Assembly (NCBI RefSeq): GCF_007655135.1
Contig: NC_045127.1
Span: 24,160,199 to 24,224,198 of the forward strand
Length of the DNA: 64,000 bases
Source: Punica granatum
Taxonomy: Eukaryota > Streptophyta > Magnoliopsida > Myrtales > Lythraceae
Direction: 5' to 3'
A program made the translations under genes and the position numbers. Positions 1-64,000 of this stretch are shown here, piece by piece. The notes under the pieces were generated by a model. It worked only from the letters and a program-made list of their open reading frames with translations, was not told the origin of the DNA and did no database searches. Numbering within the stretch: position 1 is the stretch's first letter; the number at the start of each line of letters is the position of its first letter.

Positions 1-1082
1 CGAACTTCAACTAGGGAGTCTCGGTGAATGATGTCCGAGGTGGTCTCAATGCGAACGTTGAACGGGAATGCCCCGGTCTTCATTGTTGATGTGGCCCATG
101 GCGGGCGCCTTGTGCAATCGTCATCCCCAACCGTCTCCTGTGGCTCTAGTAGTAGGCGTCTTCTAGAGATGCGTACTCTTGAAGTCGATGGACGTGTGTG
201 ATCCCAGCGGCTCGTTGTTAGTTGATAGCTGTTGGCGGGCCTTTGCCGTAGTGAAGGCCTAACTTGCCTTGGGGCGTTGCTCAATTCCGAGGAAGTCAGT
301 TTCGCCGATGCTGAATGGTTCGCTCGATCACCTTTGTCTTCGACTTCGTAGGGAGGTATCTCATCGTTGGACACTTCCCTCGTCAAAGTATAGGGGAAGG
401 GCTCGAGAAGAGTCCTTGGGGATTTGTGAACCCGTGCATTGTTCCTCGCCTGTGACCGACGATTCCCTATGAAAGACGATAAAGGAGATGATGTACTAGG
501 CGATTATACGGTGGACAGTGTGGTAAGAAATATGGGTGGACCCATAGGAAATTCTCTCGTCCAGTGCGCGACCCATGGGGTGCCGCACGTGGGGGACATT
601 CGTTTTCGGGAGTTTGGTCACCACCACACTGGAGTGGTTAGACCGTGATTAGGGGACATATAAGTGTACTTTCCTTGGGTGCGAGTAGCTAGAGAAGGCT
701 CGAGGAGCCAAGTCTGACGGGAACAAGCTCGTCGAACAGGTCCGGCAAAACTAATAGGGCATCATTGTGACTGTCTTAATGCCCTTTTGAGGGATTTGTT
801 CTGGCCGGGAACCCATTTGGGAATGTATTGTCATAAAGTTAAATAAAAAGGGAATTAGGAAAAACTGTGTTCACAAGCTAATTGTTGCTCCAGCGGTTGA
901 TTGGTGTCCACACTGAAGGGTGTGTTGGGTCTATTCTTTGGTTGGAGGTGCAACTGTGCTAGTAGTTCATGTGGCGGGTGGGCTAGGCCATACTCTGTGT
1001 CAGCATCCCATTTTGGATCACCAATTCAAGCAATGCATATCAGTAATGATTCAACCCACGACTTGAGTATTGATACAGAAGA
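1..1082. other. Unassigned DNA before the first LTR
   Basis: No coding region is recognisable. If the LTR to its right is the 3' LTR of a plus-strand element, this stretch would be that element's 3' internal region, but I see no clear polypurine tract or coding homology, so a solo LTR is equally possible. The LTR's left edge lies at or before about 1,083, because the matching LTR at the other end of the window also runs off the edge at this equivalent point. Confidence 0.4.
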
Positions 1083-2589
1083 AGGCTCAACAAAGCAATA
1101 AATCACTGTTCACCCTCAAGTCAGCAGAGTTATGCGGATGACACAGGTAAACAACAGAAGAACTTCATTGGTCATCAAAAGCCAACAGAGTGACTAGAGA
1201 GTTCAACAACATCCAAAACCAGCATTTTCAAAGTACATTACGGACAATCATATTTTCCGATAGTTCGCTCGACCATCGAAAGATAGATAATATTGGACTC
1301 CAAAAATCCAAATCAGTGCCAAACATATGAAAAGTGTCTTCAAACACATTTTATAGATCATCTGCTCTATACAGAACAGCTTTATGTATACAGACAACTT
1401 TTCAGTGGAAGTCCAAAAATGTCGGTTTATTAAAGAAAATTTAATTCCAAATGTCAGATACAGCCATGTCCCATAAACATACAGAGCATGAGCATCACAA
1501 CAAATCTGTTCCCGGAAGCCATGCAGACACCTCGAATGACTTCCAAGCGGCAAACAAGCATACATTCCTTCGAAAATGTATAACCGAAGACTGGTCTGAT
1601 GGAATAACGGGAAACGAAGTTGACCCTGCATTACCTTGAAAACTCCAGCAGACAGACGCAATTGGGCAAAACAGATTGCATAACCCCTTTTAGTTTCCCG
1701 AGTGACCTCTGATGAGCAGAAAATGCCATTTTTAGTGGAAATCTATGCCCGGAGGTCCTTTTTGCAGAAACTTGGCGCGGAACAATTAGCTTACACAGTA
1801 CTAAACATCCCAAGGCTCAATGTGAAATCGTCAGATTGAATTGCACAACCCATCTAGGCCTCCCGAGCAATAGTTTAAAGGTCTCAGATACACTTTTCTA
1901 GTCCTTAGAAGTCCGTTTTCGACAAACGGAGATCACAGTAATCTCCGAATCGCTCGAGCAACTCAGAAAACAATCCGAGAAATCTAAGTTCGGCCTCCTA
2001 CGACGTCTCTAGCTCCACATTTGCAATACCGGCTTAAGGGTCAACTATTCACGTTGTCTGACAATTTATGTCAAAATAACTAATGTGGGATGCAGCTGCA
2101 AGATATGCTGTCAGAAGCGGTTAACTTTGCTCTGGTCACCTAAAATGAGCAAAACCGGCTTCCGAGCCTCGTACTAACCGGAGGCATTTGCTCACAAAAA
2201 TGGCACTCTTGGACTCATTAAATATGTTTTCTCGCGTTTATCGACAATTCGACGTTCAATTTGAACCACGAGTTTCGAATGTGCGACCAATCGAGACCCG
2301 AGCTTTCTCTTGATTTTTCCTCTTGGACCGTGGGACCCATGGGCTGCCTAAGGGTAGCCACCCCTTTACCCCAATCTTCTTGTCTTGCTTTCTTGCTCAC
2401 TTAGCCAAAAAAATCCAAGGGAAGTTGAAGACAATACTCCAACTTCAAATCCTTCAATTTAATGTTTTTGGCTCTTCCTCTTGAAGAATACTTGGCTCAC
2501 ATTCATCCTCATCCTCATTAGGGCAATCGAATTTTTCTAATCCTTGCCCTAATTACACTTTGTTTTCTTTAATTGCTCATTAGCTTTGT

Positions 2590-2599
2590 CTATATATTG
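2590..2599 (+). promoter_or_regulatory. Probable LTR TATA box
   Basis: CTATATATTG occurs here and at the homologous minus-strand position 62,510-62,501 in the right-hand LTR, although the surrounding sequence has diverged. Conservation in two copies supports it as the retrotransposon TATA box. It implies an R-U5 part of roughly 3.2 kb. Confidence 0.5.
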
Positions 2600-2889
2600 C
2601 TCAAGAGTGATTAAGCTAATCACTTTTTGCTCTTGCACACTCTCTAGTTTTCTCCCTCTAGGAAAATGCTCTCAACTCTCTAGCAACCAGCAACAAGCTT
2701 CAGCTCCTAGAAACCAAAAGAAAACCAAAACAAAATCCTTAGTTCTTAAGCCGTAAACCAATGTTCGACATTCCGACTTAAGTCCAAAAATTTTCAAACT
2801 TCATATCCCACATATTTTGGATCCTTGGAATTCATTTATGAACTCAATTTTTTTATTTGAACCCTTTAAGTTATCATTTCAGGTGATTT

Positions 2890-3420
2890 TTGTGCTCAGT
2901 CGCTCGCTAGGACGCTCAGCCGCACGTCCCAGTCGCACGTATGTATGCCCAGGCGCTCAGTCGGGCGCCCGCTAACGTTCCCGCATGCCCGCTCGTCCGC
3001 TCGTTCACTCGCACATGCACGCCCACAGGCGCTCGCTGCTTCCGCTCGCTCGCTGCTCCCGTACGCGCTCACACGTTCCCGTACTTTCCCAGGCACGCTC
3101 GACGTCCCAAGCATGCATCCATGCAAGCTCGACGTCCCATAACAACGCCTAGACGCATGCAACACGCTCCTTAAAGCCCGCGCACGCCGAGCGCGCCGCT
3201 CACGCCCATCAGCTTGTGCATCTGCTCGCGCCCCGCGGGCTCGCCTGCACTTCCGCGTGCCTGACGCCTTCTAGCGCCCCAACTGCTTGCTCCTGCCGCC
3301 CGATCATCCTTGCAAGTGCACCTAAGCACTCTCTTTTGTGCACAACCGAGTCACCCGACTCTCAAACCCTTCCTCGACTCTTTCCTCGTATTCCAAGGTT
3401 AGGTATAACATTCTCGACTT
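2890..3420. repeat. GC-rich CGCTCG-type low-complexity block in the LTR
   Basis: An imperfect array of short units (CGCTCG, GCTCGCT, GCACGCCC variants) makes this stretch much more GC-rich than the AT-rich LTR around it. Short open frames here are composition artefacts. The right-hand LTR does not carry the same block at the equivalent place. Confidence 0.6.
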
Positions 3421-5831
3421 AGAGGAGTTAAGTTTTTTTACGTTTCTTGCATGTTTATGGAGTAATATGGTATATTAAGCATGTTACACTAGCAAGTTTG
3501 TATTTTTATGTATTTTCATATTATATTATGCATGTTTATTCTCGATTTACGTGCTAGCATGTCGGGAAACATTTGAATCATTGTCAAGAAGACCATTCCG
3601 ACCCTAAAAGAGCAAATGAGCTCTCGGGTTTACCTCCAAGAGAGGTGACTGAATGCTCTCTTACTCTTTTTGGACAAAGAATGGTCTTCTTATCCCGATT
3701 CAAGTTCGATTCCCAAGCTTTGTTACGTTTTTAGCATCCCATGAAGTTGGTATTGTTTTATCGATTCCATAAATAACATGTTTGTGCATGTTTGCATGTT
3801 CAACATGTGCTATCCAAATCATGACGATACCATTGTGTGCCATTGTAATTTTAAAATCTTCGCAAATCAAGAGTTAAAACACATTTAAAATTGTTATTTT
3901 TCAAATAACATCCATGGATTTGTGTAACGGTGACCTTTTCGGGCCTATTTGGTTCCGAGGGTATTATAGACACATCTTGGTCACCGAGTCACGAATCGTT
4001 TTCATAATTAATGCATTCGGTAATAATCCCTAAGCATTAATTCCGCGATCGGGTTAATCGGGACGCTCACATGATTAAACCCACTTGGCACTAATAAGTT
4101 TTACATTAATTGACAATTAACTGATAACTCACGTTGATGAGTTGTCAAATGATGTTAATGCCCTTTTCAAAACTCGCATTTCCAAAATCCCGAAAAACGC
4201 GGGCCGATATAGTATGGACGTCTAGAAAGGACTTGTGTGTCTCAACTTGAGTTTTTACCTGATTTCAAGTAACTAAGGTTATGATACAAAAGATCTTTTT
4301 AGATCACTTCCGGAAAGATTAACCGATTCTTTGTTTTTTCGGGGTTCTTACATAACCCTGGACGATCCAGGGAATTGGTCGACACCGATTACAGGCCGAG
4401 GTGGCCCGCAATGCGATGTTTCCTTTTTCTGAAAACAATTTTCAAATAAAGGGTAAAAATTGTCTTTTCACAATTCAGCGACACCCCTAGGGTTAGCTTG
4501 ACAGAAACACTAGAGTATCAGGATAAGAATAGGCTATCTGTTTAGGTGCAGATTCATCTGCAAAGCCTTTTCTTATCCATTGATGAATTTTTGTCATCCT
4601 ATTGTAGACTCGGGTAATTAGAACAGTTATCTCTGTCACAAAACATGCAAAATGCTGATTAACATTTCACTCGAACTAACCAAACACTAGATAATGGTTA
4701 AGTGGAACTCTAGGTTCCAAATCTAGAGTCAAAACACGAGTTTGGTGAATTCAATGGAATTTCAGTGTCACAATACAGAACAAATCTAAAAGCAATCCAC
4801 ACACAAAGGACTTGACTACAGACACCATGTTTGTCAGGTCCTTGAAACAAAGCCGAATGCAAAATGTTTTACACTGGTTTGCTTGTTTAAGATATGGCAT
4901 TTGCTTGCAAAAAATACACTTGGGTTAATAATCTGTTAATCCACGTACACTCGACAATAACAAACACATTGTCGGCAAGTCACATTGTTGTTTGTTACTT
5001 TTATGCTCTTGTTTGCCCATGCGAGTTTAGCCCGACCCATAGGACACATCACACTTAAGGTTCAACGCCCTAATCATCGATCACAGGGTCCAACGCCCTA
5101 TTCACTGAGAGCTCAGTTGAATTTTAGTTTTTCGGTATTTCCCTGAACTCACGGCGAGTCTGAGCGGAATAATAACCGAAAGCAAACTCACTGGGATTTG
5201 ACCATTTGCTATTTGTAATTTGCTGTATTTTGAGAGTATTGTAAGGATTTTATTTTGTACATTTATTTCGTAAGAATTCTAGTCAGTGAGAGAACGGTCC
5301 GAGAGTCGAATTAATCGAATCGGTCCACTGCTTGCCTAGACAAAAGTAATCCCAAGATCTCGTGGTTTCGGTTCACGCAAGAATTCAAACATCATAGTTT
5401 GATGAACCGTAAAGCAAGATTGTGAACTGATTCCCCGACATGCGAGTTTACTTCTCTCTCGGCTCCTCAACCGACATCGTTTAATTCATCGAATTTCTGG
5501 TGTCAAAACGTGTACGCTGAGCGCATCTTAATTCAAGTGATAAATAATTAAAACATGCAAGCCTAGCAAACAAGAGTACTAAAAGGGCGTGCGGGATATA
5601 GGCCAGCACGTAACGTGAACCCCTGAACTTGGACTTTCCGGTTCCGCATAGACCAATGCCTTAGCAAAACTAAGTGTTTCATACCCCTCGACCTTCGAGT
5701 CTTAAAATGATACGTGGCGACTCCTTCTCATGCGTGTCCGTAACGCATCCCCGAGAAGGTGGACACTTCCAAGCCGTGCGATTCGGTCGCGCGCATGCGA
5801 GCCCCGACGAGAGCACATTCGGGTCCATACA

Positions 5832-6329
5832 CTCTGTATGTTGGAACTGTCGCTTGCGATCTTTAACTGAGGGAGGGTTAGACCTCAGTGTTGAAGTTTC
5901 CAAGAGCTGGATGAGAGTTGTTTGTTGTCCCGGTTATGGTCGTTCGGGATTCAGACTGCCTTCTTGTTGGGTATTTCCTGCAATGGCAAAAGGAAAAATA
6001 AATAAAGAACAAGAATTGTCTTCAATTTTAATGCAATGGCGTAGGGAAGCGAACTGGCCTAGTAGACGTCGTGCGAGCACGCCAAGGGACATGCGTTGTG
6101 AGTAGGTACAGCGCAGAGGGACGCGCTCGGTTGCGTAAGTGGCTACGCCCTGTTATGTTGAGTCAGTGAGGGTTAGCTTCCCCCTGGAAGATAGGTCGGC
6201 CCTTCGGCCATAGCGCGCCTTACCGTGGAAGAAGGGTCAAGACCACAAGTGGTCTACCTGTGAAGGTTGACACGACTTGCCTGTCTTGCGGCTGTGCGTG
6301 GTGGCCACCGTGCAAAACAATAAATATAG
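5832..6329. other. Junction DNA between two retrotransposon pieces
   Basis: The sequence leaves LTR homology at 5,831 and re-enters homology to a minus-strand Tat-like internal region at about 6,330. I see no gene or convincing target-site duplication. The open frame crossing the LTR edge is not coding, because its first half is LTR. Confidence 0.4.
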
Positions 6330-7604
6330 AATGCATGTGATGTGTGAGTTTTGAAAAATACTAATGCGCTCATTCACATTGACTAGAAAGATTCAAAGTA
6401 CAATGCAAGTTTGAAAGTAAAATCCTAAGTCGGTTTTACATCGCGCGAGCAAACGTCGCTTTGGAAAGTACCTGCTCTAGACCGAGACCCCATGGATGTA
6501 TACGGACCTCTGCGGTTCTTCTTCATGGACCTCTCCAAAACAACGTTCGCCCGAGACAGTTCTTGATCACATCTCTGCAGCTCGGTGTGGACATGAGCAA
6601 GTTCCATTAGAGTTGACACCGGTCGGTGAGTTCCTTGTCCTTCTCAGCTATCTCCCTACGAAGACGATCCCTCTTAATTCTAGTATTGGCGAGCTCGAAG
6701 AGGAAGATATCCCAACAGGGGTGCCAGTCTTGATCTGTGAAGGTTCGATGAGATCCTTATGCGCCAGCAGTTGTGGGTCCGATATTCCTCGATGGTCAAT
6801 GTGGGTTCGATGCCCTGAATGCTGTAGAGAGCATGGACTGGACCCCTGAATGCAACGACTTCAAGGAAGCTCCAGTCTGTCTAGCGAGTGGCCAGTAGAG
6901 GGATGTCTCTGCTGAAGGCGGTGACGTAGTCGTGTGCAGACTAGTCCAAATGCGGGTGATGTCATTCAGGGGCAGCAAGACGAGGTGGAGGAGCGAAAAA
7001 GAGGCTGAGCGTGACATCCCTTACCAAGAAGACAAGAAACCAACTTAGACTCCTCGATGTGAATGACCCCTAGCATTTTTTAAAGAACCGTGTGATGCAT
7101 GCTTGCAAGAAAATAAATGCCCATGGCTTAATATACAAATTACAAGCTACATGTACATCTTTCTCAAAATAGAAAAAGACTCAAGAGCTTGTAAGCCCAC
7201 TCAATGACCCGTTGATGAAGTCGACAAAAGGCTGGCATAGACGCAAAGCACGATGTGGGGCTTTGTTCTATTGGGACCGTGCTTTCCAAGGATGGGGGCT
7301 CCCTATTCAAGGGTGTGAATTCCTTAAAATCAAGCGGGGTCTTTTGAGGCTGTATCGGCAACCCAACTACGCGGCGTGCCCGTACTCGAAACCTCTATCT
7401 AACCTGTGCTTCCTAATATCGGTTGTGGGACGTGATCCATAGGTACCTAGAATTAGAATGATATGCAATACATGTGCATAAAATAGATGAGCATAAAATA
7501 AATGGACAGAAAATATATGAAAGCGGTAAATAAATAAACACAGCAAACAGACAAATGGAATCATGCCCAAACCCTCTGAAGTGCCCCCAATGGAGTCACC
7601 AAGC
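6330..7604 (-). mobile_element. Degraded 5' internal region of a minus-strand Tat-like element
   Basis: Positions 7,300-7,470 match the leader of the right-hand element (58,450-58,640). Positions 6,330-6,400 match 56,465-56,540, the spacer between its DUF7745-like gene and gag. The roughly 1.3 kb that encode the DUF7745-like protein in the right-hand element are mostly missing or scrambled here. No intact coding frame remains. Confidence 0.6.
7584..7601 (-). promoter_or_regulatory. Retrotransposon primer-binding site (minus)
   Basis: Read on the minus strand this is TGGTGACTCCATTGGGGG, three bases after the LTR end at 7,605. It differs by one base over the shared part from the site at 58,743-58,759. 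TGGYGACTCC-type sites follow the 5' LTR in plant Tat/Ogre elements, where a tRNA-Arg primer has been reported. The tRNA identity here is inferred. Confidence 0.7.
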
Positions 7605-10200
7605 TGTGCAGACCCGAATTTCATCTCGTTGGGGCCGCATGCGAGCACGCTGATCGCACGGCTTGGGAGTATCCACCTTCCCGGGGGACGCGTGATAGAC
7701 ACGCGTGAGAATGAGTCGCCACTACTTGTTTACGACCCGAAAGTCGAGGGCCAGTGAGTTGCCCGGGTTTAGGGGTGAGTAATACACTTAGTTAGTCATG
7801 GCATATGGTCTTGTGGAACCAGAAGTTCCAAATTCGGGGGTTCTGTTACGTGCAGGCATATATCCTACACGCACTATTGGTACTCTAATTTGTCTAAGAT
7901 TTTTCGTTTTTAATTTATTTACCGAGTTTATTAGGTTTCGCTCGACTCCCCCGGTTTGACACTGTAAATTCGTGGAAACAATCGATTCGGTCTAAGAGAC
8001 TGAAAAAGGGGCGGATCTTTGGGTCAAGAGATCGGTCCACCATCCTCGTATCTCGGCTAACCAGACCATGACGCCGATTCATGTGGACCGAACCCGTGAC
8101 TCGTATGGTCTTGCTCGTCTCGAGGACCCATAAACCGACTCGATTGGTTCCGACTCTCAGTCTCCACGCTTACCGACCGAGATTGTTACATAAATAAGTG
8201 CACAAACAAATACCTCGCAATTTACTCTCAAATAATAAATATAAATTATAACAAATTGATCCCCACTGACTCACGTTCGGCCAATATTTCGTTCGCACTC
8301 ACCATGAGTTTTGGAAAGACCGAAACAAAAATTAATGCGGCACGGGCTCATGAGAGCTGGAGGTTGGGTCTGATTGAACCAACGGATCCTAGGAGGGCCA
8401 AATAGTCCTCAAGATAGCCTTGGGACCAATCGAGTTCTTGGGTGATTGTCTAACCTCATTTCACACATCTCGACTCGAGTCATCCTTCGATTGGACACTA
8501 CTTGTGTCGAAATGATGAATCGGGACTAGACCCCATACTGTGCTCGAGTCGTGTGAACTCAGTGTGGGGGGCATTGGACCTCGTGATCGATAGTTGGGGC
8601 GTTAGACCTCGTGTGAACCGTATCTTATGGGTTCGGACTTGAACCGTCATAAAACGGACAAAAACAAATAAAAACAAATAAAAACAAATAAAAATAGACG
8701 AAAACAAATAAAAACATATGAACACAGACAAGTTGTGCGTTGATTGTCGTATTTACGTGATTATCAAATTATGAACTAGGGTTGCTTAACAATTGTGTTT
8801 CTACCCTAAACAGACAAAAACAAAGAAATTATGTGTGGTGATAATTGACCATAGATCGCCCTAAAAGGGCATGTAGCATTCGACTTTACTTAAAAGGACT
8901 TGACAAACATGATGTCTGTTGTCAAGCCATGAGTGCGTGGATTTCTTTTAAATTTTGTTGTTTTGTGACACTGACAGATTAACAAATTATGACAGAAGTG
9001 TATTTTGCCAAAAACCTAAAACCTAGGGTTTTGACCCTCCCATTTCTATGTGTTTGATTATGTCGAGTGTGTGATTAGTCCAGTTTCGTGTTTTATGATA
9101 GATAAACCCAATCTAAACACAAACTTAAGGAAGTGAGAACGCGAAACACCACGGAAGTGCCAAAGTCTCTGCTCTTGCCCTATAAAGAACCGGACAATCT
9201 TTCACAGGTCGTCCCCATTTGCATCTCTAGTCCACATTCTTAAGCGCCCGAATCTATATCAGAATGACAAAAACACTTCAATCGGATAAAGAGGGGCAAT
9301 GCAAATGACACTTGCACCCACATGGGTTGCCCATCTTTACCGGTGGCTCAGAGTGTTTTGATCACTCTAACCCTAGGTTTGTCGGTAAATCATAAACTGA
9401 TAATCTTGCCCTTAAGACAGAAAAATTGTTTTGCTAAAATGAGACTGAGTGATGCGGGCCACTTCGGCCAATAGCTGGTGTCGATCAATCCACTGGATTC
9501 ACCCCACAAGAGCCGGAAGATTGGTTAGTCTGCCCAGAAGTAGTCTAAGAAGAACTCTCGTATTCCGACCTGAGCCGCCTCAAATTGGGCCCAAACTCGA
9601 TTTAGGACCCGTAAGTCCTTCCAAGATATCCATGCTACACGGACCACACGTCTCGATATTTGTAAAAATTGTGGATTTAGAAAAGGGCATGATTATCAGT
9701 CACGATTTATCGACTCGATTACAAATTATTAACCGGTTCATACAATTTATTTAGGAGCCAAGTGAATTAATTATCCGAGTTAGTTGTCCCAATTCACTAC
9801 GCTTGTGAGATTGATTAAATTAAATGAATTTTCCTAATGCTTTGATTTGCGAGTTTCGAGCTGTAGAGCCGGCCATGGGTGGACTATTTGATGAGAGCTT
9901 TAATTCCCGACCGACTTGAAATTAAATTCCGATTTTAAACTAACCCTACATGATTAATCTGGTTCGTGTGAGGTCTTTGTTAAAATGCATTCAAACATCC
10001 AAAAACACACAAAACATGGTCACAATGATAACGACTAAATTTATTTTGTCGGTTTTACGTCCAAGTGATCAACTGGTCGAATTTACCCCTCAAAGCCAAG
10101 TGAGCAAGAAATTAATTCGTACGGATTCATTTCATTTCATACAACCGGTTTTAGGGCCGATACTTTAAAATATTCAAATTCGTGCTTATGTCAGTTCTTA
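7605..10200 (-). mobile_element. Long LTR of a Tat/Ogre-like element, minus orientation
   Basis: The LTR ends (minus strand) in TCTGCACA at 7,605, next to the primer-binding site. Homology to the right-hand LTR is visible at 7,605-7,760, 8,270-8,330, 9,370-9,640 and 9,650-9,900, all in the same orientation, so this is the 5' LTR of a minus-strand element. Identity fades past about 10,200; the true right end could lie anywhere up to the viral insertion at 11,941. An A-rich short tandem repeat (AAATAAAAAC units) sits at about 8,656-8,716. Confidence 0.7.
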
Positions 10201-11940
10201 TTATTGCATATCTCGGTTTTAAGAAGTCGAGTTCATATTATCAAACCGGTTCATGCCGTTCTCACCTAAAGACTCGTACTTCGAGACATCATCAACCATG
10301 CAAACATCGAAGCAATCCAATAAGGGAGGCCTACACGTGCCACTAAGATCGAGAATTTGTACCTCTCTCGAACTGGTGTCGAGAGAAACTTGTGGGACTA
10401 CGAAACTCTTTTGGACCCAAGTTGAAATGGGCTGTCTTGGCTCACCACCGAGGCTGGAAAGCTCAGCAACAGCTCGAGGAGACCTGAGACACGAGGCAGG
10501 CAGCTCAGGAAAGCTCAAAGCGGGCTGAAGAACAACTTGGGAAGCTCGGGGAGCTCGATGGAACCTGGATAGCAACTCGAGGAAGCTCAAAGTGGGTTGA
10601 ACAGCAGCTTGGAAGCTCGAGGGTGGTTGTTCTGGTCTGTTGAACCGTGAAGGAGATTGAGGGTGATGGAGGCAGGTGAGCTGTGAAGGAATCGATGGTG
10701 AGTGTGCGTGAGCTGAGGGAGGGAATGAAAAGAATGGTGGATTTGGCAGCTAAGTAGAAGAAAGAAAGTGATGGTATCAAGGTGACAAATAAAAAAGGGT
10801 TGTATTTGTGGAGGCCAAGAGCAGGAAGAGGCCGTGGGTTGGAGATGAATAAATGGTGAAGAGAAGTGAGAGGCAGAGGTGAATGATCAAGAAGAGAAAG
10901 GGAGGTTTGCATGTGTTGCTAAGAGAGGCTGAGAGAAAGACAAGGTGGGAGGCTCGGGGCAGTGGTGGTGATGGAGAGCTTGTGATGTCTTTGTAGAGCG
11001 TGAGTTGAGGGACTAAGTGAGGTGATCCGAGGGAGAATGTCAGTCGTGATGATGTGAGGGAATAGAGGTGAAGAACGGTGAGGTGAACTCAGTTGGGAGC
11101 ATGTAAGATGGAGAGAAAAGAAGGTGATGTTCTGTTGTGGTAGGGGTAAACCACCGAGAGGGAAGAAGAGAGGGAATGAGCTGGTTGAGCTGTGTCATGG
11201 CCAGGGAGAATGAGCTAGAATTTAATGGTAATGGTGAGGAGATGACGAACCGAGCCAGGGAGCTAGGAGGGCGATGGAATCATGAAAAGAAAGAAAAAAA
11301 AATCTAGAATGGAAGAGGGAGATGGGAGAAAGCTGGAACCGAGACCTGGAGAAGATGGAGTGTGATGGATATCAATTTTGTTGTTGGGGATCACAAGAAA
11401 AAGGAGAGTAATGTTGTTACTGACTGCAAGAGCCGAAGCTAGGGAGAGAGAGAGCTCATAGAAGAAGTGATGGATTGCAGAAGTGATGAGGCCCGGATCC
11501 AATCATGTTGGAAAGGATATAGTAGAAGGAAGAGAAGTCTCAGTGAAGTCTATATGTTTGTCTTTTCTTGCCGTGAGGAAGAAGAAGAACCAGAAGGGTC
11601 CTAGAGCTTGCATGTGATCAGAAAGAGCAGGGAGTTGCAGGAGGAAAGGTGCGGCTGGATGAGATGGAAAAATGGCCGGAAATTGGTTATTAGGGTAGGC
11701 GCCGAAATCTTCTCGTGGGCTCAGACAAGTTGCCTGATCAATCTTTTGCAGGAAGGAAGAAATAAAAATAAGGAAAAGACAGAGGAAGAAGAAGGAAAGG
11801 AAACAAAAGAAGAAGGATCTTGGGGAAAAGAAGTGGCAGGCTTCATGGGGGGGCTTCAATAACTTCACTCTAGCTACAACTTCATTTGCAGCCGCTAAAT
11901 GGGGATTAAAAGAATCATTCACAAGTTTCCCCACTCTAAT
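10201..11940. other. Purine-rich stretch without genes
   Basis: The plus strand is strongly G+A rich (many GAGG, GAAGAAG and AGCTCGG runs), which produces long frames on the minus strand rich in Ser, Pro, Leu and Phe. Their composition and lack of any domain argue against genes. It may be the far part of the LTR that starts at 7,605. It ends abruptly at the viral junction near 11,940. Confidence 0.4.
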
Positions 11941-12028
11941 GTCGTAGGGGATAAACCATGGAATACAGGAAGAACAAGGATCTGATATGCATAGACTGTC
12001 AAGATAAATATAAGATCAACATGGAAGA

Positions 12029-12034
12029 TTTATT
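12029..12034 (-). terminator. Viral poly(A) signal, copy 1
   Basis: AATAAA on the minus strand, about 250 bases downstream of the TATA box in the same orientation. This gives the short terminal redundancy expected of a pararetroviral pregenomic RNA. Confidence 0.7.
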
Positions 12035-12283
12035 CAAACACTTAGCCCATGATGGGCCGAAGGGAGTACATGGTTTTTAAGAAAACAAAAGAAAACATGA
12101 AAATAAAAAGGAATGAGTCTGAAAGAACTCAATCCATGCTTACACTGGAACTTACACTCAGAAAGGGGGTTGGAGGATCCGGGTTATGGGAGTCGGATGA
12201 TTACATATCAGAAGAAAGAAAAGAGAAGAAGAGAGAATTATGTGTTGTGGAAGTGAGTCCCCCCTCGATGCTGGAAGGAGAGT

Positions 12284-12610
12284 CCTCTTATAGGCAGTGG
12301 TGGATGCCTTGTAGCTGTGCAGCCTTGAACTGTGCACTCACATGCGGGGTACTGTCGAGCTCAGCTGAAGAACTGTAGCTACAGTGACCTTTTTTGTCGC
12401 AAATAGTGACAGGAGGCTGCTTTATGTCGGGCACGCTCGCCGAAAGGTTTTTTGTCCGTTATGGTACCACTGTGAGTAGTGGTGGGACGCTTCCGGAGAT
12501 TGCGCTGATTATGTCGGGGCTTAGCCTTTTGAGCCGAAAGGTTTTTTGTCCGGTAATGATCCACGTGTCTGAGACGGTGGGCGGACGCTCTCGGTTGCTG
12601 GGGCTAGCAA
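12284..12610 (-). promoter_or_regulatory. Pregenomic RNA promoter, copy 1
   Basis: The minus strand carries a G-box (CACGTG) and two copies of CGGACAAAAAACCTTTCGGC about 94 bases apart, followed by the TATA box CTATAAGAGG at 12,293-12,284. The arrangement matches the regions at 20,742, 27,212 and 30,176. By analogy with the CaMV 35S promoter it should drive the full-length RNA. Confidence 0.75.
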
Positions 12611-14056
12611 TTATTCTGATGAGAAATCACTGTCGTCTTGTTCCCTGTGGGACTCTGAAGCAGACGAAGCAGTGTTCAAATCTTTGAGCTCTAGTAGAAC
12701 CTGACTGAGTCGCCCTATGTAATCCTCATCAGTTTTTGCTGCTGAAAGGAAGGACGAAGCGCGGGCTTTGACCTAGAGAAAGCTTTGGGGGTCCACTTGT
12801 GCCTTGTCTGAGACAAGAGCATTTTTACGGAACCAATTGAGAACAAATTGTGAGTCAAGATGATCTACCTTCAACGTAACCCACAATTTGCATTTGAAGA
12901 TTCTAGCCAGTGTCTGCAGGCCTGTCTGTTGATCAGGCTTGTATCCGAAAGACCAATTATGGACCCATGATAATCCAAAAATCTGGTAGAACTGGAGAAG
13001 CACGGGGAAAATGGTTTGATTCCCTTGAGGTTTGAATCGGGAAGCGAACATAGTGTAGGCTTCATGAATTACGGGAGGCAATATGTCTGGAATGGGACCC
13101 CAGATAGACCACCAGTGGGCAAACCAAAAGGGAAATACGGCCACCTTTTTGGAATGGAAAAAGATCAGCCAAGTGTGTCTGAACTCATGGTTTTGGTACA
13201 AAAATGCATTGTACCAGGCTTGCTGGTAATCCCAGTAGGAATACATAGCATTATGGGGGAGGTCTGACGAGAACCGGGCTTGGAATTTGTGGATTTGGTA
13301 TGGTTTTCCCTCATTCCATTCTCTCGGGTGGATCACTCTCAGGATTTTGGCTGTAGAGTGGGATATGGTGTTTGAGGAGCCAGGGACAAGGTGGTGTTTG
13401 AACTCAACTGAACCTGTATCACTCAAAATTTTCTCATAGTATTCCCGGGTTTTTGAAATGTCAAATGGCCGGAAATACCAATTTTCGGGAAACAATTTTG
13501 ATACAGCGAAGAAGGGATTTTCATGGTAAGAACCTTCTTCCATAATCAAAACAGTTTGGAATAATGATTTTGGAAACCATGGTGCTGTTTTTGAAGAGCT
13601 GGTTTCCTTATCGGAAAATGTTGTGAGACTTTTTTCTGCTCCTTTGGCAATTTGCCTAGAGCTCTCTCCCTTGCTAGTCTCCAGCAGAGGAGGAGATATT
13701 CCAGAAAGCACTTGTGCTAATTCTGGTTTATCTTTTAACACTGTAATCCATTGCTGGACTACGGTATCATTATCAAGATTATGAGGAGATGAACTCTGTT
13801 TTGCAAGAGTTTGTTTCTCCTTTTTGGGTTTAGGAATTTTACCTGGCAGAGTTTGCATGCAGCTCTGCTTATCGATCTCATGTTGGAGAGTCTGTCGATA
13901 GGTTTTTATCTGGCTATCAACAGTGATCTGTCCGATGGAAGGTTGGCCAGAGGCCTTATGGTGTGAGGATTGCTCCTCATTTTTTATCGACTAGCTGGGA
14001 GCCAGCTGTTTTGAGGCCGCAGCCTCTTTTTTCGAAGAACGAGTCCTCATGCTCAT
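12611..14056 (-). pseudogene. Component A ORF2 (unknown 481-aa protein), two premature stops
   Basis: This is the minus-strand copy of the intact ORF at 19,296-20,741, with the same 482 codons including stop. Its first ATG overlaps the RNase H stop as ATGA. TAG codons at 13,993-13,991 and 12,775-12,773 replace CAG codons of the intact sibling, so only a central open stretch (from an internal ATG at 13,858) remains. The product has no domain I recognise; it is rich in Trp, Phe and Tyr in the middle and Lys-rich near the N terminus. See the intact copy for description. Confidence 0.8.
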
Positions 14057-16675
14057 GGTGGTACCTGCAGGAATTCTCTTGTCAGGAAATCAGGGAGACT
14101 GTTTGTCTCACCTCTTATGAATTCGATGTCAAAATCAAATACACTCAAGATAGCTTGCCATCGGGCAAAAATCTGTTTTGATGCAATGTTTTGAACATCT
14201 TTTTGAAGAACCTCTTTTGCAGATTTGCAATCAATCCGAAGTAAAAACCTTTGGTTTAAAAGATCAGATTGAAATTTAGAAATGCAAAGAACCACAGCAA
14301 GAATTTCCTTTTTTATGGTTGAGTAATTCTTCTGGGTCGGGTTCCAATGTTTTGATGTGAACTGAACAACCTGTTCATGTCCATTTTTGGATTGTTTCAA
14401 GATTCCTCCGTATCTTTCATCAGAGGCGTCTGTTTCAACAATCTTTTTTGCAGATGGGTCTGCCAAGTGTAAACAAGGCAGAGTTTTGATTTGAAGCTCG
14501 ATTTGCTTCACAATGTTGGTTTGTTCATCCGTCCATGGTGGAGGAGAATTCTTTAACCTGTTATGGAGGGGTTTGCAGAGCTTACTTAGGCTAGGGAAGA
14601 AATCTACAACGTAGTTCAAACTTCCTAAGAACCTTTGCAGCTGTTTCTTATCATGGATTTGATCAGGGAACCTATCAGCAAACTGGATGGACCTGTTAAT
14701 GGGGATTATGGTGCCCCTGCTGATGTTGTGCCCTAGAAATCAAATTTTGGTTTGGAAAAGGCAGACTTTAGTCGGAGACACAGTCAAGCCATTTTTTGAA
14801 GTGATTCTCATAAAGTGCTTCCCATGTCTAAGATGAGAATCAGGATTTTTTGAGAATATGAGGACATCATCGATGTATACAATTATGAAATCGGAGTATT
14901 CACCAAAGATGTCATTCATGATTTTCTGAAATTCAGATGGAGCATTTTTGAGCTCAAAGGGCATCACATTCCATTCGTACTGGCCAAACGGAACTGTGAA
15001 TGCAGTTTTGTATTTGTCCTTTTCGGCGATTTGAATTTGCCAAAAACCTGACCTCATGTCGAATTTTTAAAATATTTTTGAATCATGAAGTCTTTGGAGC
15101 AAATCTTTTTTGTTAGGTATTGGGTACCTAATCCACCGTAAGGCTTGATTCAAAGGCTTGTAATTGATTACTAACCTGGGGACTCCTCTTTCCTGCTCAG
15201 CGTTTTTGTTCACGTAGAAGGCTGAACAACTCCAGGGAGACTTACTAGGCCTAATCAATTTTTTGTTCAAGAGGTCTTGGATTTCTACTTTACAGTGTCT
15301 TTCCAACTCTTGATTCATCTGAATGGGTTTGGCTTTTGTTGGGATATTTTTCTCATCGAAATCCTTTTCATAAGGTAGGTCGATGACATGTTGCTTCCTA
15401 TCCCAGAAAGCATTTGGGGTTTCTCCGCAAACTGACTCCTGAATCAGTCTGTTGAGATTATCGATTTTTTGTTTCCAATCTGGTTTTTGGAGCAAATTTT
15501 CAACATTATGGTGAATGATCTCATCTTTTACCAAACCTATTTGCCTCTCGGTTGCCTGTATCATGTCCAGATTCCTGGTTACAGGTTTTGTGATGAAAGG
15601 GAAAATGGTTTTGCTTCCTAAATACACCGTTTTTATGCCAGAGTTGGTGAGAAGGAAGGGTTTGATGAGCTGTATGAATGGGGTTCCTAGTATGACTTCT
15701 CTTTTTAAGTCTTGGACAACTAGGAAACCGGTTTTGTATGTTGAATCTTCATTTTTGACTTCTGCTTCTGCAATTTTATGTGTGACTTTCAATTTATTAT
15801 TGCTAGCAGAGCTTAAAGATTCATGGGTCAATTCACAATATTTTTTAGGGATTAATCCCTCCCTCACACAATTGGCGTCACCTGTGTCCAACAGGGCAGT
15901 TACTTCCATTTGGAAGTCGTTCACCTTGATTGTAGGTTTTAGGAGGTATTTCTGATGGGTGAATTCCTGGGTTTTACACTCAGGTTTGGGTTCAGCATTG
16001 TCCAAGGTCTGAACCAGCTTTTCATCGTTTTTTAGAGTTATCACTTCTTTATGGAGCTCATTGAGTTTTTGGCGAAGTTTTAACTCTGTTTGCATCCTTT
16101 CTTTCTCCCGGTTTTCATGCTCTATGGCTCGGGTGTTTTTGATCATCATGTTGAGTAACCTAAGGTTTTTGGTTTGCTCAGGTTCTTTTGGCTCAACATA
16201 TTTTGGAGGTGGTTTTGAGGAGACTACGGTTTTGTTGAAAGGTAGTTTCCATGTTATGGTATTTTCGGTGAATTTGAGAGCCTTTTCTTCCATGAAGAAT
16301 TGGTAGAACCAATCCCAGAAAAGGATGTTTTTCTCATTTTCATTCATCCAGTGGATCCATTGGGTTTGCATTATGGTCTCTACGTATTTTTGAGTAAAAA
16401 CCTCATGTAACCAATTTCTCCTTTTTTTCATTTTCTTTGGAGCAGAAGTCATTCCTAAGGATGGCTGAGGCTATTGAGAATGATTTCTCAATCACATAGA
16501 TCTCAGGGTTAGGATTGATTCTGGTCGTATCAGTTATGGATGAGAATGTGGGTGAAGGAGGCGAAGACTTAGTTTCATCTGTGATGGGGGCAGAGTACAC
16601 TGGTCTAGGAATATCGGTGACGACACTACTTATTTCTCTAAGGTTGGCAGTCCTAGGAGGGTTTTCAGTAGCTGT
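14053..16675 (-). pseudogene. Component A protease-reverse transcriptase-RNase H polyprotein, broken
   Basis: In order, this encodes a short region homologous to the N terminus of the component B polyprotein (shared NILFWDWF at about 16,320), a Glu/Lys-rich linker, an aspartic protease with DTG at about 15,888, a reverse transcriptase with the catalytic YIDD at 14,877-14,866, and an RNase H with the TDAS motif. No coat-protein domain or zinc knuckle lies between linker and protease. Breaks are a 2-base loss near 16,450 relative to component B (frame change), a TAA at 15,069-15,067, and a TGA at 14,742-14,740 where the sibling copy has CGA. The frame upstream of the shift is open back to the movement-protein stop and is in frame with it. 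Confidence 0.85.
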
Positions 16676-17632
16676 TTAGAAAGTGTTTCCCGATGGGGCA
16701 ACACTGAATGTTCTCCTTCTAAGCTCAGGGCTTCTAAAGGAGGAATTTATCGAAGGGGTCGAGGTTGACTGTATGTCGACTGATCTCCTATGGCGAAAGC
16801 TTATGGAAACTCTCCCATCTTGGAACTGGCTCACTCGACTAAGTTCCTCATTTTGAATTTTTTCAGGGGCAACTGCATCTTCTAGGACCCATTCTTCAGG
16901 AAGAGTTACCTCATTCCACCTAATTGGTCTGGGGACTACAGTGTTTGACCTGGCAATATCAGTTTGGAAAAGGAGGGTTTCTCCTTTGGGGCTATGATTG
17001 AAGGCTTTGGTTGCAAACGCTGAGACCATCGTTTTGTAATGGACTCTGTACACAAGGGCTAAAGGGATGGAGCCTAAAGCAATCTTGTAGTTGTGCGTTT
17101 TAATTTGCAGGGTCAAGCCATGGGTTATGTTTTGGTCTTTGAGGGACATGGTGAAATTTGGGAAACAGTTGAAATGGACTGGTCCGTCGCACAGACTAGT
17201 CTCGACTGTCCCAAGGATGGATTCATGGTAGTTCAAAAGCCTAGCATCCCTAAGCACTAGGAGTACTGAGGTATCTAAGCCTTCTCTGGTCAGGGATTTT
17301 ATGCCTACTTGGACAAGCCCTATATGAATGAAGTTGTATTTATCGTTATGTTTTTTCAGGGACTCTTGGTTCAAGAGTTTTATGGTTTGTGAAGAGTTTT
17401 TTAGGGGAATGTCCCGCTCTTCAGTTGTTATGGTATAATCTGTTTTTGAGAAAATTTGTTGGAATTTTGAGTTTTTATAAATCTGTTTTGAAGCGATTCT
17501 TAGGATCTCCCAATCATCGATAGATTTATCAAAACATTCCAAAATGACCTCTTCTCTATTGAGAACAGAATCATTATCGAAATTATTTTCAAAAGAACAT
17601 GTACTCGAAGAGCTTGCTTTAAACCAATCCAT
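16676..17632 (-). CDS. Viral movement protein (30K superfamily), component A
   Basis: The 318-aa frame begins just after the leader. It resembles caulimovirid 30K-type movement proteins, which enlarge plasmodesmata for cell-to-cell spread. The central region (residues about 100-215) has the alternating hydrophobic beta-strand pattern of the family and an Asp in LRDAR at residues 127-131. The C-terminal 60 residues are Ser/Arg rich and probably disordered. The TAA stop at 16,678 is followed in the same frame by open sequence leading to the protease-RT frame, so an ancestral fusion like the single polyprotein of petuviruses is plausible. This gene is absent from component B except for N-terminal remnants. 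The frame is intact; expression is unknown. Confidence 0.8.
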   Translation of the reverse strand: MDWFKASSSSTCSFENNFDNDSVLNREEVILECFDKSIDDWEILRIASKQIYKNSKFQQIFSKTDYTITTEERDIPLKNSSQTIKLLNQESLKKHNDKYNFIHIGLVQVGIKSLTREGLDTSVLLVLRDARLLNYHESILGTVETSLCDGPVHFNCFPNFTMSLKDQNITHGLTLQIKTHNYKIALGSIPLALVYRVHYKTMVSAFATKAFNHSPKGETLLFQTDIARSNTVVPRPIRWNEVTLPEEWVLEDAVAPEKIQNEELSRVSQFQDGRVSISFRHRRSVDIQSTSTPSINSSFRSPELRRRTFSVAPSGNTF

Positions 17633-18476
17633 ATTTCAAAAACAATAAACCTTCCAGTCTCTCAAACATTTATCAAGACTTTCTATACTTTTGCATATCA
17701 GTTCCCTATCCTTAGGGTATTCCATACCTATCCTAGACGAAAGCTCTACAGATCTATAGAACCAATAGCCTAGAAGTTTGAAGACGAGATGCTAAACCGT
17801 ATCAGATACTCCTACCCAGCTTATCTCAAGATCAAGATCGGACTAAGACATACCTTATTGGCAGAAATCCCACCTCACACAGTGTTTCCCTGCAGCATAT
17901 CTTAAACATACCTTGCCCAACTGCTGTACCTGGATTTAACAATAATAGTAGGAAGACAAATTCAAAAAAAACTCACCTCTCTATAGATATCCAAACCCTA
18001 TCCCAACTGCTGTCCCTAGACGAACGATAATGCACTAGGATAACTCTACTCCAGTCGGTAACCTCCATCTACTTAGACGGTGTTCATAACACTACCGGGC
18101 CATCGCATCCAATTTTTCCCCTGAACACTGCCCTACCCGTCGGGACTTACAAAACGGGGACACCTTAGGACTTCCCCCCGGGTTCCTATGAATGGTGAAT
18201 GTGTAGGGTCCATTAGAGCGACTGGATGGACATTAGAGCCTATTGCATTACTTCTTATGCTAGCATCAGTTCATTGTGATATTGGATCTAGACGCCTAAA
18301 GAGATAATGATCTATGTCCTCTTCCTATCGTGTTTACCAGCTTCAGTTCATTGTATAGGATATGCAAGAATACACTATTGGAAGAACACTACATGAGTTT
18401 CTACCAGCCATGAAGGCGGTCCTAGATGATATGACCTACGAGTTCTACTGGATCTGAGAATCTTAACGGAATATAC
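17633..18476 (-). promoter_or_regulatory. Viral leader, copy 1
   Basis: About 840 bases of untranslated leader between the primer-binding-site breakpoint and the movement-protein ATG. It is nearly identical to 21,451-22,300 and clearly related to 35,103-35,960, so components A and B share it. It includes a C/G-rich stretch (about 18,160-18,190) that could fold. Confidence 0.65.
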
Positions 18477-19299
18477 ATCGATGATGTCCTCATATTCTCA
18501 AAAAATCTTGATTCTCATCTTAGACATGTGAAGCACTTTATGAGAATCACTTCAAAAAATGGCTTGACTGTGTCTCCGACTAAAGTCTGCCTTTTCCAAA
18601 CCAAAATTCGATTTCTAGGGCACAACATCAGCAGGGGCACCATAATCCCCATTAACAGGTCCATCCAGTTTGCTGATAGGTTCCCTGATCAAATCCATGA
18701 TAAAAAAACAGCTGCAAAGGTTCTTAGGAAGTTTGAACTACGTTGTAGATTTCTTCCCTGGCCTAAGTAAGCTCTGCAAACCCCTCCATAACAGGTTAAA
18801 GAATTCTCCTCCACCATGGAGGGATGAACAAACCAACATTGTGAAGCAAATCAAGCTTCAAATCAAAACTCTGCCTTGTTTACACTTGGCAGACCCATCT
18901 GCAAAAAAGATTGTTGAAACAGACGCCTCTGATGAAGGATACGGAGGAATCTTGAAACAATCCAAAAATGGACATGAACAGGTTGTTCAGTTCACATCAA
19001 AACATTGGAACCCGACCCAGAAGAATTACTCAACCATAAAAAAGGAAATTCTTGCTGTGGTTCTTTGCATTTCTAAATTTCAATCTGATCTTTTAAACCA
19101 AAGGTTTTTACTTCGGATTGATTGCAAATCTGCAAAAGAGGTTCTTCAAAAAGATGTTCAAAACATTGCATCAAAACAGATTTTTGCCCGATGGCAAGCT
19201 ATCTTGAGTGTATTTGATTTTGACATCGAATTCATAAGAGGTGAGACAAACAGTCTCCCTGATTTCCTGACAAGAGAATTCCTGCAGGTACCACCATGA
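18477..19299 (+). pseudogene. Component A RT (3' part) and RNase H, plus copy
   Basis: The sequence starts inside the RT catalytic motif (IDDVLIFSK) and runs to the RNase H stop. It lacks everything upstream: movement protein, protease and the first half of RT. One extra A in an A-run at about 18,702-18,708 shifts the frame in the RT thumb region compared with copy 1. From 18,670 the RNase H part is open to its TGA at 19,297-19,299 and contains the TDAS motif. The left edge is a head-to-head junction with copy 1. Confidence 0.85.
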
Positions 19300-20741
19300 G
19301 CATGAGGACTCGTTCCTCGAAAAAAGAGGCTGCGGCCTCAAAACAGCTGGCTCCCAGCCAGTCGATAAAAAATGAGGAGCAATCCTCACACCATAAGGCC
19401 TCTGGCCAACCTTCCATCGGACAGATCACTGTTGATAGCCAGATAAAAACCTATCGACAGACTCTCCAACAGGAGATCGATAAGCAGAGCTGCATGCAAA
19501 CTCTGCCAGGTAAAATTCCTAAACCTAAAAAGGAGAAACAAACTCTTGCAAAACAGAGTTCATCTCCTCATAATCTTGATAATGATACCGTAGTCCAGCA
19601 ATGGATTACAGTGTTAAAAGATAAACCAGAATTAGCACAAGTGCTTTCTGGAATATCTCCTCCTCTGCTGGAGACTAGCAAAGGAGAGAGCTCTAGGCAA
19701 ATTGCCAAAGGAGCAGAAAAAAGTCTCACAACATTTTCCGATAAGGAAACCAGCTCTTCAAAAACAGCACCATGGTTTCCAAAATCATTATTCCAAACTG
19801 TTTTGATTATGGAAGAAGGTTTTTACCATGAAAACCCCTTCTTCGCTGCATCAAAATTGTTTCCCGAAAATTGGTATTTCCGGCCATTTGACATTTCAAA
19901 AACCTGGGAATACTATGAGAAAATTTTGAGTGATACAGGTTCAGTTGAGTTCAAACACCACCTTGTCCCTGGCTCCTCAAACACCATATTCCACTCTACA
20001 GCCAAAATCCTGAGAGTGATCCACCCGAGAGAATGGAATGAGGGAAAACCATACCAAATCCATAAATTCCAAGCCCGGTTCTCGTCAGATCTCCCCCATA
20101 ATGCTATGTATTCCTACTGGGATTACCAGCAAGCCTGGTACAATGCATTTTTGTACCAAAACCATGAGTTCAGACACACTTGGCTGATCTTTTTCTATTC
20201 CAAAAACGTGGTCGTATTTCCCTTTTGGTTTGCCCACTGGTGGTCTATCTGGGGTCCCATTCCAGACATATTGCCTCCCGTAATTCATGAAGCCTACACT
20301 ATGTTCGCTTCCCGATTCAAACCTCAAGGGAATCAAACCATTTTCCCCGTGCTTCTCCAGTTCTACCAGATTTTTGGATTATCATGGGTCCATAATTGGT
20401 CTTTCGGATACAAGCCTGATCAACAGACAGGCCTGCAGACACTGGCCAGAATCTTCAAATGCAAATGGTGGGTTAAGTTGAAGGTAGATCATCTTGACTC
20501 ACAATTTGTTCTCAATTGGTTCCGTAAAAATGCTCTTGTCTCAGACAAGGCACAAGTGGACCACCAAAGCTTTCTCCAGGTCAAAGCCCGCGCTTCGTCC
20601 TTCCTTTCAGCAGCAAAAACTGATGAGGATTACATAGGGCGACTCAGTCAGGTTCTACTGGAGCTCAAAGATTTGAACACTGCTTCGTCTGCTTCAGAGT
20701 CCCACAGGGAACAAGACGACAGTGATTTCTCATCAGAATAA
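19296..20741 (+). CDS. Component A ORF2, unknown 481-aa viral protein (intact)
   Basis: The ATG overlaps the RNase H stop as ATGA, which suggests coupled or reinitiated translation, and fixes the start. Residues 1-150 are Lys/Ser/Gln rich and look disordered. Residues about 165-420 form a compact aromatic-rich domain with motifs such as YSYWDYQQAW and FAHWWSIWGP. The C terminus (about 425-481) is predicted helical, Ser/Asp/Glu rich and acidic. No transmembrane segment or known enzyme motif is visible. Its place after RNase H matches the ORF that encodes the transactivator/inclusion-body protein in some Caulimoviridae, but I see no sequence proof. It has no recognisable counterpart in component B. 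Confidence 0.75.
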   Translation: MSMRTRSSKKEAAASKQLAPSQSIKNEEQSSHHKASGQPSIGQITVDSQIKTYRQTLQQEIDKQSCMQTLPGKIPKPKKEKQTLAKQSSSPHNLDNDTVVQQWITVLKDKPELAQVLSGISPPLLETSKGESSRQIAKGAEKSLTTFSDKETSSSKTAPWFPKSLFQTVLIMEEGFYHENPFFAASKLFPENWYFRPFDISKTWEYYEKILSDTGSVEFKHHLVPGSSNTIFHSTAKILRVIHPREWNEGKPYQIHKFQARFSSDLPHNAMYSYWDYQQAWYNAFLYQNHEFRHTWLIFFYSKNVVVFPFWFAHWWSIWGPIPDILPPVIHEAYTMFASRFKPQGNQTIFPVLLQFYQIFGLSWVHNWSFGYKPDQQTGLQTLARIFKCKWWVKLKVDHLDSQFVLNWFRKNALVSDKAQVDHQSFLQVKARASSFLSAAKTDEDYIGRLSQVLLELKDLNTASSASESHREQDDSDFSSE

Positions 20742-21417
20742 TTGCTAGCCCCAGCAACCGAGAGCGTCCGCCCACTGTCTCAGACACGTGGATCATTACC
20801 GGACAAAAAACCTTTCGGCTCAAAAGGCTAAGCCCCGACATAATCAGCGTAATCTCCGGAAGCGTCCCACCACTACTCACAGTGGTACCATAACGGACAA
20901 AAAACCTTTCGGCGAGTGTGCCCGACATAAAGCAGCCTCCTGTCACTATTTGCGACAAAAAAGGTCACTGTAACTACAGTTCTTCAGCTGAGCTCGACAG
21001 TACCCCGCATGTGAGTGCACAGTTCAAGGCTGCACAGCTACAAGGCATCCACCACTGCCTATAAGAGGACTCTCCTTCCAGCATCGAGGGGGGACTCACT
21101 TCCACAACACATAATTCTCTCTTCTTCTCTTTTCTTTCTTCTGATATGTAATCATCCGGCTCCCATAACCCGGATCCTCCAACCCCCTTTCTGAGTGTAA
21201 GTTCCAGTGTAAGCATGGATTGAGTTCTTTCAGACTCATTCCTTTTTATTTGCATGTTTTCTTTTGTTTTCTTAAAAACCATGTACTCCCTTCGGCCCAT
21301 CATGGGCTAAGTGTTTGAATAAATCTTCCATGTTGATCTTATATTTATCTTGACAGTCTATGCATATCAGATCCTTGTTCTTCCTGTATTCCATGGTTTA
21401 TCCCCTACGACAGGTCT
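20742..21417 (+). promoter_or_regulatory. Viral intergenic promoter/poly(A) region between A and B parts
   Basis: The order is G-box CACGTG (20,785-20,790), two copies of CGGACAAAAAACCTTTCGGC (20,800-20,819 and 20,894-20,913), TATA box CTATAAGAGG (21,059-21,068), and AATAAA (21,318-21,323). The start of the pregenomic RNA is expected at about 21,090. Nearly the same block lies after the last gene of both components. Short frames on the opposite strand here are artefacts. Confidence 0.8.
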
Positions 21418-21427
21418 TGGGTAGAAA

Positions 21428-21440
21428 TGGTATCAGAGCC
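21428..21440 (+). promoter_or_regulatory. Pararetroviral tRNA-Met primer-binding site
   Basis: TGGTATCAGAGCC is the sequence complementary to the 3' end of plant initiator tRNA-Met, used by Caulimoviridae to start minus-strand DNA. It lies about 340 bases after the expected RNA start. Copy 1 is broken on either side of the equivalent of this site. Confidence 0.85.
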
Positions 21441-22306
21441 AAGAACGGATGGGGATAGGATGCATATTCCGTTAAGATTCTCAGATCCAGTAGAACTCGT
21501 AGGTCATATCATCTAGGACCGCCTTCATGGCTGGTAGAAACTCATGTAGTGTTCTTCCAATAGTGTATTCTTGCATATCCTATACAATGAACTGAAGCTG
21601 GTAAACACGATAGGAAGAGGACATAGATCATTATCTCTTTAGGCGTCTAGATCCAATATCAAAATGAACTGATGCTAGCATAAGAAGTAATGCAATAGGC
21701 TCTAATGTCCATCCAGTCGCTCTAATGGACCCTACACATTCACCGTTCATGGGAACCCGGGGGGAAGTCCTAAGGTGTCCCCGTTTTGTAAGTCCCGACG
21801 GGTAGGGCAGTGTTCAGGGGAAAAATTGGATGCGATGGGCCGGTAGTGTTATGAACACCGTCTAAGTAGATGGAGGTTATCGACTGGAGTAGAGTTATCC
21901 TAGTGCATTATCGTTCGTCTAGGGACAGCAGTTGGGATAGGGTTTGGATCTCTATAGAGAGGTGAGTTTTTTTTTGAATTTGTCTTCCTACTATTATTGT
22001 TAAATCCAGGTACAACAGTTGGGCAAGGTATGTTTAAGATATGCTGCAGGGAAACACTGTGTGAGGTGGGATTTATGCCAATAAGGTATGTCTTAGTCCG
22101 ATCTTGATCTTGAGAAAAGCTGGGTAGGAGTATCTGATACGGTTTAGCATCTCGTCTTCAAACTTCTAGGCTATTGGTTCTATAGATCTGTAGAGCTTTC
22201 GTCTAGGATAGGTATGGAATACCCTAAGGATAGGGAACTGATATGCAAAAGTATAGAAAGTCTTGATAAATGTTTGAGAGACTGGAAGGTTTATTGTTTT
22301 TGAAAT
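21441..22306 (+). promoter_or_regulatory. Viral leader of A type joined to a component B gene
   Basis: The leader follows copy 1 (component A) far more closely than copy 4 (component B), almost to the start codon; the gene after it is component B. The switch lies near TTTGAAATATGG at about 22,297-22,309. Confidence 0.65.
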
Positions 22307-25249
22307 ATGGGTTTGTTCAAAATGATTCCTCCATATGCATGTGTAGGTTCCAACCATAAAATCGATAATAATTCTGTCTATAAAAGAGGTTCTTTTCATG
22401 ATAGAATTCACCAAAAAATTGCTGAATTAAATTCCCAGCTAGCATCATCTGTGTCGGTTGTCCCTAGGGTAGACACAGTGGTCAAGGAATTTAAGATAGA
22501 TTACGATAAGCTTAGGAGTGACTTCCTAGCACCCCATAATGACGATAAGAGGAGATGGCTCAATGAGTCTTTCTCTGAAAAATATACCAAGTCTCATATT
22601 AGGGCTAGTTGGACAGAATTCGTTCTAAAAAACTCCAACAATATCCTATTTTGGGATTGGTTTGAAAATCATTTCGCACCAAAAAGAAGGTATGTGTAAC
22701 TCAGAAAACCATAAAGTGGGATCTTGCGAACGCTGACCCGGTTGAGTCGACACATCCACCTTTAGGTACCATCCAAATAATCCATCAAAAGGCAGAGGTC
22801 AAGGCCTCTCCCTTCAAAGTAAAAGTTGACGATTCACTGGCCCCCAAAGATATTAAAAACATCTTTGAACAAAATAATTTCACAAACCAGTGTCTCCACA
22901 CCATAGGTTCCCAGTTGGATAGGATAGAACAAGAAAGTCACCAAGCCTGTAGTCAACCAGGTAGGGACCTCTAGTCGTCCAAGCCAATCAAGGCCCTCAA
23001 CCATAGAGCCTCTTAGAAAACCTCCTTTTAAACCCCATGAGATCCCTATCTCTAGGAGACAAGAGTTTAATCAGGAGCTCGAGAGAAAAATAAAAGCCAT
23101 AAATCTCCAAGAAAATTCCACATTCACAAGTTTGCCCAGAATGGTTATCCAGGACACTCCCCTTTCAGGAATAGAGCCAGGAACCCCATTAAGAGCAACA
23201 AAAATTAAGGCACAAGAGTCTCAGGGCTCGAATGTCAACGCCATCGATAAAAATGGAGATTTAAACGCATTAGTGTGGAAGGAACCCCAAAAACCCTACT
23301 ACACTACCATAAGTGCACCAGACCTAGTTTTGGAAGAAAAACCCAATATTGTCCAGAATAGGTATAGTGCTAATGCCATCTATGAGTGGAACATAGACGG
23401 GCAGTCTGAATACAACATACTGAGCGTCTTGCAGCAAATGACAATGGTGTCAAATGCCTACAAGACCCAGACCCGATTGTTGGACCCAGCCATAGCACAC
23501 ATGCTAATAGCAGGGTTCACAGGCCAATTGAAAGGATGGTGGGATAATTATCTATCGCCCTTTCAACAAAATGAAATCCTGACCAGCGTCAAGACAGATG
23601 AATCTGGTGAGATCATCTGGGATGCTAACAACGAAGACATCCCTGACGCCGTAGCAACTCTAGTCTTTGCCATCTCCCAACATTTCGTAGGAGACCCCTC
23701 TCACCTTAAAGACAAAAACCTAGAGTTACTGTCAAACCTAAAATGCAAAAGACTGTCTGACTTCAGACAGTACAAAGATACCTTCCTCACTAGGGTCATG
23801 TCTATGGAGGATTGTAACCAGCCGTTTTGGAAAGAAAAATTCTTAGCGGGTCTGCCAACCTTGTTAGGAGAACAAGTCCGGAACGAAATCAAATCCATAA
23901 ATCATGGCCAGATACCTTACAAAGAACTGAGTTATGGAGAGCTCATCAGCTTCATCCATAAGGAAGGTATCCGAATGTGTACTCAGCACAAATTCCAAAA
24001 ACAATTGAAAATGGAAAAGGCCCAGACCAGGAAAGAGCTTGGCAGTTTTTGTCAGCAATTCGATCCCTCTTTTCAGGTCGACAAAAAGGTCGAAAAAACC
24101 AAAACCTGCAGTGGGGACTGCAGCAGAAAACATAAGCCCAAACATTTCCATAAAAAGTCTAGAATTCCCTCAAAACCACAGACCACTGATAAGGGTGAGA
24201 AAAAATCCTTTAAGTGTTTCAAGTGCGGGAAAACTGGCCATACCCAGAGGTATTGCTACCTCAACAAAAAGATTCATCAACTTGAAATTGATGATGACAT
24301 AAAAGACCAAATCTGCAATCTGTTGATAGAGTCTTCTGACTCTGAGACGGAATTCTCGACTGCCAGCGAAGAGAGCTTGCAGTTTGATGAACTGGATTGG
24401 TCGTCCGATGAAATGTCCATAAATGTCTTAACTAGGGATCAAGAATTCTTGCTCGGAATAGCAGATGAAATCCAGAACCCTCTGTTGAGAAAACAATATC
24501 TTGAGAAGTTGCAACAGGGCAATCTCGACAGCGAGACCAAAACCCCTAATTACAACCTCTCTGAAATCCTTAAAAAGCATGACCAGAAGCGAGCCCATAA
24601 AACCTCGTTTGATGCCCAAAAGGAAATCGATAATCTCAGGAGTGAGATTGTTTGTCTCAAGATTGAACAACAACATCACTCCACGATAATTAGGCGTTTG
24701 GAAGAGCTCTTCACTGAGGCAGCAAAACCCTCAGCAAGCTCTGAACAAGCCCTCATGAAACAGGATAAAAACCCAGAGGAGACTCTGGCCCTGGACCAGA
24801 CAAAAGATGACCAGCATAAAAACCTAACCATGATGGGAGACCTTTCTCCTAATAGATGGTTAATCAAAATAACGCTTGTCATAAGCCATAATCTGTTTAT
24901 TGATGCAACTGCTCTGTTTGACACAGGTGCAGATGAAAACTGCATTAATGAACAACTCATTCCTGCCAGATTCTATGAAAGAACAACTGAATCACTTTCT
25001 TCGGTTAGTGGTACTAAGCTTGACATTCAGTATAAGTTGAGCGAAGTAGAAGTTGAACAGAATAGAGTCCGGTACAAAACATCATTCCTCCTGGTAAAAA
25101 ACCTTAGTCATAAGGTCATACTAGGAACCCCATTCATCCAGCTTTTAAAACCGTTTCTTGTCACTGCATCTGGCATTGAAACGCACAGGCTTGGAAACAA
25201 AATAAAATTCCATTTTGTCTCTGATAAATGTGCTTACAAAATAGACTGA
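22307..25249 (+). pseudogene. Component B ORF1 coat protein-protease, plus copy (two frameshifts)
   Basis: This is the plus-strand homologue of the intact frame at 32,145-35,102. A missing T at about 22,690 and an extra A at about 22,935 shift the frame out and back, so the open parts are 22,307-22,699 and about 22,940-25,249. Visible domains are an N-terminal region with NILFWDWF, the coat core with the GWWDNYL motif (about 23,540), a Lys-rich segment, a CX2CX4HX4C zinc knuckle (about 24,214-24,255), an acidic region, a coiled-coil stretch, and an aspartic protease with DTGA (about 24,920). The frame ends in a TGA with no RT after it. The two frameshifts compensate, so the main part stays open. 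Confidence 0.85.
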
Positions 25250-25617
25250 TACATCTCATGCAGGAAATGGCTGTGGAATCTGCTCAAGAGTGGTTACACA
25301 ATTGGCTATTTGAACTGCTGCAAGACGACAGTCTTGAGAAAATACAAAATGATATACAGGACGGGGAAACAGACTCTATGGATCGTATTTATACGTCATA
25401 TATCCATAATATCTGTGCCCTCATCGATCATCCTGTATCCTCTGTGTTGTGTGCATATTTCGACAGGCATTGCAAGAGAGTTCCTCCTTGCGATAAAAAA
25501 CCCTTTTTTATGCATATCAATTCCACTTTAAAAACCCGGGGAGATTATGGGCTAGTCATTGGCCATTATCTCTACCAAGAACCAGTGGTGGTTGATTTAA
25601 ACATAAATTTGCCATAA
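25228..25617 (+). CDS. Component B ORF2, unknown 129-aa protein
   Basis: The ATG overlaps the end of the coat-protease frame by 22 bases in another frame, and the same arrangement with the same length is found in copy 4 (31,777-32,166). Conservation of length, overlap and protein sequence supports a real gene. The product is soluble-looking, with an acidic helical first half (EMAVESAQEWLHNWL) and several Cys/His residues in the second half. I recognise no domain. Confidence 0.65.
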   Translation: MCLQNRLIHLMQEMAVESAQEWLHNWLFELLQDDSLEKIQNDIQDGETDSMDRIYTSYIHNICALIDHPVSSVLCAYFDRHCKRVPPCDKKPFFMHINSTLKTRGDYGLVIGHYLYQEPVVVDLNINLP

Positions 25618-25627
25618 CCATTGCTTC

Positions 25628-27211
25628 ATGTCTACATACAGGAACATGGAATTCCCCTGGTTTGACCAAGGGGACAATGGCTCCTCTTCCAGGAGTAAAA
25701 AACATAATCATCAGGATCTGCCTCCAAAAAAGCGATTCTGCATAAAGTCCAGCCTCACGGCTTGGCGGCCTGATCACAGGCAACAACTCATCTTGGATGA
25801 TTTATGGGCTTCCATAAAGAATCCTCAAAAGGGTGAGGAATCCATAAACGCATTGGTCCTTCATATGGAGGAACAAGGCAACAGCAAAGCATCCTTGCAG
25901 CAGGAGCTTTGCCTGAAAATCGATTCGCTGCAACAAGAGCTATCCCTCCAAAAAGCTCAGACTCAAGCTTTCCTCCAGAACAGGTTAGTTGAGTTCGATA
26001 ATTTCACAAAGCACTTTGCAGAAATGCAGAGAGAAAATCATGCTCTATTGAAAAAATTGAAAAAGAGTGAAAAAAGGAGAGGTATTCTTGAAAAAGAAAA
26101 TGAAGGCTTCAAAAAAGAAATTGAAAGCCTCTGTGCGGAAAGAATAGAAGTCTTAGAGTTTTCTGAGTCCTGCCTCAGAGAAAAAGACGCTCTTGATAAT
26201 GAAAATAAAAAATTAAAGCAGGATTTGGAGTCCCTATCAACTCCATCGATAAATCAGTCTATAGTTCCCATCATCGGAAGTAGGACTGAAGAAATGTTTT
26301 CGAAAAAACCCATTGAGGTAACTCTCAGTGGCATTTTCCCCAGAGCAGGAGAGATCCTGTTCCTTTCAAAACTTCCTGACGATATTGTCTTAAAAATATC
26401 TGAGACGAGTCTTCAGGATTTTACTACAACCATGATTTCCTTTTTCAAAAGACTCCTTCAGTTCTGTGCTTGCTCACAAAAAGGAATTGACGGATGGTTT
26501 TGGAATTGGGAAAGAAAAAACCATTTTCAAAATGATTTTCCACAACCCTGTGATCAACACGAGGAAGACGATGCTTTTGAAAGGGCTGATATCTTACTCA
26601 TGAACGGTTGCAGACATGTCCTGGAATTCTCGATCCCCAGGATAAGTTTTTATGTTTTCCCTTTTAAAGATAAATTTTATAAACACCATTTCGATTTTTG
26701 TGATCTTCTGAAATACGGAGTCCTTAAATCCATAATCTTAAAACCAGAGGATGAACATCGACCAGAGTACCAATCTCTCTTTGGAGATAATGCTTGGGGA
26801 TTGATCAAAAAGTTCCTACGTCGATCTGCCAGCCTCTTCATCTGCATTGAATCCTCTCCCCCAGAGTGGATTTCCCCCATAAAAGTCCAGCCTGCTATCC
26901 ATTACATTTTCATCTCTCCGGTAAGTTCAAGAAGCATTCTCACTCCGGAGGCAAAGTTTTGGCCAGCAGACGGACCGATAACCAACCAGATCAGCGATTG
27001 GCGAGCCTGGGTTCAGGTAAACGAATGGCACTGGCGTAAATACCCAGAGCATATTCTCCAGTTCTCAGGTAACTACCAAAGGGTTTTCCTGCATATCTCT
27101 CTCATCGACTTACCAGCTCAACCAGGGTTCAGCACAAGGCATGATTTCCTGATTGACAAGTACGAGGAGGAGTTCTTACTGGATGCCCAAAATTCTCATC
27201 GCCAATACTGA
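25628..27211 (+). CDS. Component B ORF3, unknown 527-aa coiled-coil protein (intact)
   Basis: It starts 10 bases after the ORF2 stop, a spacing identical in copy 4, which supports this start. Residues 1-60 are basic with a KKRF cluster. Residues about 75-200 are a strong coiled coil (heptads of Leu, Glu, Lys and Gln). Residues about 220-527 form a globular, aromatic-rich domain. No membrane segment or catalytic motif is evident. A coiled coil followed by a globular domain would suit a virion-associated, inclusion-body or transactivator role, but that is conjecture. The protein does not resemble component A ORF2. Confidence 0.75.
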   Translation: MSTYRNMEFPWFDQGDNGSSSRSKKHNHQDLPPKKRFCIKSSLTAWRPDHRQQLILDDLWASIKNPQKGEESINALVLHMEEQGNSKASLQQELCLKIDSLQQELSLQKAQTQAFLQNRLVEFDNFTKHFAEMQRENHALLKKLKKSEKRRGILEKENEGFKKEIESLCAERIEVLEFSESCLREKDALDNENKKLKQDLESLSTPSINQSIVPIIGSRTEEMFSKKPIEVTLSGIFPRAGEILFLSKLPDDIVLKISETSLQDFTTTMISFFKRLLQFCACSQKGIDGWFWNWERKNHFQNDFPQPCDQHEEDDAFERADILLMNGCRHVLEFSIPRISFYVFPFKDKFYKHHFDFCDLLKYGVLKSIILKPEDEHRPEYQSLFGDNAWGLIKKFLRRSASLFICIESSPPEWISPIKVQPAIHYIFISPVSSRSILTPEAKFWPADGPITNQISDWRAWVQVNEWHWRKYPEHILQFSGNYQRVFLHISLIDLPAQPGFSTRHDFLIDKYEEEFLLDAQNSHRQY

Positions 27212-27858
27212 ATGCAAAGCCCCAGCAACCGAGAGCGTCCGCCCACTGTCTCAGACACGTGAATCATTACCGGACAAAAAACCTTTCGGCTCAAAAGGCT
27301 AAGCCCCGACATAATCAGCGCAATCTCTGGAAGCGTCCCACCACTACTCACAGTGGTACCATAACGGACAAAAAACCTTTCGGCGAGCGTGCCCGACATA
27401 AAGCAGCCTCCTGTCACTATTTGCGACAAAAAGGTCACTGTAGCTACAGTTCTTCAGCTGAGCTCGACAGTACCCCGCATGTGAGTGCACAGTTCAAGGC
27501 TGCACAGCTACAAGGCATCCACCACTGCCTATAAGAGGACTCTCCTTCCAGCATCGAGGGGGGACTCACTTCCACAACACATAATTCTCTCTTCTTCTCT
27601 TTTCTTTCTTCTGATATGTAATCATCCGGCTCCCATAACCCGGATCCTCCCACCCCCTTTCTGAGTGTAAGTTCCAGTGTAAGCATGGATTGAGTTCTTT
27701 CAGGCTCATTCTTCTTTCTTTTCATGTTTTCTTTTGTTTTCTTAAACATCATGTACTCCCTTCGGCCCATCATGGGCTAAGTGTTTGAATAAATCTTCCA
27801 TGTTGATCTTATATTTATCTTGACAGTCTATGCATATCAGATCCTTGTTCTTCCTGTA
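27212..27858 (+). promoter_or_regulatory. Viral promoter/poly(A) region after component B
   Basis: It repeats the block at 20,742: G-box, two GGACAAAAAACCTTTCGGC copies, TATA box CTATAAGAGG (27,529-27,538) and AATAAA (27,788-27,793). Homology stops at 27,858 after TTCCTGTA, about 27 bases before the poly-pyrimidine CCCCTACG that precedes the primer-binding site in other copies. Confidence 0.8.
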
Positions 27859-27904
27859 CGTAGAGGACTCTCCTTCCACCTATCGTAGCTACAGCTTTTA
27901 TACC
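27859..27904. other. Scrambled filler DNA at a viral junction
   Basis: Forty-six bases separate the plus block from minus copy 3. Pieces resemble the viral promoter (TAGAGGACTCTCCTTCCA, GTAGCTACAG) in a new order, as filler from end joining does. Confidence 0.5.
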
Positions 27905-29428
27905 AGACTATCGTCTTGCAGCAGTTCAAATAGCCAATTGTGTAACCACTCTTGAGCAGATTCCACAGCCATTTCCTGCATGAGATGTATCAGTCTATTT
28001 TGTAAACACATTTATCAGAGACAAAATGGAATTTTATTTTGTTTCCAAGCCTGTGCGTTTCAATGCCAGATGCAGTGACAAGAAACGGTTTTAAAAGCTG
28101 GATGAATGGGGTTCCTAGTATGACCTTATGACTAAGGTTTTTTACCAGGAGGAATGATGTTTTGTACTGGACTCTATTCTGTTCAACTTCTACTTTGCTC
28201 AACTTATGCTGAATGTCAAGCTTAGTACCACTAACCGAAGAAAGTGATTCAGTTGTTCTTTCATAGAATCTGGCAGGAATGAGTTATTCATTAATGCAGT
28301 TTTCATCTGCACCTGTGTCAAATAGAGCAGTTGCATCAATAAACAGATTATGGCTTATGACAAGCGTTATTTTGATTAACCATCTGTTAGGAGAAAGGTC
28401 TCCCATCATGGTTAGGTTTTTATGCTGGTCATCTTTTGTCTGGTCCAGGGCCAGAGTCTCCTCTGGGTTTTTATCCTGTTTCATGAGGGCTTGTTCAGAG
28501 CTTGCTGAGGGTTTTGCTGCCTCAGTGAAGAGCTCTTCCAAACGCCTAATTATCGTGGAGTGATGTTGTTGTTCAATCTTGAGACAAACAATCTCACTCC
28601 TGAGATTATCGATTTCCTTTTGGGCATCAAACGAGGTTTTATGGGCTCGCTTCTGGTCATGCCTTTTAAGGATTTCAGAGAGGTTGTAATTAGGGGTTTT
28701 GGTCTCGCTGTCGAGATTGCCCTGTTGCAACTTCTCAAGATATTGTTTTCTCAACAGAGGGTTCTGGATTTCATCTGCTATTCCGAGCAAGAATTCTTGA
28801 TCCCTAGTTAAGACATTTATGGACTTTTCATCGGACGACCAATCCAGTTCATCAAACTGCAAGCTCTCTTCGCTGGCAGTCGAGAATTCCGTCTCAGAGT
28901 CAGAAGACTCTATCAATAGATTGCAGATTTGGTCTTTTATGTCATCATCAATTTCAAGTTGATGAATCTTTTTGTTGAGGTAGCAATACCTCTGGGTATG
29001 GCCAGTTTTCCCGCACTTGAAACACTTAAAGGATTTTTTCTCACCCTTATCAGTGGTCTGTGGTTTTGAGGGAATTCTAGACTTTTTATGGAAATGTTTG
29101 GGCTTATGTTTTCTGCTGCAGTCCCCACTGCAGGTTTTGGTTTTTTCGACCTTTTTGTCGACCTGAAAAGAGGGATCGAATTGCTGACAAAAACTGCCAA
29201 GCTCTTTCCTGGTCTGGGCCTTTTCCATTTTCAATTGTTTTTGGAGTTTGTGCTGAGTACACATTCGGATACCTTCCTTATGGATGAAGCTGATGAGCTC
29301 TCCATAACTCAGTTCTTTGTAAGGTATCTGGCCATGATTTATGGATTTGATTTCGTTCCGAACTTGTTCTCCTAACAAGGTTGGCAGACCCGCTAAGAAT
29401 TTTTCTTTCCAAAACGGCTGGTTACAAT
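27905..29428 (-). pseudogene. Copy 3: component B coat-protease fragment
   Basis: Reverse-complement match to about 23,815-25,335. It covers the second half of the coat protein, the zinc knuckle, the coiled coil and the protease, plus the start of ORF2, and lacks promoter and N terminus. The protease part is broken by a stop near 28,284 (after the DTGA region) and the frame resumes at 28,202-27,990. The zinc knuckle is conserved. Confidence 0.85.
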
Positions 29429-29440
29429 GCCTGTCGATTG

Positions 29441-29484
29441 AAAGAATCATTACTAGTATATATTAAAACTAGTAATGATTCTTT
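29441..29484. repeat. Perfect 16-bp inverted repeat at a viral junction
   Basis: AAAGAATCATTACTAG (29,441-29,456) is the exact inverse of 29,469-29,484, with a 12-base AT-rich loop. The right arm is part of the 22-bp direct repeat that flanks copy 4. Confidence 0.85.
29462..29483. repeat. 22-bp direct repeat, left side of copy 4
   Basis: An exact match to 35,987-36,008. The pair brackets the copy 4 provirus and looks like a target-site duplication. Confidence 0.8.
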
Positions 29485-29596
29485 GATACCATTTCCAACC
29501 AGAGATCTATACGTAGGGGATAATCATGGAATACAAGAAGAACATGGATCTGATATGCATAGACTGTCAAGATAAATATGAGATCGACATGGAAGA

Positions 29597-29602
29597 TTTA
29601 TT
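29597..29602 (-). terminator. Viral poly(A) signal, copy 4
   Basis: AATAAA on the minus strand, about 260 bases after the TATA box in the same direction. Confidence 0.7.
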
Positions 29603-29857
29603 CAAACACTTAGCCCATGATGGGCTGAAGGGAGTACATGAGTTTGAAACAAACAAAAGAAGAAGACATTAAAATAAAAGGAAAGAGTCTGTAAGGACTC
29701 AATCCATGCTTACACTGGCACTTACACACAGAAAGGGGGTTGGAGGATCCGGGTTATGGGAGCCGGATGTTTACATATGGGAAGAGATAAGAGAGGAAGA
29801 GAAGAAGAGTGAATTATGTGTTGCGGGTGTGTCCTCTCCGATGCTGGAGGAAGAGCA

Positions 29858-30176
29858 CTCTTATAGGCAGTGGTGGATGCCTTGTCGCTGTGCAGCTTTA
29901 CACTGTGCACTCACATGCGGGGTACTGTCGAGCTCAGTGGAAGAACTGTAGCTACAGTGCCTTTTTTGTAGCAAAAGGTGACAGGAGGCTGCTTTATGTC
30001 GGGCACGCTCGCCGAAAGGTTTTTTGTCCGTTATGAGACCACTGTGAGTAGTGGTGGGACGCTTCCGGAGATTGCGCTGATTATGTCGGGGCATAGCCTT
30101 TTGAGCCGAAAGGTTTTTTGTCCAGTAATGATCCACGTGTCTGAAACAGTGGGCGGACGCTCTCGGTTGCTGGGGG
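29858..30176 (-). promoter_or_regulatory. Pregenomic RNA promoter, copy 4
   Basis: It contains the G-box, the two GGACAAAAAACCTTTCGGC elements and a TATA box (TATAAGAG, about 29,866-29,858). The sequence is slightly diverged from the other three copies, but these elements are conserved. Confidence 0.75.
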
Positions 30177-31766
30177 CTAGATGCCGTATTGGCGGTGATC
30201 GCGCTGAGCTTCTAGCAAGAACTCCTCTTCGAACTTATCAATCAGGAAGGCATGCCTTGTGCTGAATCCTGGTTGAGCTGGTAAGTCGACGAGAGAGATA
30301 TGCAGGAAAACTCTTTGGCAGTTACCTGAGAACTGGAGAACATGCTCTGGGTATTTACGCCAGTGCCATTCGTTTACCTGAACCCAGGCTCGCCAGTCGC
30401 TGATCTAGTTTGTTATCAGTCCATCTGCTGGCCAGAACTTTACCTCCGGGGTGAGAATGCTCCTCGAACTTACCGGAGAGATAAAAATGTAATGGATAGC
30501 AGGTTGAACTTTTATGGGGGAGATCCATTCCGGTGGAGTGGATTCTATGCTGATGAAGAGGCTGGACGATCGACGTAGGGACCTTTTGATTAATCCCCAA
30601 GCATTATCTCCGAAAAGAGACTGGTACTCCGGTCGATGCTCATCCTCTGGTCTCAGAATTATGGATTTGAGAACTCCATATTTCAGGAGATCACAAAAAT
30701 CAAAATGGTGATTATAAAATTTATCTTTTAATGGAAAAACATAAAAACTTATCCTGGGGATCGAGAATTCCAGGATATGCCTGCAACCATTCATGAGTAG
30801 GATGTCAGTTCTTTCAAAATCATCATCTTCCTCGTGTTGGTCACAGGGTTTTGGAAAATCATTTTGAAAATGGTTTTTTCTTTCCCAATTCCAAAACCAT
30901 CCGTCAATTCCTTTTTGTGAACATGCACAGAAATGAAGGAGTTTTTTGAAAAAGGAAATGGTGGTTGTAGTAAAATCCTGGAGACTTGTCTCAGAAATTT
31001 TTAAGACGATATCTTCAGGAAGTTTTGAAAGGAACAGGATTTCTCCTGCTCGCGGGAAGACGCCACTGAGAGTTACTTCAATGGGTTTTTCCCAAAACAG
31101 TTTTTCAGTCTGGTTTCCGATGGGGGGAACCACAGACTGATTTATCGATGGAGTTGATAAGGACTCCAAATCCTGCTTTAATTTTTTATTTTCATCATCA
31201 AGAGCGTCTTTTTCTCTGAGGCAGGACTCAGAAAAATCTAAGACTTTTATTCTTTCCGCACATAGGCTTTCTATTTCTTTTTTGAAGCCTTCATTTTCTT
31301 TTTCGAGAATACCTCTCCTTTTTTCGCTCTTTTTCAATTTTTTCATTAGAGCATGATTTTCTCTTTGCATTTCTGCAAAGTGCTCTGTGAAATTATCGGA
31401 CTCTACTAACCTGTCTTGGAGGAAAGCTTGAGTCTGAGCTTTTTGGAGGGATAGCTCTTGTTGCAGCGAATCGATTTTCAGGCAAAGTTCCTGCTGCAAG
31501 GACGCTTTGCTGTTGCTTTGTTCCTCCATGTGGAGAACCAATGCATTTATGGATTCCTCACCCTTTTGAGGATTCTTTACGGAAGACCATAAATCATCCA
31601 AGATGAGTTGTTGCCTGTGATCAGGCCGCCAAGCCGTGAGGCCGGACTTTATGCAGAATCGCTTTTTTGGAGGCAGATCCTGATGTTTATGGGTTTTGTT
31701 CCTGGAGGAGGAACCTTTATCGACCTGGTCAAACCAGGGGAGATCCATGTTCCTGTATACAGACAT
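30177..31766 (-). pseudogene. Component B ORF3 coiled-coil protein, copy 4 (one premature stop)
   Basis: The frame matches the intact 527-aa plus copy: basic N terminus, long coiled coil (residues about 75-200) and globular C-terminal domain. A TAG at 30,407-30,405, where the sibling has CAG, ends it after 453 residues. The reading frame then stays open to TAG at 30,179-30,177, so a single base change separates it from full length. It starts 10 bases after the ORF2 stop. Confidence 0.8.
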
Positions 31767-31776
31767 GAAACAATGG

Positions 31777-32166
31777 TTATGGCAGATTAATGTTTAAATG
31801 GACTCTTACAGGAGCCTGTAAGGCCAGGTGGCCTATGAATAGCTCATAGTCCTCCCGGGTTTTTAAAGTGGAGTTGATGTGCTGAAAACAAGGTTTTGTA
31901 TTGCAACGAGGGATTTCTTTGCAATGCTTGTTAAAATAAGCACACAACACATGGGATACAGGATGATCGATGAGGGCACAGATTTTGTGGATGTACGAAG
32001 TGAATATACGATCCATAGAGTCTGTTTCCCCGTCCTGTATGTCCTTTTGGATTTTCTCAAGACTTTCGTCTTGCCACAGTTCTAACAGCCAATGGTGTAA
32101 CCACTCTTGAGCAGATTCCACGGCCATTTCCTGCGCAAAATACATCAGTCTATCTTGTAAATGCAT
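31777..32166 (-). CDS. Component B ORF2, unknown 129-aa protein (copy 4)
   Basis: Intact homologue of the frame at 25,228-25,617, with the same length and the same 22-base overlap with the coat-protease frame. The stretch LEKIQKDIQDGETDSMDRI is nearly unchanged, while the N terminus and the last third vary. No domain is recognised. Confidence 0.65.
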   Translation of the reverse strand: MHLQDRLMYFAQEMAVESAQEWLHHWLLELWQDESLEKIQKDIQDGETDSMDRIFTSYIHKICALIDHPVSHVLCAYFNKHCKEIPRCNTKPCFQHINSTLKTREDYELFIGHLALQAPVRVHLNINLP

Positions 32167-35102
32167 TTGTCAGAGACAAAAAAGAATTTTATTTTGTTTC
32201 CAAGCCTGTGCGTTTCGATGCTAGATGCTGTGACAAGAAACGGTTTTAAAAGCTGGATGAATGGGGTTCCTAGGATGACCTCATGATTAAGGTTTCTGAC
32301 TAGGAGGAATGACGTTTTGTACCGGACTCTATTTTGTTCAACTTCTACTTCGCTCAACTTATGCTGGATGTCGAGCTTAGTACCACTGACCGAAAAAAGT
32401 GATTCAGTTGTTTTTTCATAGAATCTGACAGGGATGAGTTGTTCACGAATGCAGTTTTCGTCTGCACCTGTGTCAAACAGAGCAGTTGCATCAATAAACA
32501 AATTATGGTTTATGACTAGCTTGATTTTGATCAACCACCTGTTAGGAGAGGGTTCCCCTATCATGGTTAAGGCTTTCTGCTGGTCATTTTTTGGTTGGTC
32601 CAGGGCCAGAGTGTCCTCTGGGTTTTTATCCTGGGTCATGAGGACTTGTCTAGAGCTCCCTGCCTCTGCAACGAACTCTTCGAGACATCCAATTATGGTG
32701 GAGTGCTGCTGCTGTTCAAATCTGAGGCAAGCAAGCTCACTCCTGAGATTATCGATTTCTTTTTGGGCATCAAACGAGGTTATGTGAGCTCGTTTTTTGC
32801 CATGTCTCTTCAGGATTTCTGATAAGTTATAATTAGGGGTTTTGATCTCGGCTTCGAGAGTGCCCTGATTTAACTTTTCAAGATATTGTGTTCTTAACAA
32901 AGGGTTTTGGATTTCTCCTGCTATTTCAAGCAGGAATTCTTGGTCCTTAGTTAAGACGTTTATCGATTTTGACTCTGACGACTGTTCATCAGACGACCAG
33001 TCAAGTTCATCCATTTGCAGACTCTCCTCGCTGGCAGTCGAGAAGTCCGTTTCAGAGTCGGATAACTCTGTCAACAGATTGCAGATTTGGTCTTTTATGT
33101 CATCATCAATCGCCAGTTGATGAATCTTTTTGTTGAGGTAACAATACCTTTGGGTATGGCCAGTTTTCCCGCACCTGAAACACTTAAAGGGGGAGATGGA
33201 CTTTCCCTTTTCCTTATCAGTGACATGTGGTTTTGAGAGAATCCTAGATTTTTTATGGAAATGTTTGGGCTTATGTTTTCTGCTGCAGTCCCCACTGCAG
33301 GTTATGGGTTTGTCGACCTTTTTGTCAACCTGGAAAGAGGGATCGAATTGTTGGCAGAAGCTGCCAAGCTCTTTCTTGGTCTGGGCCTTTTCTTTTTTCA
33401 ATTGTTTTTGGAGTCTGTGCTGAGTACACATTCGGATACCTTCCTTATGGATGAAGCTGATGAGCTCTCCATAACTCAGTTCTCTGTAAGGTATCTGGCC
33501 ATGATTTATGGTTTTGATTTCGTTTCGGACTTGTTCTCCTAACAAGGTTGGCAGACCTGCTAAGAATTTTTCTTTCCAAAACGGCTGGTTGCAATCCTCC
33601 CTAGACATGACCCTAGTGAGAAAGGTATCTTTGTACTGTCTGAAGTCAGACAGCCTTTTGCATTTTAGGTTTGACAGCAGCTCTAGGTTTTTGTCTTTGA
33701 GGTGAGAGGGGTCTCCTACGAAGTGTTGGGAGATGGCAAAGACTAGAGTTGCTACGGCGTCAGGGATGTCTTCGTTGTTAGCATCCCAGATGATCTCACC
33801 AGATTCATCTGTCTTGACGCTGGTCAGGATTTCATTTTGTTGGAAGGGAGAAAGGTAGTTGTCCCACCATCCCTTCAATTGGCCTGTGAACCCTGCTATG
33901 AGCATGTGTGCTATGGCTGGGTCCGACAATCGGGTCTGGGTCTTGTAAGCATTTGACACCATCGTCATTTGCTGTAAGACGCTCAGAATGTTATATTCAG
34001 ACTGCCCGTCTATGTTCCACTCATAGATGGCATTGGCACTATACCTATTCTGGACAATGTTTGGTTTTTCTTCCAAAACTAGGTCTGGTGCACTTATCGT
34101 AGTGTAGTAGGGTTTTTGGGGTTCCTTCCACACTAATGCTTCTAAATCTCCAGAATTATGGATGGCGTTGACGACATTCGAGCCCTGAGACTCTTGTGTC
34201 TTGATTTTTGTTGCTCTTAATGGGGTTCCTGGCTCTTTTTCGGAAAGAGGAGTTTCCGGGATGACCATTTTTTGCAAGCTTATGGATGGGGAATTTTCTT
34301 GGAGATTTATGGATTTTAGTCTTCTCTCTATTTCCTGCCTAAACTCTTGTTTCCTAGAGATAGGAATTTCATGTGGTTTAAAGGGAGGTTTTTTGAGAGA
34401 CTCTATGGCTACAGGCTTCAATTGGTTCGACTGACTAGAGGTCTTTACCTGGTTGACAACAGGTCTGGTGACTTCTTGTTCTATCCTATCCAATTGGGAA
34501 CCTATGGTGTGGAGACACTGGTTTGTGAAATTATTTTGTTCAAAGATGTTTTTTATGTCTTTGGGTTCCAGTGAATTGTCCACTTTTACTTTGAAGGGAG
34601 AGGCCTTGACCTCTGCTTTTTGATGAATTATTTGGATGGTTCCTAAAGGTAGGTGTGTGGACTCAACCGGGTCTGCATTCGCAAGATCCCACATTATGGT
34701 TTTCTGAGTTACACATACCATTCTTTTAGGTGCGAAATGATTTTCAAACCAATCCCAAAATAGGATATTGTTGGAGTTTTTTAGCACGAATGTTGTCCAT
34801 TCTACCCTGATATGAGATTTGGTATATTCTTCGGAGAATGTCTCATGGAGCCATCTCCTTTTATGATCATTATGGGGTGCTAGGAAATCACTCCTAAGCT
34901 TATCGTAATCTATCTCAAATTTCTCGACTGCTGCGTCTTCCCTAGGGACACTCGACACAGACAGTGCTATCTGAGCTCTACATTCAGCTAATTTTTGGTT
35001 TATTCTATCCTGAAAAGAATTTCTTCTGTAGATAGAATGATTATCGATTATGTGGTGAGAACCTACGCATGCATGTGGAGGAATATTTTTAAAGAGACCC
35101 AT
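32145..35102 (-). CDS. Component B ORF1: coat protein and aspartic protease, intact 985 aa
   Basis: This is the longest intact viral frame in the window. I choose the ATG at 35,102 (MGLFK); an in-frame ATG at 35,195 exists only because a TGA in the leader of sibling copies reads CAA here. Order: N-terminal region with NILFWDWF, coat core with LKGWWDNYLSPF at about residue 411, Lys-rich segment, CX2CX4HX4C zinc knuckle at about 639-652 (genome or pregenome binding), acidic Ser/Asp/Glu tract, coiled coil, and aspartic protease with DTGA at about 876 and ILGTPFIQ downstream. The frame ends right after the protease, where related polyproteins continue into RT. The first residues resemble the movement-protein N terminus of component A. 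Confidence 0.85.
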   Translation of the reverse strand: MGLFKNIPPHACVGSHHIIDNHSIYRRNSFQDRINQKLAECRAQIALSVSSVPREDAAVEKFEIDYDKLRSDFLAPHNDHKRRWLHETFSEEYTKSHIRVEWTTFVLKNSNNILFWDWFENHFAPKRMVCVTQKTIMWDLANADPVESTHLPLGTIQIIHQKAEVKASPFKVKVDNSLEPKDIKNIFEQNNFTNQCLHTIGSQLDRIEQEVTRPVVNQVKTSSQSNQLKPVAIESLKKPPFKPHEIPISRKQEFRQEIERRLKSINLQENSPSISLQKMVIPETPLSEKEPGTPLRATKIKTQESQGSNVVNAIHNSGDLEALVWKEPQKPYYTTISAPDLVLEEKPNIVQNRYSANAIYEWNIDGQSEYNILSVLQQMTMVSNAYKTQTRLSDPAIAHMLIAGFTGQLKGWWDNYLSPFQQNEILTSVKTDESGEIIWDANNEDIPDAVATLVFAISQHFVGDPSHLKDKNLELLSNLKCKRLSDFRQYKDTFLTRVMSREDCNQPFWKEKFLAGLPTLLGEQVRNEIKTINHGQIPYRELSYGELISFIHKEGIRMCTQHRLQKQLKKEKAQTKKELGSFCQQFDPSFQVDKKVDKPITCSGDCSRKHKPKHFHKKSRILSKPHVTDKEKGKSISPFKCFRCGKTGHTQRYCYLNKKIHQLAIDDDIKDQICNLLTELSDSETDFSTASEESLQMDELDWSSDEQSSESKSINVLTKDQEFLLEIAGEIQNPLLRTQYLEKLNQGTLEAEIKTPNYNLSEILKRHGKKRAHITSFDAQKEIDNLRSELACLRFEQQQHSTIIGCLEEFVAEAGSSRQVLMTQDKNPEDTLALDQPKNDQQKALTMIGEPSPNRWLIKIKLVINHNLFIDATALFDTGADENCIREQLIPVRFYEKTTESLFSVSGTKLDIQHKLSEVEVEQNRVRYKTSFLLVRNLNHEVILGTPFIQLLKPFLVTASSIETHRLGNKIKFFFVSDKCIYKID

Positions 35103-35962
35103 ATTTTGAAAACAATAAACCTTCCAGCCTATCAAACATTTATCAAGACTTTCTATACTTTTGCATATCAGTTCCCTATCCTTGAGGTATTCCATACCTA
35201 TCCTAGACGAAAGCTCTACAGATCTAATAGAACCATTAGCCTAGAAGGTAGTTCAAAGATGCTATACCGTATCAGATACTCCTACCCAGCTTCTCTCAAG
35301 ATCAAGATCTAAGACTTACCTGGATGAACGGCAGATTCCTCACACAGTTTCTCCCTGCAGACTCTTAACACATCCCTAACCAACTGCTGTACCTGGTTTT
35401 AACAATAATAGTAGGAAAACAAATTCAAAAAACTCACTCACTCTTTGAGAGATCTATATAGACCCATACCCAACTGCTGTACCTCTACGAACGGTAATGC
35501 CCTAGGATAACTCTACTCCAGTCGATAACCTCCATCTACTTAGACGGTGTTCATAACACTACCGGGATTCTTTCCAATTTTTCCTCTGAAGACTGCCCTA
35601 ACCGTCGGGACTTACAAAACGAGGACACCTTAGGACTTCCCCCCGGGTTACTACAAACGGTGAATGTGTAGGGTCCATTAGAGCGACTGGATGGACATTA
35701 GAGCCTATTGCACTACTTCTTTTGTGAGCATCAGTTCATTGTGGATGGATCTAGAAACCTAAAGAGACCGTGATCTATGCCTTCTTCTTATTATGTTTAC
35801 CAGCTTCAGTTCATTGTATAGGATATGCAAGAATACACTATTGGGAGAACATTACATGAGTTTCTACCAGCCATGAAGGCGGTCCTAGATGATATGACCT
35901 ACGAGATCTGCATGGATCTAAGTAACTCAAACGGAATATACATCCTATCCCCACCTAGTCTT
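35103..35962 (-). promoter_or_regulatory. Viral leader, copy 4
   Basis: About 860 bases homologous to the component A leader but with many more differences than between copy 1 and the plus block. Confidence 0.65.
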
Positions 35963-35975
35963 GGCTTTGATACCA
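35963..35975 (-). promoter_or_regulatory. Primer-binding site of component B
   Basis: The minus strand reads TGGTATCAAAGCC, one base different from the site at 21,428 (G to A at the ninth position). It still fits initiator tRNA-Met over most of its length. Confidence 0.7.
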
Positions 35976-35986
35976 TACAGATCTCC

Positions 35987-36008
35987 ATTAAAACTAGTAA
36001 TGATTCTT
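35987..36008. repeat. 22-bp direct repeat, right side of copy 4
   Basis: Exact partner of 29,462-29,483. Confidence 0.8.
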
Positions 36009-36132
36009 GTAATCCCCATCTAAGTCCACATCTAATCTAGTATATATTATTAAAAGAATTGACATGCACAGCTACAAAAGGCATGCAATTGTAACTCACC
36101 TATCTTTTTTTCGCTGAATAAAGCATATATCA

Positions 36133-37083
36133 TTAAAACGTAGAAGCGTTTACAGAAGTAGCAAGGTTCGAATACCTTTCGAAAGTACGGAGCGACTGAA
36201 AATTTGACCTTGTGCCGAATTGGCTCAGACCATGAGCAAGAGTATTATCTGACCTGGGAATCCAAGAACATAGCCATTCAGAGAAAAACTTAAATGACGA
36301 ATTCATATCCGACACTATATTTCTAATCTCCCAGGGAGAGAAATGGGGATGCAAAATGGCTTCGACAAGAAGCAAGGCATCGCGACGTATCCATATCTTC
36401 GTGAAATCTCTGCCGACAGCTATGGTCAAGGCGAGAAGCACTGCTCTGGCTTCCGCTTGGAATGGTGTGTCTTCGTTTGAGATTTGAAACCAAGATAATC
36501 ATAACGAGCTGTTTAGCTGATATAGAACTCCAGAGATGCATGATCTGCTACTGTTTCAAGTCGCATCTGAGCTAATAATGTACCAATCTCGTCTTGTGGG
36601 CGTTTTTGATGCTTCAAGTTGTAGGGATGCTTCAGATTGGCTTCCATCTCGTTGTTGTATGTCTCGGCCTTTCTTGCTATGCTCCATGTAGCAGTTCTTG
36701 ATGTTGATGATGACTTCGTGGAGATCTGCTTGTATACCTGCACGTAAGACATTATTTTGTGAGTTCCATAGCTGATAAAAGATGATTGATGCATATAAGG
36801 AGAAGTTAACCCTATTAGTGGTGTTAGTAATCAAAGAGTGCGGGGAGCAAGCATCAAAGTTTATTAAGTCTTTCGCAGAAGCGGATGGGAAGATATTAGA
36901 ATGGAAATTCCAAGGTGATTCCCTCCAAGCAACACAATAAAAGAGACAATCTCCGTAGATGTGGTCTAGTTTATCGAAGCTAGTTTGGCAAAGGAGGTAC
37001 GGAGCGCCTTCTTCGCTAAACCAGGGGAGACATTCACTGGCTATTCTCCAGAGGTGGAGTTTGAACCGTTCATGCATTTTCAA
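36133..37083 (-). pseudogene. LINE zinc-binding and RNase H-like domains (fragments)
   Basis: The first part (37,083-36,556) resembles the zf-RVT region of plant LINE ORF2 (HERFKLHLWRIASECLP). The second (36,441-36,133) resembles the plant RNase H-like domain, with the typical C-terminal WIPRSDNTLAHGLSQ. They lie in different frames. Confidence 0.7.
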
Positions 37084-37147
37084 CTTCCAGATGGCCTTCC
37101 ATATAATTCCATTTTGATCTTGGAACCTCTGTTGTTGATCTATATAA

Positions 37148-37316
37148 GGCCCCGTTTGATTTGTAAGTTTGATTTTAGAATCATGATTTTGATTTTAACT
37201 CAACACACTACACAACAAAAATACACGTTTCCCAAGTCAAATTTATAATCTCATCTCATTTGTCCTTTTCCACGATCAAAATCAAACTTACTTTAACTCT
37301 AAAATCAAACGCACCA
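37148..37316. mobile_element. Tourist-like MITE (169 bp) inside the LINE
   Basis: The ends are GGCCCCGTTTGATT and, inverted, TGGTGCGTTTGATT, close to the PIF/Harbinger-Tourist terminal consensus. It is flanked by TAA on both sides (37,145-37,147 and 37,317-37,319). It holds no coding sequence and interrupts LINE coding sequence, so it arrived later. Confidence 0.75.
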
Positions 37317-38076
37317 TAAGATAAAAGGATTTGACTGAGTTCTTCCTTGAAGTGCTTTTAGTCCATTCCGCTGAGTCTTCAAGTTCTTCTTGGGCCAGAT
37401 GGATTTTGAGAATGTTCTGGACTAAGTTTTGCTCAAAGAGATTTGTGAGAAATGGAATGTTCCATCTCTTGGGATGAAAGAGTATTAGATCACGTACCTT
37501 CAGCTCAAGGCTTGGTTCTACATTAGTTCTAAGAGAAGGTCTGTGGTTTTACGTATCTGAGATCCATGGGTCAAGCCATGCCGAAATAGATGAGCTATTA
37601 CCTACAGAGAAGTATGTACTTACCTGGATGGTGTATTTGTACCACTGTAGACCTTTCCAGACTGGATAGGAAGATGAGCGGTTGGTTGAATTGAGGAAGT
37701 TGCCATATTTTACTTTTACCGCCCTTCCAGCAAGGCTGTTGTTTGCTCTGGTTAGCGCCCAAGCTATTTTGGAGAGCGTTGCTTTATTTGAGTCTTCAGC
37801 TCTTCGGAAGCCTAGGCCTCCTTTTAATCTCGGTTAGTAGATGCTATCCCAGCTTTTCGGAGCGAAGTAGTTGCCATCCTCCTTGCTTACACCCCACCAG
37901 AATCTTCTTGTCACTTTGTCTATTGTGTTCAGAGTGGATTTTGGAAGTCGGAAAAGTGACATTATGTAAATTGAGGTGCTATTGACCACTGAATTTATCA
38001 GGGTAGCTCTACCCACCCAAGATAGTGCTTTTGCCTTCCATGAACCCAATTTGCTTTTGATCTTGTCAATGAGAAA

Positions 38077-38694
38077 CTAGAAGGATTCTTTTCTTTTGCG
38101 TTTGATGAAGAGAGGGTTTCCCAGGTATTTGACGTTGTCTTTTAGTTTCCTGATACCGAGGATGGATTTTGAAATCCTTCTCATTTCTGCCGTCGTATTT
38201 TTGGAGAAGAATAGGCCTGATTTGGAAGAGTTGACTTCTTGACCCGACCAGGAGCAGAATTTGTCGAGGATGCTTTTTACGTTCCTGATGTTTGCTTCAG
38301 TTGCTTTTGAGAGAATGAGAAGGTCATCTGCAAACATTAGGTGGGAGATTTGTGGTTCTTCTCTGCTTATTTGGATGCCCTTGATGTCTCTATTGGATTC
38401 TGCCTTATAGAGTAGACGGGAAATTATTTCCATTAATATTACGAATAGATAAGGTGAAATAGGGTCTCCCTGTCTTATACCTTTGGATGGAGAGAAGTGA
38501 CCATGAGGTGATCCATTGAGGAGAATGGAGAAAGTGGTCGTGGAGAGACATTGAAAGATCCAAGATATGAAGATTGGGTGGAACCCTAATCTTTCCAGAA
38601 TTTTGATGATGAAGCTCCATTCCAGCTTATCGAATGCCTTCGTAAAGTCAATTTTCATTCCGACCCATCCTCTGCGGGCCTTTGTTTTCCTCAT
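38077..38694 (-). pseudogene. LINE reverse transcriptase domain
   Basis: The 205-aa open part carries non-LTR RT motifs: KIDFTKAFDKLEW, GIRQGDPISPYLF and the catalytic FADD (LMFADDLLIL). Upstream RT sequence (to about 39,000) continues with stops. It is typical of plant L1-clade LINE ORF2, and non-functional as a whole. Confidence 0.8.
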
Positions 38695-39545
38695 AGTGTG
38701 AAGAATCTCTTGGGCTAAGAGTCCGTTCTCGTTTATCCATCTTCCTTCAATGAAGGCGGTTTGATTCGGAGAGATAACCCTTTCGAGTAAAGGCTTAAAC
38801 CTATTTGCAATGATTTTTTATATGACTTTATAACAGACATTGCATAGGCTGATAGGTCTAAATTCTTGAAGATGGAGGCCCCTTGGCATTTAAGAATGAG
38901 GCAGATGAAAGTGTTGTTCCATTCCTTGAGAATGAATCCTGAGTTGAAGAAACTCTTTACTGTTGAGATTAGGAGAGGTTTCACAGTTTCTCCATAGTGC
39001 TTGTAGAATAGAGATGGTATTCAGTCAGGCCTCGGAGATTTGAGGCTTGGAATTGAATTCAAGGCCATTAGGATTTCCCTATCATTTGGGGTTTGGATTA
39101 ATCTTTCATTCTCAAATTCAGTGATGGTTTCATTGACTAGGTTTTCCAAGTCTTCTAGTATGTTTGGGTGAGAGGAATTGAAGAGGTGTTGGAAATTCCT
39201 AAGAAAATAATCGTCTATTCCATCCTATACTTGGCACCATTCCTCATTGTCTTCTTTGATGGCGATTATGTGGTTAGCTCTTCGGCAGATGACAATAGAG
39301 AGGTGAAAGAATTTAAATTTCTTGTCTCCGTCTTTTAGCCATAGTTCCCTTGATTTCTGTCTCCATATGAGGTCTTTCCACACTAGATTTTCCTCAAGAT
39401 CTGCGACAAGCTTTTGTTCTTGTTCTATATTCTCAGGTGTAGGGGATTTTCCCAGTTTCTCCATGTCATATTTACTAGTTAGCATACTCTTCTTCCACTA
39501 TGTCCCTCCATGTGATATCAGTATCGTTATTTTTGGTAAGGCGAT

Positions 39546-40450
39546 TAACACATCCTGTTTCTGAATAAAAGGATAGTCGATTACATTTATTTATATTTTA
39601 TCTTCGTTTTGGCAACATTTTAGTGTACTAAATGTCAAAAAAGCATATGGTATCCACATTGAGCTTTAAGCGAACGGCACGAAGAACGGTATCTGAGCTG
39701 TTGTCCCCTTAGAAACCATTCTTTATGTCGAGAATTCTTGGTAATTGCAGATCTTTTATAGCATCGTTAGCGCACTTTTGGTCTATATGACCAATGCTGC
39801 AAGAAGAGGGACCAATCAAACGCATGCTTAACCCCCATAGCTTAACCCGTTTCCGACTTACAACTTTATCCATTACATCATTGCTGCTGCACATCATACG
39901 TTAGAAGAGAAAACTCTTTTGAACTGGGCAAGGCAAACCGTTGAGATTCAGCTATCAGAGTTCTCTAAGCTATGCTGCAGAGTCAGCCCTCGCCCTAAAG
40001 TGGCTCTCTTCACAATATACAAATACTACTGATAGTCATCGAGACTCCAAGATATACCTCACTTCCAAGAATTATACAAATACCATATTGGTAGCTCAAA
40101 GGACCAGACCCCTGGCACACTTCTATTACGCGCAAGGGAGGAGTGACATTTGAAATGATTTCAGAGCCGAAATAGTGATAGGAGTTACAGATAGGAAATG
40201 ATATGTGGGATCTCGCGTTCTGTTTACCTTTTCCATTCCCTGTAAATTGCAGAAAATACAAAAAAGGCTTTCCCCTTGAGCCATCTCCACAAAAACCAAA
40301 TATAGCACAACACACATTGAGAGTCATATGTACGGATTCTGTCCAGTCTGCTTCAGTCCTCTGACCCCGTGGAGGTGATGCTGTTCCGAGTTTTCGTGTA
40401 TGTACAAAGGCCTTAAGCTACAATTTCCATTTCCCTTTTTCTTCTTTTGC
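39546..40450. other. Intergenic DNA downstream of the RING gene
   Basis: No gene is seen. The right part may hold the 3' untranslated region of the RING gene, whose stop codon is at 40,642-40,640. Confidence 0.4.
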
Positions 40451-40639
40451 ACCCCCATCCCCGAAAACAAGGCAACATGACTAAAATGAAATGGACAGCT
40501 AGCTCCGATATACCCATGAAGAGAACATCTTCCAACTTAAATGTTGGCTTTGGTGATATTATATATGCTCTTAGGGGTCAATGTGGATATTACACTGCAA
40601 TAACTAGCAAACCGCTTTCTTGTTCTCTCCTCCTAATGA

Positions 40640-43600
40640 TCAGTTTGTTTCAGCACGAGACTCTGCGTTGGCACCGACCTCGCTTTTGCAGAGAGGGCAC
40701 AGGGCGTTGATCTTAAGCCACTTGTCCACGCACTCCTTGTGGAAGAAGTGAGAGCAGGGGAGTTCCCTCAGCTCCTCATTGTTTGCATACTTCGCCAAGC
40801 ATATGCAGCAAACCTGTGCGCAATCATTAAGCAGAACAAGCCATTCAGAAGGATTCTTCCCTTTCAAACTAAGGTCAAAAGGAAAACATAGGGATCCAAG
40901 TAAAAAAAGGAAAACATAGAGATCCAAGTAAAATGAGTTCAAGGTCCAGCATTACCAAAAGGACCACCTCTGTTTACCACCCACATGAATAAACCATAAA
41001 CTGTCTTCTTGTCACATAAATAAAAGAAATTCCAAGAAGTGGGCAAGCACATTGGACTCACACTTCACAAAACAGGTTATAAATGTCTTGGAATAGGAGG
41101 TATAACAAGAACATCATAATCACTTCAGAAAACATATCATAAATGTCTCGTAAAGGGCATAGTGATACGTGCTCTCCATATCTTCATCGCTTTTCAAACT
41201 CACCTGAACTAGTGGAATACCAGCTTTCATTTTTACCATTTCTCCAGAACCAAACACACCCGAGTTATCCAAAAATTCTTCTCGTTCTTTCAGTAATATC
41301 TTTTTACCAAAAAGGACTAATAATCATGAGAAGTGAGAATAGACCATATAAAAGAAGACTTACTGCATCTTCTCCCGAGATGATGCGCTCTCTTTCTGTT
41401 CCAGCAGCCACAACCCCTCCATCACCAGCACTTGAGTTGCCTTCTCGATCATTTCCACTTCGACTTTTCTTTAACTTGAACTTATAAGTCGGAAGTGCCT
41501 CAATTGCCTCTGCTGTGGCCCCTCTTGTTCTTGACAGATCTTCTCTAAACCCAAGAATCGAAATAATACAGGGCAGGCAGCAGCAGATTGTTGCGCATAA
41601 AATGAAGGGCATAGCGTACCCAATACAACTAAAGGTAAGAAATACGATACAGAGTCTGCAAAGAGGAAAATTGCAGAGGAAAAAATTATTAGATTTCACT
41701 ATATGAAGAATGGAGGCTATGATAGAGATCTGCGTACAAGCATTTACCTGTACATGTTGGGTGCCTCATTAGCAGATGAATGACCTCCAAAGATCCACAC
41801 ATTGCCCACAACAAACCAAACAGCAAAGAAACAATCCAACCCCATTTTAAAGTATTCCATCAGTGCTTTCAATCTGAATCATATATAGAAAATGTCTGTC
41901 AGATGCGATCACGCATCACCAATTTACATGAAATAAAACATCCAACCATGTGCTGGGCAAAAGGAATATTACAGAAAAGCATGTATGTAGAAGACACTGT
42001 ACATGATGCAGAAATAGGGAATGGAAAATGATTTCAGATAGAATGCACTTTGAAAAAACATCCTGCCCTACAGTCAATGGACACTCGATTAAGATCTGAT
42101 GTTCTAGGTGGACTTGTTTTTAGTGGACACTCAATAAAGAGCCAATGCAATTATGCAAGTGGAACTATAATAATGCAATTCGCTCTAGAAATAGGGAGAT
42201 CATTATCATGAATAAAACTTCATACAAAATATGGATTACTCTACCAGCAGCTTTTGGTTATGGCTCCAGGACCGAAAACCTTTTGTCTGCGGCCTTTTTC
42301 TTTTTGTTTTTTTTTTGGACAAGCATTATTTGCGGCTTTAGTTGTTCTCTAATCCTGTCTTCCCCTAATATATCTCCACTTCTTCTGACTTTTATTTTAT
42401 TATTATTTATTTTGGTGATTAAAACCTTATAATATTAAGTATAATTAAGGCCAGTTAGAATTTGAATGTTGACCTGAATTCACAAGTCAGATTCTTGGTG
42501 CCCTTAAAGTTGTAGGCTACTGTAAAATATACTGACTAAACTATCATCTCTGAGCTGCTTGCTCCGTATTGACTCATTCCAGTCCTCTTCCCACCTCATT
42601 CTGCATTACCTATCAAATCTGACATTATGACCACCCTCATAACAAATGTTCCCTTCACAAAATATTACTAGCTTTCTTACGCTTCTCGTGATTACAATTC
42701 TTTCAATGCATTGCACTGTGATCTCTAGTCAACTCCCTAATTCTTTTATTGTGGAGCATCAATCATCTAATTTCAATCACTCGATAGCGTCATTAATCTA
42801 TGATGTCCGATAAAATTTTCTCTTTTAGCTTTAACAGATGTCACTCTGAAAGAAAATAAAAATATTTCCACACTTCATCAAATTCCGCTGCAATTCTGAT
42901 CATTCAGCATGTACGCTACTCTCCCGTGTAAAAGAAAACCACACCAATGTTCCTACCAATGTGGAATGAGTCAGTTCCTACACTTAATGTCTCTTGAAAA
43001 CTAATTATTAGTTGGGTCGCTCTTTCCAATAGCATGCCATAGGAAAAAATATATATATTAAAAGTTCATTTGACTCTCCACCTGACATCTTCATCAGTCC
43101 ACCGGTTCGCATACTTCTTGATCAAATTAACCCTTTATTTTCTAATAGAAAATAATTCACTGTAATAGGCTGACCCACACAACTATTTCATCTACCAATT
43201 CATTGTAAACATGTTAATTTTTATATTATTAATTGATAAATAAATTCTTGCAATTTAAAAAAAGAAAAAAGAAGGGAAATGTGTTTATCGTAATGCGGCT
43301 AAGAGAGAACGAGAGCCATGAGAAAAGAGGGAGAAGAGGGCAGCGGATTGGTAATTAATTGGATTTTGCCTTATGGTTTCTATAAATTAGAGCTCTTTTG
43401 ACAAGGGCTTTTTAGGAAAGCAACAGTGAGGCCAAAGAGGGTCTCTGGTTTTATAGTAGTATAGAGGATAATAGATTGATAGATGAATTTCTTACTATTT
43501 AAGGGCCCAATCACATTTTCTCCTTTGAATCAATGAATATTCAATGTGGCCTTAAATTATTTTTCCCATACTTCACAGAATTAAAGAGATCCACAGCCCA

Positions 43601-44499
43601 TTATCAATCTTTCTATTGTTTTTCATTAGTATCGTTAACCCAGATATGGAAAAAGGGATGGGCCTCAATACTAAGAATGGAAAATATGGAATTCAAAAGT
43701 TAAAGACACCACAAAAGGCAACGTTACTCACTTTGTGCCAAAATGCCTTGTTTAGAACTTAGATCTAAGCTTCCATTATGTGCATATCTATATATATGGA
43801 AACAAAAGAGAGATACAAAACCATATAAGACAAAATCAGGTACCTTGCAGTCATAACTCCAGCATTTTGGCTAGTTCTTGGAGATGCACTGGCACTCTGG
43901 CGATCATCTCCCTCTGTAGTTCTCGTGACTGAAGCAGAAAATGCCCCGGCATTTATTTGCGGAGATGCTGGACGGGTTTGGGCTGAATCATGTTCAGAGA
44001 CTTGATTACGGTTCCGGTAACGCCAGTAAAGGAGAGGCAAAGTGGCAACACATCCCGATGCATAGCCGACGATCCATACAAATAAAGGAGCTCGCGGGTG
44101 TTCGTCCCTCGATATGGACAAGACAACTATGGAAGCAACAATCTGACTCACTGTGAGAACCAGTTCAACAGATATCCACAACCCTGAATTTAACGGACTC
44201 CTGCGGCGACGGGTATCCCCTCTCCTTCCAGATGAGGAGGAATTTCTCGCACTTACACCATTTGTAGAAGGGCCCGATGATTGAGCGGCTGTCCCTCGTG
44301 TACTTGCAGAAGATCTCTCCGCATTTTGCGATGTGTCTGAGGTATTAGAAGGTCTATCATGATGTGAACTGGAGGAAGCATCACCGCTCCTGATATCAAT
44401 GACATACTCACTTCTGTTACGGTTCTCTGCCCTCTCCATTAACAATGGGTAAGTGTCAGTATTGCTCTCAGTATGTAGTTCCAGCGGAGGAACGTCCAT
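40640..44499 (-). CDS. Membrane RING-H2 E3 ubiquitin ligase, 4 coding exons, 415 aa
   Basis: Coding exons on the minus strand are 44,499-43,844, 41,873-41,748, 41,655-41,364 and 40,813-40,640. All borders are GT-AG and the phases add up to 1,248 bases (415 aa plus stop). Residues 1-105 are Ser/Arg rich and disordered. Hydrophobic spans lie in exon 1 ([19 protein letters not shown], then [20 protein letters not shown]), exon 2 ([15 protein letters not shown]) and exon 3 (two Cys-rich spans). Exon 4 gives a C3H2C3 RING at residues about 360-399 (CCICL ... LPCSHFFH ... CPLC), which recruits E2 enzymes. It matches the plant family of At1g12760/At4g11680-type RING proteins (relatives of RIE1), likely in an endomembrane with the RING facing the cytosol. 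No break is seen. Intron 1 is 1,970 bases. Confidence 0.92.
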
Positions 44500-45639
44500 C
44501 TAAGTCCAAGACAACACCAAATAAAGATATCATAGAACTGAGAAGCAGGAAAACCGCCTTCCAAGACCCAGTTCCCAGCTCAACCAAATAATTATGACTC
44601 TATGTGAGAGAAGCCATTGAACATGAAAATAGCAACCTGTCAAAAGAGCAAGCTCATAAATGTCAGAATCATTTCCGGAATTAATACTAAAAGTGTGAAG
44701 AGACCAAATGTCAAGGGCGAAGGCCAAAGTTTTAATATCAGCAAATTACTCAATAATACGCACTCTTCCAGTGTCATGTACTCTCGCTGTAAAATTGATA
44801 CAGATCAAAATCCCCCAACCATCAATCCCGTTTACAATGCCACTTTCTTTCCAATGTGAGACAGACGATAACCCGAACAGGGCTTACAAGAGCAGAGAGC
44901 TCGACGAGAATGACTAGCTTCCAGTTCATACTTTACCCAGTAAATGAGAGTCTCTCATACCAAACAATCATCAAAAAACACAACAGGAAGAGCTACAATG
45001 AAATTTTCCAGAGCCGCCTATACAGATAACCAGAAAAAAGCAAGTACCAAACAATTCCGCATCGCAAAATTAGTTCAATCATCAAAGCTTCCAAGAGGAT
45101 CAGACTAAGGCCCGAAGCATAATACACAACGGCCTCTTACTATATCTTCTGGGTGGATTGATAGTCCGCTCAAGATCCCCACGGACAAGCTTCAGCGTTG
45201 ACCCTCAACCCCAGGAAATCTATGTCGCCACTCCCTTCCTCACCAAGATTCACAAGACTAGCCAAAATTGAGGCCGCGATCAAGTAAGAAACGAGCCGAT
45301 ACGACACATAGACAACAACGCCGCGCAGGAGCTAAAGAATTGAAAAGGCGCCCGCCCCAGTAGAGAGAAAGAGAGAGAGAAGGGTTGTACCAAGTAGGGC
45401 AGGGCAGGGAGATAGGGCTTGCAGAGGCAGGGGAGAGGGGTGGATGTGGTGAGGTGAGGGAGGGGAAGGGAAGAGGGAAACGGCGTCGCTTTGGCGGGCG
45501 TTGTCGCTTTGCCGTCGTTCTCCTTCTTATCGGTGTTTTTGGTGGGGGGTAGGGGGGAAGAGGGGGTGGAGGGAGACTGCATGTGGGCCCGCCTCCTTTG
45601 CTTCGGTGTGCGATCTCCGAATCATTATGATTTATATAA
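44500..45639 (-). promoter_or_regulatory. 5' untranslated region and promoter side of the RING gene
   Basis: The base run before the ATG reads CTTAG/ATG, a possible splice acceptor, and a possible donor (CTTG/GTGAGG) lies near 45,240, so a 5'UTR intron of about 0.7 kb is plausible. The minus strand is C/T rich at 45,360-45,480, as in plant 5'UTRs. Frames here are proline-rich artefacts. The upstream DNA ends at the MULE at 45,640. Confidence 0.45.
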
Positions 45640-47356
45640 GGGTAAAGAGGCAATTTCATCCCCGATTTTTGTAAGTTATTTCAATTTCGTCCCTGATTTA
45701 TTTTTTACATCAATGTTGTTCCTAACTTTGTACTTTTACATCAATTTCGTCCCTGCTACATCAAATTGGACCTCGACATTGCATGGTTACATCAATTTAG
45801 TCTCTGACTTTGCACGGTTACATCAATTTAGTCCATGACTATTGCAACACAAGTCCCTGAATTTTGGCATTACATAATATCGATCACTAGTTACATAGGG
45901 GCAGATGGCGTTACTATTCTGTTAAATTTGTTCAATGACTGAACTAATGTAACGTTAGGACAAATTGATGTTACCCTAAATTATCATTTTCTTCCTCTGT
46001 CTTCTCTCTCTCCCTCTCCCCTTCTCTTTCATCCCACAGTCCTACTTCAAACGACTTTCCTTTCATATGTCTTCCTCTTCCTCTTCCTTATCGAATTCCC
46101 TTCGGTGAATCACTCGGATTCTTTAAAATGCTAGTCTCTTCGAAGTTCCAGAGACAAGATGAAACCTTTGTAGAATTGGAGATTCATGTTTCAGCTCTCT
46201 CGAGATCCAAAAACCGGACAACTTCCATTTATTTCAAAAAATACGTTAAATACTTATATTTATAGAAAAATCCCAAAAAATTAATGAAAATAGGAAATTG
46301 AAATGCGAGTTCTTAGGCGCAAAAATAAATAAAAATTGAGATCGGAGCATGTCACGCGAGCCTCCCGAAGTTGCGGGGCGTCACAAGCACGAACAGCACT
46401 AGACAACCTATCGGCCCAACTTCGGTATAGTGTTTCTATCTCCACAGGATTGGGATTTCTATGTTCTAAGTGTTTGTGGAAACCTCAAATAACATGCTAT
46501 AATTTAGAATCAAACGGAAGTGAAAACTATGGAGAAAGAAGGCTGAAAAACTAGCTTGCATCCTCTAGTTCATCATGTACGTAGCCGACTTTAGAATGCG
46601 ATACTTTTCAAACAACTCAACCAAATTCGGTTATGTAAGATCCTGTAGCATCCTACTGATCTAAGTAATGAAATTATATAGCAATTCCGGTCAAATAACA
46701 TAGCTACGACGATCTGCCATTAACGCCTTCAAGCTTTCTCTCTCTAGAACCGAACGAGCTACACCTCAACTTACGGAGTTGAGGGTCACCCCGTCGCCCA
46801 CCATCCCAAAATCAGTCATATTAAAGGCAGTCGCCCTGAGCCTCGGGAATGGTTGGGCCGCAACAGGTGATATTTGTGCCGAAGAAGAAGAATGAAAAGG
46901 AGATGAGGAAGAAGAAGAGTAAATATAGACAAATGGGTTAAAAAAAAGTCAGGGACTAATTTGATGTAGCACAAGGACCAAATTGATGTAATATTTTTCA
47001 CCATTTAACACCGTCAGCATTAATACTTAAAGGCATAGACCAAATTGATGTGGTAGGGGACCAAATTGATGTCGCATTGGAACTTGATCGATTCAACCAC
47101 CCCACAGAATGACCAAATTGATGCAACTGTAGCACTAACTGATGTAATTGCGAAAAGTCAGGGATTAAATTGATGTAACCGAGGAAAGTTGAGGACCAAT
47201 TTGAAGTAGAAGGGACTAAATTGATACAAAAGTGCAAAGTCAGGGACGAAATTGATGTAAAAGTGCAAAGTCAGAGACGAAATTGATGTAAAAAATAAGT
47301 CATGGATGAAATTGAAATAACTTGTGAAAGTGAGGGACGAAATTGCCTATTTACTC
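45640..47356. mobile_element. Non-autonomous Mutator-like element (1,717 bp) with perfect 9-bp TSD
   Basis: The left end GGGTAAAGAGGCAATTTC and inverted right end GAGTAAATAGGCAATTTC begin long inverted repeats of more than 100 bp. These are built from about 30-bp units of the form ACATCAATTTCGTCCCTGACTTT. TTTATATAA flanks both sides (45,631-45,639 and 47,357-47,365), the 9-bp duplication of MULEs. The interior (about 46,000-46,900) codes for nothing I recognise and holds C/T-rich stretches. Confidence 0.85.
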
Positions 47357-47365
47357 TTTATATAA

Positions 47366-48190
47366 TGATAATTATATATATATATATATATCTCAAAGTG
47401 GCACAATTCTCTTTGATAAGCAGCAGGATGTTGAGGTCCGAAATCTATTCCCGACATGAAGTGAAAGATAAATATATATCAACCAAGACTCTTTTTAAAT
47501 AAAAAAAAATGCCTAATAATCCTCATGACGCTCATAAGTATTATCAATAAAAAATTTGATTTTAGCTCTTTATAGTATTACAATTTTACATTTTCATTTT
47601 CTACTTAAAAAAATCAACTCGCTACAAAAACTTAAATTTGATGAATTCCTCTAAAAATACGAGTCTATTTAGTAAAAAATTAGTAGAGACTCAAGTTTAC
47701 GGGTCAACGATTGAATTAATTTATTATCATTTCTAATCTAATATAAAGGGAGTTAATTGATTTTTTTCACAACCACTCAAAATTACAGGGTGTGCATCTT
47801 AGGAACATGAAGAATGAAGCTATTAACATTCAGTATTTTTTTTTCTCTACAAATTCCGTCGCTTGGAATCTATAGAAAGGAGAAAATGATTAGTTTGCAG
47901 TACATATAGAACAATAAAAGAAAGAAAACATACATAGAAATATCTCAGTACATCCAAACACGATATTGCTACATATCAACCTCCCATCCAAACACGATAT
48001 AGCTACAATTTTATTTTTACTCTAACAGCAATATCCCAAAAAACTTCACGAAGAAGTTTACCTTGTTGTCTTGCTTTAGTGATTTGCAAGGAAATCTTGA
48101 ACCATTTCCAAGCGGTCTTTTGGGTCGGTACCAAAGAAAAGCAGGATATAATTTGGATGGTTTCCGAATTTTTGAATAGCCATGCGAACT
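47366..48190. other. AT-rich intergenic DNA
   Basis: It includes an (AT)n microsatellite at about 47,373-47,391. The left end of the Harbinger element should lie here or nearby, but I cannot find an inverted-repeat partner for its right end. Confidence 0.4.
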
Positions 48191-49333
48191 TATGCTGAAG
48201 TCAGGCCATCAACAATACGAAGAGCTCCCGGAAGTTCAAGGAACTTCTCTTAAACGATGTCCAAGTGAACACTTTTTGAGAGCATCATGCAAGTCTCTTT
48301 CATGTCGGTTGCCATTGTATTCATGGCTTGAGAAATTGTGGAGAAGTCAGCTTCATTCTTTTTCCTTTTTTCCCGAAGAAGCACTTCCCGGGTCCTCTGT
48401 AGGGGGCAGATGAGCACGCGAAACATCTCCCGATATAGGGGTATTCGCATTGGCAGATTCATTTGGATTTGAAGGATTCACATCCACTTCTTCCGCTGAT
48501 CCAGTTAAATCTTCAATCTCAAGCTCTTACAAAATATCTTCAATAGCTTGAGCATCCTTTCCAGTAGCTCGATCCTTCGCATATATCTTCAATAGCTTGA
48601 GCATCCTTTTTTCCCGAAGAAGCACTTCCCGGGTCCTCTGTAGGGGGCAGATGAGCACGCGAAACATCTCCCGATATAGGGGTATTCGCATTGGCAGATT
48701 CATTTGGATTTGAAGGATTCACATCCACTTCTTCTGCTGATCCAGTCAAATCTTCAATCTCAAGCTCTTACAAAATATCTTCAATAGCTTGAGCATCCTT
48801 TCCAGTAGCTCGATCCTTCGCATATATCATAGATAATTCTTTGAAATACGGAAAACTTTTCAGTCTAAATGGAGCAGCTTCTTTGTGAGTCTAAAAACAG
48901 AAAGAATAGAGTGTCAGTAACATTATAATAAACATAACGATACGGTATCGAAATAACTAGATAAAGTATTTATTACCACAACATAAGCCTCACAAACATC
49001 GTCTTTCGTTGTGACCATCTTCCGCGTTGAATCCCATCCAAAACTTGATGTATTAAGCATCATATCATACACGATAGCTCATTCCTTCTTCAATGTCTTC
49101 AGTCAAGATTCAATGTGAGATCTCGCCTTGATACCGCAATTCGGGAGCTTTTCCAATAGCATTTTCTCAAGTTCTAGCAAGTAGCCAGACTTAAACCCTG
49201 TGTCGGCATTGTGGGTGCCCATATTTCGTAGGTCAATCATGCAAGATATGAGGGCTACATCCTCAGCCATAGTCCATTTCCTTTTGCCACTCGTGCTCAC
49301 CTCGGAAGTAACAGAAGCAGAACTGCTGTCCAT
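48191..49333 (-). pseudogene. Harbinger ORF1: Myb/SANT-like DNA-binding protein, broken
   Basis: From 49,333 the minus strand encodes a Myb/SANT-like start (KRKWTMAEDVALISCMIDLRN). It continues through a TGA at about 49,080 into AIVYDMMLNTSSFGWD and KMVTTKDDVCEAYV. After an intron near 48,970-48,895 it goes on to APFRLKSFPYF and YAKDRATGKDAQAIEDI, the usual C-terminal part of these plant proteins. ORF1 proteins of PIF/Harbinger bind the element ends and help import the transposase. A 241-bp tandem duplication and stops disrupt the 3' part. Confidence 0.7.
48371..48846. repeat. Tandem duplication, 241-bp period
   Basis: The segment starting TCCCGAAGAAGCACTTCCC at 48,371 recurs at 48,612 and the two copies differ at only a few bases. 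It lies in the 3' part of the Harbinger ORF1. Confidence 0.85.
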
Positions 49334-49608
49334 TTTCTATACCAAGAGCACATACATGATATAAATTGTTATTTGGCTTAATAAATAGTAATAAGGACTT
49401 GTATTTAACTGAATATATGCAAAAAAAATGATATATATGTGCATATGAAATGGGAAATAAGCCCTTCAGAAAATCGAACGCATGTGCATTGAAATAGATT
49501 CGTGACATTGTCTTTAGAAAGCAATGACAATACAACATACAATCCCAAGCAAATGAAAAAAAACAACTCATCAAAGTTGACATTGCAATTCCCAATCACA
49601 ACATATAA

Positions 49609-51341
49609 CTACGTAGTGGATGAGTTCCACTCATTAAACATCTCAATTGCCAACTGTTTCCTCCAAGTACTCCACACATTTGATGTTTGAATCTTAAAAA
49701 TATGATCAGCATCCTCATTATGGTTATCACCAACTGTTTCATTCAGTTGGTCTTCCATAAGATCAAAAGCCATCTTTCTCCTAATAAAATGATGCAGTAG
49801 ACAACAAGCAATTATAATTCTAGTGTACCCCCTAACATGATGAAATGGCGGACTCCTAATAATACCCCATCGTATCTTAATTAAGCCGAAATACCTCTCG
49901 ATAACATTGCGAGCAGCTATATGTCTCAAATTAAAAAGTTCCTCATTATTTCTCGGTCGATGTCCTTGACGCCACTCATTGAGGTGATACCGTTGACCTC
50001 TAAAGGGTGCCAAAAATCCCTAACAGTTTGTATAGTCAGCATTAACAAGATACTAACAACCTATATTAAAAAAGATGCCAGAAAAAAAAACTATATTACT
50101 TGGTATGTTATTAAGCTTATCTTTTACTATTATAAATGTCAAAAAGTTATTAAACTCACCAGTTGGCACCCTAAGTCCATGTTGCCTAGAAATAGTATCT
50201 CGTAATACTCTCCCATCAGCTGCAGAACCCTCCCATCCAGGAAAATGGGTTTTTTTTTTTTACCTAAAATGGCCCATGGTTTGTCCGTTTTGTCAAATCT
50301 ATCATATGTTTTTTTTGTCAAATCTATCCCATGGTTTACTTTTTGCATCAAATCTATCCCGGCTTTATCTTTTCCGTCAACACCTAACAGCCGTGCTGAC
50401 GTGGCAAATGAAGAGATAGTGGGCCACACTTGCCACGTAGGTGCCACATCAGCACGGCCGTTAGGTGTTGACGGAAAAGATAACGCCGGAATAGATTTGA
50501 TGCAAAAAGTAAACCATGGGATAGATTTGACAAAAAAAAGCATATGATAGATTTGACAAAATGGGCAAACCATGGGCCATTTTAGGTAAATAACCCCTGG
50601 AAAAACATATGTGAATTGCATATCTGGAGTGCAAACGCCTAACACATTGGTTGCTATGTCACCTTTACGAGTTCTGTATCTAGGTATATCAACCTCAGGT
50701 ACTTTGATTTTGATATAAGTCCCGTCTAAAGCACCTAAACAGTTCTACATGAACAAAAATATTATGTTAGTGCCATATTAACTCCCTAATTTGACAAAAT
50801 TTGGTATTCGTTTGGGTACCCTAATCCACTTCCAACGTTGGTTCTGTGAGGTAGTAGCTATTGGTTGCGGCTTCTTATACAATTGAGATTGTAGATGTAA
50901 TGTTAATTTGAGAACATTGTATAAATATTGACTTACAGTTTCACATGATCTACCAAACTGGTGTTTAATGACTCTATTCTTGAAATAATGAGCTAAAATA
51001 TATAAAAACATTGCCACTTGCTCATCAACATGCATATTTCTTGTACTTTTCAAACCCCCAATCTCTTGAAACATATGACACAATTTGAAAAATGCATTCA
51101 TATCCATCATAAATTGTTCAGTGCAAGTCACGTCATCCGCACACACAAGCCTTTTAATATGATCCCTCCTGACATAATAGCTTAATTCGTATGACCTAAT
51201 GCTTGGCTTAGGACCATATAGAGCGGCTAATTCTATTAATATTCCCATCAAACTCGTTACTGTAGTACACATTTGAATACAAACGGTTAAAGCAACAACT
51301 TTCTTTTTCTTGCTCTTACTCTGCAAACTCAAGCAATCCAT
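49609..51341 (-). pseudogene. PIF/Harbinger transposase, split by a MITE and catalytically dead
   Basis: Minus-strand order: N-terminal region with the DUF8040-like helical domain (51,341-50,790), a short intron, NCLGALDGTYIKIKV with the first catalytic Asp (about 50,744), FTYVFPG, then the MITE at 50,595-50,246, WEGSAADGRVLRD, an intron near 50,160, YLVNADYTN at about 50,053-50,030, and finally FRGQRYHLNEW through IERYFG with the catalytic Glu (50,013-49,609). Family members read LVDAGY at the second catalytic Asp, so that Asp is now Asn. Stops flank it. It resembles plant HARBI1-like nucleases. Confidence 0.85.
50246..50595. mobile_element. Long-inverted-repeat MITE (350 bp) inserted in the transposase
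   Basis: Almost the whole element is an inverted repeat: TACCTAAAATGGCCCATGG on the left faces its inverse on the right, with further paired stretches (AAATCTATCCC..., GTTGACGG) and a central loop near 50,420. CCAGGAAAA (50,237-50,245) and CCTGGAAAA (50,596-50,604) flank it: a 9-base duplication with one mismatch, as MULE-type MITEs leave. The two sides rejoin the transposase frame when it is ignored. Confidence 0.85.
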
Positions 51342-52984
51342 AACTGCAAAATGGATTACGAGGATATTATAATGAAGTAGTTGATTTTCTTTGCATTATC
51401 AAGCAAGAACTACTGTAGTCATAAGAGCTAACAAAAATTCCATTTTCAACAAGAAGAAATCACTTCCACACGCCAACAGCTCAACCAAAAGAGAAATCAA
51501 CTAATTCAACCAAAACAGAAATCAATTCCATTTACCAACAGAACATTCAACTATTTGTCATAGGATGTAAAATTCCTATCCACACGCCAACAGCTCAACT
51601 ATATTCAACCAATTCCATTTGCCATCAACTAATACATAAATCACTTCCACAAAATTGCCTCAATCATCCAACAGATAACCAAGAATCAAACCTAAAAAAT
51701 CGCTTTGGATGCTCAGCAACAACACAAATCAGACAAAGATAGACTAGCTGAGGTCGACAGAATACCTATTCTCCAGCTGATGCTACTATTGGAAGCTGAG
51801 GATGAAGCTGTCGTCGCAGTTGGAGAGGGATTCCGTTGCTCGGAGGTCCTGTCTGTAGGTCAGGAGACAGAAACCGGGACATAGACGGATTGCAGAGACT
51901 TCTTCTGCAAAAAAAAAAATCCTATTCGATGAGAAAATGCGAGACGAAAAAGGAACCAATTTCGACTGGGGAATGGGACTCTGTTTTGTTCACTTTCTCC
52001 ACACCCCCCCCCCCCCCCCCCCCCGCCCCCAGCGGAAGTTGTAAGGCCCCGTTAGCTTGGGCAAGAATAGGGGCTCTGCCGGTTCACATTCTAAAGCAGA
52101 GTCCTCTTGCCGACAGCGGCCCTGAGAGCGAGCAAGGCCGCCTTGTTGGAGGCCAGATCTAGGGCAGAGAACGGGAGGAAGAAGAGCACTGAAATGGCGA
52201 GCAAAGGGAGGATTTTTGGCAGCATTTTGCATGAAAACGGCCAAGAGATGAAGACCCAGAGAAGGGCTTTAGGCTTGATTGGCCGGTGAAAGGTTCAAGC
52301 TTTGAAGGAAGATGAGAACATTTGGTTATGGAGTCAGTGAGAGAGAGAGACAAAGAGGAAGAAGAAGAAGACGGGTGAGTTGCATTCTCTCAGGGCTCTC
52401 TTCGTCTTCTTCTTCCTCTATGTTGTGTTTAATGGCTTTTTGGGCACATAGTGGAAATGGAAGACTAGTCGATAATGGGTGGAATTAAAGGGGATTCGAA
52501 CCCTACCTACTTCAGCTCAAGGGAGGTCCGCGATCTTCCGTCTTTCCTCTGACACAATCCTACCGGCAGTGGAGTGGCGTCACAACCTTTTTCCTCTACG
52601 AGAAGGACGAATCGACAGAAAAAACTCGACAAATCGATGACGAAATGCCGCTGGAGCTCTACTAGGGTTCTAGATTTTCTTTCGAAAGGGAAATGTCGAG
52701 AGGAGGGTTGTTCTACCGCTGGAGTTCAGAGGATTTTAATGGGATGGCATGCGTTGTAATTATTGAAAGAAGATGAGGGTACTTTTGTCCTTAAACCTCC
52801 ATTTCCGAATTCGAAAATTCCAATCTAGACCGTGCTGGGGGCACCCATATTCCGCAAATAAACTGGATAAGTTTTCCGGGTCGGAATAGTTATTCCGCAT
52901 TTCGTTGAGCCATACGACGGAAAACATATTACGTACGGAATAGTTATTTCGTTTCCTATCTAATCCTGTGAACCAAACATAGCC
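51342..52984 (-). mobile_element. 5' part of the Harbinger element and right terminal repeat
   Basis: No coding sequence is convincing. A 21-base C homopolymer lies at 52,004-52,024. The right end reads GTGAACCAAACATAGCC (52,968-52,984) followed by TTA. Inverted, this is GGCTATGTTTGGTTCAC, a good PIF/Harbinger terminal repeat with the expected TTA target. GGAATAGTTATT repeats occur twice just inside. The partner end was not found. Confidence 0.55.
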
Positions 52985-55660
52985 TTAAGCTCTCATGGGA
53001 GGATTTTAATTACATGATAATATATGGATATATAGATATAGATATAGATAAAGAGAAATGGATTTTTAAAAATTAAGAAAAGGACAAAAAGGAACATAGT
53101 CAAAATTTGAAAGGTTCAAAACCGCCTACTTTTTCTTTATCTTTTATATTTATCTCACTTACATGTTGATATATATATATAGTTTTAAAATTACTATATA
53201 TTTTGATATATTTTCATTAGTATAAAAAGTGGTCTGATAATAATTGGTTTTTCACTCTCCTTATCAAAGACGAGTATCACGCTGACATAAAATAAATAAA
53301 TAAATATCTATATATGAAGTTGTTATGTACCTCTAATAATCAATTAAACAGTTATATTATTCTAATAATCAATTAAACAGTTATTCTAATTCAAGAATAT
53401 AATTCATAAATTATAGAGAATTATTTTTTTGAGTAATGTTGGTAAAATCAATTTTTAGGTAGGTTGCAGGTTCAAAAACTCAAAACATAAAAACAAATCG
53501 TTGCAATTGTAAGTTTTAATGAAAAATGACATAGTAATTCAAAAATCATTTTGTACATATTTTATTGATGGCAACCATATTGTAAAATTAAGGGTCAGAA
53601 TACATTTCATCTCAGATGAAAGAAAGAAAGAAATTTAATTATTAAGTCTTTAGATAATTATGCTTATTAAATTATTAAAATAATTAATTTTATTAATAAA
53701 CACAATTTCTAGTAATTTAATTAAAATAATTATTTTTAAAAATTATTTACTTTTAAATTATTTAAAATGTTCATTTTTTATTAATTATAAAAATTGCCAT
53801 TAAAGTTATCATTTATCTTATAAAACCCATTAGATTTAGCATGAAGGGCATTTTTGTATTTTTACCTTATTCCTGTTCTTTTCATTCCTTATTCAACCCA
53901 ACCAAACATCAGAATTATAATTCTTAGTTTTGTTGTTCCCTCCAACCAAACAAAAAAATTTCATCATAATTTCTATTATATTCCTTATCTATTATATTCC
54001 AGCGAATCAAACATGCCCTAAGAGCTCTTCATTCCACTGATGAGGAATTTCAATTCGTAACTCTCAACTCCTGGACGATTGACCTTTCACATTCTTTGTA
54101 CATTAATATATCTAAATTTTTTCACATTTTTATAATTAATTTTTTCTTCAAATTTCAGAATCTATATCTATATATATCTATCTGCCTATATACTAGCTTT
54201 TTGGCCCGCGATGCATAGGTTTTAGCTAAAGTATTTATTTGTAATGATAATTTCAAAAATTTGACATACCAATTAAAACGTTTAATAAGAGATATCTTTC
54301 TAAAGTAAAACTGTTCACATTTTAGTAATAACAAATTAAAAAAAAATCAAAGTAACAATTATAATATCAAATATTATTTTCATTAAAACTATGTGTGTGT
54401 GTGTATATATATATATATATCGACTAAAATTATTAAATATTTTAAGAAATGAACTCTTAATCAATATAAGTTTGCCATTTTAGTCTAATTTAATAGAGTG
54501 AAAGTGAAGTATAAATATAAATATATGTTATTTATAAATACGTAAGTCTATGGAAAATATTTTTTATAATTATTTAATTAAAATGAATTAATTTTATATA
54601 TTTATAATCGCATCACTATTTATTTGCATTTAATTCATGCATATATCATTAAGATAGTACTTATTTTCTTTGAGATAGAATTTTTTAATCTTAAATGTTA
54701 TTTAGGCGTTTGCATTTATGACCTTATACTGTTTATAAAATTATCTTTTTACCCCAATTTATTATTGGGATACAACTTTATATATATAGATAGATAGATT
54801 ATATAAATAGATTATATAAACTTCACAGTGCCATAATAAATATAGACAAAATTATAATCTCTATACAATTTATCAACATAAACACTATTTCATATATATT
54901 CTTTTAAATAATAAATAACATAATATATATATATATATATATATTTGATAACACCACAGTAAATGGGGGCAAAATTGTAGATCTTTGTACAATTTATTGA
55001 CATAAACGCTATTTCTTATATATTCTTTTAAATAACAAATAACTTAATGTGTATAATACATAAACTTCTTATCTGATAAATAGGTATAGAATCGTAAATA
55101 TATATTATGGTTCATTTATGAAATAATTTGAATTAATTAAAAATAATTTATATATTGTATAAATTTGACAATGACATAATAAATAGGGGCAAAACTTGTA
55201 AATCTCTATACAATTTATTAGCATAAACTTTATTTCTTATATATTATTTTAAATAATAAATAAATAAATATATTATATATAAATTCTTATCTAATAAATA
55301 GGTATAGAATCGTAAATATATATTATGCTTCATTTATGAATAATTTGAATTAATTAAAAATAATTCATAAATAAATTAAACTTAGAAAATATATGTATAT
55401 TATTAATTAACATAAGCATAAAATTTACATATTAAATTATTTGAATAAGTAATATTGAATTTTGGTTATAATCAATAAATATATATCTCAGACAAAAATC
55501 ATGTATGCTTTTATAAGAAAGTGACATACTAATATAATTTCACATACAAAATCTTTAGCATAAAATCTATTCACCTATTAATAATGTAATATCACACATG
55601 TATGGACCTCAATATAAATATATGCTTTTATAAGAAAGTGACAAAAAAAATTAGGAGGAA
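52985..55660. repeat. AT-rich intergenic DNA with diverged tandem repeats
   Basis: No genes. It includes GT/TA microsatellites at about 54,391-54,420 and 54,923-54,942. About 220-bp diverged direct repeats share ATACAATTTAT...CATAAAC and TAGGTATAGAATCGTAAATATATATTATG, the clearest copies being about 54,945-55,155 and 55,156-55,375, with a partial copy at 54,818-54,930. A possible Harbinger-type end (GAATCAAACATGCCC) is at about 54,003-54,018. Confidence 0.6.
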
Positions 55661-55663
55661 TAT

Positions 55664-56352
55664 TTAGTAGCGGTAGAGCTTGATAGGAGAGGCCCATGTG
55701 AGGTTGTGAGTTTGGAAAGGAAACGGCTCGATAGTGTAAGTAGGAGCGGAAGCGCTCATCACTGTATAGACTGTAGGTGGCAGCACAGTGTAAACAGGGG
55801 GTTGCATTAGCATAGCTAGAGGCGACGGGGCGTGCACAGTTGAGTCTGCCGACATAAAAGCTACAGGTGGTAATGGAACAGCCGTTGGAGTAGGTGGGGG
55901 AGGTAAAGGGTCCGTGACCGGATAGACCGCCAGTACGTACGTCATTGCCGAAAAGGATACCTCCTCACTTTCTGAAACAAGAGTCGGAGGGACCGCTGGA
56001 TTCAGATGCACTGTTGGCCTGTGCTCCGGGGGCGGAGTGTAGCTCGAGGAAGCTCGTTTTGGTCTCGAAGCAGAGCCATTAGTTCATTCATATTCGTGGC
56101 CATATTAGCTGCAAGTTGATTGACCATTCCCTTGAGTGTTGCGAAACGCACGGAATCACCGGAGTCGGAAGATGACTGTACTGTCGGTAGTGGGAGATGC
56201 ACTGAAGAAGCACCCGAATACCCCGGTGGAATGCCTACGAGCGTTGGGGGTAGTAAAACTTGTAACGTAGGCGGTTGAGAATACACCGGAGTTGGTGGAA
56301 TATCCTCCTCAGGCCTGGTGTGCTGTATTTCCTCCGCCATTCTAACTCTCAA
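55664..56352 (-). pseudogene. Gag N-terminal region of a Tat-like retrotransposon (frameshifted)
   Basis: The minus-strand frame from 56,352 gives a Pro-rich start and a short helix (about residues 70-95, MVNQLAANMATNMNELMALL). After a frameshift near 56,030 it continues as a Pro/Val-rich segment rich in PPTVYTV-type units and ends with EPFPFQTHNLTW at a stop near 55,664. This is the pattern of plant Ty3/gypsy gag proteins before the capsid domain. The capsid, protease and RT are absent; AT-rich unrelated DNA follows, so the element is truncated. Confidence 0.65.
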
Positions 56353-56889
56353 TCGAGTGTTGTAACGATGCGGCGTCGCCAGTTACGATTACCTATATCC
56401 ATAAGTGTGTAAGTGCGGTTGCTGTTTGATATTCTAGAATGTCAAGCAAACGATGTAAAATGAATGAAATGTATGAGATGCATGAGTTTTAAAACACTAA
56501 TGCCATTACATCGATTTGATCCAAGTTCCATAATTTACAAAGATAGTCTGTTTGAAAGAAAGGAACATAAACATAAAACCGACATCCTGCTATGCCTGAT
56601 AGCTGAGTGAGCATTGTGTAGGTCCGAACGAGGCAAAAAGGCGCTACCAACTGTTAAAACCTAAGGATGGGAGACCTTACGCGCTTTTGCCCGCGTTCAG
56701 TCCAGCGTAGCGCTCAAACGCACTATCTCTCGGTCTTGGTTCGTGATGCACGCGCGTGTCTGAGCTAGTTCTCTCTGTAATCTGCAAGCTCGGCACGAGT
56801 ATCAACAAGCTCGCAGCGGAGTCGATCTCGCTCCTCTCGGATAGACTGTAACTCCATATGCATGGCCCCCTGAGCATATCTCTCGGCTT

Positions 56890-58240
56890 CCGAAGCAACT
56901 ACGGGGGGAACTCGTGGAATTGGAGCTGTTCTGGACTGATGAACGGGTACTAAGTCCTGTGAGTATAACTAAGCCACATAAGCCGAAGTGGCTGAGAAAG
57001 TTCGTTCCTTGTCAGTGGGATGCTCTGGGAAGTAGAGATTCTGCATGACGTGCGTGTCCCACAATCATTGCATCTCTCGAACTCGTGGGAATCTCTCTGC
57101 TACTGAAGATGCTGAATTGGCCCACAGGATCCGATACACTAGACGGTCTGCCTCGGTGCGGATGTCTTGCAAGCCGCCGAGTTATCTGATTACTCGGTTG
57201 GAAAATAGAGTGTACTTCCCAAATGGCTGAAAAGGAGAAGTCCAATGATTGCTAGACATCCCGTGATCATAGGGCCGCTAGGGTTCCAGCGAGCAACCCA
57301 TAAAAACTGTATCGGCGTGAGCTCCTCCAAGAACTGTCTCCACTCTAAAAAGGTATGCTCGGGAGGATGAAACACTGGAAGTAGGCGTGCAATCAGAGAA
57401 CGGTCGTCGGTGATGTAGGAAAAGGGGTGCGATGAGCAAAACGGTCGGATGTGTGCGAGAAGCCAAATCTGCAGTAGATGCGGAGACCCTCTCATCCTAT
57501 CACGTCGAGCCTATCTAACATAGTCAAGAGACCGAATGGTCTCAGCTAGTAAAGCTTTGACATAACTATGGCCTTCAACCGCTTGAAGAATGGCTTGGGC
57601 AAGTGCCCCGTCTATGAGATTCGAGGCGTACGAAAACAAGAGAGTCCTGAAGATCAGGAGGAGGAACCCATGACAGGTGTCGCGCTGGTAGGATTCTGCA
57701 GTGGGACGTAGTGCCCGAAGGTATGTCCAATTTAGGAGCCATGTGATTCTAACACCGTGGTCCCATCCTTGGTGAAGCTCGCCCTGAACCTCTTCGGTGG
57801 ATATGCCTAAAAGGACGGAGAGTTAACTCTGAATTACTGCGAACTGATTGGGCACTGAAATGCCTTGTGTAGGCATGGGTCTCTGAATAAGTGTTGTATA
57901 ATCTTCGACTGTAGGAGTCAGCTTGGTTCCCTGAAAGTTGAACACTGCGTGCTGGGGGTCCTAGAATTCGACGGCAGTCCTCAAGAAAGTCCAATCAATG
58001 GGGGACTCAACAAGCATTGCTACGTCCCTTACAATCAGGCGGATGAAGGCGCGGTCAACCGACCGGAGTGCTCTCTAAATGTGACTGATCTCTCGTCCAG
58101 GTGGCGTGAGAGACTCGAGTCTAAGACCAGGAGTCGAACGATCCATTCTTACCTAAATGGAGAAGATGTCGGTTCAATGTTTAAAATCAAACCGATGCAA
58201 TGTCCTAAATTGATTGAAAATATGCATGCAAGTGCTTAAA
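56890..58240 (-). pseudogene. DUF7745-like leader protein of a Tat-like element (broken)
   Basis: Reading the minus strand gives KLTPTVEDYTTLIQRPMP, then a stretch with LNWTYLRAL, then LLQIWLLAHIRPFC, HPFSYITDDRSLI and ARWNPSGPM, all features of the plant DUF7745-type proteins. Such a gene before gag is typical of some Tat-lineage elements; its function is not known. Several stops and shifts interrupt it, including a TAG where family members have Trp (near 57,961). Confidence 0.65.
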
Positions 58241-58742
58241 GAGAAAATTATAACTGTTTTTTTACATTTTACATCGCTCTCTGTAAAAAAGAAAGGAAAA
58301 AAACAACAACAAAAGGCCCGCCTTAAAAATGACTAAGGGTCGACTCAAAGACTCAACTTTGGGTCAGTTGACGACATGAAGGTAATTTTGGTCCAGCATG
58401 ACGGTCCCTGTTTATGCATGGTTTCGGCGTTACTGGGAAAAACCACTAACTAGGGTTGGAGGCTCCTGACTCAAGGGTGTGAATTCCTTGAAATCGAGCG
58501 AGGATCTTTGGGGACTGGTTCGATGGCATAGTCGACTTGATCCATTCCCCTTACTCGGAACCTCTGACTAACCTAGCTTCCTATTTTGGCGTCCGTGGGA
58601 TTTCGGACGAAATACCGAGAACTCGCTAGAATGATGCAATGCAAGTGCAGAAGAATAAATGTACAAGAAGTAAATGTGTAGAAAGCAATAAATGAACATG
58701 CAAGCAAACAAACGGAATCGAGCCCGAACCCACTAAGTATAT
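58241..58742 (-). mobile_element. Leader of the right-hand Tat-like element
   Basis: Non-coding sequence between the primer-binding site and the DUF7745-like gene. It is homologous to 7,300-7,580 of the second element, which confirms that both are 5' leaders of one family. Confidence 0.6.
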
Positions 58743-58759
58743 CCCCAATGGAGTCGCCA
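58743..58759 (-). promoter_or_regulatory. Retrotransposon primer-binding site (minus)
   Basis: TGGCGACTCCATTGGGG on the minus strand, three bases after the LTR end at 58,763, with the same spacing as at 7,584-7,601. Confidence 0.75.
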
Positions 58760-58762
58760 AGT

Positions 58763-61700
58763 TGTACGGATCCGAATGTGGACTCTCGTTGAGGCCCGCA
58801 TGTGCGCTTTTGGATCGCGCGGCTTGTGAGTGTCCACCTTCCCGAGGATGCGTGACGGACACGCATGAGAAAGAGTCGTCACTTATCATTTTACAACCCG
58901 AAGGTCGATGGTCGATAAGTTACTCGGGTCTAGGGGTATGAAACACATAGTTTTTCTAAAGCATTGGTCTGTGCGGAACCGGAAAGTCCGTGTTCGGGGG
59001 TTCATGTTACGTGCGGGCCTATATCCCGTATGCCCTTTCGGTACTCTGGTTTGATAGGCTTGCATGTTTTAATCATTTACTGCGTGAATTAAGCTGTGCT
59101 CGCCTTACACGTTTTGACATCGGAAATTCGGTGAACTAAACGATGTCGGTTGGGAAGCCAAGAAAGAAGTAGGCCCATATGTCGGGGAATCAGTTCACAA
59201 TCTTGCGTTACAGTTCATCAAACTATGATGTTTGAATTCCTGCGTGAATCTTAACCGCGAAATCTTGGAATTACTCTTGTCTGGGCAAGAATTGGACCGA
59301 TTCGATTAGTTCGACTCTCGGATCGTTCACTCACCGACTGAGATTTTTACAGAATGAATGTACAAAATAAAATCTTGACAATGCTCTTAGAAAAATAATA
59401 AATACAAATTACAAATGATCGAATCCCAGTCAGTTTGTGTTTAGTTATTATTATGCTCCGACTCACCGTGAGTTCAGGAAAACACCGAAAAACTGAAATT
59501 TAAATACGCTCTCAGTGAATAGGGCATTGGACCGCGTGACTGATAGTTAGGGCATTGAACCCTAAGTGCAATGCGTCCTATGGTTCGGACTCGACTTGTA
59601 TGGACAAACAATAGCAGAAAAGTAACAAACAAAATGCATATTGCAGACAATGCGTTTGTTATTGCCAAATGTACGTAGATTAACAGATTATTAACCTAGG
59701 GGTATTTTTGCAAGCAAATGTCATATGCTAAACAAGCAAACGCGTGTAAAACATTTTGCATTCGGCTTTGCTTTGAGAACTTGACAAATAGAGTCAAACC
59801 TCATATGTGTGGATTGCATTTACAGTTGTTTTGTATTGTGACACCGAAATTCCACTGAACTAGCCAAACTTGTGTTTTGACTCTAGATTTGGAACCTAGA
59901 GTTTCCCTAACCATTATCTAATGTTTGGTTAGGTTGAGTGAAAGGTTAATTAGTATTTTGCATGTTTTGTGACAGAAATAACCGTTCTAATTACCCGAGT
60001 CTACGATAGGATGACAGAAACTCATCAGTGGATAAGAAAAGGCTTTGCAAATGAACCTGCACTTGAACATGTAGCCTATTCTTATCCTAATACCGTAATG
60101 TTTCTATCAAGCTAACCCTAGAAGTGTCACTGAATTGTGAAAAGACGATTTTGCCCTTTTATTTGAAAATTATTTTTCAGAAAAGGGAAACTTCACAGTG
60201 CGGACCACCTCGGCCTGTAGTCGGTGTCGACCAATCCCCTGGATCGTCCAGGGTTATGCAAGAATCCCGAAAAAGCCAAGGAATCGGTCGTTCTGCCCGG
60301 AAGTGATCTAGAAAGATCTTTTGTATCCTGACCTGAGTTACCTGAAATTAGGCAAAAACTCAAGTTGAGACACACAAGTCCTTTCTAGACGTCCATGCTA
60401 CATCGGACCGCGAGATTCGAGTTTTGAAATGGACAAGTTTTGAAAAGAGCATTAACGTCATTTGATAACTCATCGACGCGAGTTATTAGTTAATTGCCAA
60501 TTCATGCAAGATTTGTCAGTGTGAAGTGGGTTTAATCATGTGAGCGTCCCGATTCACTCGTTTGTGGATTACAACTTAAAATTAAATACTGAATATAGTA
60601 AATGTGCGGGTTACAGACAATCAGACAAATCATGAATTGATCCATTAAATGAAGTCCTAATACTCGAAAAAGCTTAATTTAATGAAAACAATTCATGACA
60701 CGACGACCAAGGCGGGTCCAGGAAGGTCGAGGATAATTTGATGAAAATGACTAAAATACCCTCGGAACCCAAATGGCCCCGAAGGAGTCATCGATACATG
60801 AATTCATGCATTTTTACTTTAAAAACAACGTTTTAAAGACATTTTAATGCGAGATTTGCGATGATATTGAAATTGCAATCTTGCACAAAATCCGAGAAAT
60901 GGATTTCATCGAGGTAAAGAGACCATTCTTGACCTGAATAAGGTTGAGGAACCTACGGCTCCTTTCCTGTTGGGAATAGTCGTGGGTTTCCTTGGCCCAT
61001 TTTGAGTTTCAAGCGTTCTCTTTAACCCAATTTCGACTATTTCTTGCATGCTCAAACGTTAAACACGGTAAATAACACGTATTTAACAAAAGCCGGTATC
61101 GCCATGAGTTTGAAAAGCGCATTTAAGCATACAAACATGCACAAACACGTTATTTGTGAAATCGATAAAACAATACCAGCTCCATGGATGTGGGAAAGCA
61201 TAAAGATTCGGGAAACAACTCAAATCAGGGCAAGGAAACCGGTCTTTACCCAAAAAGGTCAAGAATACACCTCGGTTACCTCTCCAAGAAGTTAATCTAA
61301 GAAGTATTTTGGCTTTTCCGGGTCGATATGGTTTCCTCAAATTCGATTTAAACATTTCCCGACATGCTAGCACGTTAAACGATAATAAACATGCATGATA
61401 TAATGTTGAAATTGCATAAAAATTAAAACTTGGAAGTAAAACATGCAAAAAACCTCTTATAACCCCCATGAACACAACAAAAATGTAAAAGTCTTAGCTC
61501 CTCTAAGTCGTGAATGATCATACCTAGTCCCGAGATGCGAGATGAGATTGTAAAAAGTCGGATTGGACCTTTGGTGGGTCGGGTTTGGGTTATTTTTCGT
61601 TGAACAGACCCGAATAGGCGCAGATAAACCAGACTGGCAGTGTCTCGACCCGATTGGGCACCTAGTAAAGGGCAGGCCGGTTCGGTTATATTCGACCGAA

Positions 61701-64000
61701 TTTCTGGCCGGTTCAACCCGGTTCTGGACACCCAAGGGACCATCCTTGGTGGTGATGGTGGTCGTTTGGTACCAGATTTGTCAGGTTGACCCGTATAGCC
61801 CTGCAAAGATCACAAAAAACAAAGTTCGTTTGGAAAACAGACCCGACTGGGCAATTTTTGAGTCGGACGTCACCACAGTGTCTCCTGATGGAATTTTGAG
61901 GTGAGGTCAATGGCTTCTGACTCCTAACTGACCCTGGAGGTGGCTGCAGTAGTTGTTTTGCAAAAAAGAGTTTCGAATCGACTCGATCTACAAGAAACTG
62001 CAAGAACAGTCAGAAAATTTGACCCGACTGGGCAGTCGAGCTGTTTCTTCGTGCTGGGTTAAAACCGACGGGTTTGTCTTGGATTTCTCGACTCCTTGAC
62101 ACCCTAGGGTTGTGTTGGGAGGTGTTTGATGGGCTTTGACAACTCAAACTGGTCCGAAAGGCTTTGAAACCCAGGTTGGAAGTTTTGACCCGAGAAGGGT
62201 AGTTTTTCTATTTGGTTCTGTACTGAGCTGTTCCGATGGGTTGGAGGCTTCAAAATTAAAATTTAAGCTCAGAAATGGATAGAGGGGTTCGAAAACATGT
62301 GGGATATCAAGTTTGGTGAAGTTTGAATTTAAGCCGGGATGGTAAATACCATGATTTTGACTTAAGTCTTTGGTATTCTTGCTTGGTTTTGCTTTGCTGA
62401 AGCTTGCTGCGGTTTTTTCAAGTCTTGGAGAGCATTTGAAGAGTGAGAAAGCTAGAGAGATGGCATGTGGTGAGTTGTGATTAGCTTAATGACATAAATA
62501 CAATATATAGGCAAAGATTAATGACAATTAAGTGAAACAAAGCTTGATTGATAGCATGCTTAAGCTTGGGTGGTTTGGAAGAGGAGATTAGGGAGGGATT
62601 TTGATTGAATGAGGATAGGATGCATTGATGAAGAGGTGACAAAAACGTTGATGAAGATGGAGTGTTGAAGAAGAAGACTTAGATATTTGTTCTTGGCAAG
62701 TTGAATAAGAGAGCAAGAGAGCAAGGGGAGAGGACAACAATGGGCAAGGGCGAATGCCCTAGGGCAGCCTGTGGGCCCCACAGTCTTTGAGGGAAGTTCG
62801 GGATGAAGTTCGGGTCTCGATTGATTGCGTGTTCTACGTTCGTGGCTCAAACGAATGTCGAATTATCAATGTACACGGAAAAATGGTTCAAATGAGCCCG
62901 AAATCATCCATTTTGCCCAAAGGAATGTTCGTGTGGTTTTTGAGCTCGAAAGTCGTGTTTGCTCATTTCAGGCGATTAGAGCAAAATTAGCCGTTTCTGA
63001 ATGCGTATCTCGTATTTGCATTTCGCATTGGTCATTTTGATGTGCATTGTCAATCAGATTGAATAATTGACCCGAAGCCGGAGACGTCTTGAGAGTCCGA
63101 AGCTGGATTTCTCAAAATGCTTTCTGAGTTGCTTGAATGATCCGGAGATCGCTCCGATCTCTGATCATTGAGAACGGACTCCGAAGAATTAAAAAAGTAA
63201 TTTTGAGACCCTAAAAGCATTGTTCTGAGGCCCTAGATGGGTTGTGAGATTCCGTCTAAGGCTTTCGCATCGAGCCTTTGGATAAGCGGCATTGGGTTGG
63301 CCAATCATCCGGCGTCAAGTTTCCGCGAAAAGGACCTCCGGTTATAAATTTCCGTTGAAAACGGTCTTTTCTACCATTCGGAGGTCACTCGAGAAACTAA
63401 AAGGAATATTGCAGTCTGATTTGCCCAATTAGGTCTGTCCGCTATAGTTTTTGGCTAACCTAGAATGCCGATGTTCTGTCAGAGCAGTCTCCGGATATGC
63501 TTTTCCGTTGAGGAGTATGTTTGTTCTGCCGCTCAAGAGTCATTCGAGATGTCTGCGTGACTTCTGAGGAGCAATCTGAAGTAATGCTCATGCTCTGTAT
63601 AATTGTTGGATGTGACTGCATCTGACATCGGACATTAACTTTTCTATAGTGAACAGACGTTTTAGGACTCCCACTGAAAAGTTGTTTGTATTCAGAAAAT
63701 TGCTCTGTATAGAGCAAATGACCTGCGAAATGTGTTTGAAGACACTTTTCATTTGTTTGGCACCGAAAGGGATTTTTGGAGTCCTATATTCACTATCTTT
63801 TGATGGTCGAGCAGACCAGCAGAAAATAGCACTGTCGGCGATGTATTCTAAAAACACCGGTTTGGATGCTGTCTATGCTCCCTGTTTGCTCTGCATGTTG
63901 CTGAATGATTCTGTTTGTTCTTCTGTCATGTGCTTGAATCATCTGCCTATCTCTGTTGACTTGAGAATGAATAGTAATTTGCTGCTCTGTCGAGCCTTAT
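58763..64000 (-). mobile_element. 5' LTR of the right-hand Tat-like element (over 5.2 kb, runs off window)
   Basis: The LTR 3' end (minus strand TCCGTACA) is at 58,763, next to the primer-binding site. It is homologous along its length, in inverse orientation, to 1,083-5,831 and in the same orientation to 7,605-10,200. A TATA box is at 62,510-62,501. GACCCGACTGGGCA-type words recur at about 61,648, 61,848 and 62,020. Frames within it are not genes. Confidence 0.75.
62501..62510 (-). promoter_or_regulatory. Probable LTR TATA box
   Basis: CTATATATTG on the minus strand, at the position homologous to 2,590-2,599 of the left LTR. Confidence 0.5.

What the first reader, a model, noticed from the sequence alone, without database searches (positions are those of the whole stretch)
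11941..35986. Two complementary pararetrovirus genome types: a likely bipartite virus
Seen: component A (copy 1) encodes movement protein, protease, RT, RNase H and an unknown ORF2, with no coat domain or zinc knuckle. Component B (copy 4 and the plus block) encodes coat protein with zinc knuckle, protease and two unknown proteins, and ends its first frame right after the protease with no RT. Both are about 6.5 kb and share promoter, poly(A) signal and leader. Known: nearly all Caulimoviridae are monopartite; bipartite genomes have been proposed for some endogenous florendoviruses. Inference: A and B were trans-complementing segments of one virus.
Basis: partly seen in the sequence, partly recalled or inferred. 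Interest (0 to 1): 0.92.

Follow-up and report, generated by a model that had tools for sequence, protein, structure and literature searches.

The report
Fossil two-part plant pararetrovirus
The window holds fossil copies of a plant DNA virus whose genes are split over two circles, one with the copying and movement genes and one with the coat gene; copies across the plant's genome indicate that the two parts stayed together for a long time.

Summary
Observation confirmed, interpretation supported. Cluster 11940-35976 holds two reciprocal caulimovirid unit types. A: MP, DUF7588, protease, RT, RNase H, ORF2; no coat. B: DUF7588, DUF7746, coat with CCHC, protease, two unknown ORFs; no MP, RT or RNase H. 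The non-coding region is shared (98-99%), coding hardly (protease 48-51% aa).

The host genome (320 Mb) was searched. Of the 30 best MP loci 0 have coat downstream; of the 30 best coat loci 0 have MP or RT within 1.5 kb. 43 of 95 insertion clusters hold both types. In a common-region tree A and B mix as in shuffles (16 changes, at least 11 forced; one A clade rejected, AU p=3.6e-10); the protease tree splits them once (100/100). MP and coat were under purifying selection (dN/dS 0.10, 0.05). One-unit relatives (MP-coat-protease-RT) were read at two loci but are distant (RT 67-69%).

Bipartite florendoviruses were proposed in 2014 (PMC4241990). Different here: MP and coat lie on opposite components, B has two separate extra genes, and common-region exchange is shown on a tree. 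Genus placement by RT tree and host identity remain untested; trans-complementation is inferred.

The parts
11940..18479 (-). Component A, copy A1, nearly full unit
16676..17635 (-). A1 movement-protein frame (start codon at 17633)
   Evidence: Pfam MP 1.9e-24
15067..16470 (-). A1 frame with DUF7588, aspartic protease and RT N-terminal part; no coat, no CCHC
14743..15066 (-). A1 RT piece with YIDD; its frame is separate from the pieces on either side
   Evidence: RVT_1 1.7e-26; best PDB match 8r0s, 7e-27
14053..14739 (-). A1 RNase H
   Evidence: RT_RNaseH_2 2.9e-26
12773..13990 (-). A1 ORF2, unknown protein (further pieces 12614-12772 and 13994-14089)
   Evidence: no Pfam family; 97% aa to A2
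11964..12603 (-). A1 common region, 3' part (TATA-like 12285, poly(A)-like 12027)
17640..18434 (-). A1 common region, leader part compared, next to the ORF1 start
   Evidence: 786/795 identical to B3
18472..21438 (+). Component A, copy A2, 3' half (RT end, RNase H, ORF2, common region)
   Evidence: 98.8% to A1; RVT_1 2.1e-11
19263..20741 (+). A2 ORF2 frame (492 aa; 481 aa, 55.8 kDa from its first Met), different frame from RNase H
21428..21439 (+). Primer-binding site TGGTATCAGAGC at the seamless A2-B3 junction
21428..27858 (+). Component B, copy B3
   Evidence: 88.1% to B4 over 6485 columns
22304..22699 (+). B3 ORF1 N-terminal frame with DUF7588 (start codon 22306)
22928..25249 (+). B3 ORF1 frame: DUF7746, coat, CCHC, protease
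25228..25617 (+). B3 ORF X, unknown, 15 kDa
   Evidence: dN/dS 0.25 against B4
25607..27211 (+). B3 ORF Y, unknown, 62 kDa, predicted long helix (coiled coil)
   Evidence: dN/dS 0.14 against B4; helix 94-209 in a model of low overall confidence
27220..27858 (+). B3 common region, 3' part
27905..29428 (-). Component B fragment (coat, CCHC, protease, start of X)
   Evidence: 99.1% to B3
29480..35976 (-). Component B, copy B4, second lineage, primer site to primer site
32145..35240 (-). B4 ORF1 frame (start codon 35103): DUF7588, DUF7746, coat, CCHC, protease, then stop
31777..32169 (-). B4 ORF X
30405..31793 (-). B4 ORF Y (its end lies in a further piece, 30180-30404)

Best explanation
These are endogenised copies of a bipartite reverse-transcribing DNA virus of the Caulimoviridae, florendovirus-like. 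Two circles of about 6.5 kb share one common region (promoter, poly(A) signal, tRNA-Met primer site, long leader); in coding DNA only about 70 bases of the protease gene are still alike. A supplies movement protein, RT and RNase H for both; B supplies the coat for both. Each keeps its own protease, most likely so that its own polyprotein can be cut (inferred). Shared primer site and leader let A's RT and B's coat act on both RNAs (inferred). Recombination or template switching kept the common regions alike within each virus strain (the mixing is shown, the process inferred). Both components were often captured together in the host genome (shown).
For: Reciprocal gene content in the window. The 30 best MP loci of 130 matches: DUF7588 downstream in 30, no coat within 1.5 kb downstream in 30; protease 1023-1039 nt after the MP domain in the 28 where it is found. 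The 30 best coat loci of 150 matches: no MP or RT start within about 1.5 kb on either side; X follows in 27. 47 of 53 full-length MP matches have an RT match 1-2.5 kb downstream. 64 of 81 Y matches lie 1.0-2.4 kb after a coat match. Common region A1-B3: 20 of 1434 sites differ; A1-A2: 6 of 640 (Fisher p=0.52); B3-B4: 163 of 1455. Common-region tree: 16 label changes, shuffled mean 16.6, at least 11 forced, AU p=3.6e-10; one row per 200-kb cluster: 9-11 changes, 5-6 forced, AU p at most 1.3e-4 in 4 of 4 picks. Protease tree: one split, 100/100, 46 rows. Common-region distance tracks coding distance in A (r=0.64) and in B (r=0.52), p=0.0005 each. dN/dS 0.10 (MP) and 0.05 (coat). 43 of 95 clusters hold both types; 61 of 101 coat matches lie within 20 kb of an A match, against about 1 in two controls.
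Against: No virion, episome or transcript was seen; trans-complementation is inferred. Eighteen of 95 clusters hold A only and 34 B only. ORF2, X and Y have no known function, so a capsid or movement function hidden in one of them cannot be excluded. The 30+30 loci were the best-scoring matches, which biases dN/dS downward; near pairs inside the window give higher values (A1-A2 ORF2 0.47, RNase H 0.84; B3-fragment coat 0.36), as expected for decay after insertion but also noisy. Genome counts are lower bounds because the match lists are capped. RNase H in a one-unit layout would lie beyond the 1.5 kb reach of the B loci, so its absence from B rests on B3 and B4 and on X and Y filling its place. 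A few adjacent A and B pieces in odd orders occur (RT 907 nt before a coat match on C6, RT 2984 nt before a Y match on C3); I read them as compound insertions but did not fetch them. Repeat-to-repeat exchange inside the plant genome could have mixed some common regions. The distance correlations include near copies from shared clusters.
Confidence: 0.87

Rival explanations
1. A is an autonomous virus (an unrecognised capsid in ORF2, or one borrowed), and B is a satellite virus that brings its own coat and depends on A's RT and movement protein.
For: B shows no replication or movement gene; B-only clusters outnumber A-only ones, 34 to 18; ORF2 has no known family and no usable structure.
Against: A has no coat domain and no CCHC (0 of 30 loci with coat), and the two distant one-unit relatives have coat and CCHC between MP and protease. 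The common regions of A and B are mixed many times over.
Confidence: 0.08
2. A and B are deletion products of a monopartite virus that helped both; they multiplied as defective passengers.
For: One-unit relatives exist in the same genome (L073, L074).
Against: Protease of A and B is only 48-51% identical against 88% between the two B lineages, so A and B are old, separate lineages; B's layout is shared by B3 and B4 with dS 0.32-0.60 and dN/dS 0.14-0.38; no close one-unit copy was seen among 106 coat matches in capped lists.
Confidence: 0.03
3. Mixing of common regions comes from recombination between insertions inside plant chromosomes, not from virus replication.
For: The common region is nearly the only stretch shared by A and B, and many A and B copies sit side by side.
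Against: Mixing persists with one row per 200-kb cluster. Similarity fills the whole common region up to the start codon and from just after the last stop, and common-region distance tracks coding distance. It would not explain the reciprocal gene content or the purifying selection.
Confidence: 0.05

Closest known systems
Putative bipartite endogenous florendoviruses VvinBV, VvinDV, OsatBV, SbicV (Geering et al. 2014, PMC4241990; passages read, figures not seen)
   Same: Component A lacks all or part of the coat domain, component B lacks RT; 5.5-6.9 kb; nearly identical intergenic region in A and B; compound A+B insertions; B more abundant than A (in Oryza).
   Different: There, as the text says, component B is one polyprotein that keeps MP, CP and AP and carries an extension homologous to ORF2. 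Here no MP was found in B3, B4 or 30 of 30 B loci, and B has two separate ORFs with no detected similarity to A's ORF2.
Monopartite florendoviruses (e.g. LjapAV) and Petunia vein clearing virus (genus Petuvirus), as described in passages of PMC4241990
   Same: Domain set MP, CP with zinc finger, AP, RT, RH; tRNA-Met primer site; extra ORF2 in florendoviruses.
   Different: One unit holds all domains; in this genome two distant relatives with that layout were read (L073, L074).
Bipartite begomoviruses and nanoviruses with common regions (recalled)
   Same: Works like them: unlike components share a common region that is alike within a strain.
   Different: Single-stranded DNA, rolling-circle replication; no kinship (recalled).

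Membership tests
Caulimoviridae | MP (30K), caulimovirid coat domain, AP, RT, RNase H1, no integrase | tested here: met
   Pfam hits, met by A and B together; no integrase family among the families listed in those scans
Florendovirus (proposed genus) | Second ORF of 45-58 kDa, unknown, usually in a different frame from ORF1 | tested here: met
   A2 ORF2: 481 aa and 55.8 kDa from its first Met, offset from the RNase H frame by 2; no Pfam family
Florendovirus (proposed genus) | RT groups with florendovirus RTs on a tree | not testable with these tools
   no reference RT sequences on hand; protein database switched off
Florendovirus (proposed genus) | tRNA-Met primer site at genome start | tested here: met
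   Exact word at the A2-B3 joint; within 1 mismatch in 22 of 30 A loci, 19 of them 838-874 nt before ORF1, against at most 2 of 30 for 40 shuffled words. At 2 mismatches the word alone is no more than weakly enriched in the window (9 against 4.4 expected). Its identity as tRNA-Met complement is recalled.
Bipartite florendovirus as in PMC4241990 | Component A without coat, component B without RT | tested here: met
   0 of 30 and 0 of 30 within about 1.5 kb
Bipartite florendovirus as in PMC4241990 | Intergenic region over 90% identical between A and B | tested here: met
   A1-B3 98.9% and 98.3%
Bipartite florendovirus as in PMC4241990 | Component B keeps MP in the same polyprotein as CP and AP | tested here: not met
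   no MP in B3, B4 or in 30 of 30 B loci
Bipartite florendovirus as in PMC4241990 | Component B carries an extension homologous to ORF2 | tested here: inconclusive
   separate ORFs X and Y; hhalign probability 0.4% (Y) and 0.7% (X) with two-row profiles, which are weak tools

The most novel reading that the evidence does not exclude
An obligately bipartite reverse-transcribing virus with a fully reciprocal split: movement and replication on one circle, coat on the other, with the protease and DUF7588 doubled. Its two components diversified together through many strains, with repeated exchange of the common region, so it was a successful, lasting genome design and not a failed attempt.
Probability: 0.78. 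Interest if true: 0.78.

Novelty: new variant of a known kind. Interest (0 to 1): 0.7.

Why it matters
PMC4241990 and PMC10377300 (passages) state that no divided genome is known in extant Caulimoviridae or elsewhere in Ortervirales; the fossil cases rest on reconstructed genomes plus surveys of component loci. Here individual genomic copies show a cleaner split, and a tree test separates co-evolution from chance deletion: a coding gene divides A from B once, the common region mixes many times. The same test can be applied to grape, rice, sorghum and beet, which makes the question of whether reverse-transcribing viruses can be multipartite directly testable.

Tried and rejected
Homologous proteins in the large protein database: two queries not sent. 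Relatives in IMG/VR: none confirmed with coat-frame, RNase H or RT pieces, none with a 27-base common-region word. Structures of Y and ORF2 from two-row alignments: pLDDT 41 and 32, not used for fold searches. Homology of ORF2 with X or Y: not detected. The sugar-beet paper on bipartite EPRVs is not held; I know it only from a passage of PMC10377300. Two scripts stopped part-way; the lines printed before the stop were used, the missing dN/dS was redone and the missing masses. Dropped rows: for I transcribed 94 of 130 MP rows, 123 of 150 coat rows and 97 of 150 RT rows, leaving out short extra fragments and, for RT, the tail at 48% identity or less, many of which lie in long frames and look like retrotransposons; for, 81 of 83 Y rows. 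For the common-region tree 11 of 61 rows (3 A, 8 B) had no match of 300 bases reaching the start codon. For the protease tree 22 of 30 A and 24 of 31 B rows had a stop-free match of 100 residues.
Full report
What is there. The segment 11940-35976 is made almost entirely of caulimovirid DNA in five pieces: A1 on the minus strand; A2, the 3' half of an A unit, on the plus strand; B3, which continues from A2 without a seam at the primer-binding site (21428); a B fragment on the minus strand; and B4 on the minus strand. Pfam and six-frame pieces agree. A has MP, a weak DUF7588, protease, RT with YIDD, RNase H and ORF2. B has DUF7588, DUF7746, coat, CCHC, protease, then ORFs X and Y. In the window MP is found in A alone; coat and CCHC in B alone; RT and RNase H in A alone; protease and DUF7588 in both.

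The common region. From just after the last stop codon (it starts 8 bases after it in A2, 9 in B3) to the ORF1 start codon (window 17633, 22306, 35103) the units are alike; beyond these points they are not, except for about 70 bases of the protease gene at 78-81%. A1 and B3 differ at 20 of 1434 compared sites, not significantly more than two copies of A differ from each other in the 3' part (6 of 640; Fisher p=0.52), while the two B lineages differ at 163 of 1455. In contrast the protease of A and B is 48-51% identical in amino acids and DUF7588 38-44%, against 88% and 77% between B3 and B4. So the coding parts are old, separate lineages, and the common region is kept alike.

Selection in the window. 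Between B3 and B4, dN/dS is 0.22 for DUF7746-coat-protease, 0.25 for X, 0.14 for Y and 0.38 for the N-terminal part (bootstrap upper limits 0.30, 0.43, 0.21, 0.68). X and Y are therefore most likely real genes, and the B layout existed as a replicating entity before the two lineages parted. Nearly identical pairs, which mostly record decay after insertion, give higher values: ORF2 of A1-A2 0.47, RNase H 0.84, coat of B3 and the fragment 0.36.

The host genome. The genome is held unnamed (320.4 Mb, 474 contigs). The MP frame of A1 gave 130 matches (125 of 267 candidates scored), the DUF7746-coat piece 150 (150 of 160), the RT piece 150 (150 of 2789), the common region's 3' part 43 (40 of 232) and Y 83 (81 of 210). 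All are lower bounds. In the 30 best MP loci, with about 1.5 kb read downstream, DUF7588 follows in 30, protease in 28 at 1023-1039 nt after the MP domain, RT start in 28, coat in 0; one locus (L028) has a B coat piece upstream, and two (L030, L038) have B pieces on the other strand. In the 30 best coat loci, with about 1.5 kb read on either side, DUF7588 precedes in 27, CCHC follows in 29, protease in 27, X in 27; MP 0, RT start 0, RNase H 0. RNase H would lie beyond that reach in a one-unit layout, so its absence from B rests on B3 and B4 and on X and Y filling the place. In the transcribed tables, 69 MP-RT pairs at 75% identity or more lie within 5.5 kb on one strand, mostly at about 1615 nt; 47 of 53 full-length MP matches have RT 1-2.5 kb downstream; MP before coat within 3.5 kb occurs once and coat before RT once. 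The first is a truncated A beside a B (two DUF7588 matches, L075), the second a B piece next to an A (L028). Of 81 Y matches, 64 follow a coat match, none follows MP within 5 kb, and one follows RT at 2984 nt (C3); one coat match (C6) lies 907 nt after an RT match. I take these two for compound insertions, without having read them.

One-unit relatives. Two loci, L073 and L074, hold MP, DUF7746, coat, CCHC, protease, RT and the start of RNase H in one stretch. They are distant: RT 67-69%, coat about 46-48%, MP 34%. Further partial ones are suggested by the tables, which also hold one distant MP-RT pair (MP 40%, RT 62%) only 1071 nt apart, perhaps an older A-like unit.

Tree tests. For 50 rows (27 A, 23 B) the last 400 bases of the common region give a tree on which A and B are mixed as in shuffled labels: 16 changes, shuffled mean 16.6, 243 of 500 shuffles as low, at least 11 changes forced by well supported branches, and the AU test rejects one A clade (p=3.6e-10). 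Many close A-B pairs on that tree sit in the same insertion cluster. With one row per 200-kb cluster (30 rows, four random picks) there are still 9-11 changes, 5-6 forced, shuffled mean 9.9-10.0, and AU p of 1.3e-4 or less each time. The protease tree of 46 rows splits A and B once at 100/100. Within A, common-region distance correlates with MP-gene distance (r=0.64, 27 rows); within B with coat distance (r=0.52, 22 rows), both p=0.0005 (near copies included). Median dN/dS is 0.10 for MP (159 of 210 pairs with dS over 0.10; 21 of 30 frames unbroken) and 0.05 for coat (348 of 378; 28 of 30); choosing the best-scoring loci biases these downward.

Joint capture. At 30-kb linkage the matches form 95 clusters: 43 with both types, 34 B only, 18 A only. 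Of 101 coat matches on the eight large contigs, 61 lie within 20 kb of an A match; uniform placement gives 0.96 and a 0.3-1 Mb shift control 1.0.

Primer site. The 12-base word lies within 1 mismatch in the 1.5 kb before MP in 22 of 30 A loci, 19 of them 838-874 nt before ORF1; 40 shuffled words reach at most 2 of 30.

How it most likely worked. Shown: reciprocal gene content, shared common region, co-divergence, selection on both, joint capture. Inferred: A's RT and RNase H copy both RNAs from the shared primer site; B's coat packs both; A's MP moves both; each polyprotein keeps its own protease for processing; exchange happens by template switching or recombination in the shared stretch. A satellite reading (B living on A) is the main rival.

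What is known. PMC4241990 (passages read) proposed bipartite florendoviruses in grape, rice and sorghum; PMC10377300 (passages read) adds beet; PMC9719215 (passages read) recovers the grape components with a pipeline; PMC5766536 (passages read) cites the proposal. PMC13308828, PMC9794742, PMC11359110 and PMC10458927 (passages found by term) have no occurrence of the word bipartite in the main text. In the published layout, as described in the text, B keeps MP. I found no description of MP and coat on opposite components in the searches (listings and the passages named); the beet paper is not held and figures could not be seen. Hence: a new variant of a known, still hypothetical kind.

Noticed in passing
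29462-29483 and 35987-36008: The same 22 bases flank B4, directly after its 3' primer site and 11 bases outside its 5' one, like a target-site duplication, which is odd for a virus family without integrase.
   Followed up: partly
about 11895-11930 and 35990-36025: The two outer flanks of the cluster carry a 33-base inverted similar stretch (88%), so the array may sit in or have duplicated one target.
   Followed up: no
A1, 15067-16470: A1's protease motif differs (DTGD) from the DTGA seen in 22 of 30 A loci and 23 of 30 B loci; the other 14 of 60 loci gave no motif.
   Followed up: partly
1082-5831 and 58763-63998: A large inverted repeat pair (67-83% identical in pieces) lies at the two ends of the window, outside the viral cluster.
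   Followed up: no
36133-38817: Pieces with RVT_1, zf-RVT and RVT_3 on the minus strand next to the cluster, as in a decayed non-LTR retrotransposon.
   Followed up: no
genome-wide: B-only clusters outnumber A-only ones (34 to 18); PMC4241990 reports component B as more abundant in Oryza.
   Followed up: no
L073, L074: One-unit florendovirus-like relatives whose RT is far more conserved (67-69%) than MP (34%) relative to this virus.
   Followed up: partly
G000:C2:15324791-15326466 (-): A distant MP-RT pair (MP 40%, RT 62%) only 1071 nt apart with no coat match between, perhaps an older A-like component.
   Followed up: no
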